From an uncultured Bacteroides sp. (lineage in GTDB: Bacteria > Bacteroidota > Bacteroidia > Bacteroidales > Bacteroidaceae), in NCBI GenBank assembly GCA_900553815.1, contig USEY01000005.1, positions 1-64,000 of the forward strand: a stretch of 64,000 nt of DNA. Reading direction: 5' to 3'. Positions 1-64,000 of the stretch are shown here, in pieces. The notes beneath the pieces were generated by a model. It was given only the letters and a program-made list of their open reading frames with translations, made no database searches and was not told where the DNA came from. Numbering within the stretch: position 1 is the first letter of the stretch; each line of letters begins with the position of its first letter. Made by a program: the position numbers and the translations under genes.

Positions 1-337
1 GCATATCGAACGTATCACACGACACATGTATGACATTGTAAAGATGATGGATAAACCGTTTGCAATGGAAGCAATGCAAAATGTACAACTCTATGAAGAC
101 ATTGTGGCTCATCGCAATAAGTTTACGGCATGGAGCGGACTGGATTACACAACACATCTTCCGCATACAATATCATTTCTTCCTCCTGAAAGCATTGAAG
201 AGGCTTTGCGGGACGACTATAAGCAGATGCAAATCGGCTTTATTTATGCTAATGCGCCCTCGTTTGATGAGATTATGGAGCAGTTGCATGAGTTGCAGGA
301 CAGATTCAGGGCATTGGAATGGAAAAATAATCGTTGA
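1..337 (+). CDS. C-terminal part of an AbiEii/AbiGii-type nucleotidyltransferase toxin (5' end outside window)
   Basis: The frame is open from base 2 to the TGA at 335-337, so about 111 C-terminal residues are visible. The segment RHMYDIVKMMDK, the block around LYEDIVAHRNKF, the LPHTISFLPP stretch and the closing APSFDEIMEQLHELQ match the typical C-terminal half of AbiEii-family proteins. These are nucleotidyltransferase-like toxins of AbiE-type abortive-infection toxin-antitoxin pairs. The catalytic nucleotidyltransferase half and any AbiEi antitoxin gene would lie upstream and cannot be judged. The internal ATG at 26 is not a likely start because conserved residues precede it. It lies 128 bp upstream of the NERD/TPR pair, which fits a defence-type neighbourhood. 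The family call is from memory of its C-terminal pattern. Confidence 0.7.
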   Translation, partial: HIERITRHMYDIVKMMDKPFAMEAMQNVQLYEDIVAHRNKFTAWSGLDYTTHLPHTISFLPPESIEEALRDDYKQMQIGFIYANAPSFDEIMEQLHELQDRFRALEWKNNR

Positions 338-340
338 CGT

Positions 341-459
341 ATGGCATACATTAATGTTGATATAAACGAAACTGAGATATTCATTAACTATCTTGCATAA
401 TGTATGGATTAAATCCAATTGAGGAAGAATTGCAAAATTTTATAATTAGAAATAATTAA
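341..459 (+). other. Two overlapping 19-codon reading frames between the toxin and the NERD gene
   Basis: ATG at 341 opens 19 codons (MAYINVDINE...) ending in TAA at 398-400. That stop overlaps the ATG at 400 (TAATG), which opens a second 19-codon frame (MYGLNPIEEE...) ending at 459, seven bases before the NERD start. This stop-start chain could be a translationally coupled leader. It could also be the remnant of a small gene, since MAYINVDI resembles the start of small Bacteroides ORFs seen beside mobile DNA. Translation is not shown by anything else in the sequence. Confidence 0.25.
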
Positions 460-465
460 GGTCTT

Positions 466-3399
466 ATGGCGTTAGAGGTTTTACATCAGCAGGCAGCAAC
501 GCACGAGAATGAGCAATTCCGCCGCGTGGTCAAGATAGTAGATGCCGCGTTCAAAAAGCACAATTACGATGGCATTCTTATTGGTAATCCATTTAATGAG
601 AAATATCGGCGCTTTCGTGCAGATGCGATTCTCTTTTTCAATCATGGAGTGATAATTATTGACTTCAAAGACTATTCGGGTCAACTGATTATTCCACGGG
701 GCGATGATGAATTTAAGAGTTATCCTTGGTATGCAGAAAAAGTATCGGACTGCCAGAATATAGAGGTTAAGGCAGGTGCCCATTTCTTGAATCCGTTTCT
801 CCAGCTTGTTTCATATAGAAACGCATTCAGAGAAATCGTTGAGCATAATCCAATTCTCGGGCAAAAAATCAATCCATCCCGGGTGTGCATAGCAAATATC
901 TTTTCAGGACCGCTTAAGCTCAGCAATAAGGTTCCGGGGAAATATCCTTATTATAAGATTGTACAAGAATCGGAGATAGGGGCCTTGCTTTATGATTTGA
1001 ATAATGATAATGCTTTCGATGAAGAGATAGCCAAGGCGATTAAAAGCATCTTCCCATCCGATGAATATATTCAAGACTATTCATTTGATACGGGGGTGAT
1101 TTGCAAGCAAGACATCATTGTCGGGAAAGGGGCAAAATCTACTATCGATACCTTTATGCAAACAGAGGGCAACGACCTTCTTGTCTTAACGTCGATGGAT
1201 GCAGAAGAACGGGATAATTGGGCAAAATACATTTTTTCTATTGCAGATAATTACAGAATTCCTGAAATTCAAGGACTTTGTCATTCAAATAGAATTAGCC
1301 GCCGGTTGGGACAGCGCGGGATAGAGGCTTCCAGCCTTTACTCATTCATATACGGAGGGAACGAGACATCCGAAGATGAAGAAGACGATGAGGCCATGCA
1401 GGTTATTCCCATCCGTTCGGATGCCGGATTGGATGAGCGAGCATTGTTAATGGTGTATGATGCGCATCTTGTAAGCCGCAGCCTCTCTCAATCAGATTTG
1501 CTTCGCTTTGGAACAGGGCGTTTGCTTGAGGACTTCATCGCCTTTGCCAATCCGGCATCTGAGCGGAAAATCGTTTTCATCGGTGACCCTTATATGCTAT
1601 CTTTCGGCTCTTCCGACGATTCTGCTATCAATGTGGCTAATCTTCAAACTATCTGCGAGGATAGGGTTATTCATTACTATCATCAGCCGGCCTGCGATTC
1701 ACATGAGTCCTGCAAGGAGTCTCTAAAATGTAGTCTCGCCAAGAGTATGGATGCACAGCTGTTCAACAACTTGAATTATGCCTTTGATGACGGGTCTATC
1801 GTTGAGATCAGGAAAGATGCGATTACCGACAAAATGAAAGAATGGTTTATGGCTCCATTGCAGCAAGAACCTAAGCTGTCGGTCCTGTTTTTCAAGAAAA
1901 GCGACTGTCTGAAAACCAATCTTTGGGTTAAGCATCATTGTTTGAATAATGGGAAGGAACTTGCAGCAGGCGACCTTCTTATTGCCAATAATAATATCTA
2001 TATCCCTGATGAGACCGGGTTTGGTAATCCCAAAAGAGTGCTGAACGGGATGTATTTTACTGTAAAGGATGTGCTTGAGAAGCATAGTGAAACAATCTCC
2101 ATTAAGGCTTATCCTCGTCCAATGTTTCTGTCTTTTACAAAAATATCTGTTAAATGTTTGAGCCTAAGTGGGCAGGATGCCGAAATTTGGGTACTTGACA
2201 ATTATTTGGATTGTTCAGATGAATTGACTAAGGAGGAACAGATTGCAGTTAATGTCTTCATTAATCGTCGTATTACTGAACGAAAGAAGTCGTCACCATT
2301 TGCCAAGACTGAATTTTATAGTCAGTTACTATCTGATGCGGACTATCAAGCCCTCTCTAATGATGAGAAAGAAGCGATAGAAAACATTATTCAAAACCGT
2401 TCTGTCCAGAAAGAAGATAGGGTACCGGTCAAAACAACGAAAGTGGCCCGTTCATTACTCAAATGTTATTATGATAGGTACGAGAGTGACATTCAACGGT
2501 CTTCCCGTGAGAACGATCCGCTTATCAATGTAATGTATGCGAAATATGCATGGGCTATAACTGTTCATAAGGCTGTCGGCTCCGAATTTGACAATGTCAT
2601 CTTGAAAGGATTCCGCACGGAGAATGACGGAATATGCAATGAGTCTTATTTCAGATGGCTATACAGTGGGCTCTGTGTTACGGCAGGAGTATTCTATATT
2701 GCACAACCGCAATATGTCCATCCATTTATGAATTGTACCGTGAGCGAAACAGATTCAGGTGTTAACCCACCGAAGCAATTGCTTATATATGATGGGTATA
2801 AAGTGCCATCCCGTTTTTCCGATATGGTTCTTAATAACGTCAATGCGTCAGCTGCTATTTGTGAATTGGCAAAGCTTATCGAACCAAGCGGTTATATCTT
2901 GGAGGTGGTCAAACCGTGCAATGATTATTTGACCAAGGCCGTATTTTCAGTACCACAAGGGATAAAAAAGAAATTGGTAATTGATATTCATAACAAGGGT
3001 GCTAAGGATTCTTATGGTATCTCGGCAATTAGAATGGAGCCGAATGAGTTAGTTGATGCCACCTGTATTGAGCAGTGCATCGACACAGTCTTCTCCCAGG
3101 CTGTGTCATATAATAAATCTGTGGATACTCCTGATTATATTTTGGAAGTCGTTAAGGTATTTGGTGAGCAGATGAAAGAGCGGGGATTCAAGCTTGAGGT
3201 AGTGTCCAGTAAAGATTATCAGATTGTCTGCAAGGTTACATCTGATAACGGCAACGCTATGCTCCGCCTATGGTATGGAACCAGCTTGGAAAGCCATAGC
3301 AAAGGGTTTATCAACAAAATTGAGATGTTCGACGTTACTGATACCACCATTGCAAGTGAGGTGCGGGAAATGATTGTATTTAAATCAACAAAACTATAA
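466..3399 (+). CDS. NERD nuclease-domain protein fused to a degenerate superfamily 1 helicase module
   Basis: A 977-residue protein. Residues 1 to about 200 look like a NERD (nuclease-related) domain of the PD-(D/E)XK fold, with candidate metal and catalytic residues D53 (RADAIL) and D66-x-K68 (IIIDFKD). The rest follows the order of a UvrD-like superfamily 1 helicase, but the ATP-site motifs are eroded. The Walker A position (about 238-257, LLVLTSMDAEERDNWAKYIF) has no GKT. Motif II reads VYDAH (about 330) in place of DEAQ-type residues, motif III reads FIGDPYML (about 371), motif V reads TVHKAVGSEFD (about 699) and motif VI reads WLYSGLCVTAG (about 731) without the arginine. A Cys-rich stretch follows motif III (about 400-420). 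It lies 14 bp before the TPR/OB gene, so the two are probably one operon. A nucleic-acid conflict role is inferred; nuclease activity is plausible, ATP hydrolysis doubtful. Confidence 0.75.
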   Translation: MALEVLHQQAATHENEQFRRVVKIVDAAFKKHNYDGILIGNPFNEKYRRFRADAILFFNHGVIIIDFKDYSGQLIIPRGDDEFKSYPWYAEKVSDCQNIEVKAGAHFLNPFLQLVSYRNAFREIVEHNPILGQKINPSRVCIANIFSGPLKLSNKVPGKYPYYKIVQESEIGALLYDLNNDNAFDEEIAKAIKSIFPSDEYIQDYSFDTGVICKQDIIVGKGAKSTIDTFMQTEGNDLLVLTSMDAEERDNWAKYIFSIADNYRIPEIQGLCHSNRISRRLGQRGIEASSLYSFIYGGNETSEDEEDDEAMQVIPIRSDAGLDERALLMVYDAHLVSRSLSQSDLLRFGTGRLLEDFIAFANPASERKIVFIGDPYMLSFGSSDDSAINVANLQTICEDRVIHYYHQPACDSHESCKESLKCSLAKSMDAQLFNNLNYAFDDGSIVEIRKDAITDKMKEWFMAPLQQEPKLSVLFFKKSDCLKTNLWVKHHCLNNGKELAAGDLLIANNNIYIPDETGFGNPKRVLNGMYFTVKDVLEKHSETISIKAYPRPMFLSFTKISVKCLSLSGQDAEIWVLDNYLDCSDELTKEEQIAVNVFINRRITERKKSSPFAKTEFYSQLLSDADYQALSNDEKEAIENIIQNRSVQKEDRVPVKTTKVARSLLKCYYDRYESDIQRSSRENDPLINVMYAKYAWAITVHKAVGSEFDNVILKGFRTENDGICNESYFRWLYSGLCVTAGVFYIAQPQYVHPFMNCTVSETDSGVNPPKQLLIYDGYKVPSRFSDMVLNNVNASAAICELAKLIEPSGYILEVVKPCNDYLTKAVFSVPQGIKKKLVIDIHNKGAKDSYGISAIRMEPNELVDATCIEQCIDTVFSQAVSYNKSVDTPDYILEVVKVFGEQMKERGFKLEVVSSKDYQIVCKVTSDNGNAMLRLWYGTSLESHSKGFINKIEMFDVTDTTIASEVREMIVFKSTKL

Positions 3400-3413
3400 T
3401 TTAGACAGTAAAA

Positions 3414-6014
3414 ATGGCAAAGTTTAGTTCTCATAATAAGAATGATTACTCCCCTCGCATATCAACTAAAATCTATGCTCTCCGTCGCGATGGTTTATTG
3501 GATGATGCCAGACAACTGGCTGAAGATTATCTTCAAAAAAACAGAACAGATATAGATGTTCTGAAAGCCTATGCTTGGACATTGATTGATATCTGCAAAA
3601 GGGAGCAACAGAAAGGAAATATTGTAGATGCGCGAAAAATTTCAGCTCTTCTGTCGCGTATGCACTTCGAGACCCAATTCGATGAGTTTGCGGAAATGCT
3701 TGTTAGAAAAATACAAGCACTTAGACTAATGGTGAATCCTTTCTACGCTCAGATTCAAGAAGCTAAAGAATTGAGTCAGAAAGGCAACAATGATAAAGCA
3801 TGGGGAATTCTTACCCAATTGTCAGTAGACGGAAATCTTCCTGAAGAAGCGCATGAAAGCTATGGATGGGCAATATACCGTTATTTGCGAGATCACATTG
3901 CACAACTTGATTCAATACAGGTGCGGAAGCAACTGAAGAACTATATTTACCTTCATAATGAGCGCCCTTCGATGCTGCATTCCCAAATATTGAACTTCGC
4001 CCTTAATTACTCTAAACAAGATGGCAATTTCAAACTCATATCGTTTCTCAAGTTATGGAATCCGAACAATTTGCGACTGGATGATTTTGAAGATTCACGT
4101 AGCAACGAAGGCAAAACCATTCCATCGTTGATGTCGAGAATTGCAAAGGCTATTGTTGATTATCCTTTAGATGAGATTCAAGAATTTGTTAGGCTTATCC
4201 CCTATAGGAAAGACGATTTTATCGAAATGATAAAAAACCATTTCTTCTGGAAACTGTATCATAGTACTGAGGACGGTGTTTCTTCATCTACATGGGAGCT
4301 GTTTAACCAATATATAGAGTTATCCAATGATACTCCGGCCTCTACTTCTCATTCGAAAGTTCTTGGGTTAGCCGAGCGCACAATGAAGGAAAACAATGCA
4401 TGGCGATTCTATGATTTTTTTAGAGGGTGGAACCCAGAGAAACTAAGAACAGCTGACTGGCAAGAAGAGAAAGGAGATAATGGGGAAACCTATAAACCGT
4501 TAGCTGTCAAATCGCTGAAAAGAGTAAAAGAAGCTCTTGAGAATCTTTCTGATGAACAACTAGGAGACCTCCAATGGCTTATTGACCTCTATGGAATAGC
4601 CATAGAGAAGATACCGGATGATGATTGGAATATCAGGTCGAAAGCGTTACTTCATCTGCGCGCTGGTCAGCAAGCAGAAGCAAAGGATATCTATAAAAAG
4701 CTTTGCCAGAAGATGGGAGAGAAATACTACATCTGGAGTGAATTTGCCGATTGTTGGGAAGATGTGGATGTAAAGATTGCTTTTCTTTGCAAAGCTCTAA
4801 GCTTAGAGAAGAATGAAGACTTCATAGGGAAGATACGAATGGAATTGGCTCAACAACTAATTAAATCCAAGAAATATGCAAATGCAGTAGTTGAACTTGA
4901 CCAATATAAGAAACACTATGCTGAAAAGGGCTGGCGTATTGATTCAGAAGTGGATGCTCTTCTTGAGCAATGCTCCTCGGTTACTCCTGCATCTGACAAT
5001 AATGCGGCACTTTATGCCGAAAATATCTCAAGAGCGGAAGAATACGCTTACGAAGATATTTCTTTCACGGAAGTTGTACTTGTGGACAAATGGAAAAACG
5101 GGAACGGAAAGACCATGATAGTTTTTGTCGACGGTAAAGCAATTGAATTTGCTACCGATAAGAAGAGATTTCCAGGGCTAAACGATAGTCATAAAGGACA
5201 AGTTTGGAAATTCAAATTGTATAAAGACGAAACAATCCGAACCATTCCCGGTGATTATCCATGGCAGCAGCCCAAGAAAGAAGCAGTAATCAAATATATT
5301 CCTTTGACTGCCATTCCCTCAGAAACGGCAGATTGGTTTAATTTGCCGATTCAATATGGCTATGTTCAGTATATAAACACAGAGAAAAAGGTCTATCATA
5401 TTTATTTGACCGATTCAACACTCGTTTATGAGCACTATGAGCGGAAGGAACTTGAAAAAGGAGATTTTGTCAAACTGCGCCAATACAAAAAGAAAGTCAA
5501 GGAAGAGAGCAAGACTTTCTTATGTAACATACAAAAGTGTGCTGAGGATGAAGCTATTGAGAAGTTCAAGTGTAGGATTGCAGCAGTAGATGATGTCAAT
5601 AATCAGCGTAAACTATTCCATTTTGTATTAGGTACCAAACAGGCTTCGGGTATTCTGCACTATGATCAGACGGATTTGCGTCCATCCGTTGGTGATTGCA
5701 TTAAGATTCATTATTTTGTCAAGGAAATCAGTGACAAGAAGAATCCGGGTAAGCAAAAGAAATTAGTGGAAGTGCTTAGGGCAGAGTTGACTGACGGGAG
5801 TAATAGTGACTTAGTAAAACGCTTCTCCGGTAATTTGGAACTCAAATATAAAGATAGGTATGATGGAGAAGAACCAGATTTTGCATTTATTGGTGATTAC
5901 TATGTCCATAAAACTATACTGGAAAAATATAACATTACTTCCAATTGTTATGTGAATGCGAAAGCAGTCTATACCGGAGATGGTAATTGGAAAGTGTATG
6001 AAATTGAGAAATGA
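3414..6014 (+). CDS. TPR-like repeat protein with C-terminal OB/S1-CSD-like domains (TOTE-type conflict protein candidate)
   Basis: An 866-residue soluble protein with no signal peptide. Residues 1 to about 530 are mostly alpha-helical and TPR-like, for example the helix pairs around AKDIYKKLCQKMGEKY and KKYANAVVELDQYKKHYAE. A related block occurs twice, once around FLKLWNPNNLRLDDFEDS and once around FFRGWNPEKLRTADWQEE, which points to an internal duplication. From about 549 the protein turns beta-rich and contains three or four OB-like modules, beginning near 549, 645, 718 and 803; the second has the GYVQYIN...YHIYLTDS pattern of S1/cold-shock-like folds. From memory, TPR plus S1/CSD-like proteins of this type define conflict systems named TOTE by comparative genomics; I cannot check this. 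The OB modules suggest RNA or ssDNA binding. It directly follows the NERD gene. Composition is AT-rich compared with the genes to the right. Confidence 0.6.
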   Translation: MAKFSSHNKNDYSPRISTKIYALRRDGLLDDARQLAEDYLQKNRTDIDVLKAYAWTLIDICKREQQKGNIVDARKISALLSRMHFETQFDEFAEMLVRKIQALRLMVNPFYAQIQEAKELSQKGNNDKAWGILTQLSVDGNLPEEAHESYGWAIYRYLRDHIAQLDSIQVRKQLKNYIYLHNERPSMLHSQILNFALNYSKQDGNFKLISFLKLWNPNNLRLDDFEDSRSNEGKTIPSLMSRIAKAIVDYPLDEIQEFVRLIPYRKDDFIEMIKNHFFWKLYHSTEDGVSSSTWELFNQYIELSNDTPASTSHSKVLGLAERTMKENNAWRFYDFFRGWNPEKLRTADWQEEKGDNGETYKPLAVKSLKRVKEALENLSDEQLGDLQWLIDLYGIAIEKIPDDDWNIRSKALLHLRAGQQAEAKDIYKKLCQKMGEKYYIWSEFADCWEDVDVKIAFLCKALSLEKNEDFIGKIRMELAQQLIKSKKYANAVVELDQYKKHYAEKGWRIDSEVDALLEQCSSVTPASDNNAALYAENISRAEEYAYEDISFTEVVLVDKWKNGNGKTMIVFVDGKAIEFATDKKRFPGLNDSHKGQVWKFKLYKDETIRTIPGDYPWQQPKKEAVIKYIPLTAIPSETADWFNLPIQYGYVQYINTEKKVYHIYLTDSTLVYEHYERKELEKGDFVKLRQYKKKVKEESKTFLCNIQKCAEDEAIEKFKCRIAAVDDVNNQRKLFHFVLGTKQASGILHYDQTDLRPSVGDCIKIHYFVKEISDKKNPGKQKKLVEVLRAELTDGSNSDLVKRFSGNLELKYKDRYDGEEPDFAFIGDYYVHKTILEKYNITSNCYVNAKAVYTGDGNWKVYEIEK

Positions 6015-6320
6015 TATTATTTATGTAAGTTCGATGAAAACAATTAAAACAAAATCGATTGATTATAAGCATTTAGAGATCCACACCTGTCCAAAGCAAT
6101 CATAGGTTTCTAATGATTTGGGTTAAAGTTAGTGAATTTCACTCTTTATGGTGTAAATGCTTTGTAGGGGTAGAACTATGTGTTTGCCGCTTTCTGCAGT
6201 GGAAGCATTGTCAATTTGCCAAATGCAATGAAAGCGGTTTGACATAGCAATCATCTTTTTTTGCATAGTAAGCCATTAAAGTTGTTTTGGGGGCGATATC
6301 GTTATGAAAACTGCATATAT
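6015..6320. other. Non-coding gap after the conflict-system pair
   Basis: About 300 bp with no credible reading frame on either strand, no array of the kind seen in other gaps and no recognised RNA. It is AT-rich like the two genes before it. The only structured element is the hairpin that follows (6321-6372). The segment may be decayed DNA at the right edge of an acquired cassette, but no terminal repeats were seen. Confidence 0.5.
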
Positions 6321-6372
6321 AAAAGATTAGCCCGAGTTCACGAATCATTCGTGTTCTCGGACTAATCTTTTT
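6321..6372. terminator. Bidirectional intrinsic terminator between the TPR/OB gene and ddh
   Basis: Arms AAAAGATTAGCCCGAG (6321-6336) and CTCGGACTAATCTTTT (6356-6370) pair with one wobble/mismatch. The inner arms CACGAAT (6339-6345) and ATTCGTG (6347-6353) extend the stem. A-run on the left and T-run on the right make it usable from both strands, which suits two convergent genes. Confidence 0.8.
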
Positions 6373-6395
6373 GTAGCCGGGGCTTACACTGTCTT

Positions 6396-7295
6396 TTAAA
6401 CCAAATGTGCAATCAGCTCTTCGCGGTCGCCGGGCAACATGTCGATGACAGGGATTTCAATCATGGTGTAGCATCCAGGGCGTTGCTTCATGGAAGCGCG
6501 GGCCACGTTGACCAGCACTTGAGCCGTCAATGCCGGGTTGTTGATGTGCATGTTGAATTCGAACAGTTGGTTTTGCGTCTTGCCGGAAACGCCTTTGCGG
6601 GTCAGGTGCACGCCGTGTCCCATGTCTTTCAGGTCGTCGACGCAGGGCACTTGCATCACGTGGGTCTCGTCACTGGCAAAGTAGGGGTCGGCCTTGATGG
6701 CAGCTGACACTTCTTCCAGCGTATAACCGTCTTCCAGTTCGACATAGACCATGCGGCGATGGATGCCGGTGCCCACAGGGATGGTCATGGAGAGGGCTGC
6801 TTTCACGCCTTTGATGGCTTTTACAGCCACGGTGTGTCCCATGCTCATGCCCGGGCCGAAGTTCGTGTAGCTGATGCCTTTGGGAGCAAGGCTTTGCATC
6901 AGGGTGCGGACGATGGAGTCACTTCCCGGATCCCATCCGGCGGAGATGATGGACACGGAGTTGTGTTCTTTGGCCACAGCGTCGAGCGAGCGGCGCAAGT
7001 CTACGATTTGTGTGTGGATGTCGAAGCTGTCCACTGTGTTGATTCCCAGAGCCAGGCATTCTTTTGCGTAGGCTTCCACGCTGCGGGTGGGAGTTGCCAG
7101 GATGGCGACATCGACATTTTCTAATTCGGTGATGTTTTTCACCACACGATACGGTTCCAGTTCCATCGGTTTATTTTCGGCTCCGCTGCGGCGTACGATT
7201 CCCACAATCTCAAAATCAGGAGCCGCTTGAAGCGCTTCCAGTGTGTAATGTCCGATATTTCCATATCCGACAATTGCAGCTCTAATCTTTTTCAT
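6396..7295 (-). CDS. ddh: meso-Diaminopimelate D-dehydrogenase
   Basis: The 299-residue protein matches Ddh, which catalyses reversible NADPH-dependent reductive amination of L-2-amino-6-oxopimelate to meso-DAP, a one-step branch of lysine and peptidoglycan precursor synthesis in the cytoplasm. The N-terminal dinucleotide-binding loop is VGYGNIG (residues 9-15). Later family blocks are ATPTRS, VDSFDIH, SAGWDPGSDS and GPGMSMGHT, and the dimerisation/substrate part ends in NVARASMKQRPGCYTMIEIP. Start chosen at 7295 (MKKIRAAIVGYG); the frame extends 20 codons upstream, but that stretch lacks conservation and covers the promoter. Transcribed divergently from ruvA and closed by the terminator at 6321. 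Confidence 0.93.
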   Translation of the reverse strand: MKKIRAAIVGYGNIGHYTLEALQAAPDFEIVGIVRRSGAENKPMELEPYRVVKNITELENVDVAILATPTRSVEAYAKECLALGINTVDSFDIHTQIVDLRRSLDAVAKEHNSVSIISAGWDPGSDSIVRTLMQSLAPKGISYTNFGPGMSMGHTVAVKAIKGVKAALSMTIPVGTGIHRRMVYVELEDGYTLEEVSAAIKADPYFASDETHVMQVPCVDDLKDMGHGVHLTRKGVSGKTQNQLFEFNMHINNPALTAQVLVNVARASMKQRPGCYTMIEIPVIDMLPGDREELIAHLV

Positions 7296-7336
7296 AAAAT
7301 TAATGCGTATAACTAAGATTACAAAATTCTGTCTTT

Positions 7337-7373
7337 TTGCTGCAAAAGTATACAAATATCACTATATTTGCAA
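7337..7373. promoter_or_regulatory. Overlapping divergent promoters of ddh and ruvA
   Basis: On the minus strand, TACTTTTG (complement of 7343-7350) lies 20 bp from a TTG (complement of 7371-7373), a good Bacteroidetes -7/-33 pair for ddh. On the plus strand, TATATTTG at 7363-7370 is the ruvA -7 box, with TTG at 7337-7339 at a slightly long spacing of 23. The two promoters share bases, so they may compete for polymerase. Confidence 0.6.
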
Positions 7374-7400
7374 CGAACAATAGAATACTTGAGTGAATTT

Positions 7401-7997
7401 ATGATAGAATATATTAAAGGTGATATTTCGGAGCTGGCTCCGGCCTGTGTCATCCTTGAATGCGGAGGAATCGGGTATGAAATAAATATTTCGCTTAATA
7501 CATACTCAGCCATACAGAGTATGCAGCGTACGAAACTATATATATATGAGTCCATTCGTGAAGACGCGCATGTGCTTTATGGGTTTGCGGACAAATCAGA
7601 GCGGGAGTTGTTCATGCTGCTGATTTCAGTGTCGGGCATCGGGGGCAACACGGCTCGTATGATATTGTCAGCTCTTACGACGACGGAGCTGTGTGAGGTA
7701 ATCAGCAGCGGAAATGACAAGATATTGAAGACCATAAAAGGCATTGGGCTGAAGACGGCCCAACGCATTATAGTCGATTTGAAAGACAAGATAAAGACGA
7801 TAAGCATAAATGGTACACCTATGGGGCAAACTACGCTTTCCTATCCCGAACCGGAAATCGTGGAAGAAGCTGTGGCAGCTCTCACGATGTTAGGATTTCC
7901 GGCTGCGGCGTCTCAGAAAGTCGTACATGCGATATTGAAGGAATTGCCAGATAGCCCGGTGGAGCAGGTTATTAAATTGGCATTGAAGCGTCTTTGA
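7401..7997 (+). CDS. ruvA: Holliday junction branch migration complex subunit RuvA
   Basis: The 198-residue protein has the RuvA layout: N-terminal OB domain ([12 protein letters not shown]...[12 protein letters not shown]), two helix-hairpin-helix motifs ([13 protein letters not shown] and [13 protein letters not shown]) that bind the junction, a flexible linker near 145, and the C-terminal RuvB-contacting three-helix domain ([20 protein letters not shown]). It tetramerises on four-way junctions and directs the RuvB motor during recombinational repair. Start set at 7401 (MIEYIKG), since the 11 upstream codons overlap the promoter and are not part of the family. ruvB and ruvC are not in the window. 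The stop lies one base from the convergent HPPK stop. Confidence 0.95.
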
Positions 7998-7998
7998 T

Positions 7999-8367
7999 TC
8001 ACAGAGCTTTGAGCTCATTCGTGTAGCGGGCAAAATCCATTGGCTTGACGATGGTGTCTCCATGAGCCAGAAGATCTATGTCGATGTGGATGTTTTCCTG
8101 CTCTTTATCTGTAGGGCGTCGTCCACAGAAACGTTCCATGACTTTTAGTGCCGCATGCACTTCGTTGGCTTCCTGTTCGGTGGAGAACTTGGCCAATTGG
8201 TTCAGAAACGGGGCTTGATTATGCTTCATGTCGACAGGAGATGTTTCCCGGATGGGTGAAAATGAAATGCCGGGATAAGCACGAGTCAGAAGGTCTCGTG
8301 CTTTTTGTAGGTTGGAAACAGCATCGGTGTTTGAACCTAAACTGATGATGCAAATAACATTCTTCAT
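7999..8367 (-). CDS. folK: Short HPPK-family protein (6-hydroxymethyl-dihydropterin pyrophosphokinase)
   Basis: 122 residues. The N-terminus CIISLGSNTDAVSNLQKA is the HPPK opening, followed by SPIRETSP, FLNQLAKFST and the GRRP...IHIDIDLLAHGD block that carries the two metal-binding Asp residues (IDIDLL). HPPK transfers pyrophosphate from ATP to 6-hydroxymethyl-7,8-dihydropterin in folate synthesis. The protein ends soon after that block and lacks the usual C-terminal HPR...R.FVL.PL segment, so it is about 35 residues shorter than typical FolK. It may be a minimal form or a paralogue with altered activity. Start at 8367 (MKNVICIISLGSN). It converges on ruvA. Confidence 0.75.
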   Translation of the reverse strand: MKNVICIISLGSNTDAVSNLQKARDLLTRAYPGISFSPIRETSPVDMKHNQAPFLNQLAKFSTEQEANEVHAALKVMERFCGRRPTDKEQENIHIDIDLLAHGDTIVKPMDFARYTNELKAL

Positions 8368-8418
8368 AATAGCGGACAAAATAAATATATTCTGTTAGGA
8401 ACTCCAAAGGAAGTTGCG

Positions 8419-8426
8419 TATATTTG
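8419..8426 (+). promoter_or_regulatory. -7 box upstream of kdsB
   Basis: TATATTTG followed by CAGG matches the Bacteroidetes -7 consensus about 140 bp before kdsB. No clear -33 TTG at 19-21 bp was found, so this is tentative. Confidence 0.4.
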
Positions 8427-8491
8427 CAGGAACTCTGAGGGATGGAGTGGAGATTTATTTGTAATTCCAAAAGATGATTCATTCTGGCACT

Positions 8492-8569
8492 ATGGCAAAT
8501 CTTCAGGAGTTCTTAGTTATAGCTTTTTGGCTAAGTTTCAAATTAGACTTTAAGAAACAGATTGTATGA
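8492..8569 (+). CDS. Possible 25-residue leader peptide overlapping the kdsB start
   Basis: ATG at 8492 opens 25 codons (MANLQEFLVIAFWLSFKLDF...). The TGA stop at 8567-8569 overlaps the kdsB ATG at 8566 as ATGA, the usual layout of translational coupling. The peptide is hydrophobic in the middle. No strong ribosome binding site precedes it. It could be chance, or a coupled leader. Confidence 0.3.
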   Translation: MANLQEFLVIAFWLSFKLDFKKQIV

Positions 8570-9324
8570 AATTTATCGGAATAATCCCTGCAAGATATGC
8601 ATCTACCCGGTTTCCCGGCAAGCCATTGAAATTGCTTGGCGGCAAACCAATTATTCAGCGTGTCTATGAACAAGTGAAGGGCACGCTCGATGATGTTTAC
8701 GTCGCCACTGATGACGAACGCATAGAGGCTGCCGTAAGAGCTTTTGGTGGAAACGTCGTTATGACTTCGGCTTCTCATCGGAGCGGCACAGATCGTTGTT
8801 ATGAAGCCTATACAAAGGTCGGAGCAGGATTTGATGTCATCATCAACATCCAGGGTGACGAGCCTTTTATTCATCCGGAACAACTAGAAACGGTGAAAGC
8901 TTGTTTTGACGATGGTGCGACTCAGATAGCGACGCTGGTCAAACCTTTCACGGAGTCGGATGGTCTGGCGGCGTTGGAGAATCCCAACTCTCCCAAGGTC
9001 GTGGTCGATGCGCAGATGCATGCTCTTTATTTCAGCCGTTCGGTTATCCCCTATTTACGGAGTGTGCCGCGTGAGAAATGGCTTTCGTCCCACACCTTTT
9101 ACAAGCACATCGGGCTTTATGCATATCGTGCAGAGGTGTTGAGGCAGATTACGGCTATGCCTCAGTCTGCTTTGGAGCAAGCGGAATCATTGGAACAGTT
9201 GCGCTGGCTGGAAAATGGATATACGATAACAGTGGGTGTCAGTCAGGTGGAAACCATAGGCATTGATACGCCCGAAGATTTAGTGAAAGCTGAAGAATTT
9301 TTGAGATTACATGGAGCTAGATAG
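8566..9324 (+). CDS. kdsB: 3-Deoxy-manno-octulosonate cytidylyltransferase (CMP-Kdo synthetase)
   Basis: 252 residues. KdsB activates Kdo with CTP to CMP-Kdo for lipid A-core assembly in the cytoplasm. The N-terminus IIPARYASTRFPGKPL is the nucleotide-binding signature of this family. Further conserved blocks are VYVATDDERI, HRSGTDRCYEA, INIQGDEPFIHPEQ, YFSRSVIPY, HIGLYAYR and the C-terminal GIDTPEDLVKAEE. Length is typical. The last 14 bases overlap the M16 homologue, so the two are probably co-translated. Kdo activation supports a Gram-negative host. Confidence 0.95.
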   Translation: MKFIGIIPARYASTRFPGKPLKLLGGKPIIQRVYEQVKGTLDDVYVATDDERIEAAVRAFGGNVVMTSASHRSGTDRCYEAYTKVGAGFDVIINIQGDEPFIHPEQLETVKACFDDGATQIATLVKPFTESDGLAALENPNSPKVVVDAQMHALYFSRSVIPYLRSVPREKWLSSHTFYKHIGLYAYRAEVLRQITAMPQSALEQAESLEQLRWLENGYTITVGVSQVETIGIDTPEDLVKAEEFLRLHGAR

Positions 9325-10618
9325 GACAAAACAACCCTCCATCTGTCCGATGGAGACATTTCAAATACAACGTCCCGAGATGCTGGAGATGCCCAATGGC
9401 ATACCTGTGAGGATATTTCGTGCAGGGGAAGAAGAAGTCGTCCGTCTGGACATTATGATTCGAGGCGGACTGTTGGAACAGACGCAACCTTTGCAGGCTG
9501 TCTTCACGGCTCGTATGTTGCGAGAGGGGACAGCCCGTTTTTCGTCTGCAGAGATAGCTGAAAAGTTGGACTATTATGGTGCATGGCTGGATGTGTCGTC
9601 TTCCATGACTCATTCATTTCTGACGTTGTACACTCTCAATAAATATTTTGCTCAGACATTTGCTTTGCTGGTGTCCATGCTGAAGGAACCGACATTCCCG
9701 GAAAGGGAATTTGCGGTTGTCGTGGATGGAAACCGGCAACAGTTTCTTGTCAATCGGGAGAAAGTGGAAGTGTTGGCTCGCAAAGAGTTGAATATCCGTC
9801 TTTTCGGACGTAATCATCCGTTTGGGCGTTATGCCGAGCTTGAGGATTATGAACGGATAACAACTGCAGTTTTACGCACGATGCATCAGCACTACTATTG
9901 TGCAAAGAACTGCACTTGTTATTTGTCGGGTTATGTGACCGATGAGATATTGAAACTCATGGAGTCTGAATTGGGGCAGGATATGTGGGGTAGTGCAGAG
10001 GGGATTTCTCCCTCTTTGGTAGATTGCTTGCCTGAAAGTTGGAATGGAAAGCGTTGTTTCATAGAGCGTCCTGAAGCATTGCAGAGTGCTGTCCGCATGG
10101 GATGTTTCACGGTAGATTCTCAGCATCCAGACTTCTTGAAGTTACGATTTATGGTAACACTTTTTGGCGGATATTTCGGAAGTCGTCTGATGAAAAACAT
10201 ACGTGAAGACAAGGGGTATACGTATGGTATCGGTGCCGGGCTTGTCGCTTATCCGTTTCGCAACATGTTGGTGGTGAATACACAAGCTGCTAATGAATAT
10301 GCGAATGAAGTCATAAGGGAAGTGAACTACGAGATGGAGCGGTTGCAAGCCGAACTGGTTTCGAGTGAGGAATTGGACATGGTGAAGAATTATGTGATGG
10401 GTGATATGTGCCGCAGTTACGAGAGTCCTTTTTCCATGGCTGATGCTTACATCTTTTTGGAGACTTCAGGCTTGTCGGATGATTTTTTTACACGTGCTCA
10501 GCAAACTGTGGCAGACATCACAGCTGAAGATGTGCGTGATATGGCTTGCAAATATTTGCGTAAAGAAAGCTTTACTGAGGTAATCGCAGGTAAAAAATGC
10601 GATGAAATGAATGCTTGA
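9311..10618 (+). CDS. M16-family peptidase homologue lacking the zinc-binding HxxEH motif
   Basis: 435 residues with the two-lobed M16 (pitrilysin/processing-peptidase) pattern: an N-terminal half with RGGLLEQTQPLQAVFTARMLREGT and KLDYYGAWLDV, and a C-terminal half with FGGYFGSRLMKNIREDKGYTYGIGAG, which carries the R-Y substrate-binding residues. At the site where active members read AHFLEHMLFKGT, this protein reads AVFTARMLREGT, so both His and the Glu of HxxEH are lost. Such subunits normally pair with an active M16 partner, which is not encoded nearby. No signal peptide is evident. It overlaps kdsB by 14 bp. Co-expression with a Kdo enzyme is positional only. Confidence 0.85.
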   Translation: MELDRTKQPSICPMETFQIQRPEMLEMPNGIPVRIFRAGEEEVVRLDIMIRGGLLEQTQPLQAVFTARMLREGTARFSSAEIAEKLDYYGAWLDVSSSMTHSFLTLYTLNKYFAQTFALLVSMLKEPTFPEREFAVVVDGNRQQFLVNREKVEVLARKELNIRLFGRNHPFGRYAELEDYERITTAVLRTMHQHYYCAKNCTCYLSGYVTDEILKLMESELGQDMWGSAEGISPSLVDCLPESWNGKRCFIERPEALQSAVRMGCFTVDSQHPDFLKLRFMVTLFGGYFGSRLMKNIREDKGYTYGIGAGLVAYPFRNMLVVNTQAANEYANEVIREVNYEMERLQAELVSSEELDMVKNYVMGDMCRSYESPFSMADAYIFLETSGLSDDFFTRAQQTVADITAEDVRDMACKYLRKESFTEVIAGKKCDEMNA

Positions 10619-10649
10619 TATGCCAGAAAGTGAAAGAAAGCTTAATAAG

Positions 10650-10682
10650 TTTGGCCCTATAAGAGGGAATCAGTTACATTTG
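10650..10682 (+). promoter_or_regulatory. Promoter of the MORN-repeat gene
   Basis: TTTG at 10650-10653 and TACATTTG at 10675-10682 are 21 bp apart, a close match to the Bacteroidetes -33/-7 pair, 28 bp before the start codon of the MORN gene. Confidence 0.65.
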
Positions 10683-10709
10683 AACAAATCTATAAAACAG
10701 AGATGACTC

Positions 10710-11831
10710 ATGAAGAAAAAATACATATTATATGCATTCTTCTTGTTCGCAATACCTTTTTCCGGGAATGCACAAATCAAAATAGGTAATTACACTTTTA
10801 AAGACGGGGCTGAATATACCGGTGAGATAAAAAGTCGCAAACCGAATGGAAAAGGCAAGACCCTTTTTAAAAACGGTGATACTTATGAAGGTGAATATGT
10901 AAAGGGGAAGCGTGAAGGCTATGGAGTCTATATCAAGAAGGACGGTGAGCGTTTTGAAGGTAATTGGTACCAGGATGTCCGTCATGGGAAAGGCATTAAA
11001 TATTTCAATAACAATAATCGCTATGAAGGCATGTGGTATGCCGACCATCAGCATGGGATAGGCACGATGTATTATTACAATGGTGATATTTATGAAGGAA
11101 ATTGGGCCTATGACAAGCGTGAAGGCAAAGGAAAATATACCTGGTCTAACGGTGCGTTTTATACGGGTGACTGGAAAAATGACAAAAAGAATGGCACAGG
11201 AACATTGGACTGGAACGATGGGTCACGCTATGTCGGCGAATGGAAGAGCGATATGCGCGATGGCAAAGGGAAATACTATTATTCCAATGGTGATGAATAT
11301 ATAGGAGAATGGAGTAATAACGAACAGCATGGGAAGGGTACCTATATATATAATAACAAAGACAAATATGAAGGGGACTATTTTCATGGGAAACGTACAG
11401 GCCGGGGCATCTATACTCATGCTAACGGAGACATGTATGTCGGTGATTTTGTCGATGGCGAACAGACTGGGAACGGCAAATTCACATGGGCTAATGGTTC
11501 GGTCTATGATGGACAATGGAAAAAAAATAAGCGTGAAGGCAAAGGCACTTATACCTGGATGAACGGCGATGTCTATAAAGGAGAATGGAAAGATAATCTT
11601 GCAGACGGCTATGGAGAGTTGGTCAATTCGGATGGGTCGATGTACAAGGGCCAGTTTTCTAAAGGAAAGAAGGATGGGCAAGGTACATTGATTGATAAAG
11701 ACGGAAACCGCTTTGAGGGATTCTTCAAGCAAGATGTGAAAGATGGGCCATTTATAGAAAAGGACGGTGACGGCAATGTCATTCGTCGAGGCACATATAA
11801 GTTTGGACGCTTGGACACAGTCAGTAAGTGA
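10710..11831 (+). CDS. Exported MORN-repeat protein
   Basis: 373 residues. A signal peptide (KKKYILYAFFLFAIPFSGNA, cleavage after the Ala near 21) is followed by about 14 tandem MORN repeats of exactly 23 residues each, with the pattern Y-x-G-x-(W/Y)-...-G-x-G-x-(Y/L)-...-(N/D)-G. The repeats fill the protein from about residue 30 to 360 with no other domain. MORN arrays form elongated beta-hairpin solenoids, often tied to membranes or binding; no enzymatic role can be read from the sequence. An extracytoplasmic structural or binding role is the most that can be inferred. The gene has its own promoter at 10650 and is followed after 20 bp by the inositol-phosphatase family gene. The DNA-level repetition is coding. 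Confidence 0.85.
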   Translation: MKKKYILYAFFLFAIPFSGNAQIKIGNYTFKDGAEYTGEIKSRKPNGKGKTLFKNGDTYEGEYVKGKREGYGVYIKKDGERFEGNWYQDVRHGKGIKYFNNNNRYEGMWYADHQHGIGTMYYYNGDIYEGNWAYDKREGKGKYTWSNGAFYTGDWKNDKKNGTGTLDWNDGSRYVGEWKSDMRDGKGKYYYSNGDEYIGEWSNNEQHGKGTYIYNNKDKYEGDYFHGKRTGRGIYTHANGDMYVGDFVDGEQTGNGKFTWANGSVYDGQWKKNKREGKGTYTWMNGDVYKGEWKDNLADGYGELVNSDGSMYKGQFSKGKKDGQGTLIDKDGNRFEGFFKQDVKDGPFIEKDGDGNVIRRGTYKFGRLDTVSK

Positions 11832-11851
11832 GGCTATAATCTGAAGAGAAT

Positions 11852-12655
11852 ATGTTAGAGCTGGAAAAGATAACAGAGGAGGTCCGTAGTTTGGCTCTTG
11901 AGACTGGAGACTTTCTACGTCATGAATGTATGAATTTCCACCGTGAGCGTGTGGAGAAGAAAGGAGCGCATGACTATGTATCTTATGTCGACAAGGAGTC
12001 GGAGCGCCGGATTGTCGCTCGTCTTCGTGAGATTCTGCCCGAAGCAGGTTTCATTACAGAAGAAGGCAGTGCCTCCCACACGACGGAAGAATATTGCTGG
12101 ATTGTTGACCCTCTGGATGGAACGACCAATTTTATACACGGGAATGCTCCTTTCTGTGTTAGCATTGCTTTGCGAAATTCCGCAGAGTTATTGGTGGGAG
12201 TCGTGTATGAAGTTTGTCGAAATGAATGTTTTTGGGCATGGAAGGACAGTCCGGCCTTTATGAATGGGCATGAGATACATGTTTCATCTGTGTCTTTGCT
12301 GGATGAATCGTTCATTCAGCTGGGCTTCCCTTATCAGGCAGAGCGGAGTCGGGCATTCATGGTCGATGTCATAAGACAGTTGTATGGTCATGTCGGAGGC
12401 ATTCGTGTGCAAGGTTCTGCGGCTGCGGAGTTGTGCTATGTAGCAGCAGGGCGTTTTGAAGCGCGATTGGAAGCCTTTCTTGGACCATGGGACATTGCAG
12501 CTGGAACACTCATCGTGCAGCAGGCTGGTGGCAAGTTGTCAACGTTTGCAGGTGGTGATGATTTCTATTCCGGGAAAGAAGTTCTTGCAAGCAATGGAAA
12601 AATCCACAAAGATTTGTTACATATAGTACAAAATTCATTATATTTGTGCGACTGA
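11852..12655 (+). CDS. Inositol monophosphatase family protein (SuhB/CysQ-like)
   Basis: 267 residues with all metal-site blocks of the Li-sensitive phosphatase family: ITEEGS (about residue 70), WIVDPLDGTTNFIHG (about 83-97) and the C-terminal GPWDIAAGTLIVQQAGG (about 211-227). The family removes phosphate from inositol-1-phosphate and related sugar phosphates or 3'-phosphoadenosine phosphate using Mg2+. The exact substrate cannot be set by eye; length and the LDGTTNFIHG form are closer to SuhB-type IMPases. Start at 11852 gives MLELEKITEEVR. It lies 20 bp after the MORN gene. Confidence 0.88.
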   Translation: MLELEKITEEVRSLALETGDFLRHECMNFHRERVEKKGAHDYVSYVDKESERRIVARLREILPEAGFITEEGSASHTTEEYCWIVDPLDGTTNFIHGNAPFCVSIALRNSAELLVGVVYEVCRNECFWAWKDSPAFMNGHEIHVSSVSLLDESFIQLGFPYQAERSRAFMVDVIRQLYGHVGGIRVQGSAAAELCYVAAGRFEARLEAFLGPWDIAAGTLIVQQAGGKLSTFAGGDDFYSGKEVLASNGKIHKDLLHIVQNSLYLCD

Positions 12656-12687
12656 AATAATATAAACTCTTTTAATCCTTAAGAATT

Positions 12688-13131
12688 ATGATCATTGATA
12701 CACTAGACAATCTGGAAAAATATGCTTCGGTAAATCCTTTGTTTGCTAAAGCTATCGAATATTTGAAATCGACCGATTTAAAGGCTCATGAAGTGGGCAA
12801 AGTGGAATTACAAGGGAAAGACTTGGTCGTAAACTTTTCTATGGCTAAAGGAAAGACAAAAGAACAGGCTCAGCTGGAAACTCACAAGAATTTCATTGAT
12901 ATTCAAATTCCTCTTTCTTGTACGGAAGTAATGGGATACACTCCGGCATGTAATCTGCCGGAAGGTGATTATAATGCAGAAAAGGACATCACAAAATTTA
13001 CGCTTCCTTCAGAAGCTTATATTCCGGTCCATCCGGGAATGTTTGCCATATTTTTCCCGCAAGATGGACATGCTCCTTGCATAGCTGACGAGGAAACCAT
13101 TCAGAAAGTGATTGTAAAAGTACGTGTCTAA
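12688..13131 (+). CDS. YhcH/YjgK/YiaL-family protein (cupin-like; NanQ-type anomerase candidate)
   Basis: 147 residues opening with MIIDTLDNLEKYASVNPLFAKAIEYLK, typical of the YhcH/YiaL (DUF386) family. The conserved core ETHKNFIDIQIPL and the C-terminal FFPQDGHAPC carry the His/Glu residues that form the metal-binding beta-barrel pocket. One family member, E. coli YhcH/NanQ, is reported to act on sialic acid anomers; other members are linked to other sugars, so the substrate here is open. It lies 32 bp after the phosphatase gene and 15 bp before the branching enzyme, suggesting shared transcription. Confidence 0.85.
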   Translation: MIIDTLDNLEKYASVNPLFAKAIEYLKSTDLKAHEVGKVELQGKDLVVNFSMAKGKTKEQAQLETHKNFIDIQIPLSCTEVMGYTPACNLPEGDYNAEKDITKFTLPSEAYIPVHPGMFAIFFPQDGHAPCIADEETIQKVIVKVRV

Positions 13132-13146
13132 TTAGTCTTCCTGGTT

Positions 13147-15165
13147 ATGGAACTGAAGTTGAGGTTATTAAAGAATGACTCTTGGTTAGAGCCCTTTGAA
13201 AATGCTATCAATGGGCGTCATGCACATGTGATGGATAAAGTGAAGGAACTGACCAATAATGGTCGTAAGACGTTGACTGATTTTGCGTCGGGTCACCTTT
13301 ATTTTGGATTACATCGCACGGATAAGGGATGGGTGTTCCGCGAGTGGGCACCCAATGCAACCGAGATCTATTTGATCGGCGACTTTAATGATTGGCAGGA
13401 AAAGCCTGAATTCAGGTTGAAGCGTTTGCGCAACACGGGTAATTGGGAGATTAAGTTGAAACCCAATGTACTGAAACATGGCGATTTGTACAAATTGAAA
13501 GTCTATTGGGACGGTGGTTGCGGAGAGCGTATTCCGGCATGGGTTCGTAGAGTCGTTCAGGATGAGCAGACAAAAATCTTCAGTGCACAAGTGTGGGAAC
13601 CTGAAAAACCTTATAAATTTAAGAAAAGGGTCTTCAGACCGAACACTTCTCCGTTACTGATTTATGAATGCCACATAGGCATGTCACAAGAGGAAGAAAA
13701 GGTGGGTTCTTACACAGAGTTTCGTGAAAAAGTATTGCCACGTGTGATTGCCGATGGATATAATTGCATTCAAATTATGGCAGTCCAGGAGCATCCTTAC
13801 TATGGAAGTTTCGGTTATCATGTATCCAGTTTTTTTGCGCCATCTTCTCGTTTTGGCACACCTGACGAGTTGAAGCAATTGATTGATGAGGCCCATCAAA
13901 ACGGCATTGCTGTGATTATGGACATTGTTCATTCGCATGCGGTGAAGAATGAAGTCGAAGGATTAGGCAACTTTGCAGGAGATCCCAATCAATATTTTTA
14001 TCCGGGAGAACGGCACGAGCATCCTGCATGGGACTCTCTTTGCTTCGACTATGGCAAGAATGAAGTGCTGCATTTTCTGTTGTCCAATTGCCGTTATTGG
14101 TTAGAGGAATTTAAATTCGATGGTTTCCGTTTTGATGGAGTGACTTCCATGCTCTATTACAGTCATGGATTGGGTGAAGCCTTCTGTAATTACAACGATT
14201 ATTATAACGGGCACCAAGATGATAATGCCATCTGCTATTTGTCTTTGGCCAACTTGTTGATTCATGAGGTCAACTCGAAGGCCATTACTATTGCCGAAGA
14301 AGTGTCCGGTATGCCGGGATTGGCACTGCCTGTTCTTGATGGCGGTTATGGGTTTGACTATCGTCTGGCAATGAATATACCTGACTACTGGATTAAAATC
14401 ATAAAGGAAAAGGTGGATGAGGATTGGAAACCGTCCAGCATGTTTTGGGAAGTCACCAATCGCCGTAAAGACGAGAAGACCATATCATATGCTGAAAGCC
14501 ATGACCAGGCATTGGTCGGGGACAAGACCATCATCTTCCGTCTGGTAGATTCCGATATGTATTGGCATTTCAAGAAAGGAGATGAGAACGAACGGGTACA
14601 CCGCGGCATTGCCTTGCACAAGATGATTCGCCTGCTGACCAGCTCGACGCTGAATGGAGGTTATCTCAACTTTATGGGCAATGAGTTTGGACATCCCGAG
14701 TGGATAGATTTCCCACGTGAAGGCAACGGGTGGAGCTACAAGTATGCACGCCGCCAGTGGAGTTTGGTCGACAATCAGGACTTGTGCTATTGCTACTTGG
14801 GTGATTTTGATAAGGCGATGTTGAGCGTCATTAAGGATGTGAAGAACATCCAGAAAACACCGGTTGTGGAGATTTGGCACAATGATGGAGACCAGGTGTT
14901 GGCTTATATGCGTCGCGACCATATCTTTGTCTTCAACTTCAGTCCCACGCGCTCGTTTGTCGATTACGGCTTCCTCGTGCCCCGAGGCTCATACGACGTG
15001 GTGCTCAATACGGATGCCGTGCAGTTTGGAGGCAACGGGCTGGCCGACGACACGGTGAGACATTTCACCAACTATGACCCTCTGTATGCGAAGGACAAGA
15101 AAGAGTGGTTGAAACTCTACATTCCTGCCCGATCGGCTGTTGTCCTCCGAAAAGTAAAGGAATAA
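13147..15165 (+). CDS. glgB: 1,4-alpha-Glucan branching enzyme of the eukaryote-like GH13_8 type
   Basis: 672 residues. An N-terminal CBM48-like domain (FREWAPNATEIYLIGDFNDW, about 60-80) precedes a GH13 barrel. Catalytic elements are visible: DGFRFDGVTSML (nucleophile Asp near 330), TIAEEVSG (acid/base Glu near 383) and YAESHDQALVGDKT (third Asp near 453). It forms alpha-1,6 branches in glycogen. The segments VQEHPYYGSFGYHVSSFFAPSS and FDGFRFDGVTSMLYYSHG are much closer to plant/animal branching enzymes than to the E. coli GlgB form. Glycogen synthase is not in the window. The stop is followed closely by the DUF6057-like gene. Confidence 0.93.
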   Translation: MELKLRLLKNDSWLEPFENAINGRHAHVMDKVKELTNNGRKTLTDFASGHLYFGLHRTDKGWVFREWAPNATEIYLIGDFNDWQEKPEFRLKRLRNTGNWEIKLKPNVLKHGDLYKLKVYWDGGCGERIPAWVRRVVQDEQTKIFSAQVWEPEKPYKFKKRVFRPNTSPLLIYECHIGMSQEEEKVGSYTEFREKVLPRVIADGYNCIQIMAVQEHPYYGSFGYHVSSFFAPSSRFGTPDELKQLIDEAHQNGIAVIMDIVHSHAVKNEVEGLGNFAGDPNQYFYPGERHEHPAWDSLCFDYGKNEVLHFLLSNCRYWLEEFKFDGFRFDGVTSMLYYSHGLGEAFCNYNDYYNGHQDDNAICYLSLANLLIHEVNSKAITIAEEVSGMPGLALPVLDGGYGFDYRLAMNIPDYWIKIIKEKVDEDWKPSSMFWEVTNRRKDEKTISYAESHDQALVGDKTIIFRLVDSDMYWHFKKGDENERVHRGIALHKMIRLLTSSTLNGGYLNFMGNEFGHPEWIDFPREGNGWSYKYARRQWSLVDNQDLCYCYLGDFDKAMLSVIKDVKNIQKTPVVEIWHNDGDQVLAYMRRDHIFVFNFSPTRSFVDYGFLVPRGSYDVVLNTDAVQFGGNGLADDTVRHFTNYDPLYAKDKKEWLKLYIPARSAVVLRKVKE

Positions 15166-15174
15166 TTGCATATC

Positions 15175-16293
15175 ATGACAAAAAGTTTAACAATAAGATA
15201 CAAGGCCGCACGTAGTATACGCATCGCGTGTGGCCTTGTTTTTATTCTGTTTTGCTCATTCTATCTTTTCTTTCAGACCCACTTGCTTGAGATGCTCCAG
15301 AAAGTGCTTTCTGACGGACAGACGGCGTATGCCGCCCGTTGGGGGACATGGATTATTACACTGGTGCTTTGCCTGGTGCAGTTTGGCGTGAGCCAGGCTG
15401 TGCGTTTGCCCGAACGTTGTCATGCGCTGACCTATTTACCTTCCGTGTTGTTGCTTTCATGCATCACGGGCTTTGACAAAAGCATTTACGAGAGTGTCTC
15501 TATCGGACATTGGAGTTGGATAATCCCGCTGTCTGTCGTCGCACTGTTTGGAGTGTCGTGGGTGTGTCGGCGTTGGGATTGGCTTGGCGATGACAATCGT
15601 GAACAGACCTGGCTGGGGCGTTTGTTGCCCAATACCCTCACGCTGTTCCTGCTCTGTGTCGGATGTATGGCGTGGGGAAATACGGATGAAGTGTTTCACT
15701 ATGAGACTGCCGCTGATGCGGCTTTGCTACGCGACGATTATGAAGCCGTGTTGTCCATCGGTGCGGACTCGCCCCGCACATCGCGCGAACTGACGGTCTT
15801 GCGGACGTATGCCCTGAGCCGCACGGGGTTGCTGGGTGAGAAGCTTTTTGACTATCCTCAGCGTGACGCTTCCCGCGGATTGCTGTTTGAGGCCGGACTT
15901 CCTGCCACGACGTGGCTGAAACCCACGGCTGTGTATGAATATTTGGGCGATACTCCTCGTGCTGGGGAAAGCGTCACGGACTATTTGCGACGTCTTTGCC
16001 ACGAAGAGACGGGCAACGAACCGGCACTGGATTACTATCTCTGCGCACTCTTGTTGCGGAAAGAACTGGACACGTTTGTCGCAGAGCTGAACTATTATTG
16101 TTACGTGGAACCTTCCCTTCCGCGTGCTTATCAGGAGGCGCTTTTCCTCTATTATGCCGGGCATGCCGAGCTGACGCCTCCTTTCGACCTGTCCGCCGTG
16201 GCCCGCGACTACCAGCTCTATCGGCTTTCGCCTGCGGCACATCAGAAAACTTATTGGTATTATTACGACCACACGACGATTCGCTTCGAATAA
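15175..16293 (+). CDS. Integral membrane protein, DUF6057-like
   Basis: About 372 residues. Four to five hydrophobic segments occupy the first half (ACGLVFILFCSFYLFF, WIITLVLCLVQFGV, LTYLPSVLLLSCITG, WSWIIPLSVVALFGVSW, TLTLFLLCVGCMAW). A hydrophilic half from about residue 165 contains TPR-like helices (ETAADAALLRDDYEAVLSIG, ELTVLRTYALSRTG). It resembles Bacteroidetes proteins labelled DUF6057, which have no known function. Start placed at the ATG at 15175; a TTG at 15166 in frame directly follows the branching-enzyme stop and is less likely. The base pattern becomes GC-richer here than in the preceding gene. Confidence 0.75.
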   Translation: MTKSLTIRYKAARSIRIACGLVFILFCSFYLFFQTHLLEMLQKVLSDGQTAYAARWGTWIITLVLCLVQFGVSQAVRLPERCHALTYLPSVLLLSCITGFDKSIYESVSIGHWSWIIPLSVVALFGVSWVCRRWDWLGDDNREQTWLGRLLPNTLTLFLLCVGCMAWGNTDEVFHYETAADAALLRDDYEAVLSIGADSPRTSRELTVLRTYALSRTGLLGEKLFDYPQRDASRGLLFEAGLPATTWLKPTAVYEYLGDTPRAGESVTDYLRRLCHEETGNEPALDYYLCALLLRKELDTFVAELNYYCYVEPSLPRAYQEALFLYYAGHAELTPPFDLSAVARDYQLYRLSPAAHQKTYWYYYDHTTIRFE

Positions 16294-16433
16294 TCGTGTC
16301 GGGAAGGACGGGGGATGTATTTCTTTCCGGCTTTTCTTTTTTCTGCGGATGCTTGTCGTCACGGACTGTGACGGCGGTGTCTTCGCATGCGCACGCTTAT
16401 GCTTGTGGAGGAACACCACTATGTTTTCTTCAT

Positions 16434-16502
16434 AAGGTGTACACCTTATACATGCAAAGATGTACACCTTATGTATACAGAGGTGTACACTTTATTCATT
16501 AT
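16434..16502. repeat. Intergenic array A: three units, 23-bp period, palindromic core
   Basis: The core GTGTACACCTTAT starts at 16437, recurs at 16460 (one change) and at 16483 (one change), exactly 23 bp apart each time. The first unit forms the perfect 18-bp palindrome ATAAGGTGTACACCTTAT at 16432-16449. It sits in the 390-bp gap (16294-16683) after the DUF6057-like gene. The rest of the gap has no gene I can support. It belongs with the other 22/23-bp arrays of this window by geometry, not by sequence. Confidence 0.85.
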
Positions 16503-16683
16503 AGACACATATGTTTTTTCAAGGATATGCCTGTCTTTCTTCATAAACAGGACCGTGCAGCTTCGGAAAGACCACTGTGAAGGACGGAGGGTGTGGGAAA
16601 TAGCGAACGGACGAGCCGCCGTTTGCTCCGTTTTTTATACCTTTGCACATCATTGGATATAGTAAACAAACGATTGGAATACA

Positions 16684-16812
16684 ATGGCAGACAATTACAT
16701 AGAACGTCAATATGAGCAGTATGAAGCTCGGAAAGCCGCATGGGAAAAGGCGCGTAAGCTGGGGAAAAAGAAAGTGAAAGCTCTTCGCCAGAAGGTGAAA
16801 AAGGCGGAGTAA
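16684..16812 (+). CDS. Small highly basic protein, 42 residues
   Basis: MADNYIERQYEQYEARKAAW opens a 42-codon frame ending in TAA at 16810-16812. About a third of the residues are Lys or Arg, the second half runs KARKLGKKKVKALRQKVKK, and the whole is predicted to form one amphipathic helix. The composition suggests nucleic-acid or ribosome contact, but no family is recognised. A TACCTTTG box at 16638 lies 39 bp upstream. It is too short for routine gene calling, and the regular codon pattern supports coding. Confidence 0.55.
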   Translation: MADNYIERQYEQYEARKAAWEKARKLGKKKVKALRQKVKKAE

Positions 16813-16839
16813 ATCCGGACTCGTCCGCCATAAAATGCT

Positions 16840-16847
16840 TACATTTG
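16840..16847 (+). promoter_or_regulatory. -7 box upstream of the MATE gene
   Basis: TACATTTG followed by CACG, 27 bp before the MATE start codon, fits the Bacteroidetes -7 consensus. The -33 element is not clear. Confidence 0.45.
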
Positions 16848-16873
16848 CACGATTTTTAAGTGCATGAAAGAAA

Positions 16874-18235
16874 ATGAGCAATGTTTATGAGGAACGTCTG
16901 GGGACGGACCGTATGTTGCCGCTGGTGTTTCGAATGGCGCTTCCGGCCGTGGCAGCACAAATCGTCAATCTGTTGTACAATCTCGTCGACCGCATCTACA
17001 TCGGCCATATCCCGGTCATAGGCACTGACGCGCTGGCAGGCATAGGCGTGACTAGTTCTGTCATCATCTTGATTTCAGCTTTCTCTGCCATCGTGGGAGG
17101 AGGGGGTGCGCCGCTGGCCGCCATCGCGTTGGGGCAGGGTGACCGTGTGCGTGCCGGGAAAATCCTGGGCAATGGCTTTACTCTTCTGCTGATGTTCACA
17201 TTGCTCACGTCCGTGACAGCATATATCTTCATGCGGCCCGTCTTGCTTTTCACGGGGGCTTCGGAACATACCATAGGCTACGCCGTCGACTATCTGTCCA
17301 TCTATCTGCTCGGGACGCTGTTTGTGGAAGTATCGGTCGGGCTCAACACGTTCATCAATACGCAGGGGCGTCCTGCCATCGCCATGAAGTCCGTGCTCAT
17401 CGGGGCATTCCTCAACATCGTGCTCGATCCGCTTTTCATTTTTACTTTTGACATGGGAGTGAAGGGAGCAGCATTGGCCACCATCATCTCGCAGGCATGC
17501 AGCGCCGCATGGGTTTTGTCATTTCTTACGTCCAAGCGGGCGTCCCTCCGTCTGGAGCGTCGCTACATGAAGCTGGACAAGCGCATTGTCCTGAGCATCC
17601 TTGCATTGGGCGTGTCTCCTTTCATCATGGCCAGCACGGAGAGTCTCGTGGGCTTTGTGCTCAACACGGGGCTGAAACACTTCGGCGACATCTACGTAAG
17701 TGCCCTGGCCATCATGCAGAGTGCCATGATGTTGGTGAGTGTGCCACTGACCGGGTTTGCCCAAGGATTTATTCCCATCGTGAGCTACAATTACGGGCAT
17801 GGCGACCGCGAACGTGTGAAGTCCTGCTTCAAGGTGGCGCTGACGGTGATGTTTTCGTTCAATTTCCTGTTGATAGTCTTGATGATTCTCTTTCCCCATC
17901 TCGTGGCCTCGGCTTTCACGAGTGATGACGTGCTGATTCAGACCGTGGAACGGGTGATGCCCGTGTTCCTCGGCGGCATGACCATCTTCGGACTGCAACG
18001 TGCTTGTCAGAACATGTTTGTCGCCTTGGGGCAGGCCCGCGTGTCGGTCTTCATCGCGCTCCTGCGGAAGGTGATCTTGCTGGTGCCGCTGGCCATCATT
18101 CTTCCCAAGTTCATCGGGTTGATGGGTGTCTTCGCCGCGGAAGGCATTTCCGACGCTTTGGCTGCCATCTGCTGCACGACCATCTTTGCCATCCAGTTTC
18201 CCCGTATATTGAAAAAGATGCACGCGCCGGCTTAG
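16874..18235 (+). CDS. MATE-family efflux transporter
   Basis: 453 residues with about 12 hydrophobic segments arranged as two related halves, as in MATE multidrug/toxin exporters of the inner membrane. Family marks include the N-terminal PLVFRMALPAVAAQIVNLLYNLVDRIYIGH, GGGGAPLAAIALGQGD, the FINTQGRPAIAMK loop, FAQGFIPIVSYNYGHGD and LGGMTIFGLQRACQNMFVALGQA. Transport would be driven by Na+ or H+; the substrate is not readable. The last 4 bases overlap the convergent DUF3810 stop. Confidence 0.92.
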   Translation: MSNVYEERLGTDRMLPLVFRMALPAVAAQIVNLLYNLVDRIYIGHIPVIGTDALAGIGVTSSVIILISAFSAIVGGGGAPLAAIALGQGDRVRAGKILGNGFTLLLMFTLLTSVTAYIFMRPVLLFTGASEHTIGYAVDYLSIYLLGTLFVEVSVGLNTFINTQGRPAIAMKSVLIGAFLNIVLDPLFIFTFDMGVKGAALATIISQACSAAWVLSFLTSKRASLRLERRYMKLDKRIVLSILALGVSPFIMASTESLVGFVLNTGLKHFGDIYVSALAIMQSAMMLVSVPLTGFAQGFIPIVSYNYGHGDRERVKSCFKVALTVMFSFNFLLIVLMILFPHLVASAFTSDDVLIQTVERVMPVFLGGMTIFGLQRACQNMFVALGQARVSVFIALLRKVILLVPLAIILPKFIGLMGVFAAEGISDALAAICCTTIFAIQFPRILKKMHAPA

Positions 18236-19269
18236 CGGGTGGAGAGTATCATCTGGATGACTTCGGCGTAGTTCTTTTTCCCGGACGTGATTTGGTTTCC
18301 TTTGAGGAAGAGGTCATAGACCCAGTCTTGGATGCTTCCCAATGCGTGGCTGTATTTTTCGCTCCAGTAAGTGTCCCTGTTTCCTAATTCCCGCACGACT
18401 TCATCGCGCAGGGTGAGTGTCCACTCCCGATAGGTCTCAGGCTCCATCACGGCGCGGGCATTGATGATGACGTAAGACAGCAACCCCATGTAGCCGCTGT
18501 ACCGCACTTCCGGACGGCCGGACTGCGTACAGATGCGATAGGCCCAATAGTTGGCTTCCGCTTCGCTGCTGACGCCCAGCAGGTGAGCCAGTTCGTGGGC
18601 ATAAGTAAATGGATGTTGGGAAGGCAACAATTCTTCGTTCAGTTGCATTTCGACAAAGAACGGGCCGGCATATCCCAAGACGCCAACATGGGAATAAAGC
18701 GTGTTGAACCATAGGTCTTTCGGGCAGTGATAGGATTCCGGTGCGTCCAGCCCATATCCGGTAGGCACTGTCGCGTAGAGCGTCCGGATGTCTTGCTGCA
18801 CGGCCAGCGTGTCGATGGATGCCACGTTGCAGTAGTTGGTGTTCAGGCTGTCGGTGTACGAGTGCAGGAAGGAACGGAACTTCGCTTCCTCGTATGCAGC
18901 CGGCTTCACTCCGGCGCGGACATAGAACGACTCCCGGAAATAGTTCAACCCCCATCCCCAATAGAACCAGGCATATACCCAGAGGATGATTTCTGCTTCT
19001 CTTCGCAGGATGCGTTTCCATCCTTGGCCACCTCTGCGGGCGAGGATGGGGTAGCCCAGCAGGCATATCCCGATGACCAGTGCGACTGTTTCTTCCAGAG
19101 AAAACGGCACGAGCGAAGCCGTGCGTGAGAGGATGGATGCGGTGTGGGGATAGATGTGCCGTGCATACCATTCTCCGGCCTGCGGGCAGAGCCGACACAC
19201 GAAGATGAAAGCCAGCAGCAGAGCCAGCATGCTCCAGCGCAGGAGCCGGCATAAACGTCTTCTATGCAT
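18232..19269 (-). CDS. DUF3810-family membrane metallopeptidase-like protein
   Basis: About 345 residues. Three N-terminal hydrophobic segments (LLRWSMLALLLAFIFVCRL, ETVALVIGICLLGYPIL, IILWVYAWFYWGWGLNYF) precede an extracytoplasmic domain with the zinc-peptidase motif HELAH (about residue 225) followed by SSEAEANYWAY, where the Glu could be the third ligand. This is the DUF3810 layout of Bacteroidetes and Firmicutes; its substrate is unknown. Start at 19269 (MHRRRLCRLL) overlaps the preceding L,D-transpeptidase stop in ATGCATAG, suggesting coupled translation. The neighbourhood points to cell-envelope work. The stop overlaps that of the MATE gene. Confidence 0.8.
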   Translation of the reverse strand: MHRRRLCRLLRWSMLALLLAFIFVCRLCPQAGEWYARHIYPHTASILSRTASLVPFSLEETVALVIGICLLGYPILARRGGQGWKRILRREAEIILWVYAWFYWGWGLNYFRESFYVRAGVKPAAYEEAKFRSFLHSYTDSLNTNYCNVASIDTLAVQQDIRTLYATVPTGYGLDAPESYHCPKDLWFNTLYSHVGVLGYAGPFFVEMQLNEELLPSQHPFTYAHELAHLLGVSSEAEANYWAYRICTQSGRPEVRYSGYMGLLSYVIINARAVMEPETYREWTLTLRDEVVRELGNRDTYWSEKYSHALGSIQDWVYDLFLKGNQITSGKKNYAEVIQMILSTR

Positions 19270-19981
19270 GGGGCTCGGGTGACAGGATGGTGCTTCGGAC
19301 GAGATACTCCGGCTTGGGAGCATAAATATAGATGACGCTGCCTCCCTTGATGGCGTCGATGATGGGGCGGGAGAGTGCCTGAGGGACTGCCGGACAACCG
19401 AAGCTGCGTCCCAGACGGCCGCATGAGCGGATGACCGACGGATTGGAATAAGCTGCCCCGTGCATCACGATGGCTCGTTCGCGGGCGCGGTCGTTGATGC
19501 CTTTTTCCAGTCCGTCGAGGATGAGGGAATAGCCGTTTCGCCCCTGATAGGTGTTGCCCGTGAGATAAAAGCCCAGTGAACTCTTGTGCGAACCGTTTTC
19601 GTTGGAAAAGGATGTCGCGTAGTTTTCCCCGCTGTTTTTGCCGTGTGACACGACGGAGGAGAACAGCAATTTCCTCTTCTGCATGTCGATGACGAACAGG
19701 CGCTTTTCGGTGGATGGTTTGGAAAAGTCGATAAGCGTGAGCACGTCCCGTTTCCGGCTTTCGATTTTGTAAAATCCCTCCACTGCTTGGCGGAATGCTT
19801 CCCGGCTGACAAGGCTGTCGAGCTGGAGGGTGTCATAGAGTTGTTCGTAGGCTGTTGTCGGCGCGGGATTTTCCGGCTGCGTTGATGTGACAGCTGGTTC
19901 GCCGGTGCTGCTTCCTGTCAGCAGGCACAGTCCGGGTATGATAAGCACTGACAATAGTAAGGAATATAGAAGTCTCTGCAT
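19262..19981 (-). CDS. Murein L,D-transpeptidase catalytic-domain protein (YkuD_2 type)
   Basis: 239 residues. An N-terminal hydrophobic segment (LLYSLLLSVLIIPGLCLL) acts as a signal peptide or anchor. The catalytic domain carries KRLFVIDMQKRKLLFSSVVSHGKNSG, then MHGAAYSNPS and the active-site SFGCPAVP with the catalytic Cys, the hallmark of the YkuD_2 family. It is expected to act on peptidoglycan stem peptides in the periplasm. Start at 19981 (MQRLLYS). It is transcribed just before the DUF3810 gene and just after a second, different L,D-transpeptidase-like gene. Confidence 0.85.
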   Translation of the reverse strand: MQRLLYSLLLSVLIIPGLCLLTGSSTGEPAVTSTQPENPAPTTAYEQLYDTLQLDSLVSREAFRQAVEGFYKIESRKRDVLTLIDFSKPSTEKRLFVIDMQKRKLLFSSVVSHGKNSGENYATSFSNENGSHKSSLGFYLTGNTYQGRNGYSLILDGLEKGINDRARERAIVMHGAAYSNPSVIRSCGRLGRSFGCPAVPQALSRPIIDAIKGGSVIYIYAPKPEYLVRSTILSPEPHA

Positions 19982-20068
19982 GGATGTCTTAGGCTGAAAA
20001 TTTCCGCAAAGATAATCCATATTTCCCGATTAGGCAGAAGGTAAGATGTTAAATATGAGCCTCCCGCG

Positions 20069-21091
20069 TCATTCGACGACGATGATGAGTGACTGGAGCA
20101 CCGGCGCCCATTCGTAGATGAACTTTCCATGAGAAGTTGCGACACGCACACACATGTGTGAACGTGGGGTCGTGCCCAGTGAGTAGCTGTATTCGATTTC
20201 TTGGGTGTGGGGTGCGTTCACGGGGACACCATGCAGATAGGCCCCGTTGGTGAAGCGGCAAGCGTAGGGTGCGAATCCTCCATGTTCCGCCGAACCGTCT
20301 TTCAGGTAGACCATGCGCCGCTTCTTTTCCTGAAGCAGGAACATGCCCAGCGGTGTGGGTTGTGCGTAGGGTGGCCGGCGTCGTCCGGTGGTGCACGGGT
20401 TCATGCTGCGCACCAGCCAATGGCCTTTCGCCTGGCGTTCCAGAGTGGCGATGTGCTGGCTGCCTCGGTCGACGATGATGACATGGCGGAACCGCGTGCT
20501 GTCGGGCAACTCTTTCAAGTAGCGTTTGGGGACGAGCCATTTTTCTCCAGAGCCTGTGAGGCGTATCCGCATGAAGCTACCCTCTTCTCCCTCCCCGTAG
20601 GCCAGCGTGCCGTCGCGTCCGTAGCGTTCAGGCACGGCCGTGTCGGTGAGGAGATAGAGCGGTGCGGACTGGTATCGCTCGATGTTCAGGCTGTCAGAGA
20701 CACGGCCGTAGTCATTTCGATGATAGTTTCTTACGACGGGAGCTTCCCGGTTGCGGTTCTTGTAGTTTTGCATCACGACCCACCGGCAAGTGGAGTCGCG
20801 TTGCATGTTTTCCACCTCTGCCAGCCACTCTTCGATGAGTGTCCATTTGAAACTCCATGCCGTGTCTTTCTGCGGGTAGGTGTCCTTCAGGGTGTACTTG
20901 TCATAGAGTAAGTCTTTTTCTATCACGATGTCCGTACCCTTGAGCAACGGCTTGGGTGCGGGACGTGTCGGAGTCGTGTCCGTGCGGATACTGTCGGTCG
21001 CAAGTTCCGCTGCCGGAGACGATGTCCGGTGGGCGCATCCTGCGAGCAGCAGGCAGGCACACATGAAGGGGAGTAGAGTCGGCAGTTTCAT
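20069..21091 (-). CDS. L,D-transpeptidase (YkuD-type) lipoprotein
   Basis: About 340 residues. The lipobox LLLAGC (Cys19) makes it a predicted outer-membrane-facing lipoprotein. The C-terminal catalytic domain begins near HVIIVDRGSQHIATLE, includes TPLGMFLLQEK, the histidine block AYLHGVPVN and SHMCVRV with the catalytic Cys. Usual members read SHGCIR, so one Gly is replaced by Met. An N-terminal part of about 170 residues has no recognised fold. It probably cross-links or modifies peptidoglycan. Start at 21091 (MKLPTLLPF), because upstream codons lack a signal sequence. It heads a likely operon with the genes at 19981 and 19269. Confidence 0.82.
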   Translation of the reverse strand: MKLPTLLPFMCACLLLAGCAHRTSSPAAELATDSIRTDTTPTRPAPKPLLKGTDIVIEKDLLYDKYTLKDTYPQKDTAWSFKWTLIEEWLAEVENMQRDSTCRWVVMQNYKNRNREAPVVRNYHRNDYGRVSDSLNIERYQSAPLYLLTDTAVPERYGRDGTLAYGEGEEGSFMRIRLTGSGEKWLVPKRYLKELPDSTRFRHVIIVDRGSQHIATLERQAKGHWLVRSMNPCTTGRRRPPYAQPTPLGMFLLQEKKRRMVYLKDGSAEHGGFAPYACRFTNGAYLHGVPVNAPHTQEIEYSYSLGTTPRSHMCVRVATSHGKFIYEWAPVLQSLIIVVE

Positions 21092-21128
21092 GACAAGAGG
21101 TGTTTGAAGATAAAGGGGGAAAACAGAT

Positions 21129-21431
21129 TTAGAGTGCGCAACTGTCTCCTCCGCCATAGTCGGCACTGGTGCTTCCTTCATATTCCGGATGGCGTTGCAG
21201 CCAGACGGCTGCATAGGAACAAGTGGCCACAGGTTTCAGCCCTTTCGCGCGTGCATAGTCATAGGTCGCACGGACGAGTGCTGAGGCTATGCCTCTGCCG
21301 CCGATAGCTTCGGGGACAATGGTATGGCGTATGTCCACACAGGTGTCGTCTTCCGCATAGGACACATACGCCGTCACACCGTCGACGACGGTTTCGAAAC
21401 GATTCTTTTCAGGATAATGCTCTATCTTCAT
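21129..21431 (-). CDS. Small GNAT-family N-acetyltransferase-like protein (YjdJ/NATD1 type)
   Basis: 100 residues. The segment TIVPEAIGGRGIASALVRATYDYAR has the acetyl-CoA pyrophosphate-binding loop (GGRGIAS) of GNAT enzymes, preceded by YVSYAEDDTCVDIRHT and followed by KPVATCSYAAVWLQRHPEY. The length and order match the short YjdJ/NATD1-type group whose acceptor is unknown. Start at 21431 gives MKIEHYPEKNRF. Spacing of 37 bp to the next gene on the same strand is compatible with co-transcription with the L,D-transpeptidase genes. Confidence 0.85.
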   Translation of the reverse strand: MKIEHYPEKNRFETVVDGVTAYVSYAEDDTCVDIRHTIVPEAIGGRGIASALVRATYDYARAKGLKPVATCSYAAVWLQRHPEYEGSTSADYGGGDSCAL

Positions 21432-21678
21432 AAGGCTGTGATTTAAGAATTATCCAAATGTAGAAACAATCGTTTGCATTTCCTAATTTATTGGTCATAA
21501 ACTTATCATTCAGTACTAAAAAAGTTCCCAACCATCCATTTCTGTGGGATTTATTATTTGTCGCGGATTCTGTTGGTGCAGGCCGGCAGATGGAGGAGGA
21601 AGAAACTGCGATGTATTTCTAAATAAGCACTATCTTTGCCAACCCGGAAAAATAGGCCGGAAAACCAACTGCCATGAA

Positions 21679-21766
21679 CGGTATAAAGGGTAGCCGGGAG
21701 CGGAAAGGAGGGTAGCCGACCACGGAAAGGAAGGCGTCCCGGAGCGGAAAGGAAGCCGTGCAAGCC
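21679..21766. repeat. Intergenic array G: about four units, 22-bp period
   Basis: CGGAAAGGA occurs at 21701, 21723 and 21745, exactly 22 bp apart, with a degenerate fourth unit starting CGGTATAAAGGG at 21679. The unit is purine-rich and, unlike the other arrays, has no strong palindrome. It fills part of the 413-bp gap (21432-21844) between the divergent GNAT and RluA genes. The remainder of the gap contains a TATCTTTG box near 21630 and no gene. Confidence 0.7.
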
Positions 21767-21844
21767 TACCCTTAACAGGGCTTTTTAGTGGCTCTTGGTT
21801 GCAAGGGTTTCCGGGCTGGAGAACTTATATAATAAAGATGTATT

Positions 21845-23476
21845 ATGCAATCATGTCTTCATCGTTTTGATGCCAGTGTGCAGGGAATCGAACTTCCCCG
21901 GCATTTCACATATCCGTTTCACTACACACCCCATCCGTTGTGCGAGAATGCTGCGGCCCGGGTGCAGGCCTATTTGAAAGGGCGTACCGACTGGGCTGAG
22001 GAGTTGGACGCCGGGAAGATGTTCGGAGTGCTGGTCGTGCAGGATGAGGAGGGTGGTCTCGGTTTCTTGGCAGCTTTTTCCGGTATATTGGCCGGGAGTA
22101 ATGTGCATGACTATTTCGTGCCTCCTGTCTATGACTTGCTTCAGCCGGACGGTTTTTTCCGGGAGGAAGAAGGGAAAATCTCTGCTATCAATCATCAGAT
22201 AGAAACGTTGTCTTCATCGGATGCTTACATACAGGCCCGTAAGGAACTGGAAGAAGCCGAGGCACAGAGCCGCATGGCACTGGAGGATGCCCGCGCAGCG
22301 ATGGCGCAAGCGAAAGCCGTGCGCGACAGCCGGCGTCAGAGCGGGACGCTCAGTCTGCAGGAGGCCGAAATGCTCAGCCGTGAGAGCCAGCATCAGCGGG
22401 CGGAATACCGGAGGCTGGAGCAGCGTTGGGCTGGAGTGATAGCCCGGTGTCGGCAGGCATTGGAAGCTTTTGACAGCCAACTGGCCGCATGGAAACAGGA
22501 GCGTCATCGCCGTTCGGCAGCACTTCAGAAAACGCTCTTTCGTCATTTCTGTATGCTGAACGCCCGAGGCGAGGAGAAAGACCTCTGCCAGATTTTTTCG
22601 GAGGCCGGACGGTCTGTCCCGCCTGCCGGTGCGGGGGAATGTGCAGCGCCAAAGCTGTTGCAGTATGCCTACGAGCATGCGCTTCGCCCTCTGTGTATGG
22701 CGGAATTCTGGTGGGGACATTCGCCCAAGAATGAACTTCGTCGTCATGGCTATTACTATCCGGCTTGTCGCAGCAAGTGTGAACCCATCTTGAAACACAT
22801 GTTGCAGGGACTTGACGTGGAGGCCAATCCGCTCCTTGACGCCGCACGTAGGCGGATGGAGCCGGAAGTGGTGTGGGAGGATGACTATCTGGTTTTGGTT
22901 GACAAGCTTGCCGGTATGCTTTCAGTGCCGGGCAAGGAGGATGGTTTTTCAGTGTGGGAGTGGATGCGCCGCCGTTGTCCCCAGGCTGACGGCCCGCTTG
23001 TGGTCCACCGTCTGGACATGGCGACATCAGGCCTCTTGCTGTTGGCCAAGAACAAACAAGTCCATGCAGCCATGCAGGCTTTGTTTGAAACCCGTGCGGT
23101 GAGAAAATGCTATGTGGCGTTGCTGGACGGCCGGCCTCCGGCAGACAAAGGTTTTGTCCGTCTACCCTTGTGTCCCGACCCCGACGAACGTCCGTTACAG
23201 CAGGTAAACCAGGCTTATGGGAAGCCGTCAGTCACCCGCTATGAGGTACTTGGGCGTGAGGGGGAATATACCCGTGTGGCACTCTACCCATTGACCGGGC
23301 GGACGCATCAGTTGCGCGTCCATGCCGCTCATCCTTTGGGCTTGGATGCTCCCATTGTCGGCGACACGCTCTATGGCCGTCCGTCAGACCGCCTTTATCT
23401 GCATGCCGAACGCCTGGAATTTCGCCATCCGGTGACGGGACAGTGGATAAAAGTGGAACAGAAAGCCATGTTTTAA
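21845..23476 (+). CDS. RluA-family pseudouridine synthase with a long N-terminal extension
   Basis: 543 residues. The C-terminal third is a pseudouridine synthase of the RluA family: VWEDDYLVLVDKLAGMLSVPG, the active-site VHRLDMATSGLLLLAKN (catalytic Asp near 389), and LTGRTHQLRVHAAHPLG. It isomerises uridine in RNA. The first about 330 residues are extra. They include a region resembling a folded domain (PFHYTPHPLCENAAARVQ...FGVLVVQDEEGGLGFLAAFSG), a predicted coiled coil (about 115-220, rich in Glu, Ala, Arg, Gln) and a CAAPKLLQYAYEHALRPLCMAEFWWG segment with Cys and His. The target RNA cannot be named. The gene starts at the ATG at 21845. Confidence 0.88.
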   Translation: MQSCLHRFDASVQGIELPRHFTYPFHYTPHPLCENAAARVQAYLKGRTDWAEELDAGKMFGVLVVQDEEGGLGFLAAFSGILAGSNVHDYFVPPVYDLLQPDGFFREEEGKISAINHQIETLSSSDAYIQARKELEEAEAQSRMALEDARAAMAQAKAVRDSRRQSGTLSLQEAEMLSRESQHQRAEYRRLEQRWAGVIARCRQALEAFDSQLAAWKQERHRRSAALQKTLFRHFCMLNARGEEKDLCQIFSEAGRSVPPAGAGECAAPKLLQYAYEHALRPLCMAEFWWGHSPKNELRRHGYYYPACRSKCEPILKHMLQGLDVEANPLLDAARRRMEPEVVWEDDYLVLVDKLAGMLSVPGKEDGFSVWEWMRRRCPQADGPLVVHRLDMATSGLLLLAKNKQVHAAMQALFETRAVRKCYVALLDGRPPADKGFVRLPLCPDPDERPLQQVNQAYGKPSVTRYEVLGREGEYTRVALYPLTGRTHQLRVHAAHPLGLDAPIVGDTLYGRPSDRLYLHAERLEFRHPVTGQWIKVEQKAMF

Positions 23477-23553
23477 CGTTCGTTCAGATGAGGGTATCCG
23501 GAAAAGGCTTATATTCGTAGAGTAACATCTATGTTTAAACCAAAAGAAGAATT

Positions 23554-24210
23554 ATGAAGAGATTAGTTATGGCTGCTGTGACTGCGGGTTGCATGACATG
23601 GGCCGAGGCGCAAGACACGAATGTCATCCGTCTTCCCGAACCGGACAAGACACGTGGCACAGCTGTGATGCAGGCTTTGGCCGACCGGGTGTCTGTGCGT
23701 GAATGTTCATCGGAAGAATTGAGTTTGAATGATATGTCTGATGTGATTTGGGCTGCTAACGGCATAAACCGCCCTGAAGAGGGACGCCGCACGGCTCCTT
23801 CGGCCCTGAACAAGCAAGATATTGACATCTATGTGTTCACGGCAGAGGGCGTGTACCTCTATTTGCCGCAGGAGCATGCCTTGCAGCAAGTGGCTGAAGG
23901 CGACCATCGTGAAGCGTTGGCAGGTCCTCCGTCTCCGGCCCGAGCCCAAGACTTTGTCAAGGACTTTCCCGTCATACTCCTGTTTGTGTCTGACCTTTCC
24001 CGTTTCGGCATGGAAGGCGAACGGGTGAAACTGATGGCTGCGATGGATGCCGGCATCGTGTCGGAGAACGTAAGCCTGTTTTGTGCATCTGTCGGACTGT
24101 GCACCGTCCCGCGTGCTTCGATGGATGAGCCTGCCGTGCGCCGACTGTTGAAGCTGGGCGAGCAGCAGATACCTTTGTTGAACAATCCTGTGGGTTATCC
24201 CAAGAAATAA
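23554..24210 (+). CDS. Exported SagB/ThcOx-type nitroreductase family protein
   Basis: 218 residues. A signal peptide (MKRLVMAAVTAGCMTWAEA) precedes a nitroreductase-fold domain with RVSVRECSSEELSLNDMSDVIWAANGINRPEEGRRTAPSA, the SagB-like form of the FMN-binding N-terminus. A second half includes MAAMDAGIVSENVSLFCASVGLCTVPRASMD, the C-terminal flavin/dimer part. Members reduce or oxidise small molecules using FMN; export to the periplasm is predicted by the signal. The substrate is unknown. It is followed 13 bp later by a flavin-dependent nitronate monooxygenase homologue, so two flavoenzymes share one unit. Confidence 0.85.
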   Translation: MKRLVMAAVTAGCMTWAEAQDTNVIRLPEPDKTRGTAVMQALADRVSVRECSSEELSLNDMSDVIWAANGINRPEEGRRTAPSALNKQDIDIYVFTAEGVYLYLPQEHALQQVAEGDHREALAGPPSPARAQDFVKDFPVILLFVSDLSRFGMEGERVKLMAAMDAGIVSENVSLFCASVGLCTVPRASMDEPAVRRLLKLGEQQIPLLNNPVGYPKK

Positions 24211-24223
24211 ACATGATTAGCTT

Positions 24224-25177
24224 ATGAACCGAATTACTTCTCTGTTTCAGATTAAATATCCCATCATCCAAGGTGGCATGGTGTGGTGTAGTGGCTGGCG
24301 GTTGGCATCGGCTGTCAGCAATGCCGGAGGATTGGGTTTGCTTGGAGCTGGTTCCATGCATCCCGACACGTTGCGTGAACATATCCGTAAATGTCAGGCA
24401 GCTACGGACAAGCCGTTTGGCGTCAATGTGCCGTTGATGTATCCGCAGATTGAGGAGATTATGCATTTGCTGGTCGAGGAAGGGGTGAAGGTGGTCTTCA
24501 CTTCAGCCGGCAATCCCAAGCTGTGGACACCGTTTTTGAAAGAGCACGGTGTTACGGTGGCTCATGTGGTGTCGTCGTCCCGCTTTGCACGCAAGTGTGA
24601 GGAAGCCGGAGTGGATGCAGTCGTAGCCGAGGGCTTCGAGGCCGGAGGACACAACGGACGTGAAGAGACGACCACTTTCTGCTTGATTCCGGCGGTACGT
24701 CGTGCGACAAGCCTGCCTTTGATTGCAGCAGGAGGCGTTGGGACAGGACGGGGATTGCTGGCTGCCATGGCTTTGGGCGCTGAAGGTGTTCAGGTGGGCA
24801 CACGTTTCGCCTTGACGCAGGAAAGCTCTGCACATCCAGACTTTAAGGCGTATGGACTTACGTTGGAGGAGGGTGACACGAAGTTGTTGCTTAAAAAGCT
24901 ATCTCCCACCAGACTGGTGAAGGGAGCGTTTTGCCAAGCGGTGGAGGAAGCGGAAAGCCGTGGGGCGTCTGTGGAAGAGCTGCGCGAACTCTTGGGACGC
25001 GGCCGCGCCAAGAAGGGCATCTTCGAAGGTGACCTTGAGGACGGAGAATTGGAGTTGGGCCAAGTAGCTTCGCTTTTCCGACAATCGCAGACCGTGGCTG
25101 AGGTCATGCGCGAGATGGTGGAAGAGTATGATGCGGCTTTGGCAGCTCTGAAGTCGTCTTCTTTGTTGGACGAGTGA
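24224..25177 (+). CDS. Nitronate monooxygenase family flavoprotein (FabK-like)
   Basis: 317 residues with a TIM-barrel FMN enzyme pattern. YPIIQGGMVWCSGWRLASAVSNAGGLGLLG is the N-terminal nitronate monooxygenase/2-nitropropane dioxygenase block. GFEAGGHNGRE carries the active-site-region His, and PLIAAGGVGTGRGLLAAMALGAEGVQVGTRF is the flavin phosphate-binding end. Members either oxidise nitronates or act as enoyl-ACP reductase II (FabK); FabI is encoded separately at 35345, which makes a FabK role less likely. Cytoplasmic. Adjacent to the nitroreductase gene with a 13-bp gap. Confidence 0.85.
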   Translation: MNRITSLFQIKYPIIQGGMVWCSGWRLASAVSNAGGLGLLGAGSMHPDTLREHIRKCQAATDKPFGVNVPLMYPQIEEIMHLLVEEGVKVVFTSAGNPKLWTPFLKEHGVTVAHVVSSSRFARKCEEAGVDAVVAEGFEAGGHNGREETTTFCLIPAVRRATSLPLIAAGGVGTGRGLLAAMALGAEGVQVGTRFALTQESSAHPDFKAYGLTLEEGDTKLLLKKLSPTRLVKGAFCQAVEEAESRGASVEELRELLGRGRAKKGIFEGDLEDGELELGQVASLFRQSQTVAEVMREMVEEYDAALAALKSSSLLDE

Positions 25178-25192
25178 GAGGCGTCTTTCGGC

Positions 25193-25570
25193 TCAACCTC
25201 GGGTAAACAGGGCGTATCCCGCCCATACGGCCAGTAAGCCTATGAGCAGGCTGAGCGAAGCATAGAGCGTGAGAATGAAAAATTGCTCGCCTTTCAGTAG
25301 TTGGAAGTTCTCGTTCATGAAAGTAGAGAAAGTAGTGAATCCTCCACAGAGGCCTACTGTCAGGAAAAGCCGTATGTCAGGGTTCAGCAGGTGGCTGCGT
25401 TCGAAATAACCGTTGAGCATCCCGATAAGGAGGCAACCCAGCACATTGACGGCCCATGTCGCCAAAGGAAACGGATGATGCACGTAGGTTTGAACCAGAC
25501 GGGAGAAGAGGAAGCGCAAGCCTCCGCCCAGGAAACTCCCCAAGCCAACAATCAAGAAAGAACGTATCAT
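25193..25570 (-). CDS. crcB: Fluoride exporter CrcB/Fluc
   Basis: 125 residues with four hydrophobic segments. It has the Fluc marks GLGSFLGGGLRFLFSR at the N-terminus, PLATWAVNVLGCLLIG and GLCGGFTTFSTFMNE (the Phe-box/Na+ site region). Fluc channels work as antiparallel dimers that let fluoride leave the cytoplasm. Start at 25570 (MIRSFLIVGLG). I looked for a fluoride riboswitch in the 80 bp before the start and did not see its conserved core. It is transcribed convergently to the nitronate monooxygenase gene. Confidence 0.92.
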   Translation of the reverse strand: MIRSFLIVGLGSFLGGGLRFLFSRLVQTYVHHPFPLATWAVNVLGCLLIGMLNGYFERSHLLNPDIRLFLTVGLCGGFTTFSTFMNENFQLLKGEQFFILTLYASLSLLIGLLAVWAGYALFTRG

Positions 25571-25654
25571 AAAGAATAGATGAATGTTTACAGGGTGCAA
25601 AGGTAGCAATTACGGGATAAATTCAGCCTTTGTGCCCATTAAACCGATTAGACA

Positions 25655-26077
25655 ATGGTTTCTCGACGGCATATTCTTTTTTGTCTTTTCCTGTTAGTTA
25701 TGTGTGGATTCGTCCACGCTCAAGTGAGATTTGCCCGTACGACCCTTGACTTGGGCACGATACCGGAAGACACTGTAAGGCTTCCCCGCTGTGAGTTCTC
25801 TTTTGTCAATGAGGGGGATACGGTCGTCGCATTGAGCCGTGTCAGTACTTCCTGCGGATGCTTGCGGGCCTCGTATGGGAAACGTCCCGTGCAACCCGGA
25901 CAGACGGGGTATGTCATTGTCACCTTCGACCCGGCAGGACGTCCGGGGAAGTTTCTCCGTAAGGTGTCTGTCTATTTTGCCGGGCAGGTCCGGCCTTATG
26001 TGTTACAAATAAAGGGAACTGTCGCTCCGGCACGGCGGTCCGGACAGCAGTTCCCTTCCTATCCTTTCAGGCGTTGA
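25655..26077 (+). CDS. Exported DUF1573 protein
   Basis: 140 residues. A signal peptide (HILFCLFLLVMCGFVHA) is followed by one Ig-like DUF1573 domain with the family signature STSCGCLRASYGKRPVQPGQ and VTFDPAGRPGKFLRKVSVYF. The domain is common in Bacteroidetes secreted proteins and has no established enzymatic role. It is probably periplasmic or surface associated. The stop is five bases from the convergent dehydrogenase homologue. Confidence 0.85.
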   Translation: MVSRRHILFCLFLLVMCGFVHAQVRFARTTLDLGTIPEDTVRLPRCEFSFVNEGDTVVALSRVSTSCGCLRASYGKRPVQPGQTGYVIVTFDPAGRPGKFLRKVSVYFAGQVRPYVLQIKGTVAPARRSGQQFPSYPFRR

Positions 26078-26081
26078 AACT

Positions 26082-26987
26082 TCACAATTCTCCGTTTTGG
26101 CGCAAGTAAGCCTCGATATTTGCCAGTGCTTTCCGGGACAGGCGTTCGATGCTTTGTGCTGACGAGCCTGCGACAACCGGCGTGTACATCACTTGTGGAT
26201 GACCGGCCAGTTCGTCTACGGCTGTTCCCATGCCTGTGCCGTCACAGAAGTAAAAACTGTGGTCGTTGGCAGTCAGCCAAGCCTTCAGCGCGGCTACATC
26301 AAATGTAGGTCCTATGGATGTGTTCAGCAGGATGCGCCCGTTGCCCATCAGACGAAACTCCTCCTCGCCCAGCAGGCGGGTGTTGCGGGGAAGGCAGGTG
26401 AACACGATGTCGGAGTGGCGAAGGAGGTCATGAAGCGGATGGTAGGCTATGCCAACTTCCTCGGCATCTGTCTTGCGTGTGCGGCTGTAGTAAGCCACGT
26501 CAGCTCCGAGGAAACGGAAGGCGTCGGCCAGCATGCGGCCCGTGCGGCCCAGGCCGATGACACCCACTTTCTGCCGTGTCAGTTCTTGCCGGACTGGCTT
26601 CCACTGGCATTCGCCGAAACCATGAAGGAAACGCACCAGCTCGCTGATGGCATACTCCACGACACCTTCGTCGCCGTAGTCGCGTACGCCTGTCACGGTG
26701 ATGCCCAGCTTGCGGGCCTCGGTAAGGTCGACGTTGCAGGCTTGCTCGTAGAGCGTGCAACACATTCCGATATAGCGTATGTTCGGGCAGGCGTCGAGCA
26801 CCGTCTTGCTTATTGTCGTCTTGAAGGATACCAGCACTGCGTCGGCATCGCCTATCCGACGGATTAGCTCATCCTCATCAGCTGCACGCTCGTCATGCAG
26901 TTCCACACATGCCGCATAGTCGGACAACTTCTTCAGAGCATCCTCATGGAGCAGCGTGTTTTCGATGGCTACAAGTTTCTTAAACAT
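26082..26987 (-). CDS. D-2-hydroxyacid dehydrogenase homologue without the usual catalytic Arg, Glu and His
   Basis: 301 residues with the two-domain 2-hydroxyacid dehydrogenase layout. The NAD-binding loop VGVIGLGRTGRM is intact and the lobes around DADAVLVSFKTTIS and ISELVRFLHGF are typical. The usual NTARG catalytic Arg site reads LLNTSIGPTFD, the Glu block (DV...E) is absent around FYFCDGTGMG, and the TPHxAG histidine block reads TPVVAGSSAQS. A standard dehydrogenase mechanism is therefore unlikely, although NAD(P) binding is expected. It could be a regulatory or altered-chemistry homologue. Start at 26987 (MFKKLVAIENTLL). Confidence 0.8.
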   Translation of the reverse strand: MFKKLVAIENTLLHEDALKKLSDYAACVELHDERAADEDELIRRIGDADAVLVSFKTTISKTVLDACPNIRYIGMCCTLYEQACNVDLTEARKLGITVTGVRDYGDEGVVEYAISELVRFLHGFGECQWKPVRQELTRQKVGVIGLGRTGRMLADAFRFLGADVAYYSRTRKTDAEEVGIAYHPLHDLLRHSDIVFTCLPRNTRLLGEEEFRLMGNGRILLNTSIGPTFDVAALKAWLTANDHSFYFCDGTGMGTAVDELAGHPQVMYTPVVAGSSAQSIERLSRKALANIEAYLRQNGEL

Positions 26988-27088
26988 GTCTTTGGGGTTT
27001 TTAGATTAAATCAGGGGGCAAAGATAGGTGATAGGAACAAAATTAGTTATACTTTCGCCGAAAATTACGAACTAAAACAGTCAACCCT

Positions 27089-27559
27089 ATGGAGCAACAA
27101 CCTCAACTCAACGAACACAACAAGCAGGAGTTTCCTCCTGCGCATACCGCCGAACATATCCTCAACCAGACCATGGTGCGCATGTTCGGTTGCGAACGTT
27201 CGCGACATACGCATATCGAACGCAAGAAAAGCAAGCTGGACTATCAGCTTCCCACGTGTCCCACGGCGGAGCAGGTGGCCGAAATCGAACGCCGGGTCAA
27301 CGAAGTCATCGCCCGCGACCTGCCCGTCACGATGGACTACATGACGCAGGAAGAGGCAGTCCGGCTGTTTGACCTCGGTAAGTTGCCCGAAGACGCAAGC
27401 CCCACGCTCCGCATCGTGCGTGTCGGCGACTATGATGCCTGTCCCTGCATTGGCACCCACGTGGCCCACACGGCCGAGATAGGGCACTTCCGCATCAGCA
27501 GCACACGCTATGCCGACGGCGTGTTTCGCATTGTCTTCCGTCTCGACTTGCCCGAATGA
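27089..27559 (+). CDS. Stand-alone alanyl-tRNA editing domain-like protein (AlaX-like)
   Basis: 156 residues. The zinc-site motifs of the AlaRS/ThrRS second additional domain are present: HTAEH (about residue 19, HxxxH) and CIGTH (about 119, CxxxH), with ERRVNEVIARDLPV and IVRVGDYDACPCIGTHVAHT in family order. Such free-standing proteins hydrolyse Ser or Gly mischarged on tRNA-Ala. The protein is short and lacks the synthetase core. It is bounded downstream by a strong terminator at 27567, so it is its own transcript end. Convergent to the carboxyltransferase gene. Confidence 0.85.
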   Translation: MEQQPQLNEHNKQEFPPAHTAEHILNQTMVRMFGCERSRHTHIERKKSKLDYQLPTCPTAEQVAEIERRVNEVIARDLPVTMDYMTQEEAVRLFDLGKLPEDASPTLRIVRVGDYDACPCIGTHVAHTAEIGHFRISSTRYADGVFRIVFRLDLPE

Positions 27560-27566
27560 AAGGCAG

Positions 27567-27606
27567 GCGGCCCCGAGGAATCGCTTCCCCGGGGCCGCTC
27601 TTTTTT
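27567..27606. terminator. Strong intrinsic terminator between the AlaX-like and carboxyltransferase genes
   Basis: GCGGCCCC (27567-27574) pairs with GGGGCCGC (27591-27598), with further pairing inside, and is followed by CTCTTTTTT. Placed between convergent genes. Confidence 0.85.
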
Positions 27607-27625
27607 AACTTTTTTATTGAACAAC

Positions 27626-29401
27626 TTAGGCAAATATTTCCGAACGTTCCAAGTAGGCGATGACTTCGCCGGCATTGACCGTCTGCCCTTGTTTGGCGCA
27701 GACTTCTACTACGCGGCCTGTGAATCCCGTGAGGATGTCCTCGTTTTCACCCCACGGAGTCGAAATCGAACAGAACACTTCGTCGTGCTGGTATTTGCGG
27801 CCTACGAACGGTTCCATCAGTTCGCCGTTGAAGTTTACTCCGTAGAGGATTTGGCCGCGGCGCGGTGCCACAATCGGGTCGGCCTTCGCACGCTTCATCT
27901 TCTTGATGGTCTCTTCATCGAAGCCCTTCTTGGCCATGGCGGCGTCCTTGGCACGCTGCAAGTCGTCGAGGAAGCGTTTCTTAGCCACGCCTGACTTATA
28001 GTCGCGATACTGACGGTCGTGCATGGCCAGTTCGAACAGTTCTTCGTCGTCCTCGCCGTATTCCCAACCGTTTTCGTCCATCTCCTTGCGATACTTGTCC
28101 AGTTCGTCAGGATAATAGCTCTGCGGATCTTCTTCCGTAAACTCGTAGCCTTTCGATTTTGCCAGTTCGATGATTTCGGGAGCTAACTTGCCGGGCAGAC
28201 GTCCACTCTTGCCCAGAATCATGTCCCACGTGTGGTTGTCAATCATCGTGAAACGTTCCTCGCCCTTGACGAGCTGCATGACGTTCATCAGCGCTACATT
28301 CTTCACATACTGGCTGAACGGTGTCACCAAGGGAGGATAGCCGAGCTTCGGCCATACGTAGGCCACTTCGTCGAAGAGCATGACAAGCAGGTCGTCGATG
28401 GAGAGCGGCTCTTTGCCTTGGCCCTTGAGTATCATATTGATGCCTGCATGGACACCCTTCAGGTCGGCCATCATCGAGCCCATCATGCCGCCCGGCAGGC
28501 CGCAGCCCAGCAACAGAGAAGACATGTATTTGTTCGTCGGGTCCATGAAGTAGCCCAAGAAGTCGTCGATGAACTCCTGTGTCAGGCTACGCACTTTCAT
28601 GTAGGCGTTCATGTTGATTTCAGGCACGTCGAAGCCTGCATTCTTCAGCATCGACTGCACGGAGATGATGTCCGGGTGGACCTTACCCCAGGCGAGGGGC
28701 TCCATAGCCGTGTCGATGATGTCCGCTCCGTTCTTGCAGACCTCGAGGATGGAGGCCATCGAGAGGCCCGGGCCGGAGTGGCCGTGATACTGTATGATGA
28801 CGTCGGGATGTTTCTCCTTGATGCGGCGCACCAGTTCGCCCAGCATGGCGGGCTGGCCGATGCCGGCCATGTCCTTCAGGCAGATTTCGGGAGCGCCGGC
28901 GGCGATGAGCTGGTCGGCGATGCCGCAATAGTAGTCGACTGTGTGCACGGGCGAAGTCGTGATGCAGAGCGTCGCCTGCGGGATCATGCCTGCCTCAAGT
29001 GCATACTTGATGGAGGGGATGATGTTGCGCACGTCGTTCAGTCCGCAGAAGATACGCGTGATGTCCACGCCTTGCGCCTTCTTCACCTTGTACATCAGGC
29101 GGCGTACATCGGCCGGGACGGGATACATGCGGAGGGCGTTCAGGCCTCTGTCGAGCATGTGTGTCTGGATGCCCACCTCGTTGAAAGGCTTGGTGAAGGC
29201 ACGCACGGCCTTGTTCGGGTTTTCGCCATAGAGCAGGTTGACCTGTTCGAAGGCGCCGCCGTTGGTTTCCACACGGGCGAAGCAACCCATGTCGATGATG
29301 TGCGGGGCTACTCGCTCCAGTTGGTCGATGCGAGGTTGGTACTTACCGGATGATTGGAACATGTCCCGGTAGACAAGACTGAATTTTATCTGCTTTTTCA
29401 T
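27626..29401 (-). CDS. Carboxyltransferase (oxaloacetate decarboxylase alpha/transcarboxylase 5S-like) with altered C-terminal biotinyl-type domain
   Basis: 591 residues. The barrel domain starts KKQIKFSLVYRDMFQSSGKY and carries ICLKDMAGIGQP and IQYHGHSGPGLSMAS (the KDM Lys and the HxH metal ligands), followed by the conserved carboxyltransferase C-terminal region (CGLPGGMMGSMMADLKG). From about 510 a biotinyl/lipoyl-like fold follows (PIVAPRRGQILYGVNF...GRVVEVCAKQGQTVNAGEVIAYLE). The biotin hairpin MKM is absent: the corresponding stretch reads STPWGENEDILTG. A separate biotin carrier would be needed to move CO2 between carboxylated partners. The gene is monocistronic by context. Confidence 0.85.
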   Translation of the reverse strand: MKKQIKFSLVYRDMFQSSGKYQPRIDQLERVAPHIIDMGCFARVETNGGAFEQVNLLYGENPNKAVRAFTKPFNEVGIQTHMLDRGLNALRMYPVPADVRRLMYKVKKAQGVDITRIFCGLNDVRNIIPSIKYALEAGMIPQATLCITTSPVHTVDYYCGIADQLIAAGAPEICLKDMAGIGQPAMLGELVRRIKEKHPDVIIQYHGHSGPGLSMASILEVCKNGADIIDTAMEPLAWGKVHPDIISVQSMLKNAGFDVPEINMNAYMKVRSLTQEFIDDFLGYFMDPTNKYMSSLLLGCGLPGGMMGSMMADLKGVHAGINMILKGQGKEPLSIDDLLVMLFDEVAYVWPKLGYPPLVTPFSQYVKNVALMNVMQLVKGEERFTMIDNHTWDMILGKSGRLPGKLAPEIIELAKSKGYEFTEEDPQSYYPDELDKYRKEMDENGWEYGEDDEELFELAMHDRQYRDYKSGVAKKRFLDDLQRAKDAAMAKKGFDEETIKKMKRAKADPIVAPRRGQILYGVNFNGELMEPFVGRKYQHDEVFCSISTPWGENEDILTGFTGRVVEVCAKQGQTVNAGEVIAYLERSEIFA

Positions 29402-29542
29402 GGAGGTATAAGATTTTAATCGTTCTTACTTTTTGCTCGACAAATATAAGTAATCTATGGAATATACAAAGACTTTGGCCTACTTTTTTCTCGATGGACG
29501 GATATTTTTTGGAAAAACGTCATTTTCTCCCTCCGGGAAACG

Positions 29543-29579
29543 GAAGTGCCGCCCCCTCGCGGACGGGGGACGGCACTTC
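29543..29579. terminator. GC-rich hairpin after the HU-like gene
   Basis: GAAGTGCCG (29543-29551) and CGGCACTTC (29571-29579) flank CCCCC and GGGGG segments, giving a stem of about 14 bp. No T-run follows on the minus strand, so termination is less certain than structure. The gap 29402-29608 contains nothing else seen. Confidence 0.55.
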
Positions 29580-29608
29580 GCCCATACGCCTGAGGCCGGG
29601 GGCGGGGG

Positions 29609-30133
29609 TCAAAGTTCGCCATCGTCGTTGCCGTCGTCCGAGCCTCCGCCCGTGCCGGGCGTGCCGCTTCCCTGCGTGTTGTCTCCCGAGAGGCCTTTCA
29701 CCTGCTTGTAGTTTTCCAGCGACGCATACTGCACGCCTTCGTCGTCGACGCCCGCATTTTCAAACGATATGTCGTTCAAGATGGAGGCACGTAGGTCGCT
29801 GTCGAGGGTAAACACGATTTTCACGTTGCGGATCAACCCCGTGTGGAAGTCCATGATGTCGTCCACGCCCTCACTGCCAAACGACACACGAAACGACCCC
29901 AGTCCGGGGATGCGCACACGCTTGCCTTGTATGCTCTGGTTGTAGATGAACTTGCCGATGAGTTTGGCCGCTGCGGCCAGTTCGATGTCGGCCACGGTGG
30001 TGTCTTCCGTCGCCATACGTGTCATGAATTTTTCCTTTACGGGACTTCCCGTCTTAGGCACTGCGTGCCACTGTCCCGGCTCATCGGGCTTTTGGGGGTT
30101 GCGCTTGCGCTGAATTTTGTAAGGTACTGCCAT
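29609..30133 (-). CDS. HU-family DNA-binding protein with disordered Gly/Asp-rich tail
   Basis: 174 residues. MAVPYKIQRKRNPQKPDEP and the ADIELAAAAKLIGKFIYNQSIQGKRVRIPGLGSFRVSFGSEG segment are typical of the Bacteroidetes HU-like group with an extended N-terminal domain. The body is followed by a low-complexity tail rich in Gly, Asp and Ser (SGTPGTGGGSDDGNDDGEL). These proteins probably bind DNA or act as nucleoid-associated regulators; direct evidence is limited. Start at 30133 (MAVPYKIQ). It precedes no close partner. Confidence 0.85.
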   Translation of the reverse strand: MAVPYKIQRKRNPQKPDEPGQWHAVPKTGSPVKEKFMTRMATEDTTVADIELAAAAKLIGKFIYNQSIQGKRVRIPGLGSFRVSFGSEGVDDIMDFHTGLIRNVKIVFTLDSDLRASILNDISFENAGVDDEGVQYASLENYKQVKGLSGDNTQGSGTPGTGGGSDDGNDDGEL

Positions 30134-30232
30134 AATCATCTGATTTAAAAGATTATACATTTGTTATTTCTCTCTGTTGCATTTCCTTTCCGGAGTGTCC
30201 GGCCTGCCCCGAAAGGGAGTATGTAAAGTGGG

Positions 30233-30324
30233 CAGTCGACACATTATAATGTGTCCGATGGAGAGATTATAATGTGTCCGATGGAGAGATTATAATGTCT
30301 CATGCAGACACATTATAATGTGTC
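30233..30324. repeat. Intergenic array B: four units, exact 23-bp period, 18-bp palindromes
   Basis: Units begin at 30233, 30256, 30279 and 30302, each 23 bp. Units 1 and 4 contain the perfect palindrome GACACATTATAATGTGTC. In unit 2 the left arm is GAGAGATTA with an unchanged right arm. In unit 3 the left arm is the same and the right arm becomes TAATGTCTC, restoring most pairing. The array lies in the 480-bp gap 30134-30614 between the HU-like start and the GH43 stop. The other part of the gap has a GC-rich inverted segment near 30505-30545 and no gene. Confidence 0.9.
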
Positions 30325-30614
30325 AGTCGGGTAGTTCCGCATGTATCCTATTTGTTGGATATATTTACCATACCACGAACTTACGTATCTCTCCATCCAT
30401 GTCCAAATATAGGACTTATCGGGGAGATTCCAAACGTTTCATACATGTTCTTAAACATAAAACGGGAGGGAGGTGCGCCTTCGCGCGCATACCACATTAT
30501 ATTATATGAAATCCGCCCGGCACATTGCTGCGCCGGGCGGGAAAGGGGACGGACGCTGCGCTGCATCGCGCATGGCAGGCGTCCCAGAAGTGAAATATAG
30601 AGGAAAAAGTGTGC

Positions 30615-32294
30615 TTATCGTGTCACGCGATACCAGTCGACGTCGACCCATCCGCCGTCGTTCGTGACGATGTGCGGGCGGGTGCAGAAGATGCCGTGTT
30701 TTGCGCCTATCCACGTGCCTTCGCGCACTTGGAAGGGTTTGCCCAGCGGGCGGAACTTGCGCCCGTCGGTGCTATAAGAGAATTGGCACATCACGCGCTG
30801 GTCGTGTCCTCCCTCGCTCTTGCTGAGCTTCTCGCCCGAGTCGCGGATGTCGGCGCGGAGGTAGAAGGTGCTGTCCTTGAGGGTCGTTGTTTCGTTCACC
30901 GTTTCGGGTTTTCCCTTATCGGCCTGGCGGCACTCGACTTGGGAGAGCACGAGGCCCTGTTCGCTGTTTTCTACCGTGAGGGCGGCATAGTCACGGCCGA
31001 AGACGGTGAGGCCCGTGCGCTCGCCGCGGTATTTGGACGTGGGCCGGAAGGTCATCTTGACGGTGACGGTCTGTGCGGGAGCTGTGGTCTTCTGGAGGAG
31101 CATGTTGGGCACGTCAGCGAGGTTCTTGTAGGCGTCCGTGACGGGGTAGGAGTAGAGGCGCAGGAGGCTACGGTCGCCGGCGCAGTAGGCCCACTTCTCA
31201 TTGTAGTTGGCCTGCCACTGCCATTGCAGTCCGAGGGTCATGCTGTCGAACTCGTCGCTTTCCTGCGGGGTGCAGATGGGATATTCTTTGCCGACGTTGG
31301 GCTTCTTGTATGTCAGGACGGGGTCACCACAGCCGTCACCGTCATCGTCGATGCCGATGACGGGCCAGTCATCGACCCAGCGCATGGGTTGCAGGTGGAC
31401 GAGGCGTCCGTATGCGCCGACGTCCTGGAAGTGGAGAAACCAGTCTTCGCCCGTCGGGGTGTCGACCCATGCTCCTTGGTGAGGGCCGTTGACGGGACTC
31501 TTGCCCTGGGCGAGCACGATGCGGTTTTCATACGGACCGTAGACGTGCTTCGAGCGTTGGACGGTCTGGAAACCGGTCGGTACGCCTCCTGCGGGGTGGA
31601 AGATGTAGTAGTAGCCGCCCCGTTTGTAGAATTTCGGTCCTTCGCACGTACCTTGCCCTTCGTGGCCGTCGAAGACGATGCGCGAGGGAGTGATGGCGCG
31701 TGAGGCGTCGGCCGAGAGTTCGCAGACGGCGATGACGCTCTTGAGCTGGGCACGGCTGCCGGCGTAGGCGTGGGCCATGTAGACGCGGCCGTCGTCGTCC
31801 CAGAGAGGGGTGGTGTCGATGATGCCGATGCCGGGCTTGACGAGGACGGGTTCTGTCCAGGGGCCGCGGGGGTCTTGGGCTTTGACCATGAAAGCTCCTT
31901 GGTCAGGGTCGCCCCAGAAGATGTAGAACCATCCGTCGTGATGGCGTATGCAGGGGGCCCAGATGCGCTTGCCGTGCTGGGGAGCTGTGTCGCTTGTCGG
32001 GGGAACGGCCCAAGGCACGGCGGAGCCGATGATGGTCCAGTTGACGAGGTCCTTCGAGTGGAGTATCTGGAGTCCGGGGACGCAGTTGAAGCTGGAAGAG
32101 GTGAGGTAGAAGTCGTCGCCGACGCGGCATGCGTCGGGGTCGGAGTAGTCAGCGTAGAGCACGGGGTTCTTGTACGTGCCGTCGCCTTGGTCGGCGACCC
32201 AGACTTGCGAGCGGTATGGCTCGGCTTGTTGTGCCGCGAGGGGCAGTGTGAAGGCCAGCATGAGGCTGGCGAGGAGTGATGTTTTTCGTTTCAT
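30615..32294 (-). CDS. Glycoside hydrolase family 43 (beta-xylosidase/arabinofuranosidase-like)
   Basis: 559 residues with a signal peptide (KRKTSLLASLMLAFTLPLAAQ). A five-bladed propeller GH43 domain carries the three acids: YADYSDPDACRVGDDFYL (base Asp), GIIDTTPLWDDDGRVYMAH (Asp) and GTCEGPKFYKRGGYYYIFH (acid Glu). From about residue 350 a beta-sandwich accessory domain follows (SDEFDSMTLGLQWQWQANYN...). It hydrolyses side-chain or xylan-type sugars in the periplasm. Substrate is set only by context: it ends a three-gene unit with DUF4861 and GH28 genes, suggesting pectin. Start at 32294. Confidence 0.9.
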   Translation of the reverse strand: MKRKTSLLASLMLAFTLPLAAQQAEPYRSQVWVADQGDGTYKNPVLYADYSDPDACRVGDDFYLTSSSFNCVPGLQILHSKDLVNWTIIGSAVPWAVPPTSDTAPQHGKRIWAPCIRHHDGWFYIFWGDPDQGAFMVKAQDPRGPWTEPVLVKPGIGIIDTTPLWDDDGRVYMAHAYAGSRAQLKSVIAVCELSADASRAITPSRIVFDGHEGQGTCEGPKFYKRGGYYYIFHPAGGVPTGFQTVQRSKHVYGPYENRIVLAQGKSPVNGPHQGAWVDTPTGEDWFLHFQDVGAYGRLVHLQPMRWVDDWPVIGIDDDGDGCGDPVLTYKKPNVGKEYPICTPQESDEFDSMTLGLQWQWQANYNEKWAYCAGDRSLLRLYSYPVTDAYKNLADVPNMLLQKTTAPAQTVTVKMTFRPTSKYRGERTGLTVFGRDYAALTVENSEQGLVLSQVECRQADKGKPETVNETTTLKDSTFYLRADIRDSGEKLSKSEGGHDQRVMCQFSYSTDGRKFRPLGKPFQVREGTWIGAKHGIFCTRPHIVTNDGGWVDVDWYRVTR

Positions 32295-32308
32295 GTTTCT
32301 CTGGTGAT

Positions 32309-33544
32309 TTAATTTTTGATGGTTACTTTGCAGGGGTGTGCCTGGCGGCTTTGCCACTCCACGAGGTGGTCGAACCACGCACGGCTGTCCTTGAATCCTT
32401 CTTCTTCCTTGGCGGCGGCGAAGGTGAAGAAGTAGGTGAGCTGCCGGTCGCGGTTGGTGTGCATTTGTATAAGGTAGTTGATGTCGTCTTCCTTCGTGAG
32501 CGTGACAAATCGTCCGGGGACGTAGATGCCCAGGCCGACGGTTTCACGCGGGTGGTTCACGGTGTCGTTCTTGTAGGCGAGGTTGCTCCCCCAGGAGCCT
32601 GCCAGCCCGTCGGCGTCAAGGAAGCCCACGTTGTCACGCTCCAGCTTCTGTATGCCGGTGGCGAATGCCTTGTGTGTGGCATCTTCTTCCTTGAAGGAGA
32701 TGTCGACGCGGACGTCGCGGTGTCCGGCGTAGAGGGTGTAGCGTTGGGTCATGTTGAGCGTCGCGCCGTCGTATTGCCAGTCACGGTCGAAGAACTCGAT
32801 GACTGTGCGCACGGGGCCTGAGGCCAATACGCCTGCGCTGCGTGTGGCGACGGAGTCGATGGTCTGGAGTTTGCCGTCTATCCAGCCGCGGAAGGAACCC
32901 ACACCGATGCTCGTTCCGGCCCAGAGGACATCGTCACCATAGCCTGCGGCGAGTTGTTCTTTCTTCGGATAGAAGTTGGTCTCGGCGAGTTCCAGCCGTT
33001 GGTATTTCTTGCCGTAGAGGTCGATGGATTGGCGGTTGTCCATGTAGGCACGGAAGGCGACGAGTTCAGACTCGAAAGCAGGCCCGTGGTGGTACATCGC
33101 GCTGTATGACTGCTTGACGGGGACACGGCCGTCGAAGGTGATGTACTGGATGTGCGGGCACTTCTGGCTCTTGTCGTTGAGGCGCATTTGGGCGTAGGTG
33201 CGTGCCGGATAAGTCTTGGCAGACGGTGTGGGGGAGAGGACGATGCGGAAGTCTTCCTTCGCTCCGGCGGGGATGTCGGCGACGAAAGCCAGTTCGTCGG
33301 CCTGTGTGTCGCGGTTGAGGTCGTCGAGCTGGGAAGGGATTTCCTCTGTGCCTCTGTACACCGTGGCCGAACGCACTTCGAAGCTGGGCTTCAGGTCGGC
33401 CAGACGGATGACGACAGGTTCGTCTGTTTTAGCTTTGTCCCAGGTGTTTTCGACCGTGATGCTGACGGTCTTCTCTGGGGTTTGTGCCGAGGCCGCCGTC
33501 GGGGCAGCGGCCAGGGCAAACAGAAGGATAGCGATGTGTTTCAT
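32309..33544 (-). CDS. Exported DUF4861 protein
   Basis: 411 residues with a signal peptide (MKHIAILLFALAAAPTAASA). The body follows the DUF4861 pattern, including VENTWDKAKTDEPVVIRLADL, CPHIQYITFDGRVPVKQSYSAMYHHGPAFESELVAFR and the C-terminal GLGIYVPGR...YLIQMHTNRDRQLTYFFTFAA. The family is found almost only in carbohydrate-degradation clusters, often beside rhamnogalacturonan enzymes; catalysis is unproven. It lies 18 bp after the GH28 gene and 14 bp before the GH43 gene on the same strand, so it belongs to their operon. Confidence 0.85.
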   Translation of the reverse strand: MKHIAILLFALAAAPTAASAQTPEKTVSITVENTWDKAKTDEPVVIRLADLKPSFEVRSATVYRGTEEIPSQLDDLNRDTQADELAFVADIPAGAKEDFRIVLSPTPSAKTYPARTYAQMRLNDKSQKCPHIQYITFDGRVPVKQSYSAMYHHGPAFESELVAFRAYMDNRQSIDLYGKKYQRLELAETNFYPKKEQLAAGYGDDVLWAGTSIGVGSFRGWIDGKLQTIDSVATRSAGVLASGPVRTVIEFFDRDWQYDGATLNMTQRYTLYAGHRDVRVDISFKEEDATHKAFATGIQKLERDNVGFLDADGLAGSWGSNLAYKNDTVNHPRETVGLGIYVPGRFVTLTKEDDINYLIQMHTNRDRQLTYFFTFAAAKEEEGFKDSRAWFDHLVEWQSRQAHPCKVTIKN

Positions 33545-33562
33545 TGTATATCTCGTATGTGT

Positions 33563-35170
33563 TTAGTGATTGTCGAAGTTGAGCGTCTTGCCTTCTTCAC
33601 CCACCTCGTCGATGGCTTGCCCGTTGATTTTGATAGTCGAGACATTGCGCAGGCTTACTGTGGGCGAAGGAGTCTTGGTTGTGATGGTCAGCCGGTCGAT
33701 ATTGACCCCTTTGGCATGGCTGAGGACGGCTCCTTCGGTTGCGTCGGAGATGGTGATTCCGTTCAGGTTGATATTTTCGATGGGCATTTCCGGCAGTCCG
33801 TTGAAGAAGATGGCTCGTCCGGAGCCTTTGCAGGTGACGTCGTCGATGTAGATGTTGCGGAACACGGGTGTCTCTTCGCTCACGGGAGGCACGTCGTCCT
33901 TAGCCGAGGCTCCTCCGTAGAAGAGGTCGAAGAGTATGGGTTCTCCGGGGATGTTTATCATGTTCACCTTATTTATATGTATGTTTTCCACGATGCCGCC
34001 ACGTCCGCGTGTGCTCTTGAAGCGGAGTCCGACGTCCGTGCCGAGGAAGGTGCAGTTGTCCACGAAGATGTTCTTCACACCGCCGGACATCTCGCTGCCG
34101 ACGACGAATCCTCCGTGTCCGTGCAGGACGGTGTTGTTGCGCACGATGACGTTTTGCGTCGGTATGCCGCGTTTGCGTCCTTCTTCATTTTTGCCCGATT
34201 TGATGCAGATGGCGTCGTCTCCGGCGTCGAAGGTGGAGTTGAGCACGAGGACGTTGGTGCATGATTCGATGTCAAGGGCGTCGCCGTTTTGTGAATACCA
34301 GGGGTTGGAGACGCTGATATTATTGACCGTCAGGTGTTCGCACATCATCGGGTGCAGGCACCAACTGGGGGAGTTCTTGAATGTCACGCCTTCGAGAAGC
34401 ACTGTCCGGCACTCGGAGAAGCTCAGGAGCACGGGACGGAGGAAGTCGCGTATGGATTCCCATCCCGGGTGGTTGTCGGCATTGACGATTTCACTATCGG
34501 GCACATTGAAGTCTTTTGTCACGGTGGCCCCGTCGAGTGCGCCCTGGCTGGGATACCACACGTCGCCCTTCTCGTTGGTCACGCCTCCGGATGCCAGGAG
34601 CTTCTTCCATTGTCCTTCGGTGAGTTTGCTTTTCTTCACCGGACGCCATGTGTCACCGTTGCCGTCGATGGTGCCGTGGCCGGTGATGGCGATGTTTTCC
34701 GCATTCCGTGCGAAGATGGGTGACTGGCAGCGCATCGTGCTCAGTCCTTCAAAGGATGTGGAGATGATGGGATAGAGCGAATGGTCGGCAGAGAAAAGCA
34801 CCAGTGCGTTGTATTCCAAGTGCAGGTTGACATTGCTTAGAAGTTCGATTGGACCGGTCAGCCAGAGTCCGGCGGGGACGATGACCTTGCCTCCGCCTTT
34901 TTCATGCACTTGCCGGATGGCTTTGTTGATAGCTTCGGTATTGAGGGTTATGCCGTCAGGTTTGGCTCCGAAGTCGACGATTGAAACTTCATAGGCGGGA
35001 AACGCCGGTTGTCTCACTTTGTCCATCTCAAACGGAAGGTTGGCATACGTGTCTTCGCTGATGATGGAAACGGTTGCAGATTCTTGGTTGGCAGTAGGTG
35101 TGGACTGGCATGACGTAAATAAGGCCAAGCCCATGGCCATAACAAAGGCTTTAGTCAGATGTGTGTTCAT
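33563..35170 (-). CDS. Glycoside hydrolase family 28 (polygalacturonase-like) lipoprotein
   Basis: 535 residues. The lipobox LFTSCQS near residue 20 marks it as a lipoprotein. The right-handed beta-helix carries the GH28 catalytic pattern: NGDALDIE, DAGDDAICIKSG (paired Asp), HGHGGFVVGSEM (catalytic-region His) and GLRFKSTRGRGG (the RxK substrate pair). It cuts alpha-1,4 galacturonide or related uronic-acid linkages in pectins. It is first in an operon with DUF4861 and GH43 genes. No SusC/SusD, sensor or sigma/anti-sigma gene lies within it. Confidence 0.93.
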   Translation of the reverse strand: MNTHLTKAFVMAMGLALFTSCQSTPTANQESATVSIISEDTYANLPFEMDKVRQPAFPAYEVSIVDFGAKPDGITLNTEAINKAIRQVHEKGGGKVIVPAGLWLTGPIELLSNVNLHLEYNALVLFSADHSLYPIISTSFEGLSTMRCQSPIFARNAENIAITGHGTIDGNGDTWRPVKKSKLTEGQWKKLLASGGVTNEKGDVWYPSQGALDGATVTKDFNVPDSEIVNADNHPGWESIRDFLRPVLLSFSECRTVLLEGVTFKNSPSWCLHPMMCEHLTVNNISVSNPWYSQNGDALDIESCTNVLVLNSTFDAGDDAICIKSGKNEEGRKRGIPTQNVIVRNNTVLHGHGGFVVGSEMSGGVKNIFVDNCTFLGTDVGLRFKSTRGRGGIVENIHINKVNMINIPGEPILFDLFYGGASAKDDVPPVSEETPVFRNIYIDDVTCKGSGRAIFFNGLPEMPIENINLNGITISDATEGAVLSHAKGVNIDRLTITTKTPSPTVSLRNVSTIKINGQAIDEVGEEGKTLNFDNH

Positions 35171-35284
35171 TTGATGTTGGTTATTAGTAGGATAAATATT
35201 GTCGGGACAAAGATAACATATATTCGCTTTTCAAAAGAGGAATAGGCAACAAAATAGCATCAATTTTGCCTTTTCAGGCAAAGT

Positions 35285-35319
35285 TTTGCTGTTATTATTA
35301 AGATTTCGTCGTATCTTTG
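35285..35319 (+). promoter_or_regulatory. Promoter of fabI
   Basis: TTTG at 35285-35288 and TATCTTTG at 35312-35319, 26 bp before the fabI start. The spacing of 23 is slightly long. A CAAAGATA box (minus-strand TATCTTTG, 35208-35215) is the probable -7 of the divergent GH28 operon. Confidence 0.55.
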
Positions 35320-35344
35320 CGCTGAATTAATCAAATATCGACTT

Positions 35345-36202
35345 ATGAGTTACAACTTATTGAAAGGAAAAAGAGGTATTATCTTTGGTGCTCTCAATGA
35401 GCAATCAATCGCTTGGAAAGTAGCAGAACGGGCTGTTGAAGAGGGTGCAACGATTACCTTATCGAATACACCCGTAGCTGTGCGTATGGGACAAGTTTCA
35501 GCTTTGTCTGAGAAGCTCCATTGTGAAGTTATTCCGGCAGATGCAACCAGTGTGGAAGATCTGGAAAATGTGTTTAAGCGTTCGGTAGAAATCTTGGGTG
35601 GTAAAATAGACTTTGTGCTCCACTCCATCGGTATGTCTCCCAACGTGCGCAAGAAACGCACTTATGATGATTTGGACTACAACATGCTTTCAACTACACT
35701 CGACATCTCGGCCATCTCTTTCCATAAGATGCTGCAAGTGGCCAAAAAGCAAGAGGCCATCGCGGATGAGGGTTCCGTCATTGCATTGAGCTATGTGGCT
35801 GCGCAACGCACATTCTATGGCTACAATGACATGGCTGACGCAAAGGCTTTGTTGGAGTCTATAGCTCGTAGTTTCGGATATATTTATGGTCGTGAAAGCC
35901 GTGTGCGCGTGAATACGATTTCCCAGTCACCGACCATGACTACGGCCGGTTCAGGTGTGAAGGGCATGGATAAGCTCTTTGACTTTGCAAACCGCATGTC
36001 GCCTCTGGGTAATGCTTCTGCTGCTGAATGTGCGGATTACTGCATCGTGATGTTCTCCGATCTGACCAAGAAGGTGACCATGCAAAACCTCTATCATGAC
36101 GGAGGCTTCTCCAGTGTCGGCATGAGTTTGCGTGCTATGGCGACTTATGAGAAGGGACTCGATGAGTATAAAGATGAACACGGAAAGATTATCTACGGAT
36201 AA
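35345..36202 (+). CDS. fabI: Enoyl-[acyl-carrier-protein] reductase (NADH), FabI
   Basis: 285 residues. The N-terminal LLKGKRGIIFGALNEQSIAWKVAERAVEEGA is the FabI dinucleotide-binding signature. The catalytic Tyr-x6-Lys is in FYGYNDMADAKALLE. LHSIGMSPN, RVNTISQSPTMTTAGSGVKGMDK and DGGFSSVGMSL complete the family pattern. It reduces enoyl-ACP in each round of fatty acid elongation in the cytoplasm and is the usual triclosan target. Length is slightly above that of E. coli FabI (262). The TAA is followed by the terminator at 36219. Confidence 0.95.
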   Translation: MSYNLLKGKRGIIFGALNEQSIAWKVAERAVEEGATITLSNTPVAVRMGQVSALSEKLHCEVIPADATSVEDLENVFKRSVEILGGKIDFVLHSIGMSPNVRKKRTYDDLDYNMLSTTLDISAISFHKMLQVAKKQEAIADEGSVIALSYVAAQRTFYGYNDMADAKALLESIARSFGYIYGRESRVRVNTISQSPTMTTAGSGVKGMDKLFDFANRMSPLGNASAAECADYCIVMFSDLTKKVTMQNLYHDGGFSSVGMSLRAMATYEKGLDEYKDEHGKIIYG

Positions 36203-36218
36203 ATTCTCTGTATAACAA

Positions 36219-36264
36219 GAAGGAGCGTAGGCCGTATAGTTCTTGCGGGCTGCGTTCCTTTTTT
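36219..36264 (+). terminator. Intrinsic terminator after fabI
   Basis: AGGAGCGTAGGCC (from 36221) pairs with GGGCTGCGTTCCT (36247-36259) through several G-U pairs, followed by TTTTTT. It lies just before the methylase start. Confidence 0.6.
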
Positions 36265-36281
36265 CTATTTCAAAACGCTGT

Positions 36282-36986
36282 ATGGAAACTGCTCTCTATC
36301 TACTTCCTGTTACGTTGGGAGACACTCCCATTGATTCTGTCTTGCCTGCTTATAATTGTCGTATCATTCGTGAGATAAAGCATTTCATCGTCGAAGATGT
36401 CCGTTCTGCACGTCGTTTTCTCAAAAAGGTGGATTCTGCGATTGACATAGACACGTTGTCATTCTATCCGCTCAACAAGCATACATCTGCCGAGGCTATT
36501 TCCGGTTATCTTAAGCCGTTGGAAGGCGGCATGGCTATGGGGGTCATTTCTGAAGCTGGTTGTCCTGCAGTGGCTGATCCGGGAGCAGATGTGGTGGCTA
36601 TCGCACAACGGAAAGGATTGAAAGTCGTTCCTTTGGTCGGTCCTTCGTCTATCATTCTCTCTGTTATGGGGTCCGGCTTCAATGGGCAAAGTTTTGCTTT
36701 TCATGGCTATTTACCTATCGAGGCCGGGGAGCGTGCCAAAACATTAAAACTGTTGGAACAACGTGTTTATTCTGAGAATCAGACTCAGCTTTTTATCGAG
36801 ACGCCTTATCGTAACCACAAAATGCTTGATGATATTCTGAAGACTTGTCGTCCGCAGACCAAACTATGCATCGCGGCCAACCTGACGTGTGAAGATGAAT
36901 ACATTAAAACACGTAGCATAAAGGACTGGAAAGGCAATATTCCGGAGCTCTCAAAAATCCCTTGCATATTTTTACTGTATAAATAA
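36282..36986 (+). CDS. Tetrapyrrole-methylase-fold SAM-dependent methyltransferase (RsmI-like)
   Basis: 234 residues from the ATG at 36282 (METALYLLPVTLGDTP). The fold marks include GVISEAGCPAVADPGADVVAIAQRKGLKVVPLVGPSSIILSVMGSGFNGQSFAFHGYLPI, which is close to the RsmI pattern (16S rRNA C1402 2'-O-methylation) and includes the GPSS block. Bacteroidetes carry such RsmI-like copies; it lacks the longest C-terminal domain of RsmI. An rRNA methyltransferase role is likely. It follows the fabI terminator, so it probably has its own promoter. Confidence 0.82.
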   Translation: METALYLLPVTLGDTPIDSVLPAYNCRIIREIKHFIVEDVRSARRFLKKVDSAIDIDTLSFYPLNKHTSAEAISGYLKPLEGGMAMGVISEAGCPAVADPGADVVAIAQRKGLKVVPLVGPSSIILSVMGSGFNGQSFAFHGYLPIEAGERAKTLKLLEQRVYSENQTQLFIETPYRNHKMLDDILKTCRPQTKLCIAANLTCEDEYIKTRSIKDWKGNIPELSKIPCIFLLYK

Positions 36987-36996
36987 TATTATTGTC

Positions 36997-37338
36997 ATGA
37001 GAGAACTAATTACTTATCTGATTTTAGCTCTTGTCGGATTTTACGTGTTTCCTATGTTTTGCAGCGCGGAGACCGTAGCTTGGTTGTTCCCGGCCATTGT
37101 AAATCCCATTATTTGCTTTGTTTGCTCTTATTCTTATGGAGTCGTGCGCCCTTATGGTTGGTGGTTTCCGCTTGCCATTACTGTTCTTTTTGTCCCGGCT
37201 TTATTTATCTATTACCAACCGTCAGACTGGTATTATGTTGTCGGTTATGCTGGTGTTTCTTTTATAGCATCAGCTATCGGATGGTATATTGCTAAAAAAA
37301 GAGAGGAAGAAAGAAAAAAAAGGAGAGGACAGGCTTGA
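36997..37338 (+). CDS. Small integral membrane protein
   Basis: 113 residues with four hydrophobic segments (ITYLILALVGFYVFPMF, AWLFPAIVNPIICFVCSY, WWFPLAITVLFVPALFIYY, YYVVGYAGVSFIASAIGWYI) and a short basic C-terminus (KKREEERKKRRGQA). No family is recognised and no catalytic residues stand out. It follows the methylase by 10 bp and could be co-transcribed with it. Its last bases overlap the tRNA promoter. Confidence 0.7.
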   Translation: MRELITYLILALVGFYVFPMFCSAETVAWLFPAIVNPIICFVCSYSYGVVRPYGWWFPLAITVLFVPALFIYYQPSDWYYVVGYAGVSFIASAIGWYIAKKREEERKKRRGQA

Positions 37339-37364
37339 TACTTTCAGGAATATGCGTATCTTTG
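37335..37364 (+). promoter_or_regulatory. Promoter of the tRNA-Ala gene
   Basis: TTG at 37335-37337 and TATCTTTG at 37357-37364 are 19 bp apart, an exact Bacteroidetes arrangement, 17 bp before the tRNA start. Confidence 0.75.
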
Positions 37365-37381
37365 CACCGCAAAATAAAGCT

Positions 37382-37455
37382 GGGGCGTTAGCTCATCTGG
37401 CTAGAGCGTAACACTGGCAGTGTTAAGGTGATCGGTTCGAGTCCGATACGCTCCA
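37382..37455 (+). tRNA. tRNA-Ala (anticodon GGC)
   Basis: A full cloverleaf of 74 nt. The acceptor GGGGCGT pairs with ACGCTCC and includes the G3-U70 wobble that is the alanine identity mark. The anticodon stem TAACA/TGTTA encloses the loop CTGGCAG with anticodon GGC. The T-loop is TTCGAGT. CCA is not encoded: CGG follows the discriminator A. It has its own promoter upstream and terminator downstream. Confidence 0.93.
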
Positions 37456-37467
37456 CGGTATAATGAG

Positions 37468-37504
37468 AAGTAGGATACACAAGTGTGTATCCTACTTTTT
37501 TTAT
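37468..37504 (+). terminator. Intrinsic terminator after tRNA-Ala
   Basis: GTAGGATACACA and TGTGTATCCTAC form a perfect stem with a small loop, followed by TTTTTTT (from 37495). It sits directly after the tRNA. Confidence 0.9.
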
Positions 37505-37543
37505 TTGTACGCTTCAGTCTAACAGGGCACAATACCAACAAAT

Positions 37544-37570
37544 AAAGCCGCCTCAAAAAGAGACGGCTTT
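37544..37570 (-). terminator. Intrinsic terminator of tRNA-Trp (minus strand)
   Basis: On the minus strand AAAGCCGTCTC pairs with GAGGCGGCTTT (one wobble) around a TTTTT loop, followed by ATTTGTTGG. It lies 11 bp after the tRNA-Trp 3' end. Confidence 0.7.
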
Positions 37571-37580
37571 GTCAAATCTG

Positions 37581-37653
37581 CACGGGAAGAGAGGCTCGAA
37601 CTCCCGACACTCGGTTTTGGAGACCGATGCTCTACCAACTGAGCTATTCCCGT
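37581..37653 (-). tRNA. tRNA-Trp (anticodon CCA)
   Basis: A 73-nt cloverleaf on the minus strand. The acceptor ACGGGAA pairs with TTCCCGT and the discriminator is G. The anticodon stem TCGGT/ACCGA encloses CTCCAAA with anticodon CCA, and the T-loop is TTCGAGC. CCA is not encoded. The D-arm is GCTC/GAGC with loop AGTTGGTA. Confidence 0.93.
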
Positions 37654-37739
37654 GTTTGCGGCTGCAAAGGTAATGGAAAGTTTTGGTTTTGCAAGCTTTT
37701 CTGCCAAATTATTTTCAACAGACACCGGCTACTGAACCA

Positions 37740-38342
37740 TCATAGCATTTGTAAGTCTTGATACATAAGCCGGTAGGCATTTGCTTTTTTCTCCAGTGCC
37801 AACGGATAGGCACGCGATGAAGAAGGCATGCGATAAAGCCTCATAGGACGTTGACCATACAAGAACTCAACATAATCGCCTACTTTTGGAGGAGTCAGGG
37901 CGAACCTCTTACACAAAGTCTCGGTTGCCTTCTCACCGGTAGTAACGATGGCATGACATTGCGGAATCTTGTCGAGCAATGCTTGTATATCGGTAGGCTC
38001 GACCACTTCCAGAAACTTATCGGAAGCATTGTCCTGCAAACGACGTACAGCCGTGGCAGTGTCGAACAGGGCAATGCCTTTCTCTTGAAGGAATTCAACC
38101 AGACACTCTTTACAGAAACGCTTTCCCGAACGGTCAACAAAATGCTCCTTGTCGTTGAAGAACAACAAACCAACGATGCGCCACATGTCGTTATTCCAAT
38201 TAGGATAATAGAACTCCATGCTCCAACGCTTGCGCTGCGGCGGGAAGCTTCCCAACATCAACAGGCGGGCGTTGGATGGCAAAAATGGTTCCAACGGATG
38301 CTTTTCTACCTCTATCGGGGTGCTTTGTAAAGAGGACTCCAT
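37740..38342 (-). CDS. Uracil-DNA glycosylase superfamily protein
   Basis: 200 residues. LLMLGSFPPQRKRWSMEFYYPNWNNDMWRIVGLLF carries the LGSFPP and Y/N pocket residues seen in Mug/UDG-fold proteins, ALFDTATAVRRLQDNASD follows, and the C-terminal MPSSSRAYPL is a SPS(S/A)-type DNA-contact loop. Proteins of this group probably excise uracil or related bases from DNA; the catalytic residue is not certain by eye. It is transcribed 12 bp after the gene at 38355 on the same strand. Confidence 0.78.
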   Translation of the reverse strand: MESSLQSTPIEVEKHPLEPFLPSNARLLMLGSFPPQRKRWSMEFYYPNWNNDMWRIVGLLFFNDKEHFVDRSGKRFCKECLVEFLQEKGIALFDTATAVRRLQDNASDKFLEVVEPTDIQALLDKIPQCHAIVTTGEKATETLCKRFALTPPKVGDYVEFLYGQRPMRLYRMPSSSRAYPLALEKKANAYRLMYQDLQML

Positions 38343-38354
38343 AGATAAATATCC

Positions 38355-38981
38355 TTATTTGCTTGCTTCGTCTTTGCGCTTAGGCTCTTTCTTGGCCAAC
38401 ATCACCACGTTGTAGACGTACTCCGTCATCCACTGTTCAGAATATCCCAAACGCTCCTTGTACTGGCGTACGGCAGCTGCCGTCTTATGAACATCGTCTT
38501 TCTTCCATACGGTACGGGTGCAGACTTCGTGTACCGTCTTTTCAGTCATGGCACGAAGAGCACCTTTAAAGATAGAAGGCATGCGGAATTTCCACTGCAT
38601 CAGATTACCCATCAGCATCATCAAGTCATTGGAGAAACCCTGATACATGAACAGGTAAGCCTGTACATCGTTCTGCGTACGACAATGTTTCTTTACCGAT
38701 GAATCTATTTCTTTAAAGAAGTTTTCACTCAAACCGTAGTCCTGCATCAGCATTTTACGGGATGCGGTTTTCTCAGCCTGACCCAAGCGACCACCCTGGG
38801 TAGGAATCTTAAACAGACGTTTGAAATTAGCCACATCGGGCACAAAGCGTATATTGGTGATACCCAGATTGGCGGCAATCACCGACTGAAAATAGACACG
38901 TGTCAGCGAAACGAAGTCTTCCACATTTTTGGACGATACGGTTTCCGTATTCTTTTTGAATAGTTTACCAAATATTCCCAT
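38355..38981 (-). CDS. Uncharacterised cytoplasmic helical protein, 208 residues
   Basis: The protein has no signal peptide or membrane segment and is predicted mostly helical, with a basic C-terminus (AKKEPKRKDEASK). It contains NLGITNIRFVPDVANFKRLFKIPTQGG and a long helix with FMYQGFSNDLMMLMGNLMQW. I do not recognise the family. It precedes the UDG-like gene by 12 bp on the same strand. Start at 38981 gives MGIFGKLFKKN, preceded by a typical AT-rich leader. Confidence 0.7.
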   Translation of the reverse strand: MGIFGKLFKKNTETVSSKNVEDFVSLTRVYFQSVIAANLGITNIRFVPDVANFKRLFKIPTQGGRLGQAEKTASRKMLMQDYGLSENFFKEIDSSVKKHCRTQNDVQAYLFMYQGFSNDLMMLMGNLMQWKFRMPSIFKGALRAMTEKTVHEVCTRTVWKKDDVHKTAAAVRQYKERLGYSEQWMTEYVYNVVMLAKKEPKRKDEASK

Positions 38982-39110
38982 GATTGATATTATTGTTTTC
39001 TATATTAACTTTCTAAGGCATTGCAAAAGTAAACAAATTGTTGTTATGCACCAACTATGCTCGATTCATTCTTCTGCAATCAAAAAACGCCCGGGCTTAG
39101 GACTGGCCGT

Positions 39111-40520
39111 CTATTGTTTTCCGCCTTCTTCGGACCAACACTCCAAATCGGCTTCTATCTCCGGGAGCTGTTTCTTGCAAAAGACCGGGTCTTTAATGCC
39201 CCGGCGCTTCTGTGCCAGGTAATCATCGAGTAACCGAAAAGCGTATTTACCAAGCAAACTGATGGCAATAAGATTGAAAAGTGCCATCAGTCCCATGGTA
39301 ATATCGGCCAATCCCCAAGCCACCTCCAAGGAAGCGACAGCACCAAACATGACCATACCTCCTACCAGCAACCGATAGACAACCAGCACCCATTTGCTGC
39401 GACTGAAATAGCGGATATTGGCCTCACCGTAATAATAGTTGCCCAGAATACTGCTAAATGCAAAAAAGAAAAGGGCAACCGCAACAAATACATTTCCCCA
39501 CTGGCCAATTTCGTGTGTCAGTGCCAGCTGGGTTAGCTGTACTCCATTGGTCTCTCCATTGATAGATACCCCGCTGAAGAGAATAATAAAAGCCGTGCAG
39601 GTGCAGATAAGCAAGGTATCGGTAAATACGCCTAAAGCCTGAATCAGTCCTTGCTTGACAGGATGAGTGACATGAGCCGTAGCTGCCACATTGGGAGCAG
39701 AACCCATACCGGCCTCGTTGCTGAACAATCCGCGTTTAATGCCTTGCATCAAAGCAGCACCCACACTGCCTCCCAAAGCCTGTTCCCAACCAAATGCATG
39801 GGAAACAATAAGACGGATGACGGCCGGAACCTCCGTAATGTTCAATGCCACAATGAACAAGGCCAGCAATACGTAGCCCAGTGCCATGACCGGTACAAGA
39901 ATACTGCTGACACGTGCAATGCGCTGCACACCTCCAAAGATGATGAGAATGGTACTCACCGTAATGACCAGCCCCACCACAGTGTGTTCCCAACCAAAAG
40001 CATGCTCGAAAGCAGCACAGATGGTATTGCTCTGCACCGAATTGAAGGCAAAACCGAAGGTTATAGTAATGAGAACTGCAAACAGGGTACCCATCCAAGG
40101 CTGCTTAAGTCCCTTGCGCATATAATAAGCCGGACCACCGACGTAGGAATCTTTACCATGAGTCTTGTACAACTGCGCCAAAGTAGACTCGACAAACGAA
40201 CTTGCCGCACCCAGCAGAGCCATGAGCCACATCCAGAAAACGGCTCCCGGCCCGCCAACTGCAATAGCGGTGGCTACACCGGCCAGATTACCTGTCCCCA
40301 CGCGACTGGCTATAGATATGGCAAATGCCTGAAAAGAAGAAATATGCTTCTCGCCGTTTTCGGGCTTACCAGCCGACTCACCCAAAAGACGAACCATCTC
40401 CCCGAACATGCGTATCTGTACAAATTTCGTCTTCAGGCTAAACCACAACGCGCAACATAGAAGAAGCGCCAAAAGAATATAAGTCCAAAGCAAATCGTTG
40501 ATGAAGTTAATGACAGTCAT
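39111..40520 (-). CDS. Sodium:alanine symporter (AGCS family)
   Basis: 469 residues with about 11 hydrophobic segments. Family blocks include FQAFAISIASRVGTGNLAGVATAIAVGGPGAVFWMWLMALLGAASSFVESTLAQLYK, YVGGPAYYMRKGLKQPW, NEAGMGSAPNVAATAHVTHPVKQG and SSILGNYYYGEANIRYF. These transporters import alanine or glycine with Na+ across the inner membrane. Start at 40520 (MTVINFINDLLW). No riboswitch was seen upstream. Confidence 0.93.
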   Translation of the reverse strand: MTVINFINDLLWTYILLALLLCCALWFSLKTKFVQIRMFGEMVRLLGESAGKPENGEKHISSFQAFAISIASRVGTGNLAGVATAIAVGGPGAVFWMWLMALLGAASSFVESTLAQLYKTHGKDSYVGGPAYYMRKGLKQPWMGTLFAVLITITFGFAFNSVQSNTICAAFEHAFGWEHTVVGLVITVSTILIIFGGVQRIARVSSILVPVMALGYVLLALFIVALNITEVPAVIRLIVSHAFGWEQALGGSVGAALMQGIKRGLFSNEAGMGSAPNVAATAHVTHPVKQGLIQALGVFTDTLLICTCTAFIILFSGVSINGETNGVQLTQLALTHEIGQWGNVFVAVALFFFAFSSILGNYYYGEANIRYFSRSKWVLVVYRLLVGGMVMFGAVASLEVAWGLADITMGLMALFNLIAISLLGKYAFRLLDDYLAQKRRGIKDPVFCKKQLPEIEADLECWSEEGGKQ

Positions 40521-40569
40521 GATGCTAAATGAAAAGGAGATTGAAGTGAAAAATATCTATGTTTCGCTG

Positions 40570-41211
40570 TTACTTGAGTTTGAAATGAAACTTATGGTCT
40601 TCAAACACAGCCTCAACAATGCCATAACGAATGAACTTGGCCAACAAATGCTGTGCTGCCGGTCGAGACAGATGCGCCAACCGGCAATAGCGGTTAAGCG
40701 ACAGACGGTCATTGTCTTGCAACAACTGGAGCAACAACCGTTCGCGTTCGGTAAACTCTATCAACTCACCTTCTTCACGCCCACTTTGCTGCCAGACCCG
40801 CAAGTGTACAGGAGTTGCCAATATGTTTTCATCTTTTATACGCAGATAAGCCAACCATTTGCCATCGTTGTCCTGAGCATATACAGGTTTTTCCGGGCTT
40901 TCCTCTATTTGGACAAGAAGCACTGTCTTGTTCTCTACCAGGTAGTTTTGCATGCTGCACTTCACCTGTGGCTTGCAATACATTTCAGCAGCCGCTTCAA
41001 TCATATATTGCTCTTCGGCCGACTGCACACCTGCTATTTTCCCATTATCCTTTACTCCAATCAACAACCGCCCTCCTTGCGTATTGGCAAAGGCTGATAA
41101 GGTTTTAGCAATCTTGCGCGCGTCTGAAATTTCAAATTTAAAATCTTGTTGCCAATGTTCGCCTTCGGCTATCAAAGCGTGTATGTAGTCTGTTTTTATC
41201 TGCACTTTCAT
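40570..41211 (-). CDS. AlbA/Schlafen-type putative DNA-binding protein with C-terminal HTH
   Basis: 213 residues from the start at 41211 (MKVQIKTDYIHALI). The N-terminal half is an AlbA_2/Schlafen-type domain (QQDFKFEISDARKIAKTLSAFANTQGGRLLIGVKDNGKIAGV), common in bacterial ATP- or nucleic-acid-binding regulators. The C-terminal 60 residues look like a winged HTH (LSLNRYCRLAHLSRPAAQHLLAKFIRYGIVEAV). It may regulate its neighbourhood; the target is unknown. The frame continues 106 codons upstream only as an overlap with the histone-like gene on the other strand. Confidence 0.82.
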   Translation of the reverse strand: MKVQIKTDYIHALIAEGEHWQQDFKFEISDARKIAKTLSAFANTQGGRLLIGVKDNGKIAGVQSAEEQYMIEAAAEMYCKPQVKCSMQNYLVENKTVLLVQIEESPEKPVYAQDNDGKWLAYLRIKDENILATPVHLRVWQQSGREEGELIEFTERERLLLQLLQDNDRLSLNRYCRLAHLSRPAAQHLLAKFIRYGIVEAVFEDHKFHFKLK

Positions 41212-41317
41212 GCCACAAAAGTAGACAAAAAACCTTAAATGCCACTTTTTTATATCAAATTCTCTTTTTTTACTCAAAAAAAATCTCATTTCCCTGCGTA
41301 TATTCCAAGAAAGAATG

Positions 41318-41325
41318 TATTTTTG
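41318..41325 (+). promoter_or_regulatory. -7 box of the histone H1-like gene
   Basis: TATTTTTG followed by CCAG, 35 bp before the ATG at 41360, matches TAnnTTTG. Confidence 0.5.
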
Positions 41326-41359
41326 CCAGACATTATTAACAAAGAAAAATAAAAGGGTT

Positions 41360-41533
41360 ATGAAAGAATTAATTGAAAAAGTTGCAGAACTGTATGCAGC
41401 GTTCGAAAAAGATGCAAAAGCACAGGTAGAAAATGGAAACAAAGCCGCTGGCACTCGTGCACGTAAAGCTTCTTTGGAGATTGAAAAGGCAATGAAGGCT
41501 TTCCGCAAGGCATCTTTAGAAGCTGCCAAATAA
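41360..41533 (+). CDS. Histone H1-like protein, 57 residues
   Basis: KELIEKVAELYAAFEKDAKAQVENGNKAAGTRARKASLEIEKAMKAFRKASLEAAK is an all-helical Lys/Ala-rich protein typical of the Bacteroidetes Hc1 (histone H1-like) group and is probably a nucleoid protein. Start at 41360, as the 15 upstream codons overlap the promoter. A perfect terminator follows at 41558. Its mass and charge fit an abundant chromatin protein. Confidence 0.85.
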   Translation: MKELIEKVAELYAAFEKDAKAQVENGNKAAGTRARKASLEIEKAMKAFRKASLEAAK

Positions 41534-41557
41534 TATTGCAGGCCGAAGTAAAAAAGG

Positions 41558-41599
41558 AAGAGCCACTCCTTGAAACGTCAAGGATGTGGCTCTTCTTTT
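41558..41599 (+). terminator. Intrinsic terminator after the histone H1-like gene
   Basis: AAGAGCCAC (41558-41566) and GTGGCTCTT (41586-41594) pair, with an inner TCCTTGA/TCAAGGA stem, followed by CTTTTA. The remaining gap to 41825 holds the promoter described next and nothing else seen. Confidence 0.8.
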
Positions 41600-41722
41600 A
41601 TGTAATATTCTCAGAAAATATAAGAGGGAAATAAGAAAGATGTCCCTCATCTTTCTATTCCACCACAACCATCTTATTTCCAATATTTTATCAACGTTAC
41701 CACTTAAAAGCAAATTTTCAGC

Positions 41723-41753
41723 TTGGTACTGCTGGCTGCTTTCACTATCTTTG
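41723..41753 (+). promoter_or_regulatory. Promoter of the radical SAM/TIGR03915 pair
   Basis: TTG at 41723-41725 and TATCTTTG at 41746-41753 are 20 bp apart, 73 bp before the radical SAM start. Confidence 0.7.
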
Positions 41754-41825
41754 CGCTGCAAGAAACTGCCTCACACTCTCTTTTTTCTAAACAAGAGCGA
41801 TGCAGAAACAAATTGAAATATCAGC

Positions 41826-43094
41826 ATGAAAGAAGAAGTACTCAGGAAACTGAAGATACTGGCCGAATCGGCCAAATACGACGTATCGTGCTCAAGTAGT
41901 GGAACAGTGCGGGCCAACAAGCCCGGCATGCTGGGCAACACGGTGGGCGGCATGGGCATTTGCCACAGCTTTGCCGAAGACGGACGTTGCATCTCCTTGC
42001 TAAAGGTCATGCTGACCAACTATTGCATTTACGATTGCGCCTACTGCATCAACCGCCGAACAAACGATTTGCCACGGGCCACATTGTCGGTCAGTGAACT
42101 GGTAGAACTGACCATGGAATTTTACAGGCGAAACTACATAGAGGGATTGTTTCTGAGCAGTGGCGTAGTACGAAACCCCGATTACACCATGGAGCGGCTA
42201 GTCCGCGTGGCCAAAGACTTAAGGCTAGTACACCGTTTCAACGGCTACATTCACCTGAAAAGTATTCCCGGAGCCAGCCAGGAACTGGTGCACGAGGCCG
42301 GACTGTATGCCGACAGGCTAAGCGTCAACATAGAGATACCCAAAGAAGAGAACCTGAAACTGCTGGCACCGGAGAAAGACCATGCCAGCGTACTGGCTCC
42401 CATGCGCTACATCCAGCAGGGAGTGGCACAAAACCGGGAAGAGAAACGTCACTTCAGGCACACGCCCCGGTTTGTACCAGCCGGGCAGAGCACACAACTC
42501 ATTGTGGGAGCCACGCCAGAGACAGACAAAGACATACTGACCCTGACCTCCTCCCTTTACAGCAGACCGTCCATGCGACGCGTCTACTACTCAGGCTACA
42601 TCTCGGTCAACACCTACGACAAGCGTCTGCCGGCCCTGAAGCAACCACCGCTTGTACGCGAAAACCGGCTCTACCAGGCCGACTGGCTGCTACGATTCTA
42701 CCAATTCAAGGTAGAAGAGATTGTAGACGATGCCTATCCCCTACTCGATTTGGAACTGGACCCCAAGCTGGCATGGGCATTGCGACATCCCGAATATTTC
42801 CCGGTCGACATAAATCGGGCCGACTATGAAATGCTGCTGCGCATACCGGGTGTGGGAGTCAAGTCGGCACGTCTCATTGTGGCTTCACGCCGTTTCTCCC
42901 GCTTGGGATTTGATGAACTCAAAAAGATGGGAGTAGTGATGAAGAAAGCCCAATACTTCATCACCTGCCACGAATTGCCCGGTAAAACCATTCATGAACT
43001 TACACCGCAGGGCGTGAGAAAGCTGCTGGTGAGCAAGACTCCGAAAAAGAAAGCAGACGAACGCCAGCTGTTACTCGATTTCAAGGAGGAATAA
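41826..43094 (+). CDS. Putative DNA modification/repair radical SAM protein
   Basis: 422 residues. The Fe4S4 motif Cx3Cx2C is in NYCIYDCAYCINRR (about residue 65). A radical SAM barrel follows, with SSGVVRNPDYTMERLVRVA and the HLKSIPGAS block. A C-terminal helix-hairpin-helix (LRIPGVGVKSARLIVASRRF) suggests DNA contact. This gene type is consistently paired with a TIGR03915-family gene in Bacteroidetes and Firmicutes, as here with a 3-bp gap. It is annotated in general as a DNA-repair protein; the reaction is not proven. Confidence 0.9.
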   Translation: MKEEVLRKLKILAESAKYDVSCSSSGTVRANKPGMLGNTVGGMGICHSFAEDGRCISLLKVMLTNYCIYDCAYCINRRTNDLPRATLSVSELVELTMEFYRRNYIEGLFLSSGVVRNPDYTMERLVRVAKDLRLVHRFNGYIHLKSIPGASQELVHEAGLYADRLSVNIEIPKEENLKLLAPEKDHASVLAPMRYIQQGVAQNREEKRHFRHTPRFVPAGQSTQLIVGATPETDKDILTLTSSLYSRPSMRRVYYSGYISVNTYDKRLPALKQPPLVRENRLYQADWLLRFYQFKVEEIVDDAYPLLDLELDPKLAWALRHPEYFPVDINRADYEMLLRIPGVGVKSARLIVASRRFSRLGFDELKKMGVVMKKAQYFITCHELPGKTIHELTPQGVRKLLVSKTPKKKADERQLLLDFKEE

Positions 43095-43097
43095 CGC

Positions 43098-43904
43098 ATG
43101 TACAAGACAACGGGAATGACAGTTTTTATATTCGACTACACCTTCGAGGGATTGCTCTCCTGCGTATTCGAAGCCTACGTGCGACGCGTATTCCCTTCAG
43201 TCCTGCTGGCCGAGGGGTGCCCGTTGCCTCTGTTTCACGATGAAGTGTATAAAGTGGAAACCGACCCCGCAAAGGCCGAACGTGTGTGGAACGGCCTGGC
43301 CAAGAAACTGTCGCCTCACGCCATGACCTGCCTGGCCCAATGTTGGCTGGCCGAAGAAGAAGAAACACCGATGCTGTTGTTCAGATATATATGCAAAGCT
43401 GTAGACGCCCCACGCTCCATCGAAACCAACTTTGCCGACCCTGACGTGCTCGACTTTGCCCGCATGTGGAAACGTGTGGATTGGGAACGTGTACGACTGA
43501 TGCAGTTTGTCCGTTTCCAAAAGGCTGCCGACGGCACTTTCTTCGCTCCCGTCGAACCTGTGAAGAATGCCCTTCCGCTAATCACTGACCACTTCCGCGA
43601 CCGCTTTGCCGACCAGCGTTGGCTCATCTTCGACATGGGGCGCCGCTACGGGTTCTATTACGACCTGCACCAAGTCAGCTATGTCACCTTCGATGAAGAC
43701 TCGACCTCTTCCCATTTCATCACCGGTATGCTCGACGAAAAGCTTGCCCACGAAGACGAGGTCCTTATCCAGCAACTGTGGAAGACCTACTTCAAGGCCA
43801 TCTGTATCAAGGAACGACTCAATCCACGCAAGCACCGGCAAGACATGCCTGTGCGCTACTGGAAATACCTGACGGAGAAGCAACAAAAAACACGGCAGAG
43901 GTAA
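43098..43904 (+). CDS. TIGR03915-family putative DNA repair protein
   Basis: 268 residues starting with MTGMTVFIFDYTFEGLLSCVFEA-type sequence, the usual opening of the family. DUF4130-like blocks include ERVRLMQFVRFQKAADGTFFAPVEPVKNALPLITDHF, RWLIFDMGRRYGFYYDL and WKTYFKAICIKERLNPRKHRQDMPVRYWKYL. It is the invariable partner of the radical SAM protein encoded 3 bp upstream. Start at 43098 is preferred because AAGGAGGA lies 8 bases before it; the ATG at 43116 is a later alternative. Role in DNA repair is inferred from family naming. Confidence 0.88.
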   Translation: MYKTTGMTVFIFDYTFEGLLSCVFEAYVRRVFPSVLLAEGCPLPLFHDEVYKVETDPAKAERVWNGLAKKLSPHAMTCLAQCWLAEEEETPMLLFRYICKAVDAPRSIETNFADPDVLDFARMWKRVDWERVRLMQFVRFQKAADGTFFAPVEPVKNALPLITDHFRDRFADQRWLIFDMGRRYGFYYDLHQVSYVTFDEDSTSSHFITGMLDEKLAHEDEVLIQQLWKTYFKAICIKERLNPRKHRQDMPVRYWKYLTEKQQKTRQR

Positions 43905-43954
43905 GTCCCTGCTGCCGTGCATCATTGCATATTAAGGTAAAAAGCAAATTGTTC

Positions 43955-44935
43955 TCAATTGATTACCCAATTCTTATTGTGAGGCTTAATCTGCTTGGGG
44001 TCGTAGTTCATGCCCACCTGCGTTGGTATGCGAAGTACATAGGTACGGCCGCTCTTGTTCTGCAAGTGGTGTTGCCTCAACCAGGGATTGGCATCCTTGA
44101 GCTGTGCAAAAGTGATGCCTTGCTCGCGTGCGAAAGAAGCCAGCGTGTCAATACCCTTCGTCACCGTGACTTCGGTATAAGGGATGGAAGGATAGAGCTG
44201 TTCGCGCTTCAGCAGAAAGCCGTAGCGTTGCGGATTGCTGAACACCGCCTTGGCAGCCAGCAGCCGGAACATGTAGCGCGAGGTTTCTTCCACCAGCCAA
44301 AGGTCCGCAGCCTGGTCTACCTGCTGTTTCCGCATTTCGCTCGATATGCGTCCCTGCCCCGCATTGTAGGAAGCGGCCACGCAGAGCCAGTTTCCATACT
44401 TGGCATAAGCCTGCTTCAGATACTTGCAGGCAGCACGGGTTTCTTTCTCTACATGATAGCGCTCGTCGATGTTGGCATTGACTTCCAGTCCGAACTCACG
44501 CCCGGTAGACTGCATAAACTGCCACATACCGGCAGCTCCGGCTGGCGATTTGGCTAAGGGATTAAGGCCACTTTCGATAATAGCCAGGTATTTAAAGTCA
44601 TCGGGAATGCCATTTTCCTTCAAGATAGGCTCTATCACAGGGAAATATCGATTGGCCCGCTTAATGCTGAGCATGGTACTGGAGTGCATGTAGCAAAATG
44701 ACATCAGTTCACGATCCATGCGCTCGCGATGGTCATAGCGCTTCAAATCAACGACTTGCCCGGCAAACTCTATCTGGCTGGGCACTGACGGGGGGGCCAC
44801 CAGGCTGGGCACTTCGCTCTTCACCGAGTCGCGCTCAGGGTCAAAATGTTGATTACCCACCAGAAAAGGCAGGCTCACTCCTACTGACAAGGCTATGGCG
44901 CCCGTAAGGAGTAAATGTATGGAATGTCTCTTCAT
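43955..44935 (-). CDS. Membrane-anchored lytic transglycosylase with C-terminal LysM-like segment
   Basis: 326 residues. An N-terminal hydrophobic segment (SIHLLLTGAIALSVGVSLPFLV) anchors or exports it. The GH23-like catalytic domain carries FKYLAIIESGLNPLAKSPAGAAGMWQFM (catalytic Glu) and WLCVAASYNAGQGRIS. The C-terminus (VTVTKGIDTLASFAREQGITFAQLKDANPWL) is LysM-like for peptidoglycan binding. It cleaves glycan strands in the periplasm to form anhydro ends, like MltD-type enzymes. Start at 44935. Confidence 0.9.
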   Translation of the reverse strand: MKRHSIHLLLTGAIALSVGVSLPFLVGNQHFDPERDSVKSEVPSLVAPPSVPSQIEFAGQVVDLKRYDHRERMDRELMSFCYMHSSTMLSIKRANRYFPVIEPILKENGIPDDFKYLAIIESGLNPLAKSPAGAAGMWQFMQSTGREFGLEVNANIDERYHVEKETRAACKYLKQAYAKYGNWLCVAASYNAGQGRISSEMRKQQVDQAADLWLVEETSRYMFRLLAAKAVFSNPQRYGFLLKREQLYPSIPYTEVTVTKGIDTLASFAREQGITFAQLKDANPWLRQHHLQNKSGRTYVLRIPTQVGMNYDPKQIKPHNKNWVIN

Positions 44936-45014
44936 AATTTTCCTTGTTTATATTCGTTTGTCTATGTATGTTTATCTCTCATTCTCAATATGTTTTCTTA
45001 CAGGTACAGGCCTG

Positions 45015-45776
45015 TTACTTCACCCTCATCCGCTCCCATATCCAACGGGGAATCAATTTCCACCCCGCTACCAGCAGACGGTATCGGAAGTCGATGACAG
45101 CAACCCGCTTCTTCTTTTCTATGGCATGCACTATGTGGCGGGCTACCACCTGAGGCTTCATCAGCATGGGATACTTATAGTTGCCATTCAGCAAGTCAGT
45201 ATCCACAAAACCCGGACGAATATCGGTAAAGCGGATGTCTACTCCCTCCATGTGTGCCAACTGTGCCAAAGCCTCTATGTAAGTATTCTGAAAACGCTTG
45301 GTGGCCGAATAAGCCGGTGCCGCCCCCAGCCCCTTGGTACCGGCAATGGAACTGATGACGGCAATATGACCGCCGCCCTGCTGCCTGAAGTAGCGATAGG
45401 CAGCCGTTACCATTCGTGTAAAGCCCTCGGCATTCGTGCGGAGCGTATCCAGTTCCACCGAAGGGTCGAGCGATGGATTCTGATGCCCGATGCCGGCACT
45501 CAGCAGGAAGACATCCATCCCGCCCATGCGGTCGGCCAATGTCTGTAGAAGGGCCGGAGCTTCCGGGCAGGTGACGTCCATTGCCTGAATCTCCGTCTGC
45601 TCGGGAGCCTCGGCCTTCAAAGCCTGTAAAGCCTCCAGCCGACGCCCTGCCACGCCTATGAGCCAGCCCTTGTTTCGGAGCTGAACGGCCACTTCGCGCC
45701 CGATGCCCGAAGTAGCACCTACGATGATGACACGGCGCGATTGCCGCAAATGCTGTTTCTGTATGTGGTCTAACAC
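45015..45776 (-). CDS. Short-chain dehydrogenase/reductase
   Basis: About 253 residues. The NAD(P) loop is IIVGATSGIGREVA. The catalytic Ser, Tyr and Lys lie in ISSIAGTKG and PAYSATKRF. VTCPEAPALLQTLADRMGG and FVDTDLLNGNYKYPM are also SDR-like. Start: a GTG at 45776 has AAGGATAC-type sequence 8 bases upstream; another GTG at 45815 is possible and adds 13 residues. The substrate is unknown. Confidence 0.85.
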   Translation of the reverse strand: MLDHIQKQHLRQSRRVIIVGATSGIGREVAVQLRNKGWLIGVAGRRLEALQALKAEAPEQTEIQAMDVTCPEAPALLQTLADRMGGMDVFLLSAGIGHQNPSLDPSVELDTLRTNAEGFTRMVTAAYRYFRQQGGGHIAVISSIAGTKGLGAAPAYSATKRFQNTYIEALAQLAHMEGVDIRFTDIRPGFVDTDLLNGNYKYPMLMKPQVVARHIVHAIEKKKRVAVIDFRYRLLVAGWKLIPRWIWERMRVK

Positions 45777-45977
45777 TTTCTTGTATCCTTTTATGATTGT
45801 CTGACGTCTGCGCACAAAAGTAACGTTTTTCTGTTACTAAACAGAGAAAAGGCTGATTTATTTATAGCGAGACTGCCAAATGCTCCTTCCCAACCAAGTG
45901 CGGCACATTCAGCTGCCGGGAAAGGCATATACGTTCCCAATAGAATTGAGACTGCAGTAGCACTATACTGATGCCTA

Positions 45978-46108
45978 TTGTGCGAACGCGCAACAGACAA
46001 ATGCACGGGCGCGCAACAGACAAATGCACGGACGCGCAACAGACAAATGCACGGGCGCGCAACAGACAAATGCACGGGCGCGCAACAGGTAAATGCGCGA
46101 ACGCGCAT
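45978..46108. repeat. Intergenic array C: six unit starts, exact 23-bp period
   Basis: GCGCAACAG starts at 45988, 46011, 46034, 46057 and 46080, with a diverged sixth start at 46103 (GCGCATCG). Successive starts are exactly 23 bp apart and the first four units differ by at most one base. Inverted repeats TTGTGCGAACGCGCAA (45978-45993, near-perfect) and ATGCGCGAACGCGCAT (46093-46108, perfect arms) close both ends. It lies in the 600-bp gap 45816-46414 between the divergent SDR and MaoC genes. No other gene was found in the gap. Confidence 0.9.
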
Positions 46109-46254
46109 CGATAATCCGCATACCCGCAAGGCCGCCAACCACAGCCATACGAGTGCAAATAAATACCAGACTCCAAGAAACAGTCCGCATAGGATGAAAC
46201 AAGCCAAACGAACAAAAAAGGTAAATAAACGTTGAAGAAGCCTACCAATAAATG

Positions 46255-46283
46255 TTGTAATGAAAAGTTTTTCCCTATCTTTG
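46255..46283 (+). promoter_or_regulatory. Promoter of the MaoC-like gene
   Basis: TTG at 46255-46257 and TATCTTTG at 46276-46283, spacing 18. The start codon is at 46415, so a leader of about 120 nt would result. The array lies upstream of it. Confidence 0.5.
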
Positions 46284-46414
46284 CCTATCCGAGGAAACCA
46301 AGGCCTTACTTTCCCAACAAATGCAAGGCAAATGTCGCTCCCCCCAAACAACAAAAACAGGCATTAAGCCCAAAACGCAAAGAAACAAACAACTTTATTT
46401 ATATACAGTATTCT

Positions 46415-46879
46415 ATGGAAAAAGTAATTATCAACTCGTACGAAGATTTTGAGAAGCTGGTTGGCCAGCAGATAGGAGTATCGGATTATGTAGAACTGCC
46501 GCAAGAGCGCATCAACCTCTTTGCCGATGCCACGCTGGACCACCAGTGGATTCACGTAGACCCCGAACGCGCCAAAGTAGAGAGCCCCTTCCACAGCACC
46601 ATTGCCCACGGCTATCTCACCCTGTCCATGTTGCCTTACTTCTGGGGACAGATTATCGAAGTAAACAACCTGAAGATGATGATAAACTATGGCATGGACA
46701 AGATGAAGTTCGGACAGGCAGTTCTGTGCGGCCAACGCATCCGCCTGGTGGCATATCTCCAATCGCTGGTCAACCTGCGTGGCGTGGCCAAAGCCGAAAT
46801 CAAGTTTGCCATTGAGATAGAAGGCGCCAAGAAGAATGCCCTCGAAGGAGTGGCCACCTTCCTGTATTACTTCAACTAA
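46415..46879 (+). CDS. MaoC-family (R)-hydratase-like protein
   Basis: 154 residues. The hot-dog hydratase motif FADATLDHQWIHVDPERAKVESPFHSTIAHGYLTLSMLP contains the conserved Asp and His for hydration or dehydration of acyl-thioesters. The length and single fold match stand-alone MaoC dehydratases such as those acting on enoyl-CoA. Start at 46415 (MEKVIINSYEDFEKL); upstream codons are not conserved. The zinc-ribbon-like gene follows after 22 bp. Confidence 0.85.
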   Translation: MEKVIINSYEDFEKLVGQQIGVSDYVELPQERINLFADATLDHQWIHVDPERAKVESPFHSTIAHGYLTLSMLPYFWGQIIEVNNLKMMINYGMDKMKFGQAVLCGQRIRLVAYLQSLVNLRGVAKAEIKFAIEIEGAKKNALEGVATFLYYFN

Positions 46880-46901
46880 TCAGTACAGCCCAAGACGACT
46901 T

Positions 46902-47114
46902 ATGCAAAAGTTACTTTGCCCACAATGCCAGGTAGGCATCTTCTATGTACTCAACGCACAAGGAGACCGCTGTCCGGTCTACGTAACAAAGAACGGAGAA
47001 ATTGTGCCTAAGAACCCAGGCAGTTCGCTCGAAGGATTCAACCTGGACGAGGTCTACTGCATGGGCTGTTCTTGGCATGGAAGCCCCAAGCGGTTACAAA
47101 ACTACAGGCCCTGA
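46902..47114 (+). CDS. Small protein with two CxxC pairs (zinc-ribbon-like)
   Basis: 70 residues. CPQC near the N-terminus and CMGCSWHG near the C-terminus could together bind one metal, with an intervening RCPVYVTKNGEIVPK stretch. The family is not recognised. It lies 22 bp after the MaoC gene on the same strand and is probably co-transcribed. The strong terminator at 47145 follows. Confidence 0.7.
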   Translation: MQKLLCPQCQVGIFYVLNAQGDRCPVYVTKNGEIVPKNPGSSLEGFNLDEVYCMGCSWHGSPKRLQNYRP

Positions 47115-47144
47115 CAAAATAACCGTTGCGGGGTACATATACAA

Positions 47145-47190
47145 GACGAGGATACACGCTCATGACGGTGCGTGTATCCTCGTCTGCTTT
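47145..47190. terminator. Bidirectional intrinsic terminator
   Basis: GACGAGGATACACGC (47145-47159) and GCGTGTATCCTCGTC (47170-47184) form a perfect 15-bp stem, followed by TGCTTTTC on the plus strand. It separates two convergent genes. Confidence 0.85.
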
Positions 47191-47225
47191 TCAGACTACC
47201 CCAGTCTGCCCCCTTCCTACAGCCT

Positions 47226-47678
47226 TCAGTCGCAATCGGCCATCAGTGCCGGAGTGTCGCCTGACTGGCGGCAAGCCACGGGAACGTTTTCCTCATTCAG
47301 TTCATACGTAGTCTGCTTCACATCCTTGCTATAGCTGTGCGTCGACTCGTTCCAGCGGGCATAGCTCATGACTATTTCACCTACCTCATAGCGATAAGTC
47401 ATCTGGAAATAAGGTTTCCATTCGTCCACTGCGCCATCCCACTTGACAGCCGTTTTGCTGACAAGGCGGTCCTGGTTGTCGTAAGCGAACTCATAGCGCA
47501 GATAGTTGTGCAAGTAGCTGCCCTCTTGCTTATAGATGGTGCGCGAAACGACGAGGTTGTTCTTCACTTCTTCGTTGGTGATAAAGTTATCCTGTGCCTT
47601 TGCTTCGATGGTGCCACATAAGCTAACCAATGCCAATACCGAGAATGCCAATGCTCTGAATAAATTTGTTGCTTTCAT
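47226..47678 (-). CDS. Exported DUF3836 protein
   Basis: 150 residues with a signal peptide (LAFSVLALVSLCGTIEAKA). The body has the DUF3836 pattern (RYEFAYDNQDRLVSKTAVKWD, WKPYFQMTYRYEVGEIVMSYARWNESTHSYS), a Bacteroides-enriched family with no assigned function. It is probably periplasmic. Start at 47678 (MKATNLFRALAFSVL). Confidence 0.85.
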   Translation of the reverse strand: MKATNLFRALAFSVLALVSLCGTIEAKAQDNFITNEEVKNNLVVSRTIYKQEGSYLHNYLRYEFAYDNQDRLVSKTAVKWDGAVDEWKPYFQMTYRYEVGEIVMSYARWNESTHSYSKDVKQTTYELNEENVPVACRQSGDTPALMADCD

Positions 47679-47865
47679 AATCTATACGTTTTTAAGTTAT
47701 TGTTTATACATCTGTTGTTACTTCTTCGGACGCCGTCCAATCGGCAGGAAAACAGACTCATTGGAGCTCCTTTCCGTCTTGACCTTGCATCCGCCTATTA
47801 TAAACCAAAAGGCGTGCCAAACAAATAAACGACTGATTATCAACAGAAATCAAGAAACATAGCCT

Positions 47866-48008
47866 GTCCGTTATCGGACAAATGTCCGCTTTTGGCGGAC
47901 ACCAGACACAGGTTTCGGCCCGACAACGCACACATTGGCGGTACAAAGCGGTACAAACAGGCACCAAACAATACAGGCTGCCTGTATATACCATACAAGC
48001 AGCCTGTA
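47866..48008. repeat. Intergenic inverted-repeat region F, part with 22-bp spacing
   Basis: GTCCG/CGGAC inverted repeats occur at 47866 and 47884. The palindrome TACAGGCTGCCTGTA at 47972-47986 recurs with changes as TACAAGCAGCCTGTA at 47994-48008, 22 bp later. The gap 47679-48102 (about 420 bp) has no gene that I can support. It looks like a decayed member of the array family. Confidence 0.45.
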
Positions 48009-48102
48009 CACAGCATATTCCATTGGACGGAACTATCTGAAATGAGACGGCAGTCTGTTCATCTGCACAACTGCCTCCATCCGCATTCCCTTGAAGCAGA
48101 CA

Positions 48103-49734
<1,632 letters not shown>

Positions 49735-49759
49735 CTATTTAAAAAGACTTTTCGGGCGG

Positions 49760-49795
49760 CAAAGATACGGCAAATATATCATAATTCGCTGCCAA
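49760..49795 (-). promoter_or_regulatory. Promoter region of the ABC-F gene
   Basis: On the minus strand TATCTTTG (complement of 49760-49767) and TATATTTG (complement of 49771-49778) are two candidate -7 boxes, with a TTGG at 49792-49795. The spacing to a -33 element is not ideal for either box. Confidence 0.45.
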
Positions 49796-49809
49796 TCTGA
49801 CATAAAAGT
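49769..49809. repeat. 41-bp direct repeat, copy 1
   Basis: This copy and 50183-50223 share 39 of 41 bases (GGCAAATATATCATAA... to ...GACATAAAAGT). The pair flanks array D and lies between the ABC-F and grpE genes. Copy 1 overlaps the likely ABC-F promoter. Confidence 0.85.
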
Positions 49810-49952
49810 GTGTTTCACGGAATCCGACATCACCACATCAGCTCCCAAAGTTCCGAACAGACTACCGAAACCCACACTCCTTGAAGTATAGCTTCTGCCT
49901 ACGCTTGTTCCTCTTCCCCACCCCCTCTCAGAAGGTGCTACAGGCCGCTTTT

Positions 49953-50062
49953 GATAGTAGTACACTCCTCTCATGATAGCAGTTAACTCCCAACGCGATA
50001 GCAGTACACTCCTTACACGATAGCAGTACACTCCCAACACGATAGCAGTTAACTACTATCAC
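49953..50062. repeat. Intergenic array D: five units, exact 22-bp period
   Basis: GATAGYAGT starts at 49953, 49975, 49997, 50019 and 50041, each exactly 22 bp apart. Core variants are AGTTAACT (perfect palindrome) and AGTACACT. The last unit forms GATAGCAGTTAACTACTATC, an inverted repeat with one mismatched pair. The array lies between the divergent ABC-F and grpE genes (gap 49720-50325, 606 bp), inside the two 41-bp repeats. No gene was found in the gap. Confidence 0.9.
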
Positions 50063-50182
50063 GCACCCCCTCAGCGCCCCTCAGAAGGCCTGCTTATTCA
50101 ACCTCTGCCTCAAACGCCTTATCAAGGCGATTTGCCCAGAATGACAATACCCCCAAAAAGGATGGCCTAACCACCAGAATAT

Positions 50183-50223
50183 GGCAAATATATCATAAAT
50201 CACTGCCAATCTGACATAAAAGT
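50183..50223. repeat. 41-bp direct repeat, copy 2
   Basis: The second copy of the segment at 49769-49809, with 2 mismatches. It lies just upstream of the grpE -7 box. It also contains a minus-strand TATATTTG, so it could in principle start a transcript that reads leftwards through array D. Confidence 0.85.
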
Positions 50224-50225
50224 AC

Positions 50226-50233
50226 TACTTTTG
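50226..50233 (+). promoter_or_regulatory. -7 box upstream of grpE
   Basis: TACTTTTG followed by CAGCC fits the Bacteroidetes -7 consensus, about 93 bp before the grpE start. No CIRCE element was seen. Confidence 0.5.
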
Positions 50234-50325
50234 CAGCCTCAAAAACAAAGACTGACACTTTGGCAAAGTTTTTGTAATACGCAGCTATACAACCTTGACA
50301 AGAATAATAAAAAGATATTAATGAT

Positions 50326-50913
50326 ATGGAGCCAAAAAAGAATAACGAAGAGGAATTGCTGAAAGCAGCCCAGAACGAAGCTGAAGCAACAGCCGGGCAA
50401 GAGCAAGAGAACCAAGAAACTAAGCAGGAAGAAGCCCCTGCCAACGAAGCCGAAAAGCAGGAACAGGAGCTTGAAAAGGCACACGCTGCCTTGGAAGAAC
50501 AAAAGGATAAATACCTGCGCCTCTCGGCCGAGTTTGACAACTACCGTAAACGCACCATGAAGGAAAAGGCTGAACTCATCCTGAATGGCGGCGAAAAGAC
50601 CATAACCAGCATCCTGCCTATCGTGGACGACTTTGAACGTGCGCTGAAGAACATGGAAACAGCTACCGACGTGGCTGCCATACGCGAAGGCGTGGAGCTG
50701 ATATACAACAAGTTCATGTCTGTACTGGGACAGAACGGCGTCAAAGTGATAGAGACCAAGGAACAGGCACTCAACACCGACTTCCACGAAGCCATTGCCG
50801 TCATCCCCGCCCCGCAGGAAGAGCTGAAAGGAAAAATTCTGGACTGCGTACAGACCGGATATACCCTGAACGACAAAGTAATACGTCACGCCAAAGTAGT
50901 TGTAGGCGAATAA
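50326..50913 (+). CDS. grpE: Nucleotide exchange factor GrpE
   Basis: 195 residues. An acidic N-terminal coiled coil (rich in Glu, Gln and Ala, about residues 1-70) is followed by the GrpE core: [39 protein letters not shown] and [18 protein letters not shown], then the C-terminal beta domain [41 protein letters not shown]. It promotes ADP release from DnaK in the cytosol. The dnaJ gene follows 17 bp later; dnaK is not in the window. Confidence 0.95.
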
Positions 50914-50929
50914 GAAACACTGTACAGGC

Positions 50930-52099
50930 ATGGAAAAAAGAGATTATTACGAAGTATTAGGCGTAGACAAAAGCGCATCGGCCGACGAAATCAAGAAGGC
51001 CTATCGAAAGAAAGCCATCCAATATCACCCCGACAAGAACCCGGGTGACAAAGAGGCTGAAGAGAAGTTCAAAGAAGCTGCCGAAGCATACGAAGTGTTG
51101 AGCAACCCCGACAAGCGTGCCCGCTACGACCAGTTTGGCCACGCAGGCGTAAGCGGTGCTGCCGGCAACGGAGGTCCGTTTGGCGGATTCAGCGGGGGCA
51201 TGTCCATGGACGACATCTTCTCCATGTTTGGCGACATCTTTGGCGGACATAGCGGCGGAGGCTTTGGCGGCTTCGGTGGTTTTGGCGGTGGCGGTTCGCA
51301 ACAACGCCATTTCCGTGGTTCCGACCTGCGGGTAAAGGTGAAACTGAACCTGAAAGAAATCTCCACCGGAGTAGAAAAGAAATTCAAACTGAAGAAGTAC
51401 GTGACGTGTAGCCACTGCCACGGATCGGGTGCCGAAGGCAACAGCGGCACGGAAACCTGTCCAACCTGTAAGGGAAGCGGTACGGTAATCCGCAACCAGC
51501 AGACCATCTTGGGCACCATGCAGACACGTACCACCTGCCCTACCTGCGGCGGTGAAGGACACATCATCAAGAACAAGTGTAAGGAGTGTGGCGGCGAAGG
51601 CATTGTCTATGGCGAGGAAGTAGTAACCGTCAAGATTCCTGCCGGAGTGGCCGAGGGCATGCAGCTCTCCATGAGCGGCAAAGGAAATGCCGGCAAACAC
51701 AACGGTGTGCCCGGCGACCTGCTGATTCTGGTTGAGGAAGAACCCAACAAGGAACTGATTCGCGACGAGAACGACCTCATCTACAACCTGCTGCTCAGCT
51801 TCCCGACAGCAGCATTGGGCGGTGCCGTAGAAATTCCGACCATAGATGGAAAAGTAAAAGTGAAGATAGAACCCGGTACACAACCCGGCAAGGTTCTGCG
51901 CCTCAGAGGCAAAGGATTGCCCAACGTCAACGGCTATGGCACGGGCGACTTGCTGGTCAACGTCAGCATCTACGTGCCCGAGACCTTGAGCAAGGACGAG
52001 AAGAAAGCGTTGGAGGAAATGGAAAACTCCGACAACTTCCGCCCCAATACTTCCATCAAGGAAAAGATATTCAAAAAATTCAGAAGTCTGTTCGACTGA
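50930..52099 (+). CDS. dnaJ: Chaperone protein DnaJ
   Basis: 389 residues. The J domain carries YHPDKNPGD (HPD motif, about 33-35), followed by a Gly/Phe-rich linker (about 75-125), a zinc-binding domain with four CxxCxGxG repeats ([32 protein letters not shown]) and the C-terminal substrate-binding beta domains. It delivers clients to DnaK and stimulates its ATPase. It is expressed with grpE in one operon. A strong terminator follows at 52122. Confidence 0.97.
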
Positions 52100-52121
52100 C
52101 TTTGAATCACTATCCTATAGC

Positions 52122-52167
52122 AATCCCCGGCTTGTACGAGCATGCACAAGCCGGGGATTTGTTTTTT
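52122..52167 (+). terminator. Intrinsic terminator after dnaJ
   Basis: ATCCCCGGCTTGT and ACAAGCCGGGGAT form a perfect 13-bp stem, followed by TTGTTTTTT. Confidence 0.9.
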
Positions 52168-52216
52168 CAAGTATCACTGATTATTGAATGCTATTTCAAT
52201 GATTCATCCGCAGGCT

Positions 52217-53737
52217 TCAGTCTATTAACGGATTAACCAGTATTTCGTCCATGAATACTTCACTGTCAATAGCAAAAGCCACCTTCAGATAACGTGCCTT
52301 ACAGCATAACTCTCCCAGTCTCACCACGTCAATCCACGCATCATGCCTTGCATTGGGGAAAGTTGGCGCATCCGTTATGCCCAGCAGACTATAGTCTGTC
52401 CCATCCTGCGAGGCAAAAAGATAAACCTTCAAGGGCAATGCTATGCCACGAGACTGATAGTTCAGCATGCGTAACACCACTTCATTGACCATTGACGCCT
52501 GCTTCATGTCCAGCACAATCTCATGATAGCCTTTACCAAGCTTGAGCCAACAGCTGTCTTGCGTACTCTCGCTTGCCATCTTTCCATCGGCCAGCCGCTT
52601 CAAATCGGCACTTCCCATCACCCAATCGGGTGTGGCTGTATTGACCAATCGCCCTGTCAGCGCTGCTTCCTGCAACTTCCAGCACCGGTCACCACGTTTC
52701 CATGCACTATAGTCGTCATAAACCCGTCCTGACCATAAAGGCTGTCCCAATTGATAAACTGAAGACGGATTCTCTACGATACCACAAAGCATAAACGACA
52801 CAATACGGTCGACACCGGCTGCCGAGGCAGCCACCTGCTGTGCCAGCAAACGCGGATAAGCCGCAGGTATCAAGGCAGAAGTACGATCGTTGGTGTTTCC
52901 CTCCCACGTAAAGGTCTCGCAATTAGCCCAGAACTCTATCGGCAGGCGGTTGTGTATCTCACGCAGGCGCTTCCAGTTCTCGCGCAGCTTGACCAACGGA
53001 AATTCCTCGCGAACACAGCCCACTTCATCCTGATAGGCTATAATGTCCACCTTCAGTTGCGACAGGCGCTTTTCAAAATCGGGGTTGTCAAAGTCGGCAC
53101 AAAACAAGCCATAGGGCGAAATCATAATCTTCTTGCCCGGCGTCAGAGAGCGTGCACGGCTTGTCAGTGCATTCACCGCCTCCACCGCATGTTCGGAAAG
53201 TACAGGCCCCAAACAATCTTCAACCGGTAAATACCAACCATAGAGAGCCTTATGTCTGCCATATAGAGAGGCCAGTTCTTCCATCATGTCGAGCTGCCGC
53301 TGCTTGATGGCTGGGTCGCGCAGATTGTCGTCCTGGTTCTTAGCCCATCCTGTACTCATGAAAACTTTCATATCCAGTTGTGCAGCCATGTCCATAATGG
53401 CATCAACCGGACTTTCCTTGCCTTCGGCATAGACATGAGGCATCAGTTTGGACGGATAATAAGCCTCACCTTCGTTGGCAACCGCCATAAACACCAGGTA
53501 TTCAACTCCCATATCCGCCAATTCCTTCACCTTCTGCCGCCACAAGTCCGGGTCGGTATTGTCAAGATACTGTGGATTGGTATATTTGTTGCGCACATCC
53601 TGATAAGCCAGATTTATCCAGGTACCAGTTATAGGTTTAACTGGATAAACATCAGCATTCTGCCCTCTCACCCCACCTACGAGCCAGGCAAACAAGCAGC
53701 ATAAAGCTATCTTCCACTTAACAAATTCACTTCTCAT
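52217..53737 (-). CDS. Exported DUF4434 glycosidase-like protein with C-terminal discoidin-like domain
   Basis: 506 residues with a signal peptide ending near GGVRGQ. The N-terminal 330 residues are a TIM-barrel-like DUF4434 domain (GTWINLAYQDVRNKY, VEYLVFMAVANEGEAYYPS, YGWYLPVEDCLG, MISPYGLFCADF, VDIIAYQDEVGC). From about 365 a galactose-binding/F5-8C-like beta-sandwich follows (CWLKLGKGYHEIVLDMKQASMVNEVVLRMLNY). It is probably a periplasmic or surface glycan hydrolase or binding protein. It is the last gene of the PUL segment on this strand, 24 bp after the DUF5009 gene. Confidence 0.82.
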   Translation of the reverse strand: MRSEFVKWKIALCCLFAWLVGGVRGQNADVYPVKPITGTWINLAYQDVRNKYTNPQYLDNTDPDLWRQKVKELADMGVEYLVFMAVANEGEAYYPSKLMPHVYAEGKESPVDAIMDMAAQLDMKVFMSTGWAKNQDDNLRDPAIKQRQLDMMEELASLYGRHKALYGWYLPVEDCLGPVLSEHAVEAVNALTSRARSLTPGKKIMISPYGLFCADFDNPDFEKRLSQLKVDIIAYQDEVGCVREEFPLVKLRENWKRLREIHNRLPIEFWANCETFTWEGNTNDRTSALIPAAYPRLLAQQVAASAAGVDRIVSFMLCGIVENPSSVYQLGQPLWSGRVYDDYSAWKRGDRCWKLQEAALTGRLVNTATPDWVMGSADLKRLADGKMASESTQDSCWLKLGKGYHEIVLDMKQASMVNEVVLRMLNYQSRGIALPLKVYLFASQDGTDYSLLGITDAPTFPNARHDAWIDVVRLGELCCKARYLKVAFAIDSEVFMDEILVNPLID

Positions 53738-53761
53738 AAACCTGAAATTAAACGTCTGATA

Positions 53762-55162
53762 TCAAGTCCGCCAAAACCACTTGATACGGGTAAAAAAGAT
53801 AGTAACCAGCAGCGACAGGGAAGTAAGCAGCAGCCCTTGCATAAATCCCAACCAGGGATTGGAATGCAAATAAGACAACAAAGGAAACAGCCCGGTCATC
53901 TGCAATACAGGTATCACCAGCAAATCGCCGGCCACATAAGCAATCATCGGATTCTGACCTGACATGACAAGCCACGAGGTAGACTTCCGACAATGAAAAT
54001 AATCGCACAGGATGTGAAATGCTATCAAAGCCATGCAGGCCAGACCTGAAGTAACAAAGAAGTAGCTGAAAGTGGCCACATCCTTCTTTATACCACCTTG
54101 AAACGGCTCCAGACACAAGCCCACCAACAACACGAACGCACCCATATTGAACAGCTCTTTCCACAACGAAGCACTGCCCGCCGATTTGCGCAACAGCCAC
54201 CAACCGGCCAAAAGCAACAGGATGTTCACAACCAGATTGACATGAAGCCACCGGTTATACAGTCCTACCAGATTGCACACAATGATTGCTACCGACAAAA
54301 ACAGAGCAACATAGGCTTTGCGGTCATTCTTATCCTCTCCTTCTTCGTGCCCTCGCCTGTTCATCCATTCCAGTAGGAAGTCACCGGCCAAACTGCCCGG
54401 CAGCACAATGAACAAGTACTTCAAGTAATCGAAACGATACATCCAGGGAACAGGAGTAAAGCCAAACAGAGTACTTGTCCAGGAACCTTCCACCTCACTA
54501 CTCAGTATAATACCGGCCAGCACCAACAGTACTGCAATGCGTGCCCACTTGTTATCCATCGTAAACAAATAAATGATGGAGCCGAAAATGGCCATATTGG
54601 CCAGTAACAGAATAATGATGTTACTGGTATACAAGCTAAACTCACGCCCATCTGCATAGTTCACCGTAAGCAGCATGACTACTGCCACCGCATAGGCTCC
54701 CAGCTTAACTGCCGTATGTCCCCATGCCGGCAAGGGAAAAGGTAAACGCATGAACATGGGAAACAAAACAGCAAAACAGGCTATGGCCAGCAGCCAGGCA
54801 CGCATGTCCTGCGGGCTACTCAGCATATAAGGGTAGAAATGCTGAATGAAGATGGCAAAAAACGTAAGTTGCACGCCACGCTTCAACGCATCATAAACCA
54901 GCCTCAACTCACTCTCTCCCTTTTCTTTCCGTTTACGAATGGAGAACGGGAATGCCGCCCCCATAGCAAACAGAAAAAAAGGAAAGACCAAATCCACCCA
55001 CGTCAGCCCCGGCAATTCGGGATTGAAGGCATGTGTGGGTGGCGGTGTCTGGGCATGGTACATCCATGCGGGCAGAATACTGCCCGCAACGGTGGCCGAA
55101 AGCACCATCGTCAGAATAGCATATCCACGAAGGGCATCCAACGAGTAGGCACGTCCTTTCAT
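53762..55162 (-). CDS. DUF5009 polytopic membrane protein (NagX/HGSNAT-like acyltransferase)
   Basis: 466 residues with about 11 hydrophobic segments. It starts with KGRAYSLDALRGYAILTMVLSATV and LPGLTWVDLVFPFFLFAMGAAFPFS, typical of the DUF5009/HGSNAT-related acyltransferase-like group that transfers acetyl groups onto sugars across the inner membrane. It probably modifies or transports a glycan intermediate of this PUL. Start at 55162, overlapping the preceding GHL10 stop by ATGA, indicates coupled translation. Confidence 0.82.
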   Translation of the reverse strand: MKGRAYSLDALRGYAILTMVLSATVAGSILPAWMYHAQTPPPTHAFNPELPGLTWVDLVFPFFLFAMGAAFPFSIRKRKEKGESELRLVYDALKRGVQLTFFAIFIQHFYPYMLSSPQDMRAWLLAIACFAVLFPMFMRLPFPLPAWGHTAVKLGAYAVAVVMLLTVNYADGREFSLYTSNIIILLLANMAIFGSIIYLFTMDNKWARIAVLLVLAGIILSSEVEGSWTSTLFGFTPVPWMYRFDYLKYLFIVLPGSLAGDFLLEWMNRRGHEEGEDKNDRKAYVALFLSVAIIVCNLVGLYNRWLHVNLVVNILLLLAGWWLLRKSAGSASLWKELFNMGAFVLLVGLCLEPFQGGIKKDVATFSYFFVTSGLACMALIAFHILCDYFHCRKSTSWLVMSGQNPMIAYVAGDLLVIPVLQMTGLFPLLSYLHSNPWLGFMQGLLLTSLSLLVTIFFTRIKWFWRT

Positions 55163-56505
55163 CGGCAAGCTCCTCCTTCTCTCATGCCTTCTTCCACCTC
55201 TTTCCAAAGATTCTTACTGATGATATGTACGATGTCAAACACCATCAGACCATCTGAAAGCTTCAGGTTCATGGCTATTGTCTTCGACAGTTTGGCCGGA
55301 TTGTCATAGAACTGGTCAACCAGGATTCCACCCATGAACTTATTATCTTTCAATATAGTGCGCAGGTGCTGGCACGAACCTTCCACACAATACCATGTAC
55401 CCGACTGTGCCTGGCTGTCTGTTTCGTTCCAAACGCTATGACCATTCTTCTGATATTCTTCTATCGTAATGTCCGTGTAGTAATTGCCGGTAGCATACAG
55501 GTCAATCAGTTCGGCATAGCCATAGTTTTTATACTCAGGAGTAGCCCAATCAAAATCCTTGCTGGGGTCGTAGTTTTTGCTGGCAAAGTTTACGCCCACC
55601 TCATAGTAAGAAGGATACCAGGCACCTGTATATGTACCAAACGAAATGTCGGGATTCACAGACTTTACTTCCTTACGGGCCAAAGCCATAAAATCGGTAA
55701 TTGTCTTTGTACGCCACTCAAACCACTTCAAAGCCAGCTTGCCACGTTTGGGCACAAACTTTCCGTCTGCTGTCTTTTCCCAAGTCAGGATGTCCTGCGG
55801 AAAGTTCTCTACCTTAGCGCCAATATACTCTTCAAACTTGCTGCGCGAAAGCGGTGAGAAGTCGGCACTGATGCCATCATAGCGTACACGGTCGAGCATC
55901 AGTCCGTCCAAATCGGGATATTTTCCAACCAACTCTTTCAGCACATTAAGAATATGCGTACGATATTCCTCGTTGAGCGGATTAATCATGGCCCCATACT
56001 TATGTTTTTCCTCCATGATAGAGATAATCCCTTTTTCAGGATTGTAAACCATGGACGCCCATTCCGGATGGCCGCTGTAGACCATACCACGGTCAAAATA
56101 ATTGTGACCGGCACAGAATACATTCAACGAAGCATGTACCTGTAATCCAAGCTTATGTCCCTGCTGAATGAAATAGCCCAGATAATCAAAGTCGCCACGC
56201 TTAGCACCATTCCACTCTTCCATACGTGGTGCATACTTGCTGTCATAGAGTACTTCACCGGTAATGGGACGTACGTCGACAATTGCATGTGTGAACCCGA
56301 GTGACTTTATCTTTTGCAAATAATAGTCAATGGAGTCTTTCTGATTGAAACGGCCAAAGTTGGCTTCGGCATCAAACCACATCAGTGCCGGCTTGACTGG
56401 CGTTTCTGACACTTCGGCCTTTTTCTTGGTTCCACCGCAAGAAGTCAACACAAGCATGCCCGAGGCAAGCAGTAAAAGAGACTTTTTCAAACTTAGTTTT
56501 TTCAT
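55159..56505 (-). CDS. GHL10-type (family 10-like) glycosyl hydrolase lipoprotein, copy 1
   Basis: 448 residues. The lipobox LVLTSCGG marks a lipoprotein. The barrel carries ALMWFDAEANFGRF, THAIVDVRPITGEVLYDS, LGLQVHASLNVFCAGHNYFDRG and LDGLMLDRVRYDGISADFSPLSRSKFEEYIG, the usual catalytic-region pattern of the GHL10 hydrolases (unrelated to classical GH10 xylanases). It probably acts on an undefined glycan in the periplasm or at the surface. It resembles the second copy at 61016-62422. Its end overlaps the DUF5009 gene. Start at 56505 (MKKLSLKKSLLLL). Confidence 0.85.
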   Translation of the reverse strand: MKKLSLKKSLLLLASGMLVLTSCGGTKKKAEVSETPVKPALMWFDAEANFGRFNQKDSIDYYLQKIKSLGFTHAIVDVRPITGEVLYDSKYAPRMEEWNGAKRGDFDYLGYFIQQGHKLGLQVHASLNVFCAGHNYFDRGMVYSGHPEWASMVYNPEKGIISIMEEKHKYGAMINPLNEEYRTHILNVLKELVGKYPDLDGLMLDRVRYDGISADFSPLSRSKFEEYIGAKVENFPQDILTWEKTADGKFVPKRGKLALKWFEWRTKTITDFMALARKEVKSVNPDISFGTYTGAWYPSYYEVGVNFASKNYDPSKDFDWATPEYKNYGYAELIDLYATGNYYTDITIEEYQKNGHSVWNETDSQAQSGTWYCVEGSCQHLRTILKDNKFMGGILVDQFYDNPAKLSKTIAMNLKLSDGLMVFDIVHIISKNLWKEVEEGMREGGACR

Positions 56506-56540
56506 TGGTATATACATGTTTTATTGATTAATACTTGTTT

Positions 56541-57956
56541 CTATTTTATGACTGCCCGAAAAGGAGCGGCCGGAAGTCCGGCGTTGTTTTGCAAAGTTCC
56601 GACCTTGTAGTTGCGAAAACAATAGCGCACTTCTACCGGACTCGGAACAGAATCGTTCCATACCTTTACCTTCGAACTTCCACCGATAATCTCTGCCTTG
56701 GCAGGATGTATATTACCTGCCTCGTCAACAAGCTCAAAGCCTTCTACCAACTGATTCTCGGGTCCAAGGCCATCTTCACCAAACTCAAAGTCTACCTCAA
56801 CCTGCCGGCCATTCATCTGACATTGCCGATAGATGGGACCTGAATAGGTAAAACCCTCCAAACCATAAGTACGTGCCAAAGCCCAATAAGCCAGACGCTC
56901 ACCTACCTTAATCTTATAAGGCGGATGGATAAACTTCTCGCTGCCGGCATCAGTGGTAATCACCATGCCTGTGCCGGGCACTTCGTGCATCAGTTCAAGC
57001 TGACATTGTCTGAAGAGAGCCCAATCGAACTTATCACTGCCTTCCGATTGCCAGGGAGCAATCTGGACATAATAGAACGGAAGTTCGGGTGACTGGAAAA
57101 AAACGCGCCACTCGGCTACCATGGCAGGAAAAAGTTTCTTATAGAGAGCTGGCGCCGGGCTGTTGGCCTCCCCCTGATACCAGATGACTCCCTTCACGGG
57201 AAAACCTTTCCACGGGTTGACCATGGCATTCCATAGCAGAGTCGGTGTGCCGGCCGGCCAACCGAATTCTGTAGCCTGCACATCGGGCAGCTCTACCTCA
57301 GCAAACTGCTCCAACGTCTCACGGCTCATCCAGGCTTCAATTTTCGAAGCACTCCAGGCACAATGTATCAATCCTACAGGTACATCAAGCGTACGTTGAA
57401 GTAAATCGCCGAAGAAATATGCAGTAGCACTGAAGTTTGCTACTTCCTTAGGCGAAAGTTCCGTCCAATATCCGTCAATACCCTCAGTCTTCGGAGTAGT
57501 GCTCCAGGCATTCTTCACAGTGTAGAGCCTCAGAGGACGTTTGGCATTAGCCGACACAATATAGGGCTGAGAGCCATAGACAGGCTGACCACGGAAACCT
57601 TTGACAGGCATCTCCATATTGGACTGACCGGAGCAGAACCAAACTTCACCTATCAGAATATTCTTTAATACCAACTTGTCACCATCGTTAAAGGTAATGG
57701 TATAAGGGCCACCATAGGCAGGAGTCTCCAGCGTCAGTGTCCACTGTTGCCCTTCCTGACGGTCGGCATAGACTTTCTTGCCGTTCCACGAAGCTACGGC
57801 ATACACTTTCTTACCTGTTGTTGACTGACCTGTGAAAACAACTTTTGATTGCTGCTGCAGCACCATACCGTCACCCCAAATGGAGGGGAGTGTTACTTTG
57901 GCATAGAGAGCTGACCACAGAAGCAGCAAGCTAAACAAACTAACTAATCTTTTCAT
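56541..57956 (-). CDS. Sialate O-acetylesterase-like (SASA/SGNH) protein
   Basis: 471 residues with a signal peptide (KRLVSLFSLLLLWSALYA). The SASA catalytic Ser lies in GEVWFCSGQSNMEMPV. IHCAWSASKIEAWMS, GVIWYQGEANSP and ITTDAGSEKFIHPPYKIKVGERLAYWAL (catalytic Asp/His part) follow. These enzymes remove acetyl esters from glycans before depolymerisation. It sits between the GHL10 copy 1 and array E, on the same strand as its neighbours. Confidence 0.88.
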   Translation of the reverse strand: MKRLVSLFSLLLLWSALYAKVTLPSIWGDGMVLQQQSKVVFTGQSTTGKKVYAVASWNGKKVYADRQEGQQWTLTLETPAYGGPYTITFNDGDKLVLKNILIGEVWFCSGQSNMEMPVKGFRGQPVYGSQPYIVSANAKRPLRLYTVKNAWSTTPKTEGIDGYWTELSPKEVANFSATAYFFGDLLQRTLDVPVGLIHCAWSASKIEAWMSRETLEQFAEVELPDVQATEFGWPAGTPTLLWNAMVNPWKGFPVKGVIWYQGEANSPAPALYKKLFPAMVAEWRVFFQSPELPFYYVQIAPWQSEGSDKFDWALFRQCQLELMHEVPGTGMVITTDAGSEKFIHPPYKIKVGERLAYWALARTYGLEGFTYSGPIYRQCQMNGRQVEVDFEFGEDGLGPENQLVEGFELVDEAGNIHPAKAEIIGGSSKVKVWNDSVPSPVEVRYCFRNYKVGTLQNNAGLPAAPFRAVIK

Positions 57957-58010
57957 ATCTTCCTTTCCTTTTTACATACTCATTTACACGGTTCTTTCAT
58001 CTTAAGAGTA

Positions 58011-58150
58011 AAGTTTCAGATTGGTTTCATTGGATGAAACCGGTAGTTTCAACGGATGAAACCATTAGTTTCAACGGACGAAACCAGTAGTTTCAACGGA
58101 TGAAACCGTTAGTTTCAGCAGATGAAACCATCAGTTTCAACGAATGAAAC
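58011..58150. repeat. Intergenic array E: seven unit positions, exact 22-bp period
   Basis: Units start at 58011 (left half degenerate), 58033, 58055, 58077, 58099, 58121 and 58143 (partial), each exactly 22 bp apart. The core is GATGAAACC-N4-AGTTTCAACG, in which GAAAC and GTTTC form an inverted repeat with five variable bases between them (CGGTA, CATTA, CAGTA, CGTTA, CATCA). The array lies in the 319-bp gap 57957-58275 inside the PUL. No gene was found in the gap. Confidence 0.92.
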
Positions 58151-58275
58151 TAAATTGCCCTGACTGAGTTTTCTGATAAACATTCCTGCCTGTTTGTGAG
58201 AACAAACTGCTGACAAATGCCGGATACCACAATTTAAACGAAAGGGCCGTATACTCATATAGAAATCTTTTCCTC

Positions 58276-60909
58276 TTATTTCAATAACTGACTAAATACA
58301 TTTCCAAAGCGGTCAGTTACCTTTATCTCTACTTTTGAAGTCTTACTGCGGGGAGTAGCTCTGAACAAATGACTGGTCTGCACCGGTGAAATCCAGTCAT
58401 ACTGCACTCTTTCCTTATCTGAGCAAATGGCCTCAGCATCGGGGTCATAACCGGTAAAACGGGTCATCTCGCCCATCCGTTTCCCATCTTCATACCATTC
58501 CACCTTCCATTTCTCATCCCAGTTCCATACATTGGCTATGATATCTTTGGGATACTCCCTGCTGGCACCCACAGGATAAGCCCGGAACTGATAATCCTTG
58601 GACTGGCCTGCACTCTTATAATACCACTTCACGTCCGTACCATCCACTTCATAAACGCCATATCCGGCCGGTGTGCCGTCCATACAAATGTCCGCCTTCC
58701 ACCAGATGCCACACACGGCAGCCGTGTTGTGTTCCATCAGTGAATCATTAAAGCAAACGTTCAGATTGAAATGCGTATGTCCCGAAATGATATGTGCATC
58801 ATATCCTTCCAACATCCGGTATAGACCGGAAGCATTGCTGGTTTCATCCTGCAATAAAGCATTCCACTGTAGTTTCGGAGTCAGACTGGTTGGGATATGT
58901 ACCACAACGAACACTGGACTTCCCTTTGCTACAAAACGTAAATCCTGCTCCAGCCAGGCAAACGTGCGTTCATCGATATAACCTATGTACTGATAATCGC
59001 GATTGACATAGAAACAGTTGTCAAGCACAATGTAGTGTGCCTTGCCTCTGTTGAAAGAGTAATAGATGGGACCAAAATAGTCTTCGAAAGTACGGTAAGA
59101 ATACTCAAAAGTGCGACCACCGTAAGTCATGTCATGGTTGCCAATAGCCCGATAAACCGGAATGTTCAAAGTCGATGACGCTTGTATGTATGAAGGAAAC
59201 AGTTGCGGTGAATCACCTACAATATCACCACAATCAATACCGAATACATCAGACTGACCGTCCGAAGTACGCAGCAATTCCTGTACATCCTGCAAATAGG
59301 CACGATAGCCTGCTATATCCTTCTCCGAAGTGGCCTGCACATCGGCCTGCACCAAGAATGTGTGACGGTTGTCGTCCTTCGGATTTTTCAGCAATTCAAA
59401 ATCATAGTCTTTTTCCTTTAACGAATCCAGTGGCAAATAAAACTGAGGTATTGTCTGCTCACTCACAGGAACCAGATAACCTGCTGGCGAACTGATGTAC
59501 ACAAAACGCGCTCCGCGGTTACGTTTCAACTCATACCGACCCTGTCCGTCAGTAGACACGCAGTCGAAACCATCAGTCACCACTACCCCAGCAATACCTT
59601 TTCCTTGACAAGTAACCCGTCCGCAGATTCGCTGTCCGAACAAATAGTCGGGCACGGTAACTTGTGTCTTCACCGACTCCGCTCCACACACGTTGTAAGC
59701 AGCTACTTCGTACGTGCCTGCCTCCCTGACAGTAAACGTTCCGAATGGCTCAGTCTCCTCCTTTTTGCGCTGGACATCACCTACCAATTGGCCTTCTTTA
59801 TATATATGGTAGCCTACAGCCTGCGGCTTGCTCTCGTCCTTCCACGACAAAAATACGCCCTGCTTTTCATTCTGCATCCAAGCCAACTGTGACACCGGCA
59901 AAGGTGTGACTAGAGATGGCAAGCAGCCCTTCTGAACATAATAAGTATAAGCTTCATGGAAAGCCGGATGGCGCAACCAAGGACTGTAATAGTGAGAATA
60001 GGCAAAACAAATGAACCCTGAAACGTATGGAGAGAGCAAATCCATCTGACGCTGAATCCTGTCTAAAGTCGCTGTTGTCCAAAAACGTTGGTCGAACATC
60101 TCTACATTGGCCACAAAACGAATGTGTGGAGTAGTCGGAATTACATCAGCCAAAGCAGAAAACCAGTCAGCCACTTCATCCAAGTTAAGGAAACCGGAAC
60201 CGATACAATCTTGCGGTGCAAAAATATCACCATCCTGAAAATGTGCATTAGTCAATACATACTTCCACATTTCAGCACACTGAGCCGCAGTACCATTCTG
60301 ACTGTTCATGAAAGGCGATAACAAGAATGGCATACCTTTGGTCTGCTGATGTAGATAATCCAGATTCATATTCAAAGCCTTGACAAGAAACTCCCGATGC
60401 ATCGGTGTCTTGCAATATGAATTATCTACTTCCCAAACCCAATACCAGCCATACATGGTATCTTTGTAGCGCGACTTATAGCGCCCTATCAACTCCTCAG
60501 CCACTTGATTTCCAAACTCCATCTGTTGCATAAGCCATTGCGGAGTAAAATCAGCTTTCCACCAGGCCTCATTGAAATTCAGTCCTACAAATACTTTAAA
60601 TCCTGCCCGGCGAGCATTGCGCAGACAGTTTTCAAGCAAATCGCTCTTATTGCCCGACACACCAGGCAGAGCCGAAGGATAAACTGCCGTAGTATTTCCC
60701 TCCTGGTCTGTATGAACGGTGTGCATGAAGATAACATATTCCATACCTGCCGCCTTGAGCGACTTGAACTCCTGCTTCCACCGGCTATCGTCCCACTGTT
60801 CTACCAGATATGGTTGGATGAAGGTAGCCTTAATCAACCGTTCGGAAGCCCTTGCACTGAAGGAAACCAACAAACAAAAAAAGAATAAAGAAAGTATTGA
60901 ATTCTTCAT
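58276..60909 (-). CDS. Fusion of DUF4434, FN3-like and metallophosphoesterase (MetallophosN/C) domains
   Basis: 877 residues with a signal peptide (KNSILSLFFFCLLVSFSARA). DUF4434 barrel at about 25-330 (IKATFIQPYLVEQWDDSRWKQEFK, YGWYWVWEVDNSY); FN3-like part at about 345-425 (QLAWMQNEKQGVFLSWKDES); MetallophosN-like beta domain at 430-515 (GRVTCQGKGIAGVVVTDGFDCVSTDGQGRYEL); calcineurin-like phosphoesterase at about 530-720 with GIDCGDIVGD, AIGNHDMTYGG, VVVHIPTS and IISGHTHFN all intact; MetallophosC-like end. It is paralogous in its first third to the DUF4434 protein at 52217. Together with GHL10 copy 2 it suggests phosphate removal linked to glycan turnover. Start at 60909. Confidence 0.85.
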   Translation of the reverse strand: MKNSILSLFFFCLLVSFSARASERLIKATFIQPYLVEQWDDSRWKQEFKSLKAAGMEYVIFMHTVHTDQEGNTTAVYPSALPGVSGNKSDLLENCLRNARRAGFKVFVGLNFNEAWWKADFTPQWLMQQMEFGNQVAEELIGRYKSRYKDTMYGWYWVWEVDNSYCKTPMHREFLVKALNMNLDYLHQQTKGMPFLLSPFMNSQNGTAAQCAEMWKYVLTNAHFQDGDIFAPQDCIGSGFLNLDEVADWFSALADVIPTTPHIRFVANVEMFDQRFWTTATLDRIQRQMDLLSPYVSGFICFAYSHYYSPWLRHPAFHEAYTYYVQKGCLPSLVTPLPVSQLAWMQNEKQGVFLSWKDESKPQAVGYHIYKEGQLVGDVQRKKEETEPFGTFTVREAGTYEVAAYNVCGAESVKTQVTVPDYLFGQRICGRVTCQGKGIAGVVVTDGFDCVSTDGQGRYELKRNRGARFVYISSPAGYLVPVSEQTIPQFYLPLDSLKEKDYDFELLKNPKDDNRHTFLVQADVQATSEKDIAGYRAYLQDVQELLRTSDGQSDVFGIDCGDIVGDSPQLFPSYIQASSTLNIPVYRAIGNHDMTYGGRTFEYSYRTFEDYFGPIYYSFNRGKAHYIVLDNCFYVNRDYQYIGYIDERTFAWLEQDLRFVAKGSPVFVVVHIPTSLTPKLQWNALLQDETSNASGLYRMLEGYDAHIISGHTHFNLNVCFNDSLMEHNTAAVCGIWWKADICMDGTPAGYGVYEVDGTDVKWYYKSAGQSKDYQFRAYPVGASREYPKDIIANVWNWDEKWKVEWYEDGKRMGEMTRFTGYDPDAEAICSDKERVQYDWISPVQTSHLFRATPRSKTSKVEIKVTDRFGNVFSQLLK

Positions 60910-60924
60910 AATATCATTATATAT

Positions 60925-60975
60925 AAAAGAAGCTGTCCTTTCAACTAAAGGAAATGCAAGAGACAGCTTCTTTTT
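60925..60975. terminator. Hairpin between GHL10 copy 2 and the DUF4434-metallophosphoesterase gene
   Basis: AAAAGAAGCTGTC (60925-60937) and GACAGCTTCTTTTT (60962-60975) pair as a 13-bp stem. On the minus strand it ends in TTTTATAT just after the GHL10 copy 2 gene, so it may attenuate transcription into the next gene. Confidence 0.7.
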
Positions 60976-61015
60976 GATTAAGTAGGGGGATGTGTTAAGT
61001 TTTAAATTAATCAAT

Positions 61016-62422
61016 CTATTGCTGTACGGAACTCAGGTAATCGTCAAATCCCTTCTTGAAATCATTCCAATAGTCGTACATCTTAACATGTACCATATCA
61101 AAGACAAAATAGCCATCAGCCACATTGATGCAGGCATCTATGGTCTGAGGTATTTTGGCTCCTTGTCCGCCATCTGTCCAACCTGTGCTATTACCTATAT
61201 CCGGACCACCGGCAAACTTGACATCGCCCATCAGAAGTTTTTTAGCATTCTTACAGAAGCCTTGCATGTTCCATTCTCCGCTACCATATATCTCATCGGC
61301 CGAAGCATAGGCTCCAAGCAACAGAAAGTCGAGCATATCGGCATAGCCATAGTCTTTGTACCTAGCTGTTGCCCAATTAGGATACTCGGCAGAAGTGTCA
61401 TACTTAGGACTGGCCCAGTTGACACCTACTTCATAGTAAGTCGAATACCAGGCACCGACATATACTCCGAAGCGCAAGTCTGGATTAACAGATTTCACCT
61501 TATCGCGCGCCTTGGCTATGAAGTCATGAATGACTTTTGCGCGAAATTCCAACCACTGCTTCATGTACTTGGGTTGCGGAGAAGGTAGCGGATAATAGCT
61601 ACTTCCGGGCTTAATGATGTCATCGGGGAAATTTTCGACCGTCTCACCAATATATTCTTCAAACTTCTGCTTGGAAATAGTAGAAAAATCAGAAGCAAAG
61701 TCATTGTAACGGCAACGGTCCAGGAATATGCCATCTATATCATATTTGGCCAAGTCGCCTAACAGTTGAAGAATGAACTGCTGAACTTCGTCATTCGCCG
61801 GATTCAGGAATTTTGTGCCATATACATTATTGGGGTCGTTTGCAGCCGTCATATCCATGGCATTGGTAAGACCTCCCTCCAGATTAAGCGTAGTGGCCCA
61901 TTCTTTTTTAGAAGCGTCTCTGAAAAGCAGCCCTTGTTCGCCCAAGCCATAAGGATAAAGGTTACCACCTACAAAAGTATTGATAGAAGCATTGACTTTC
62001 AGTCCCAATTTATGACCAGCATCAATAAAGGCTTGCAAATAGTCCCAAGTCTCCGTACGTTCATAATAAACATAACCATTGTCACTCCAATAGTCCAACT
62101 TCTTCACTTGCTCTACAGCCGAGGTCTGAAACAATACATCGCCCATAGTAGGACGCACATCCACCACAATGTCAGTGAAACCGGCTTCTTTAGCTTTCGC
62201 CAAGTCACGTTCTATATTTTCTTTACTGTTAGCATAATCGGGGAAATTGGCAGCAGCATCAATCCAAATAAAACGAGGTTTAACTTCAACCGGTTGCTCC
62301 GGTTCATCCGTATCTCCCTCCCAAGGCCAATCAGGTATACCGTCATTACTGTCTTTGCAAGCTCCCAACAAGAACATACAACACAAAGCCGCAATGGCAG
62401 TAGAATATCTAAAAAACTTCAT
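61016..62422 (-). CDS. GHL10-type glycosyl hydrolase lipoprotein, copy 2
   Basis: 468 residues. The lipobox MFLLGACKD marks a lipoprotein. It shares the copy 1 pattern: FIWIDAAANFPDY, IVVDVRPTMGDVLFQ, LGLKVNASINTFVGG, IDGIFLDRCRYNDFASDFSTISKQKFEEYIG and SVNPDLRFGVYVGAWYSTYYEVGVNW. It probably attacks the same or a closely related glycan. Start at 62422 (MKFFRYSTAIAAL). It is followed by an attenuator-like hairpin at 60925. Confidence 0.87.
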   Translation of the reverse strand: MKFFRYSTAIAALCCMFLLGACKDSNDGIPDWPWEGDTDEPEQPVEVKPRFIWIDAAANFPDYANSKENIERDLAKAKEAGFTDIVVDVRPTMGDVLFQTSAVEQVKKLDYWSDNGYVYYERTETWDYLQAFIDAGHKLGLKVNASINTFVGGNLYPYGLGEQGLLFRDASKKEWATTLNLEGGLTNAMDMTAANDPNNVYGTKFLNPANDEVQQFILQLLGDLAKYDIDGIFLDRCRYNDFASDFSTISKQKFEEYIGETVENFPDDIIKPGSSYYPLPSPQPKYMKQWLEFRAKVIHDFIAKARDKVKSVNPDLRFGVYVGAWYSTYYEVGVNWASPKYDTSAEYPNWATARYKDYGYADMLDFLLLGAYASADEIYGSGEWNMQGFCKNAKKLLMGDVKFAGGPDIGNSTGWTDGGQGAKIPQTIDACINVADGYFVFDMVHVKMYDYWNDFKKGFDDYLSSVQQ

Positions 62423-62457
62423 CGCAAATAATTATTTTCCAAATAGTTCGCCATTCA

Positions 62458-62495
62458 TTAAAAATCCAGGAGACCCAGCTTCCCGAGCCTCCTGG
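62458..62495 (-). terminator. Hairpin after the DUF5018 gene
   Basis: On the minus strand CCAGGAG and CTCCTGG (62466-62472 and 62489-62495 on plus) pair and are followed by ATTTTTAAT. It may partly separate DUF5018 from the GHL10 gene. Confidence 0.6.
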
Positions 62496-62514
62496 AAACT
62501 CTTAATTTACCAAA

Positions 62515-64000
62515 TTATTTCTGGATACAATCAGCAGCAAAGCCACCGATAGTAGCACTGTTATTGTCATAGTAGTAAACGTAAATCTTGAAACCGTTAG
62601 TTGACGGAGCAATCAGTACGTCACCCGAAGCGGTCTTCGCTTCACCTTGCTGATACCATTTCAAAGCATCAGCCTTGAATGCCAATGCAGGTGAAGTAAA
62701 GACATCGTTGCCCAAAGCACTCTTGCTTGTAACATCATACAGGAACAATTGAGGACCGACACCCCACATCGGGAAGTGTGAAACAAGCAACATGGCCAGA
62801 TAGTTGGCATTGTTGAACTTCTTAGTATCAAGACAGTTCTGGTTCTGTGCCCAGCTATTACCACTGCTGTTAGCCAATTGAGCTGCAATCTGGTTGTTAC
62901 CATTCAAATAAGTCAGGATATTCTTGTCATAGTATGACAGGAAGTAACCTTCCGTTACATTGGTAGAGGCCGGAACTACAGAAGTTGAGTTAACCGGTGC
63001 TGAACCCCAAGCCAAACCAGTGGAAGAGATATCAACCACTTCAGGAGTCTTAATTTCCCCATTGGTTACTACGATACGAGTAAAGACACTTGAAGTAGTA
63101 ACACCGTCAATACCATCGTTGGTTAAGATAATCACAGCATCTTTTGTCACATCACCTATTACCTTCATCTTAGCACCTGTAGGCAGACCTGCATTATTAG
63201 TGAACGTATAGAAAGGCTGAGGAGCATCTTTCACAGAAGAAGTAACAAAAATATTGCATTGACCACCTGCATCAACCTTATTACAGATAAGCAGATGTCC
63301 ACCCTCATCACTAGTGACGCAACCTGCTTGTGCAGAGCCTAAATTTATAGTACCACCCTTACTTCCTGTTTCTTGGTTAAAATAGAGAGGAGTCGTTCCA
63401 TCACCCATACAAACAACCAGCTGTCCACCTACAACACCCAATGTAGGAGCATTGGTCGTATTCCAAGGAATAGAAGCGCCAGCAGTTGCATCCAAGCTGA
63501 ACAATTCTTCAAGCGGTGCATTGAAGCCGTAAGGTATCTTCTCTGGAATAGTCTTCTTGACTACATATTCCTGCTTGTCGACGCCGTTATGAGCTACTAC
63601 AGTAAAAGTAACTTCATCATTGTAGTTTTGAGCTTCTACACGAGGATCAGGCGTAATAGTAGCATGAGGTGACAAAGTAATGTCGGCCAAGCAAGAACTT
63701 AAGTCATCGGCGCTAATCAAAGAAATGACATTTGTACTCTTGTCGATAACACCAGAAACAGCAGGTTCAAGCAATGAGAAAGAAAGCAACTCACATTTAC
63801 TTGATTTTGTCCGCTCACCTGTAATACAGATTTCACGTTTCTCACCCTGTGCATTGGTATATACAAAATAGTTGTCTTGAGTCAAGTCCAATACTGTCAA
63901 ACAGGGTTCGATAGTACAATTGGGAGCCAACTCAGCCTGTACTCTGACGGCAGTCATATACGGTGTAGTCTCATCCTCACTATCTTCTGGATAGAACCAT
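62515..64000 (-). CDS. DUF5018-type surface glycan-binding-like protein (5' end outside window)
   Basis: At least 495 residues; the frame is open to the right edge, and the ATG at 63957 is internal because conserved-looking sequence (WFYPEDSEDETTPY) precedes it. It has Ig-like beta repeats near the start (VTFTVVAHNGVDKQEYVVKKTIPEKI is the DUF5018 pattern) followed by a long beta-rich C-terminal part with repeated short strands (APTLGVVGGQLVVCMGDGTTPLYFNQ). DUF5018 proteins occur at the SusD/SGBP position of Bacteroidetes PULs and are believed to bind glycans at the surface. The upstream SusC/SusD pair is expected beyond 64000. Confidence 0.8.
   Translation of the reverse strand, partial: WFYPEDSEDETTPYMTAVRVQAELAPNCTIEPCLTVLDLTQDNYFVYTNAQGEKREICITGERTKSSKCELLSFSLLEPAVSGVIDKSTNVISLISADDLSSCLADITLSPHATITPDPRVEAQNYNDEVTFTVVAHNGVDKQEYVVKKTIPEKIPYGFNAPLEELFSLDATAGASIPWNTTNAPTLGVVGGQLVVCMGDGTTPLYFNQETGSKGGTINLGSAQAGCVTSDEGGHLLICNKVDAGGQCNIFVTSSVKDAPQPFYTFTNNAGLPTGAKMKVIGDVTKDAVIILTNDGIDGVTTSSVFTRIVVTNGEIKTPEVVDISSTGLAWGSAPVNSTSVVPASTNVTEGYFLSYYDKNILTYLNGNNQIAAQLANSSGNSWAQNQNCLDTKKFNNANYLAMLLVSHFPMWGVGPQLFLYDVTSKSALGNDVFTSPALAFKADALKWYQQGEAKTASGDVLIAPSTNGFKIYVYYYDNNSATIGGFAADCIQK

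Follow-up and report, generated by a model that had tools for sequence, protein, structure and literature searches.

Tandem arrays with a period of 22 or 23 bp in seven intergenic gaps

Why do seven intergenic gaps within a single 64-kb stretch of DNA (the window, that is, the whole stretch analyzed) carry tandem arrays with a period of 22 or 23 bp? We compared each gap with itself at lags of 15-40 and with 300 dinucleotide-preserving shuffles of its own sequence, a plain shuffle serving as fallback. In all seven gaps the best 30-base self-match fell at lag 22 or 23 (22 to 30 of 30 matches), and none of the 300 shuffles of any gap reached the real score. The arrays that an earlier note had reported in these gaps are thus real.

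Array A (positions 16434-16499; TRF: 23 bp, 2.9 copies) consists of three 23-bp units around the palindrome AAGGTGTACACCTT and is flanked by a DUF6057 gene (15166-16293) and a MatE gene (16874-18235), both on the plus strand. Array G (21679-21764; TRF 21687-21753: 22 bp, 3.0 copies), between an L,D-transpeptidase gene (minus strand) and a pseudouridine synthase gene (plus strand), has 22-bp units with the core CGGAAAGGA at 21701, 21723 and 21745, and a single occurrence of a second motif, CCGACCA, at 21716. Array B (30233-30324; TRF 30243-30298: 23 bp, 2.4 copies) has 23-bp units around ACATTATAATGT and lies between two minus-strand genes, HU-HIG (29609-30160) and GH43 (30615-32378). Array C (45987-46107; TRF: 23 bp, 5.3 copies) comprises five 23-bp units, CGCGCAACAGACAAATGCACGGG, in a divergent gap ahead of a MaoC-like gene (46415-46879, plus strand). 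Array F is a real 22-bp repeat (TRF: 22 bp, 2.1 copies), but its two units, around ATACAGGCTGCCTGTAT, occupy 47971-48017 instead of the 47866-48008 first given. Array D (49953-50063; TRF: 22 bp, 5.0 copies), five 22-bp units reading GATAGCAGTACACTCC and onward, fills a divergent gap between an ABC-F-like gene (48103-49719, minus strand; assigned from its translation) and grpE (50326-50913, plus strand; by Pfam). Array E (58020-58150; TRF: 22 bp, 6.0 copies) has six 22-bp units with GTTTCA..TGAAAC arms and separates a SASA esterase gene (56541-57956) from a DUF4434/metallophosphatase gene (58276-61014), both on the minus strand. The genes flanking arrays A, G, B and E were named by Pfam.

The seven gaps had been taken as belonging to one genome. 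The window looks instead like a join of two genomes: it probably combines two species, meeting near position 37,655, so that arrays A, G and B come from a different species than arrays C, F, D and E.

A sharp period of 22 bp in intergenic DNA of the Bacteroides clade

The shared period proved to be real and clade-wide. Among 237 intergenic tandem repeats from Bacteroides-clade samples (these counts, and those of inverted repeats below, refer to sampled sequence rather than complete genomes), 91 had a period of exactly 22 bp and 135 a period of 21-24 bp, a sharp peak at 22; we looked in these samples for a broad spread of periods lacking an excess at 22-23 bp and did not find it. Intergenic self-matches at lag 22 numbered 149, 64 and 52, against medians of 11, 2 and 1.5 at other lags, and further peaks occurred at lags 44 and 66. 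Because periods of 21, 23 and 24 bp also occur, 22 is the mode and not a constant across families. In 80 kb of G021, a genome of another family, the period peaks were 42, 21 and 84. Arrays were unevenly distributed: of 27 loci of up to 21.6 kb from the listed isolates, 15 had no arrays, and none were seen in 40 kb of another genome, G010.

Spacing is kept while sequence drifts

The strongest evidence on the nature of the arrays is that spacing is kept while sequence drifts. In G009, the genome most studied for repeat families, exact cores of family F1 lay 22 bp from their neighbor in 56 of 59 cases (distances within 60 bp), as did those of F2 (30/30), F3 (12/14, strict pattern) and F4 (10/10, in two arrays); these counts are not independent, since the copies are related by descent. 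Looser matching gave a distance of 22 in 72 of 94 cases for F1 (one mismatch) and 12 of 51 for F3 (loose pattern). Between the F1 cores, 40 of 51 spacers were distinct, with a mean difference of 4.24 of 8 positions. The G009 elements consist of a central array flanked by conserved ends with TGTCA-like inverted repeats, and their lengths cluster near 486, 496, 507 or 518; the cores are in phase with an element end ~300 bp away, across diverged sequence. No target-site duplication was seen by eye, conservation along the element had no clear periodic peak, and a search of the window with the element's 3' domain found nothing similar. An apparent restriction of exact F1 hits to half of the G009 chromosome had suggested a chromosome domain; this idea was rejected as resting on a listing artifact, as F1 pairs occur in the supposedly empty half.

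The family of array G behaves similarly in G001, a genome related to the window. There, two motifs share one 22-bp lattice, on which 198 of 200 motif pairs fell, in all orientation combinations and with two-fold axes 11 bp apart (the offsets were read from the same data that they describe). The arrays look as if spacing, rather than unit sequence, were what matters in them.

Families differ in dispersal and in unit number

According to the earlier note, ordinary dispersal of one repeat family did not explain the arrays. That dispersal plays no part is not supported. Array G belongs to a large dispersed family: its core was counted 90 times across 400 kb of the nearest genome, and scoring 40 of 232 candidates in G001 gave at least 39 further places. 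For array B, G001 holds one more locus, at C232. For array A no second place was found in G001 (again 40 of 232 candidates scored) or in the sampled loci, and array C had no match among the loci sampled. Repeat families reach tens to hundreds of copies. Our best reading is that some families are confined to a single locus and others are dispersed in high copy.

Unit number at orthologous gaps varied for one array out of three compared. Array A has one unit in G001 versus three in the window, exactly 46 bp (two units) fewer, in genomes that are ~99% identical; array B has the same number in both, and array G was identical over 121 bp in a comparison of near-identical genomes. The two-unit change would be expected from ordinary slippage as well, an observation that weighs against the explanation we prefer below.

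The same change is what a mutational bias would produce. If replication or repair in this clade tended to duplicate stretches of ~22 bp, especially at palindromes, the arrays would be neutral minisatellites; the nearly identical units of some arrays, such as C, look like recent duplications, and in most of the families sampled the copies are too few for selection to be visible. Such a bias does not account for exact spacing where spacers are highly diverged or for a phase held over ~300 bp of diverged sequence, and duplication does not yield both core orientations on one lattice. We therefore consider neutral duplication unlikely, though it is the best of the alternatives.

Dyad symmetry is enriched, but hairpins as a common theme are not supported

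Inverted repeats were enriched at the characteristic period: dyad symmetry was significant (p<0.05) in 24 of 95 distinct units with periods of 21-24 bp, versus 2 of 31 with other periods and 9 of 94 coding repeats. Inverted repeats had been reported in the units of all six arrays A to F, which holds in part. The units of arrays A (p 0.015) and F (p 0.03) have significant dyad symmetry, the first unit of array B contains a perfect 18-bp palindrome, and array E has the arms given above; unit hairpin scores were low in arrays C and D, as in G. The G001 copy of array B has a dyad p of 0.02, and the window consensus did not figure in the listed 25 lowest p values. With periods of 44 and 66 in their best TRF rows, arrays D and E, respectively, fell outside the dyad test for periods 21-24.

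RNA folding was compared with shuffles for arrays A, B, C, D, E and G. Folding was much stronger than in the shuffles for arrays A, B (plus strand only) and E, with z of -5.3 to -8.9, and likewise for the minus strand of array D (z -5.2, against -2.2 for its plus strand). Array C was modest (z -1.9 and -3.0), and array G had no excess (z 0.4 and 0.7). Transcribed units might fold into hairpins, stacked or at even intervals, that serve transcript stability or an RNA-binding protein, as the folding of one or both strands of A, B, D and E would suggest. A palindrome, however, will fold from either strand regardless of its function, array G folds no better than shuffles, and arrays occur in divergent gaps too. 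Rfam matches in the window and seven G009 loci were tRNAs only, the 3' domain of the G009 element had no consensus RNA pairing, and the inner mismatches of F1 cores are of the types A-A, C-T and T-T, not G-T. We regard a function in RNA as quite improbable, and the suggestion that hairpins are the common theme is not supported: array G lacks them, and symmetry was significant in 24 of the 95 units.

Arrays occur in gaps of every orientation

Arrays were present in 113 of 836 gaps of 100-1500 bp: 28 of 246 divergent, 52 of 413 tandem and 33 of 177 convergent. Their occurrence in every orientation fits a feature of the DNA rather than of promoters or transcript ends. A positional hot spot upstream of the ABC-F-like gene was considered and rejected: a clear array (at least 23 of 30 matches at lag 22 or 23) was found in 7 of 78 scorable loci (2 of 80 gave no gap) and a weaker one in a few more, no excess over the 113 of 836, which were counted differently.

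This distribution also bears on ordinary regulation, in which the arrays would be clusters of transcription-factor sites at two-turn spacing, like those of the hybrid two-component (HTCS) regulators of Bacteroides. In the part of the source available to us, predicted HTCS motifs are direct repeats a mean of 21 bp apart, which its authors read as two helix turns (PMC3878776), and our arrays resemble HTCS and AraC-type direct-repeat operators in placing sites two helical turns apart on one DNA face. The operators described there are pairs of sites near polysaccharide genes, whereas the arrays have three to six units and belong to families whose copies run from tens into the hundreds. Arrays are about as common in convergent gaps, where there are no promoters, as elsewhere, or more common, and the neighbors of array D are an ABC-F-like gene and grpE. 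An operator role is accordingly very doubtful. Least probable of all is that these are REP/RAYT elements, palindromes mobilized by a Y1 (REP-associated tyrosine) transposase: the high copy number, intergenic position and palindromic or alternating units fit, but G009 has no Y1_Tnp match, and among seven genomes searched two have one, that of G001 being weak (1.2e-5).

Candidate protein sites two helical turns apart

With moderate confidence, we favor the explanation that the arrays are largely species-specific intergenic elements made of candidate protein sites two helical turns apart, with the geometry under selection. Of the origins proposed for the shared period, a selected two-turn geometry fits the data best. 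The cores (~9-19 bp, often dyad-symmetric) would be short putative DNA-protein sites, set ~22 bp apart so that bound protein dimers would line up on one DNA face, where the protein may assemble cooperatively. Elements would spread by transposition or gene conversion, unit number would change by recombination or slippage between units, and unit sequences would turn over because each lineage's binding or mobilizing protein differs. The analysis found neither a binding protein nor a transposase or transcript for the arrays, which counts against this explanation, as do the modest share of dyad-symmetric units (24 of 95), the occurrence of other periods, the uneven array density and the lower counts under looser core matching; in the samples no frame of at least 150 aa had clusters on both sides, and an end-motif search found no flanked gene.

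A bolder form of the protein-site explanation is tentative: each species might have up to hundreds of intergenic sites, with a sequence of its own, at which a sequence-specific protein lattice is nucleated, its two-fold axes 11 bp apart. The geometry would then be passed on even as the bases change, in the manner of a chromosome-organizing or selfish DNA-binding system with a fast-changing recognition code.

One spacing rule over unrelated families would point to a single constraint behind what seem to be species-specific junk repeats. That constraint can be put to the test, since it predicts a protein that binds cores set 22 bp apart. In relatives of Bacteroides, which are dominant bacteria of the gut, this protein would be a candidate chromosome organizer or small-element mobilizer. 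The lattice with both orientations offers a means of separating a selected geometry from simple tandem duplication.

Comparison with known systems

Iterons of plasmid replication origins are repeats of ~22 bp bound by protein on one face, with one origin per replicon; the arrays share this period and differ in being chromosome-wide, with many unrelated units. CRISPR arrays were rejected as a counterpart, since the whole period is only 21-24 bp and, in F1 and F2, one core is separated from the next by 8-9 bp.

Bacterial interspersed elements of the BIME/REP type occur in hundreds of intergenic copies, as mosaics of modules in alternating orientation with regular spacing, and have gyrase, IHF and DNA polymerase I as protein partners (PMC2817692). 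Copy number, intergenic position and mosaic structure are shared with the elements described here, and regularly spaced alternation may be. Unit and spacing are unlike, G009 lacks the Y1 transposase, and the cores of the array G family, although they too lie in both orientations on a lattice, are not hairpin palindromes.

The earlier note knew of no named family with these properties. There is a close published analog, BrickBuilt, the only one noticed in a literature search outside most subscription journals. As described in the accessible part of its source, BrickBuilt is a 23-nt minisatellite inside a Porphyromonas gingivalis MITE, with a leader and tail bearing terminal inverted repeats, and at one locus strains differ in length by 184 nt, or eight units (PMC4596501); 22- and 23-nt repeats in P. 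gingivalis W83 are known to us through the same article. The likeness to that description lies in spacerless tandem intergenic units of 22-23 nt, several to many copies per genome (here for some families, such as those of arrays G and B), limitation to a species and its near kin, and lengths that step by units between strains (here at array A); G009 elements likewise carry a central array between conserved ends. Compared with BrickBuilt as far as that partial source describes it, what sets the present arrays apart is that many unrelated unit families share one period and that the cores of the array G family lie in both orientations on the lattice. Our best reading is that these are interspersed elements that resemble BrickBuilt or BIMEs.

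The Window Holds Seven Arrays and Probably Joins Two Genomes

Each of the seven intergenic tandem arrays of period 22 or 23 bp claimed in the earlier note was found in the window: A, G and B, which start at 16434, 21679 and 30233, and C, F, D and E, which start at 45987, 47971, 49953 and 58020. The best self-match lag was 22 or 23 in all seven gaps, and none of 300 shuffles per gap reached the observed self-match. The array finding is real.

The likeliest account of the window is a chimeric contig of two genomes. Positions 13,940-37,655 (the range compared) are 99% identical to contig C188 of G001, the genome nearest to the window; this match ends at the end of a tRNA-Trp gene, and the sign of GC skew switches at about the same place. 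The right half carries core genes such as grpE. Its positions 42,000-60,000 matched G001 in eight longer pieces of 65-77% identity, spread over several contigs, with an additional 44-base piece at 91%. The top match to 44,895-58,300 among 31 genomes was 82%, and the top longer match to the right side among the fetched loci was below 86%. The probable join lies at 37,580-37,660, at the tRNA-Trp gene end. If the window is chimeric, arrays A, G and B must be counted as one genome and C, F, D and E as another.

The 22-bp Period Belongs to the Bacteroides Clade

Intergenic self-matches were counted in 80 Bacteroides-clade loci (1.39 Mb) and in 400 kb each of G009 and G001, two of the compared genomes. 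At lag 22 there were 149, 64 and 52, respectively, compared to all-lag medians of 11, 2 and 1.5 and to 5, 0 and 0 in shuffled gaps; peaks also occurred at lags 44 and 66. When periods of de-duplicated intergenic repeats from samples of Bacteroides-clade DNA were tallied, a check proposed earlier for complete Bacteroidales genomes, 22 was the commonest (91 of 237) and 135 of the 237 fell at 21-24, in a count that excludes loci L081-L108, L169, L170 and L193 and enters arrays B and G twice (window and G001 sample). A smaller second peak was present at periods 7 (24/237) and 14 (13/237) in the 80 loci and G009.

Of the 80 loci, 41 had one or more arrays of period 21-24 or a multiple, and 29 had one or more of period 22 or a multiple. 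Array density is uneven across the clade: there was no array in 15 of 27 loci from isolates or in 40 kb of G010, and few in 120 kb of G011. Outside the genus, lag-22 self-matches numbered 0 in 80 kb of G016, 6 in 80 kb of G017 and 5 in 60 kb of G018, with none in four other families (20-80 kb sampled) and two in 100 kb of E. coli. These observations indicate that the 22-bp period belongs to the Bacteroides clade.

One G017 locus (L177:17473-17790) contains 3.6 copies of an 88-bp tandem repeat, a period of 4 x 22. In G021, from another family of the order (L182-L185), intergenic self-matches are commonest at lags 42, 21 and 84, not 22, and 21-bp units such as AGTTATCATTCATTGTGGAAA are present, a possible 21-bp counterpart.

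Copy Number, Dispersal, and Genomic Position

Comparison of copy number between the window and G001, also proposed earlier, gave a divided result: the two versions of array A differ in length by exactly 46 bp (two units), those of B have equal numbers of units, and G is identical over 121 bp. The earlier note had argued, from unit sequences that are unrelated between loci, that dispersal of one repeat family does not explain the arrays. Dispersal is not absent: exact CGGAAAGGA cores, the array G type, occur 90 times in 400 kb of G001. There were 17 in 800 kb of G009, 25 in the 80 loci (1.39 Mb) and 0 in 100 kb of E. coli. Because one G-type array is present in G009 (L165), this family is largely, not wholly, species-specific. 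Array B occurs at one further G001 locus and in none of nine other genomes; array E gave one weak match in ten genomes. A gene for an HU-HIG family DNA-binding protein (29,609-30,160) lies beside array B.

Among gaps of 100-1500 bp between plain open frames of at least 150 aa, 28 of the 246 divergent ones, 52 of the 413 tandem ones and 33 of the 177 convergent ones contained arrays. This placement matches neither a promoter nor a terminator role. The gap with array D, which lies upstream of an ABC-F-like gene and has unlike units in several species, was rejected as a hot spot (7/78 loci).

Core Spacing Is Held in Unrelated Unit Families

A few unit families recur in G009: F1 (AAACAATATTGTTT and AAACAC..GTGTTT), F2 (AAGTATNATACTT), F3 (CGGACNNGTCCG) and F4 (CAGTTCCACGCCGTGGGA type). 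Between neighbouring cores no more than 60 bp apart, spacing was exactly 22 bp in 56 of 59 cases for F1 (exact pattern; 44 in two, 23 in one), 30/30 for F2, 12/14 for F3 (strict pattern) and 10/10 for F4, the last from two arrays. Looser patterns gave lower fractions (72/94 for F1 with one mismatch, 12/51 for F3 with a short core) because they admit strays. Forty of 51 F1 spacers were distinct, with a mean difference of 4.24 of 8 positions, as were 18 of 26 F2 spacers. The core copies share kinship, so these spacing counts are not independent; length drift between cores would be visible nonetheless, and almost none was seen.

The CGGACNNGTCCG core was present in 7 of 20 G009 stretches at 0-0.4 Mb versus 0 of 20 at 1.40-3.13 Mb (L109-L128, L149-L168), and F3-type elements were fetched at up to 1.36 Mb. 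Is F3 a regional family of the GC-rich part of this chromosome?

In G001, for CGGAAAGGA and CCGACCA in either orientation, 198 of 200 motif pairs 5-70 bp apart fell on one 22-bp lattice, with offsets derived from the same data they describe; 20 scrambled motif pairs yielded only 0-4 pairs each. Array G of the window fits this lattice (cores at 21701, 21723 and 21745; CCGACCA at 21716). It follows from these offsets that two-fold axes recur every 11 bp. A core flipped about a fixed axis would be compatible with a row of symmetric protein dimers, an arrangement of cores that slippage would not yield.

With units collapsed by genome and scored against shuffled units, dyad symmetry reached p<0.05 in 24 of 95 units of period 21-24; the corresponding figures were 2 of 31 for other periods and 9 of 94 for coding repeats. 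Inverted repeats, noticed earlier in arrays A-F, are enriched but not general to all units; period is the commoner trait.

A Larger Element Encloses Arrays in G009

The F1 and F3 arrays of G009 are embedded in a larger frame, the 3' domain of which terminates with TTTGACATTTTGTCA-like sequence; in 800 kb of G009, 21 of 22 copies had an array 170-215 bp upstream. The other loci fetched by then, window included, held no copy of the 3' domain. With up to 150 candidates scored in each genome, a sequence model of this domain matched 142 times in G009, or at roughly 110 places after merging of opposite-strand echoes; G001 had a single match, and 13 other genomes of the genus had none. The distance between a 5' motif and the element end could be measured in 34 of 41 G009 elements and was 484-488 bp in 9, 495-498 in 22, 506-508 in two and 519 in one. 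Relative to the 3' end, core positions take two phases that differ by about half a period. The element ends carry TGTCA-like inverted repeats, at which no target-site duplication was seen by eye.

The sole G001 copy (L215, E 1.1e-10) contains a pair of GGAAAGGA cores at distances of 307 and 329 from the end, at most 2 bp off the F3 phase; TRF calls no 22-bp array there. Judging from this one copy, unrelated units of two species seem to occupy a single frame, with almost equal phase.

Comparison with Known Systems

The earlier note suggested a shared generating process or a selected geometry. In G009 and G001, the two genomes that allowed a comparison of copies, there is good support for geometry over sequence. 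The remainder of that note needs correcting for dispersal and for the probable chimerism of the window.

The available parts of PMC5771137 and PMC3733652 contain nothing closer to the arrays than the following systems. BrickBuilt repeats (PMC4596501) are like the present arrays in period and place, vary by whole units and are likewise restricted by species; BIMEs (PMC2817692) share a mosaic structure with alternating orientation. For HTCS motifs, PMC3878776 gives a predicted spacing of two turns in Bacteroides regulators. Many unrelated families with one spacing is the feature that BrickBuilt, BIMEs and HTCS motifs leave unexplained.
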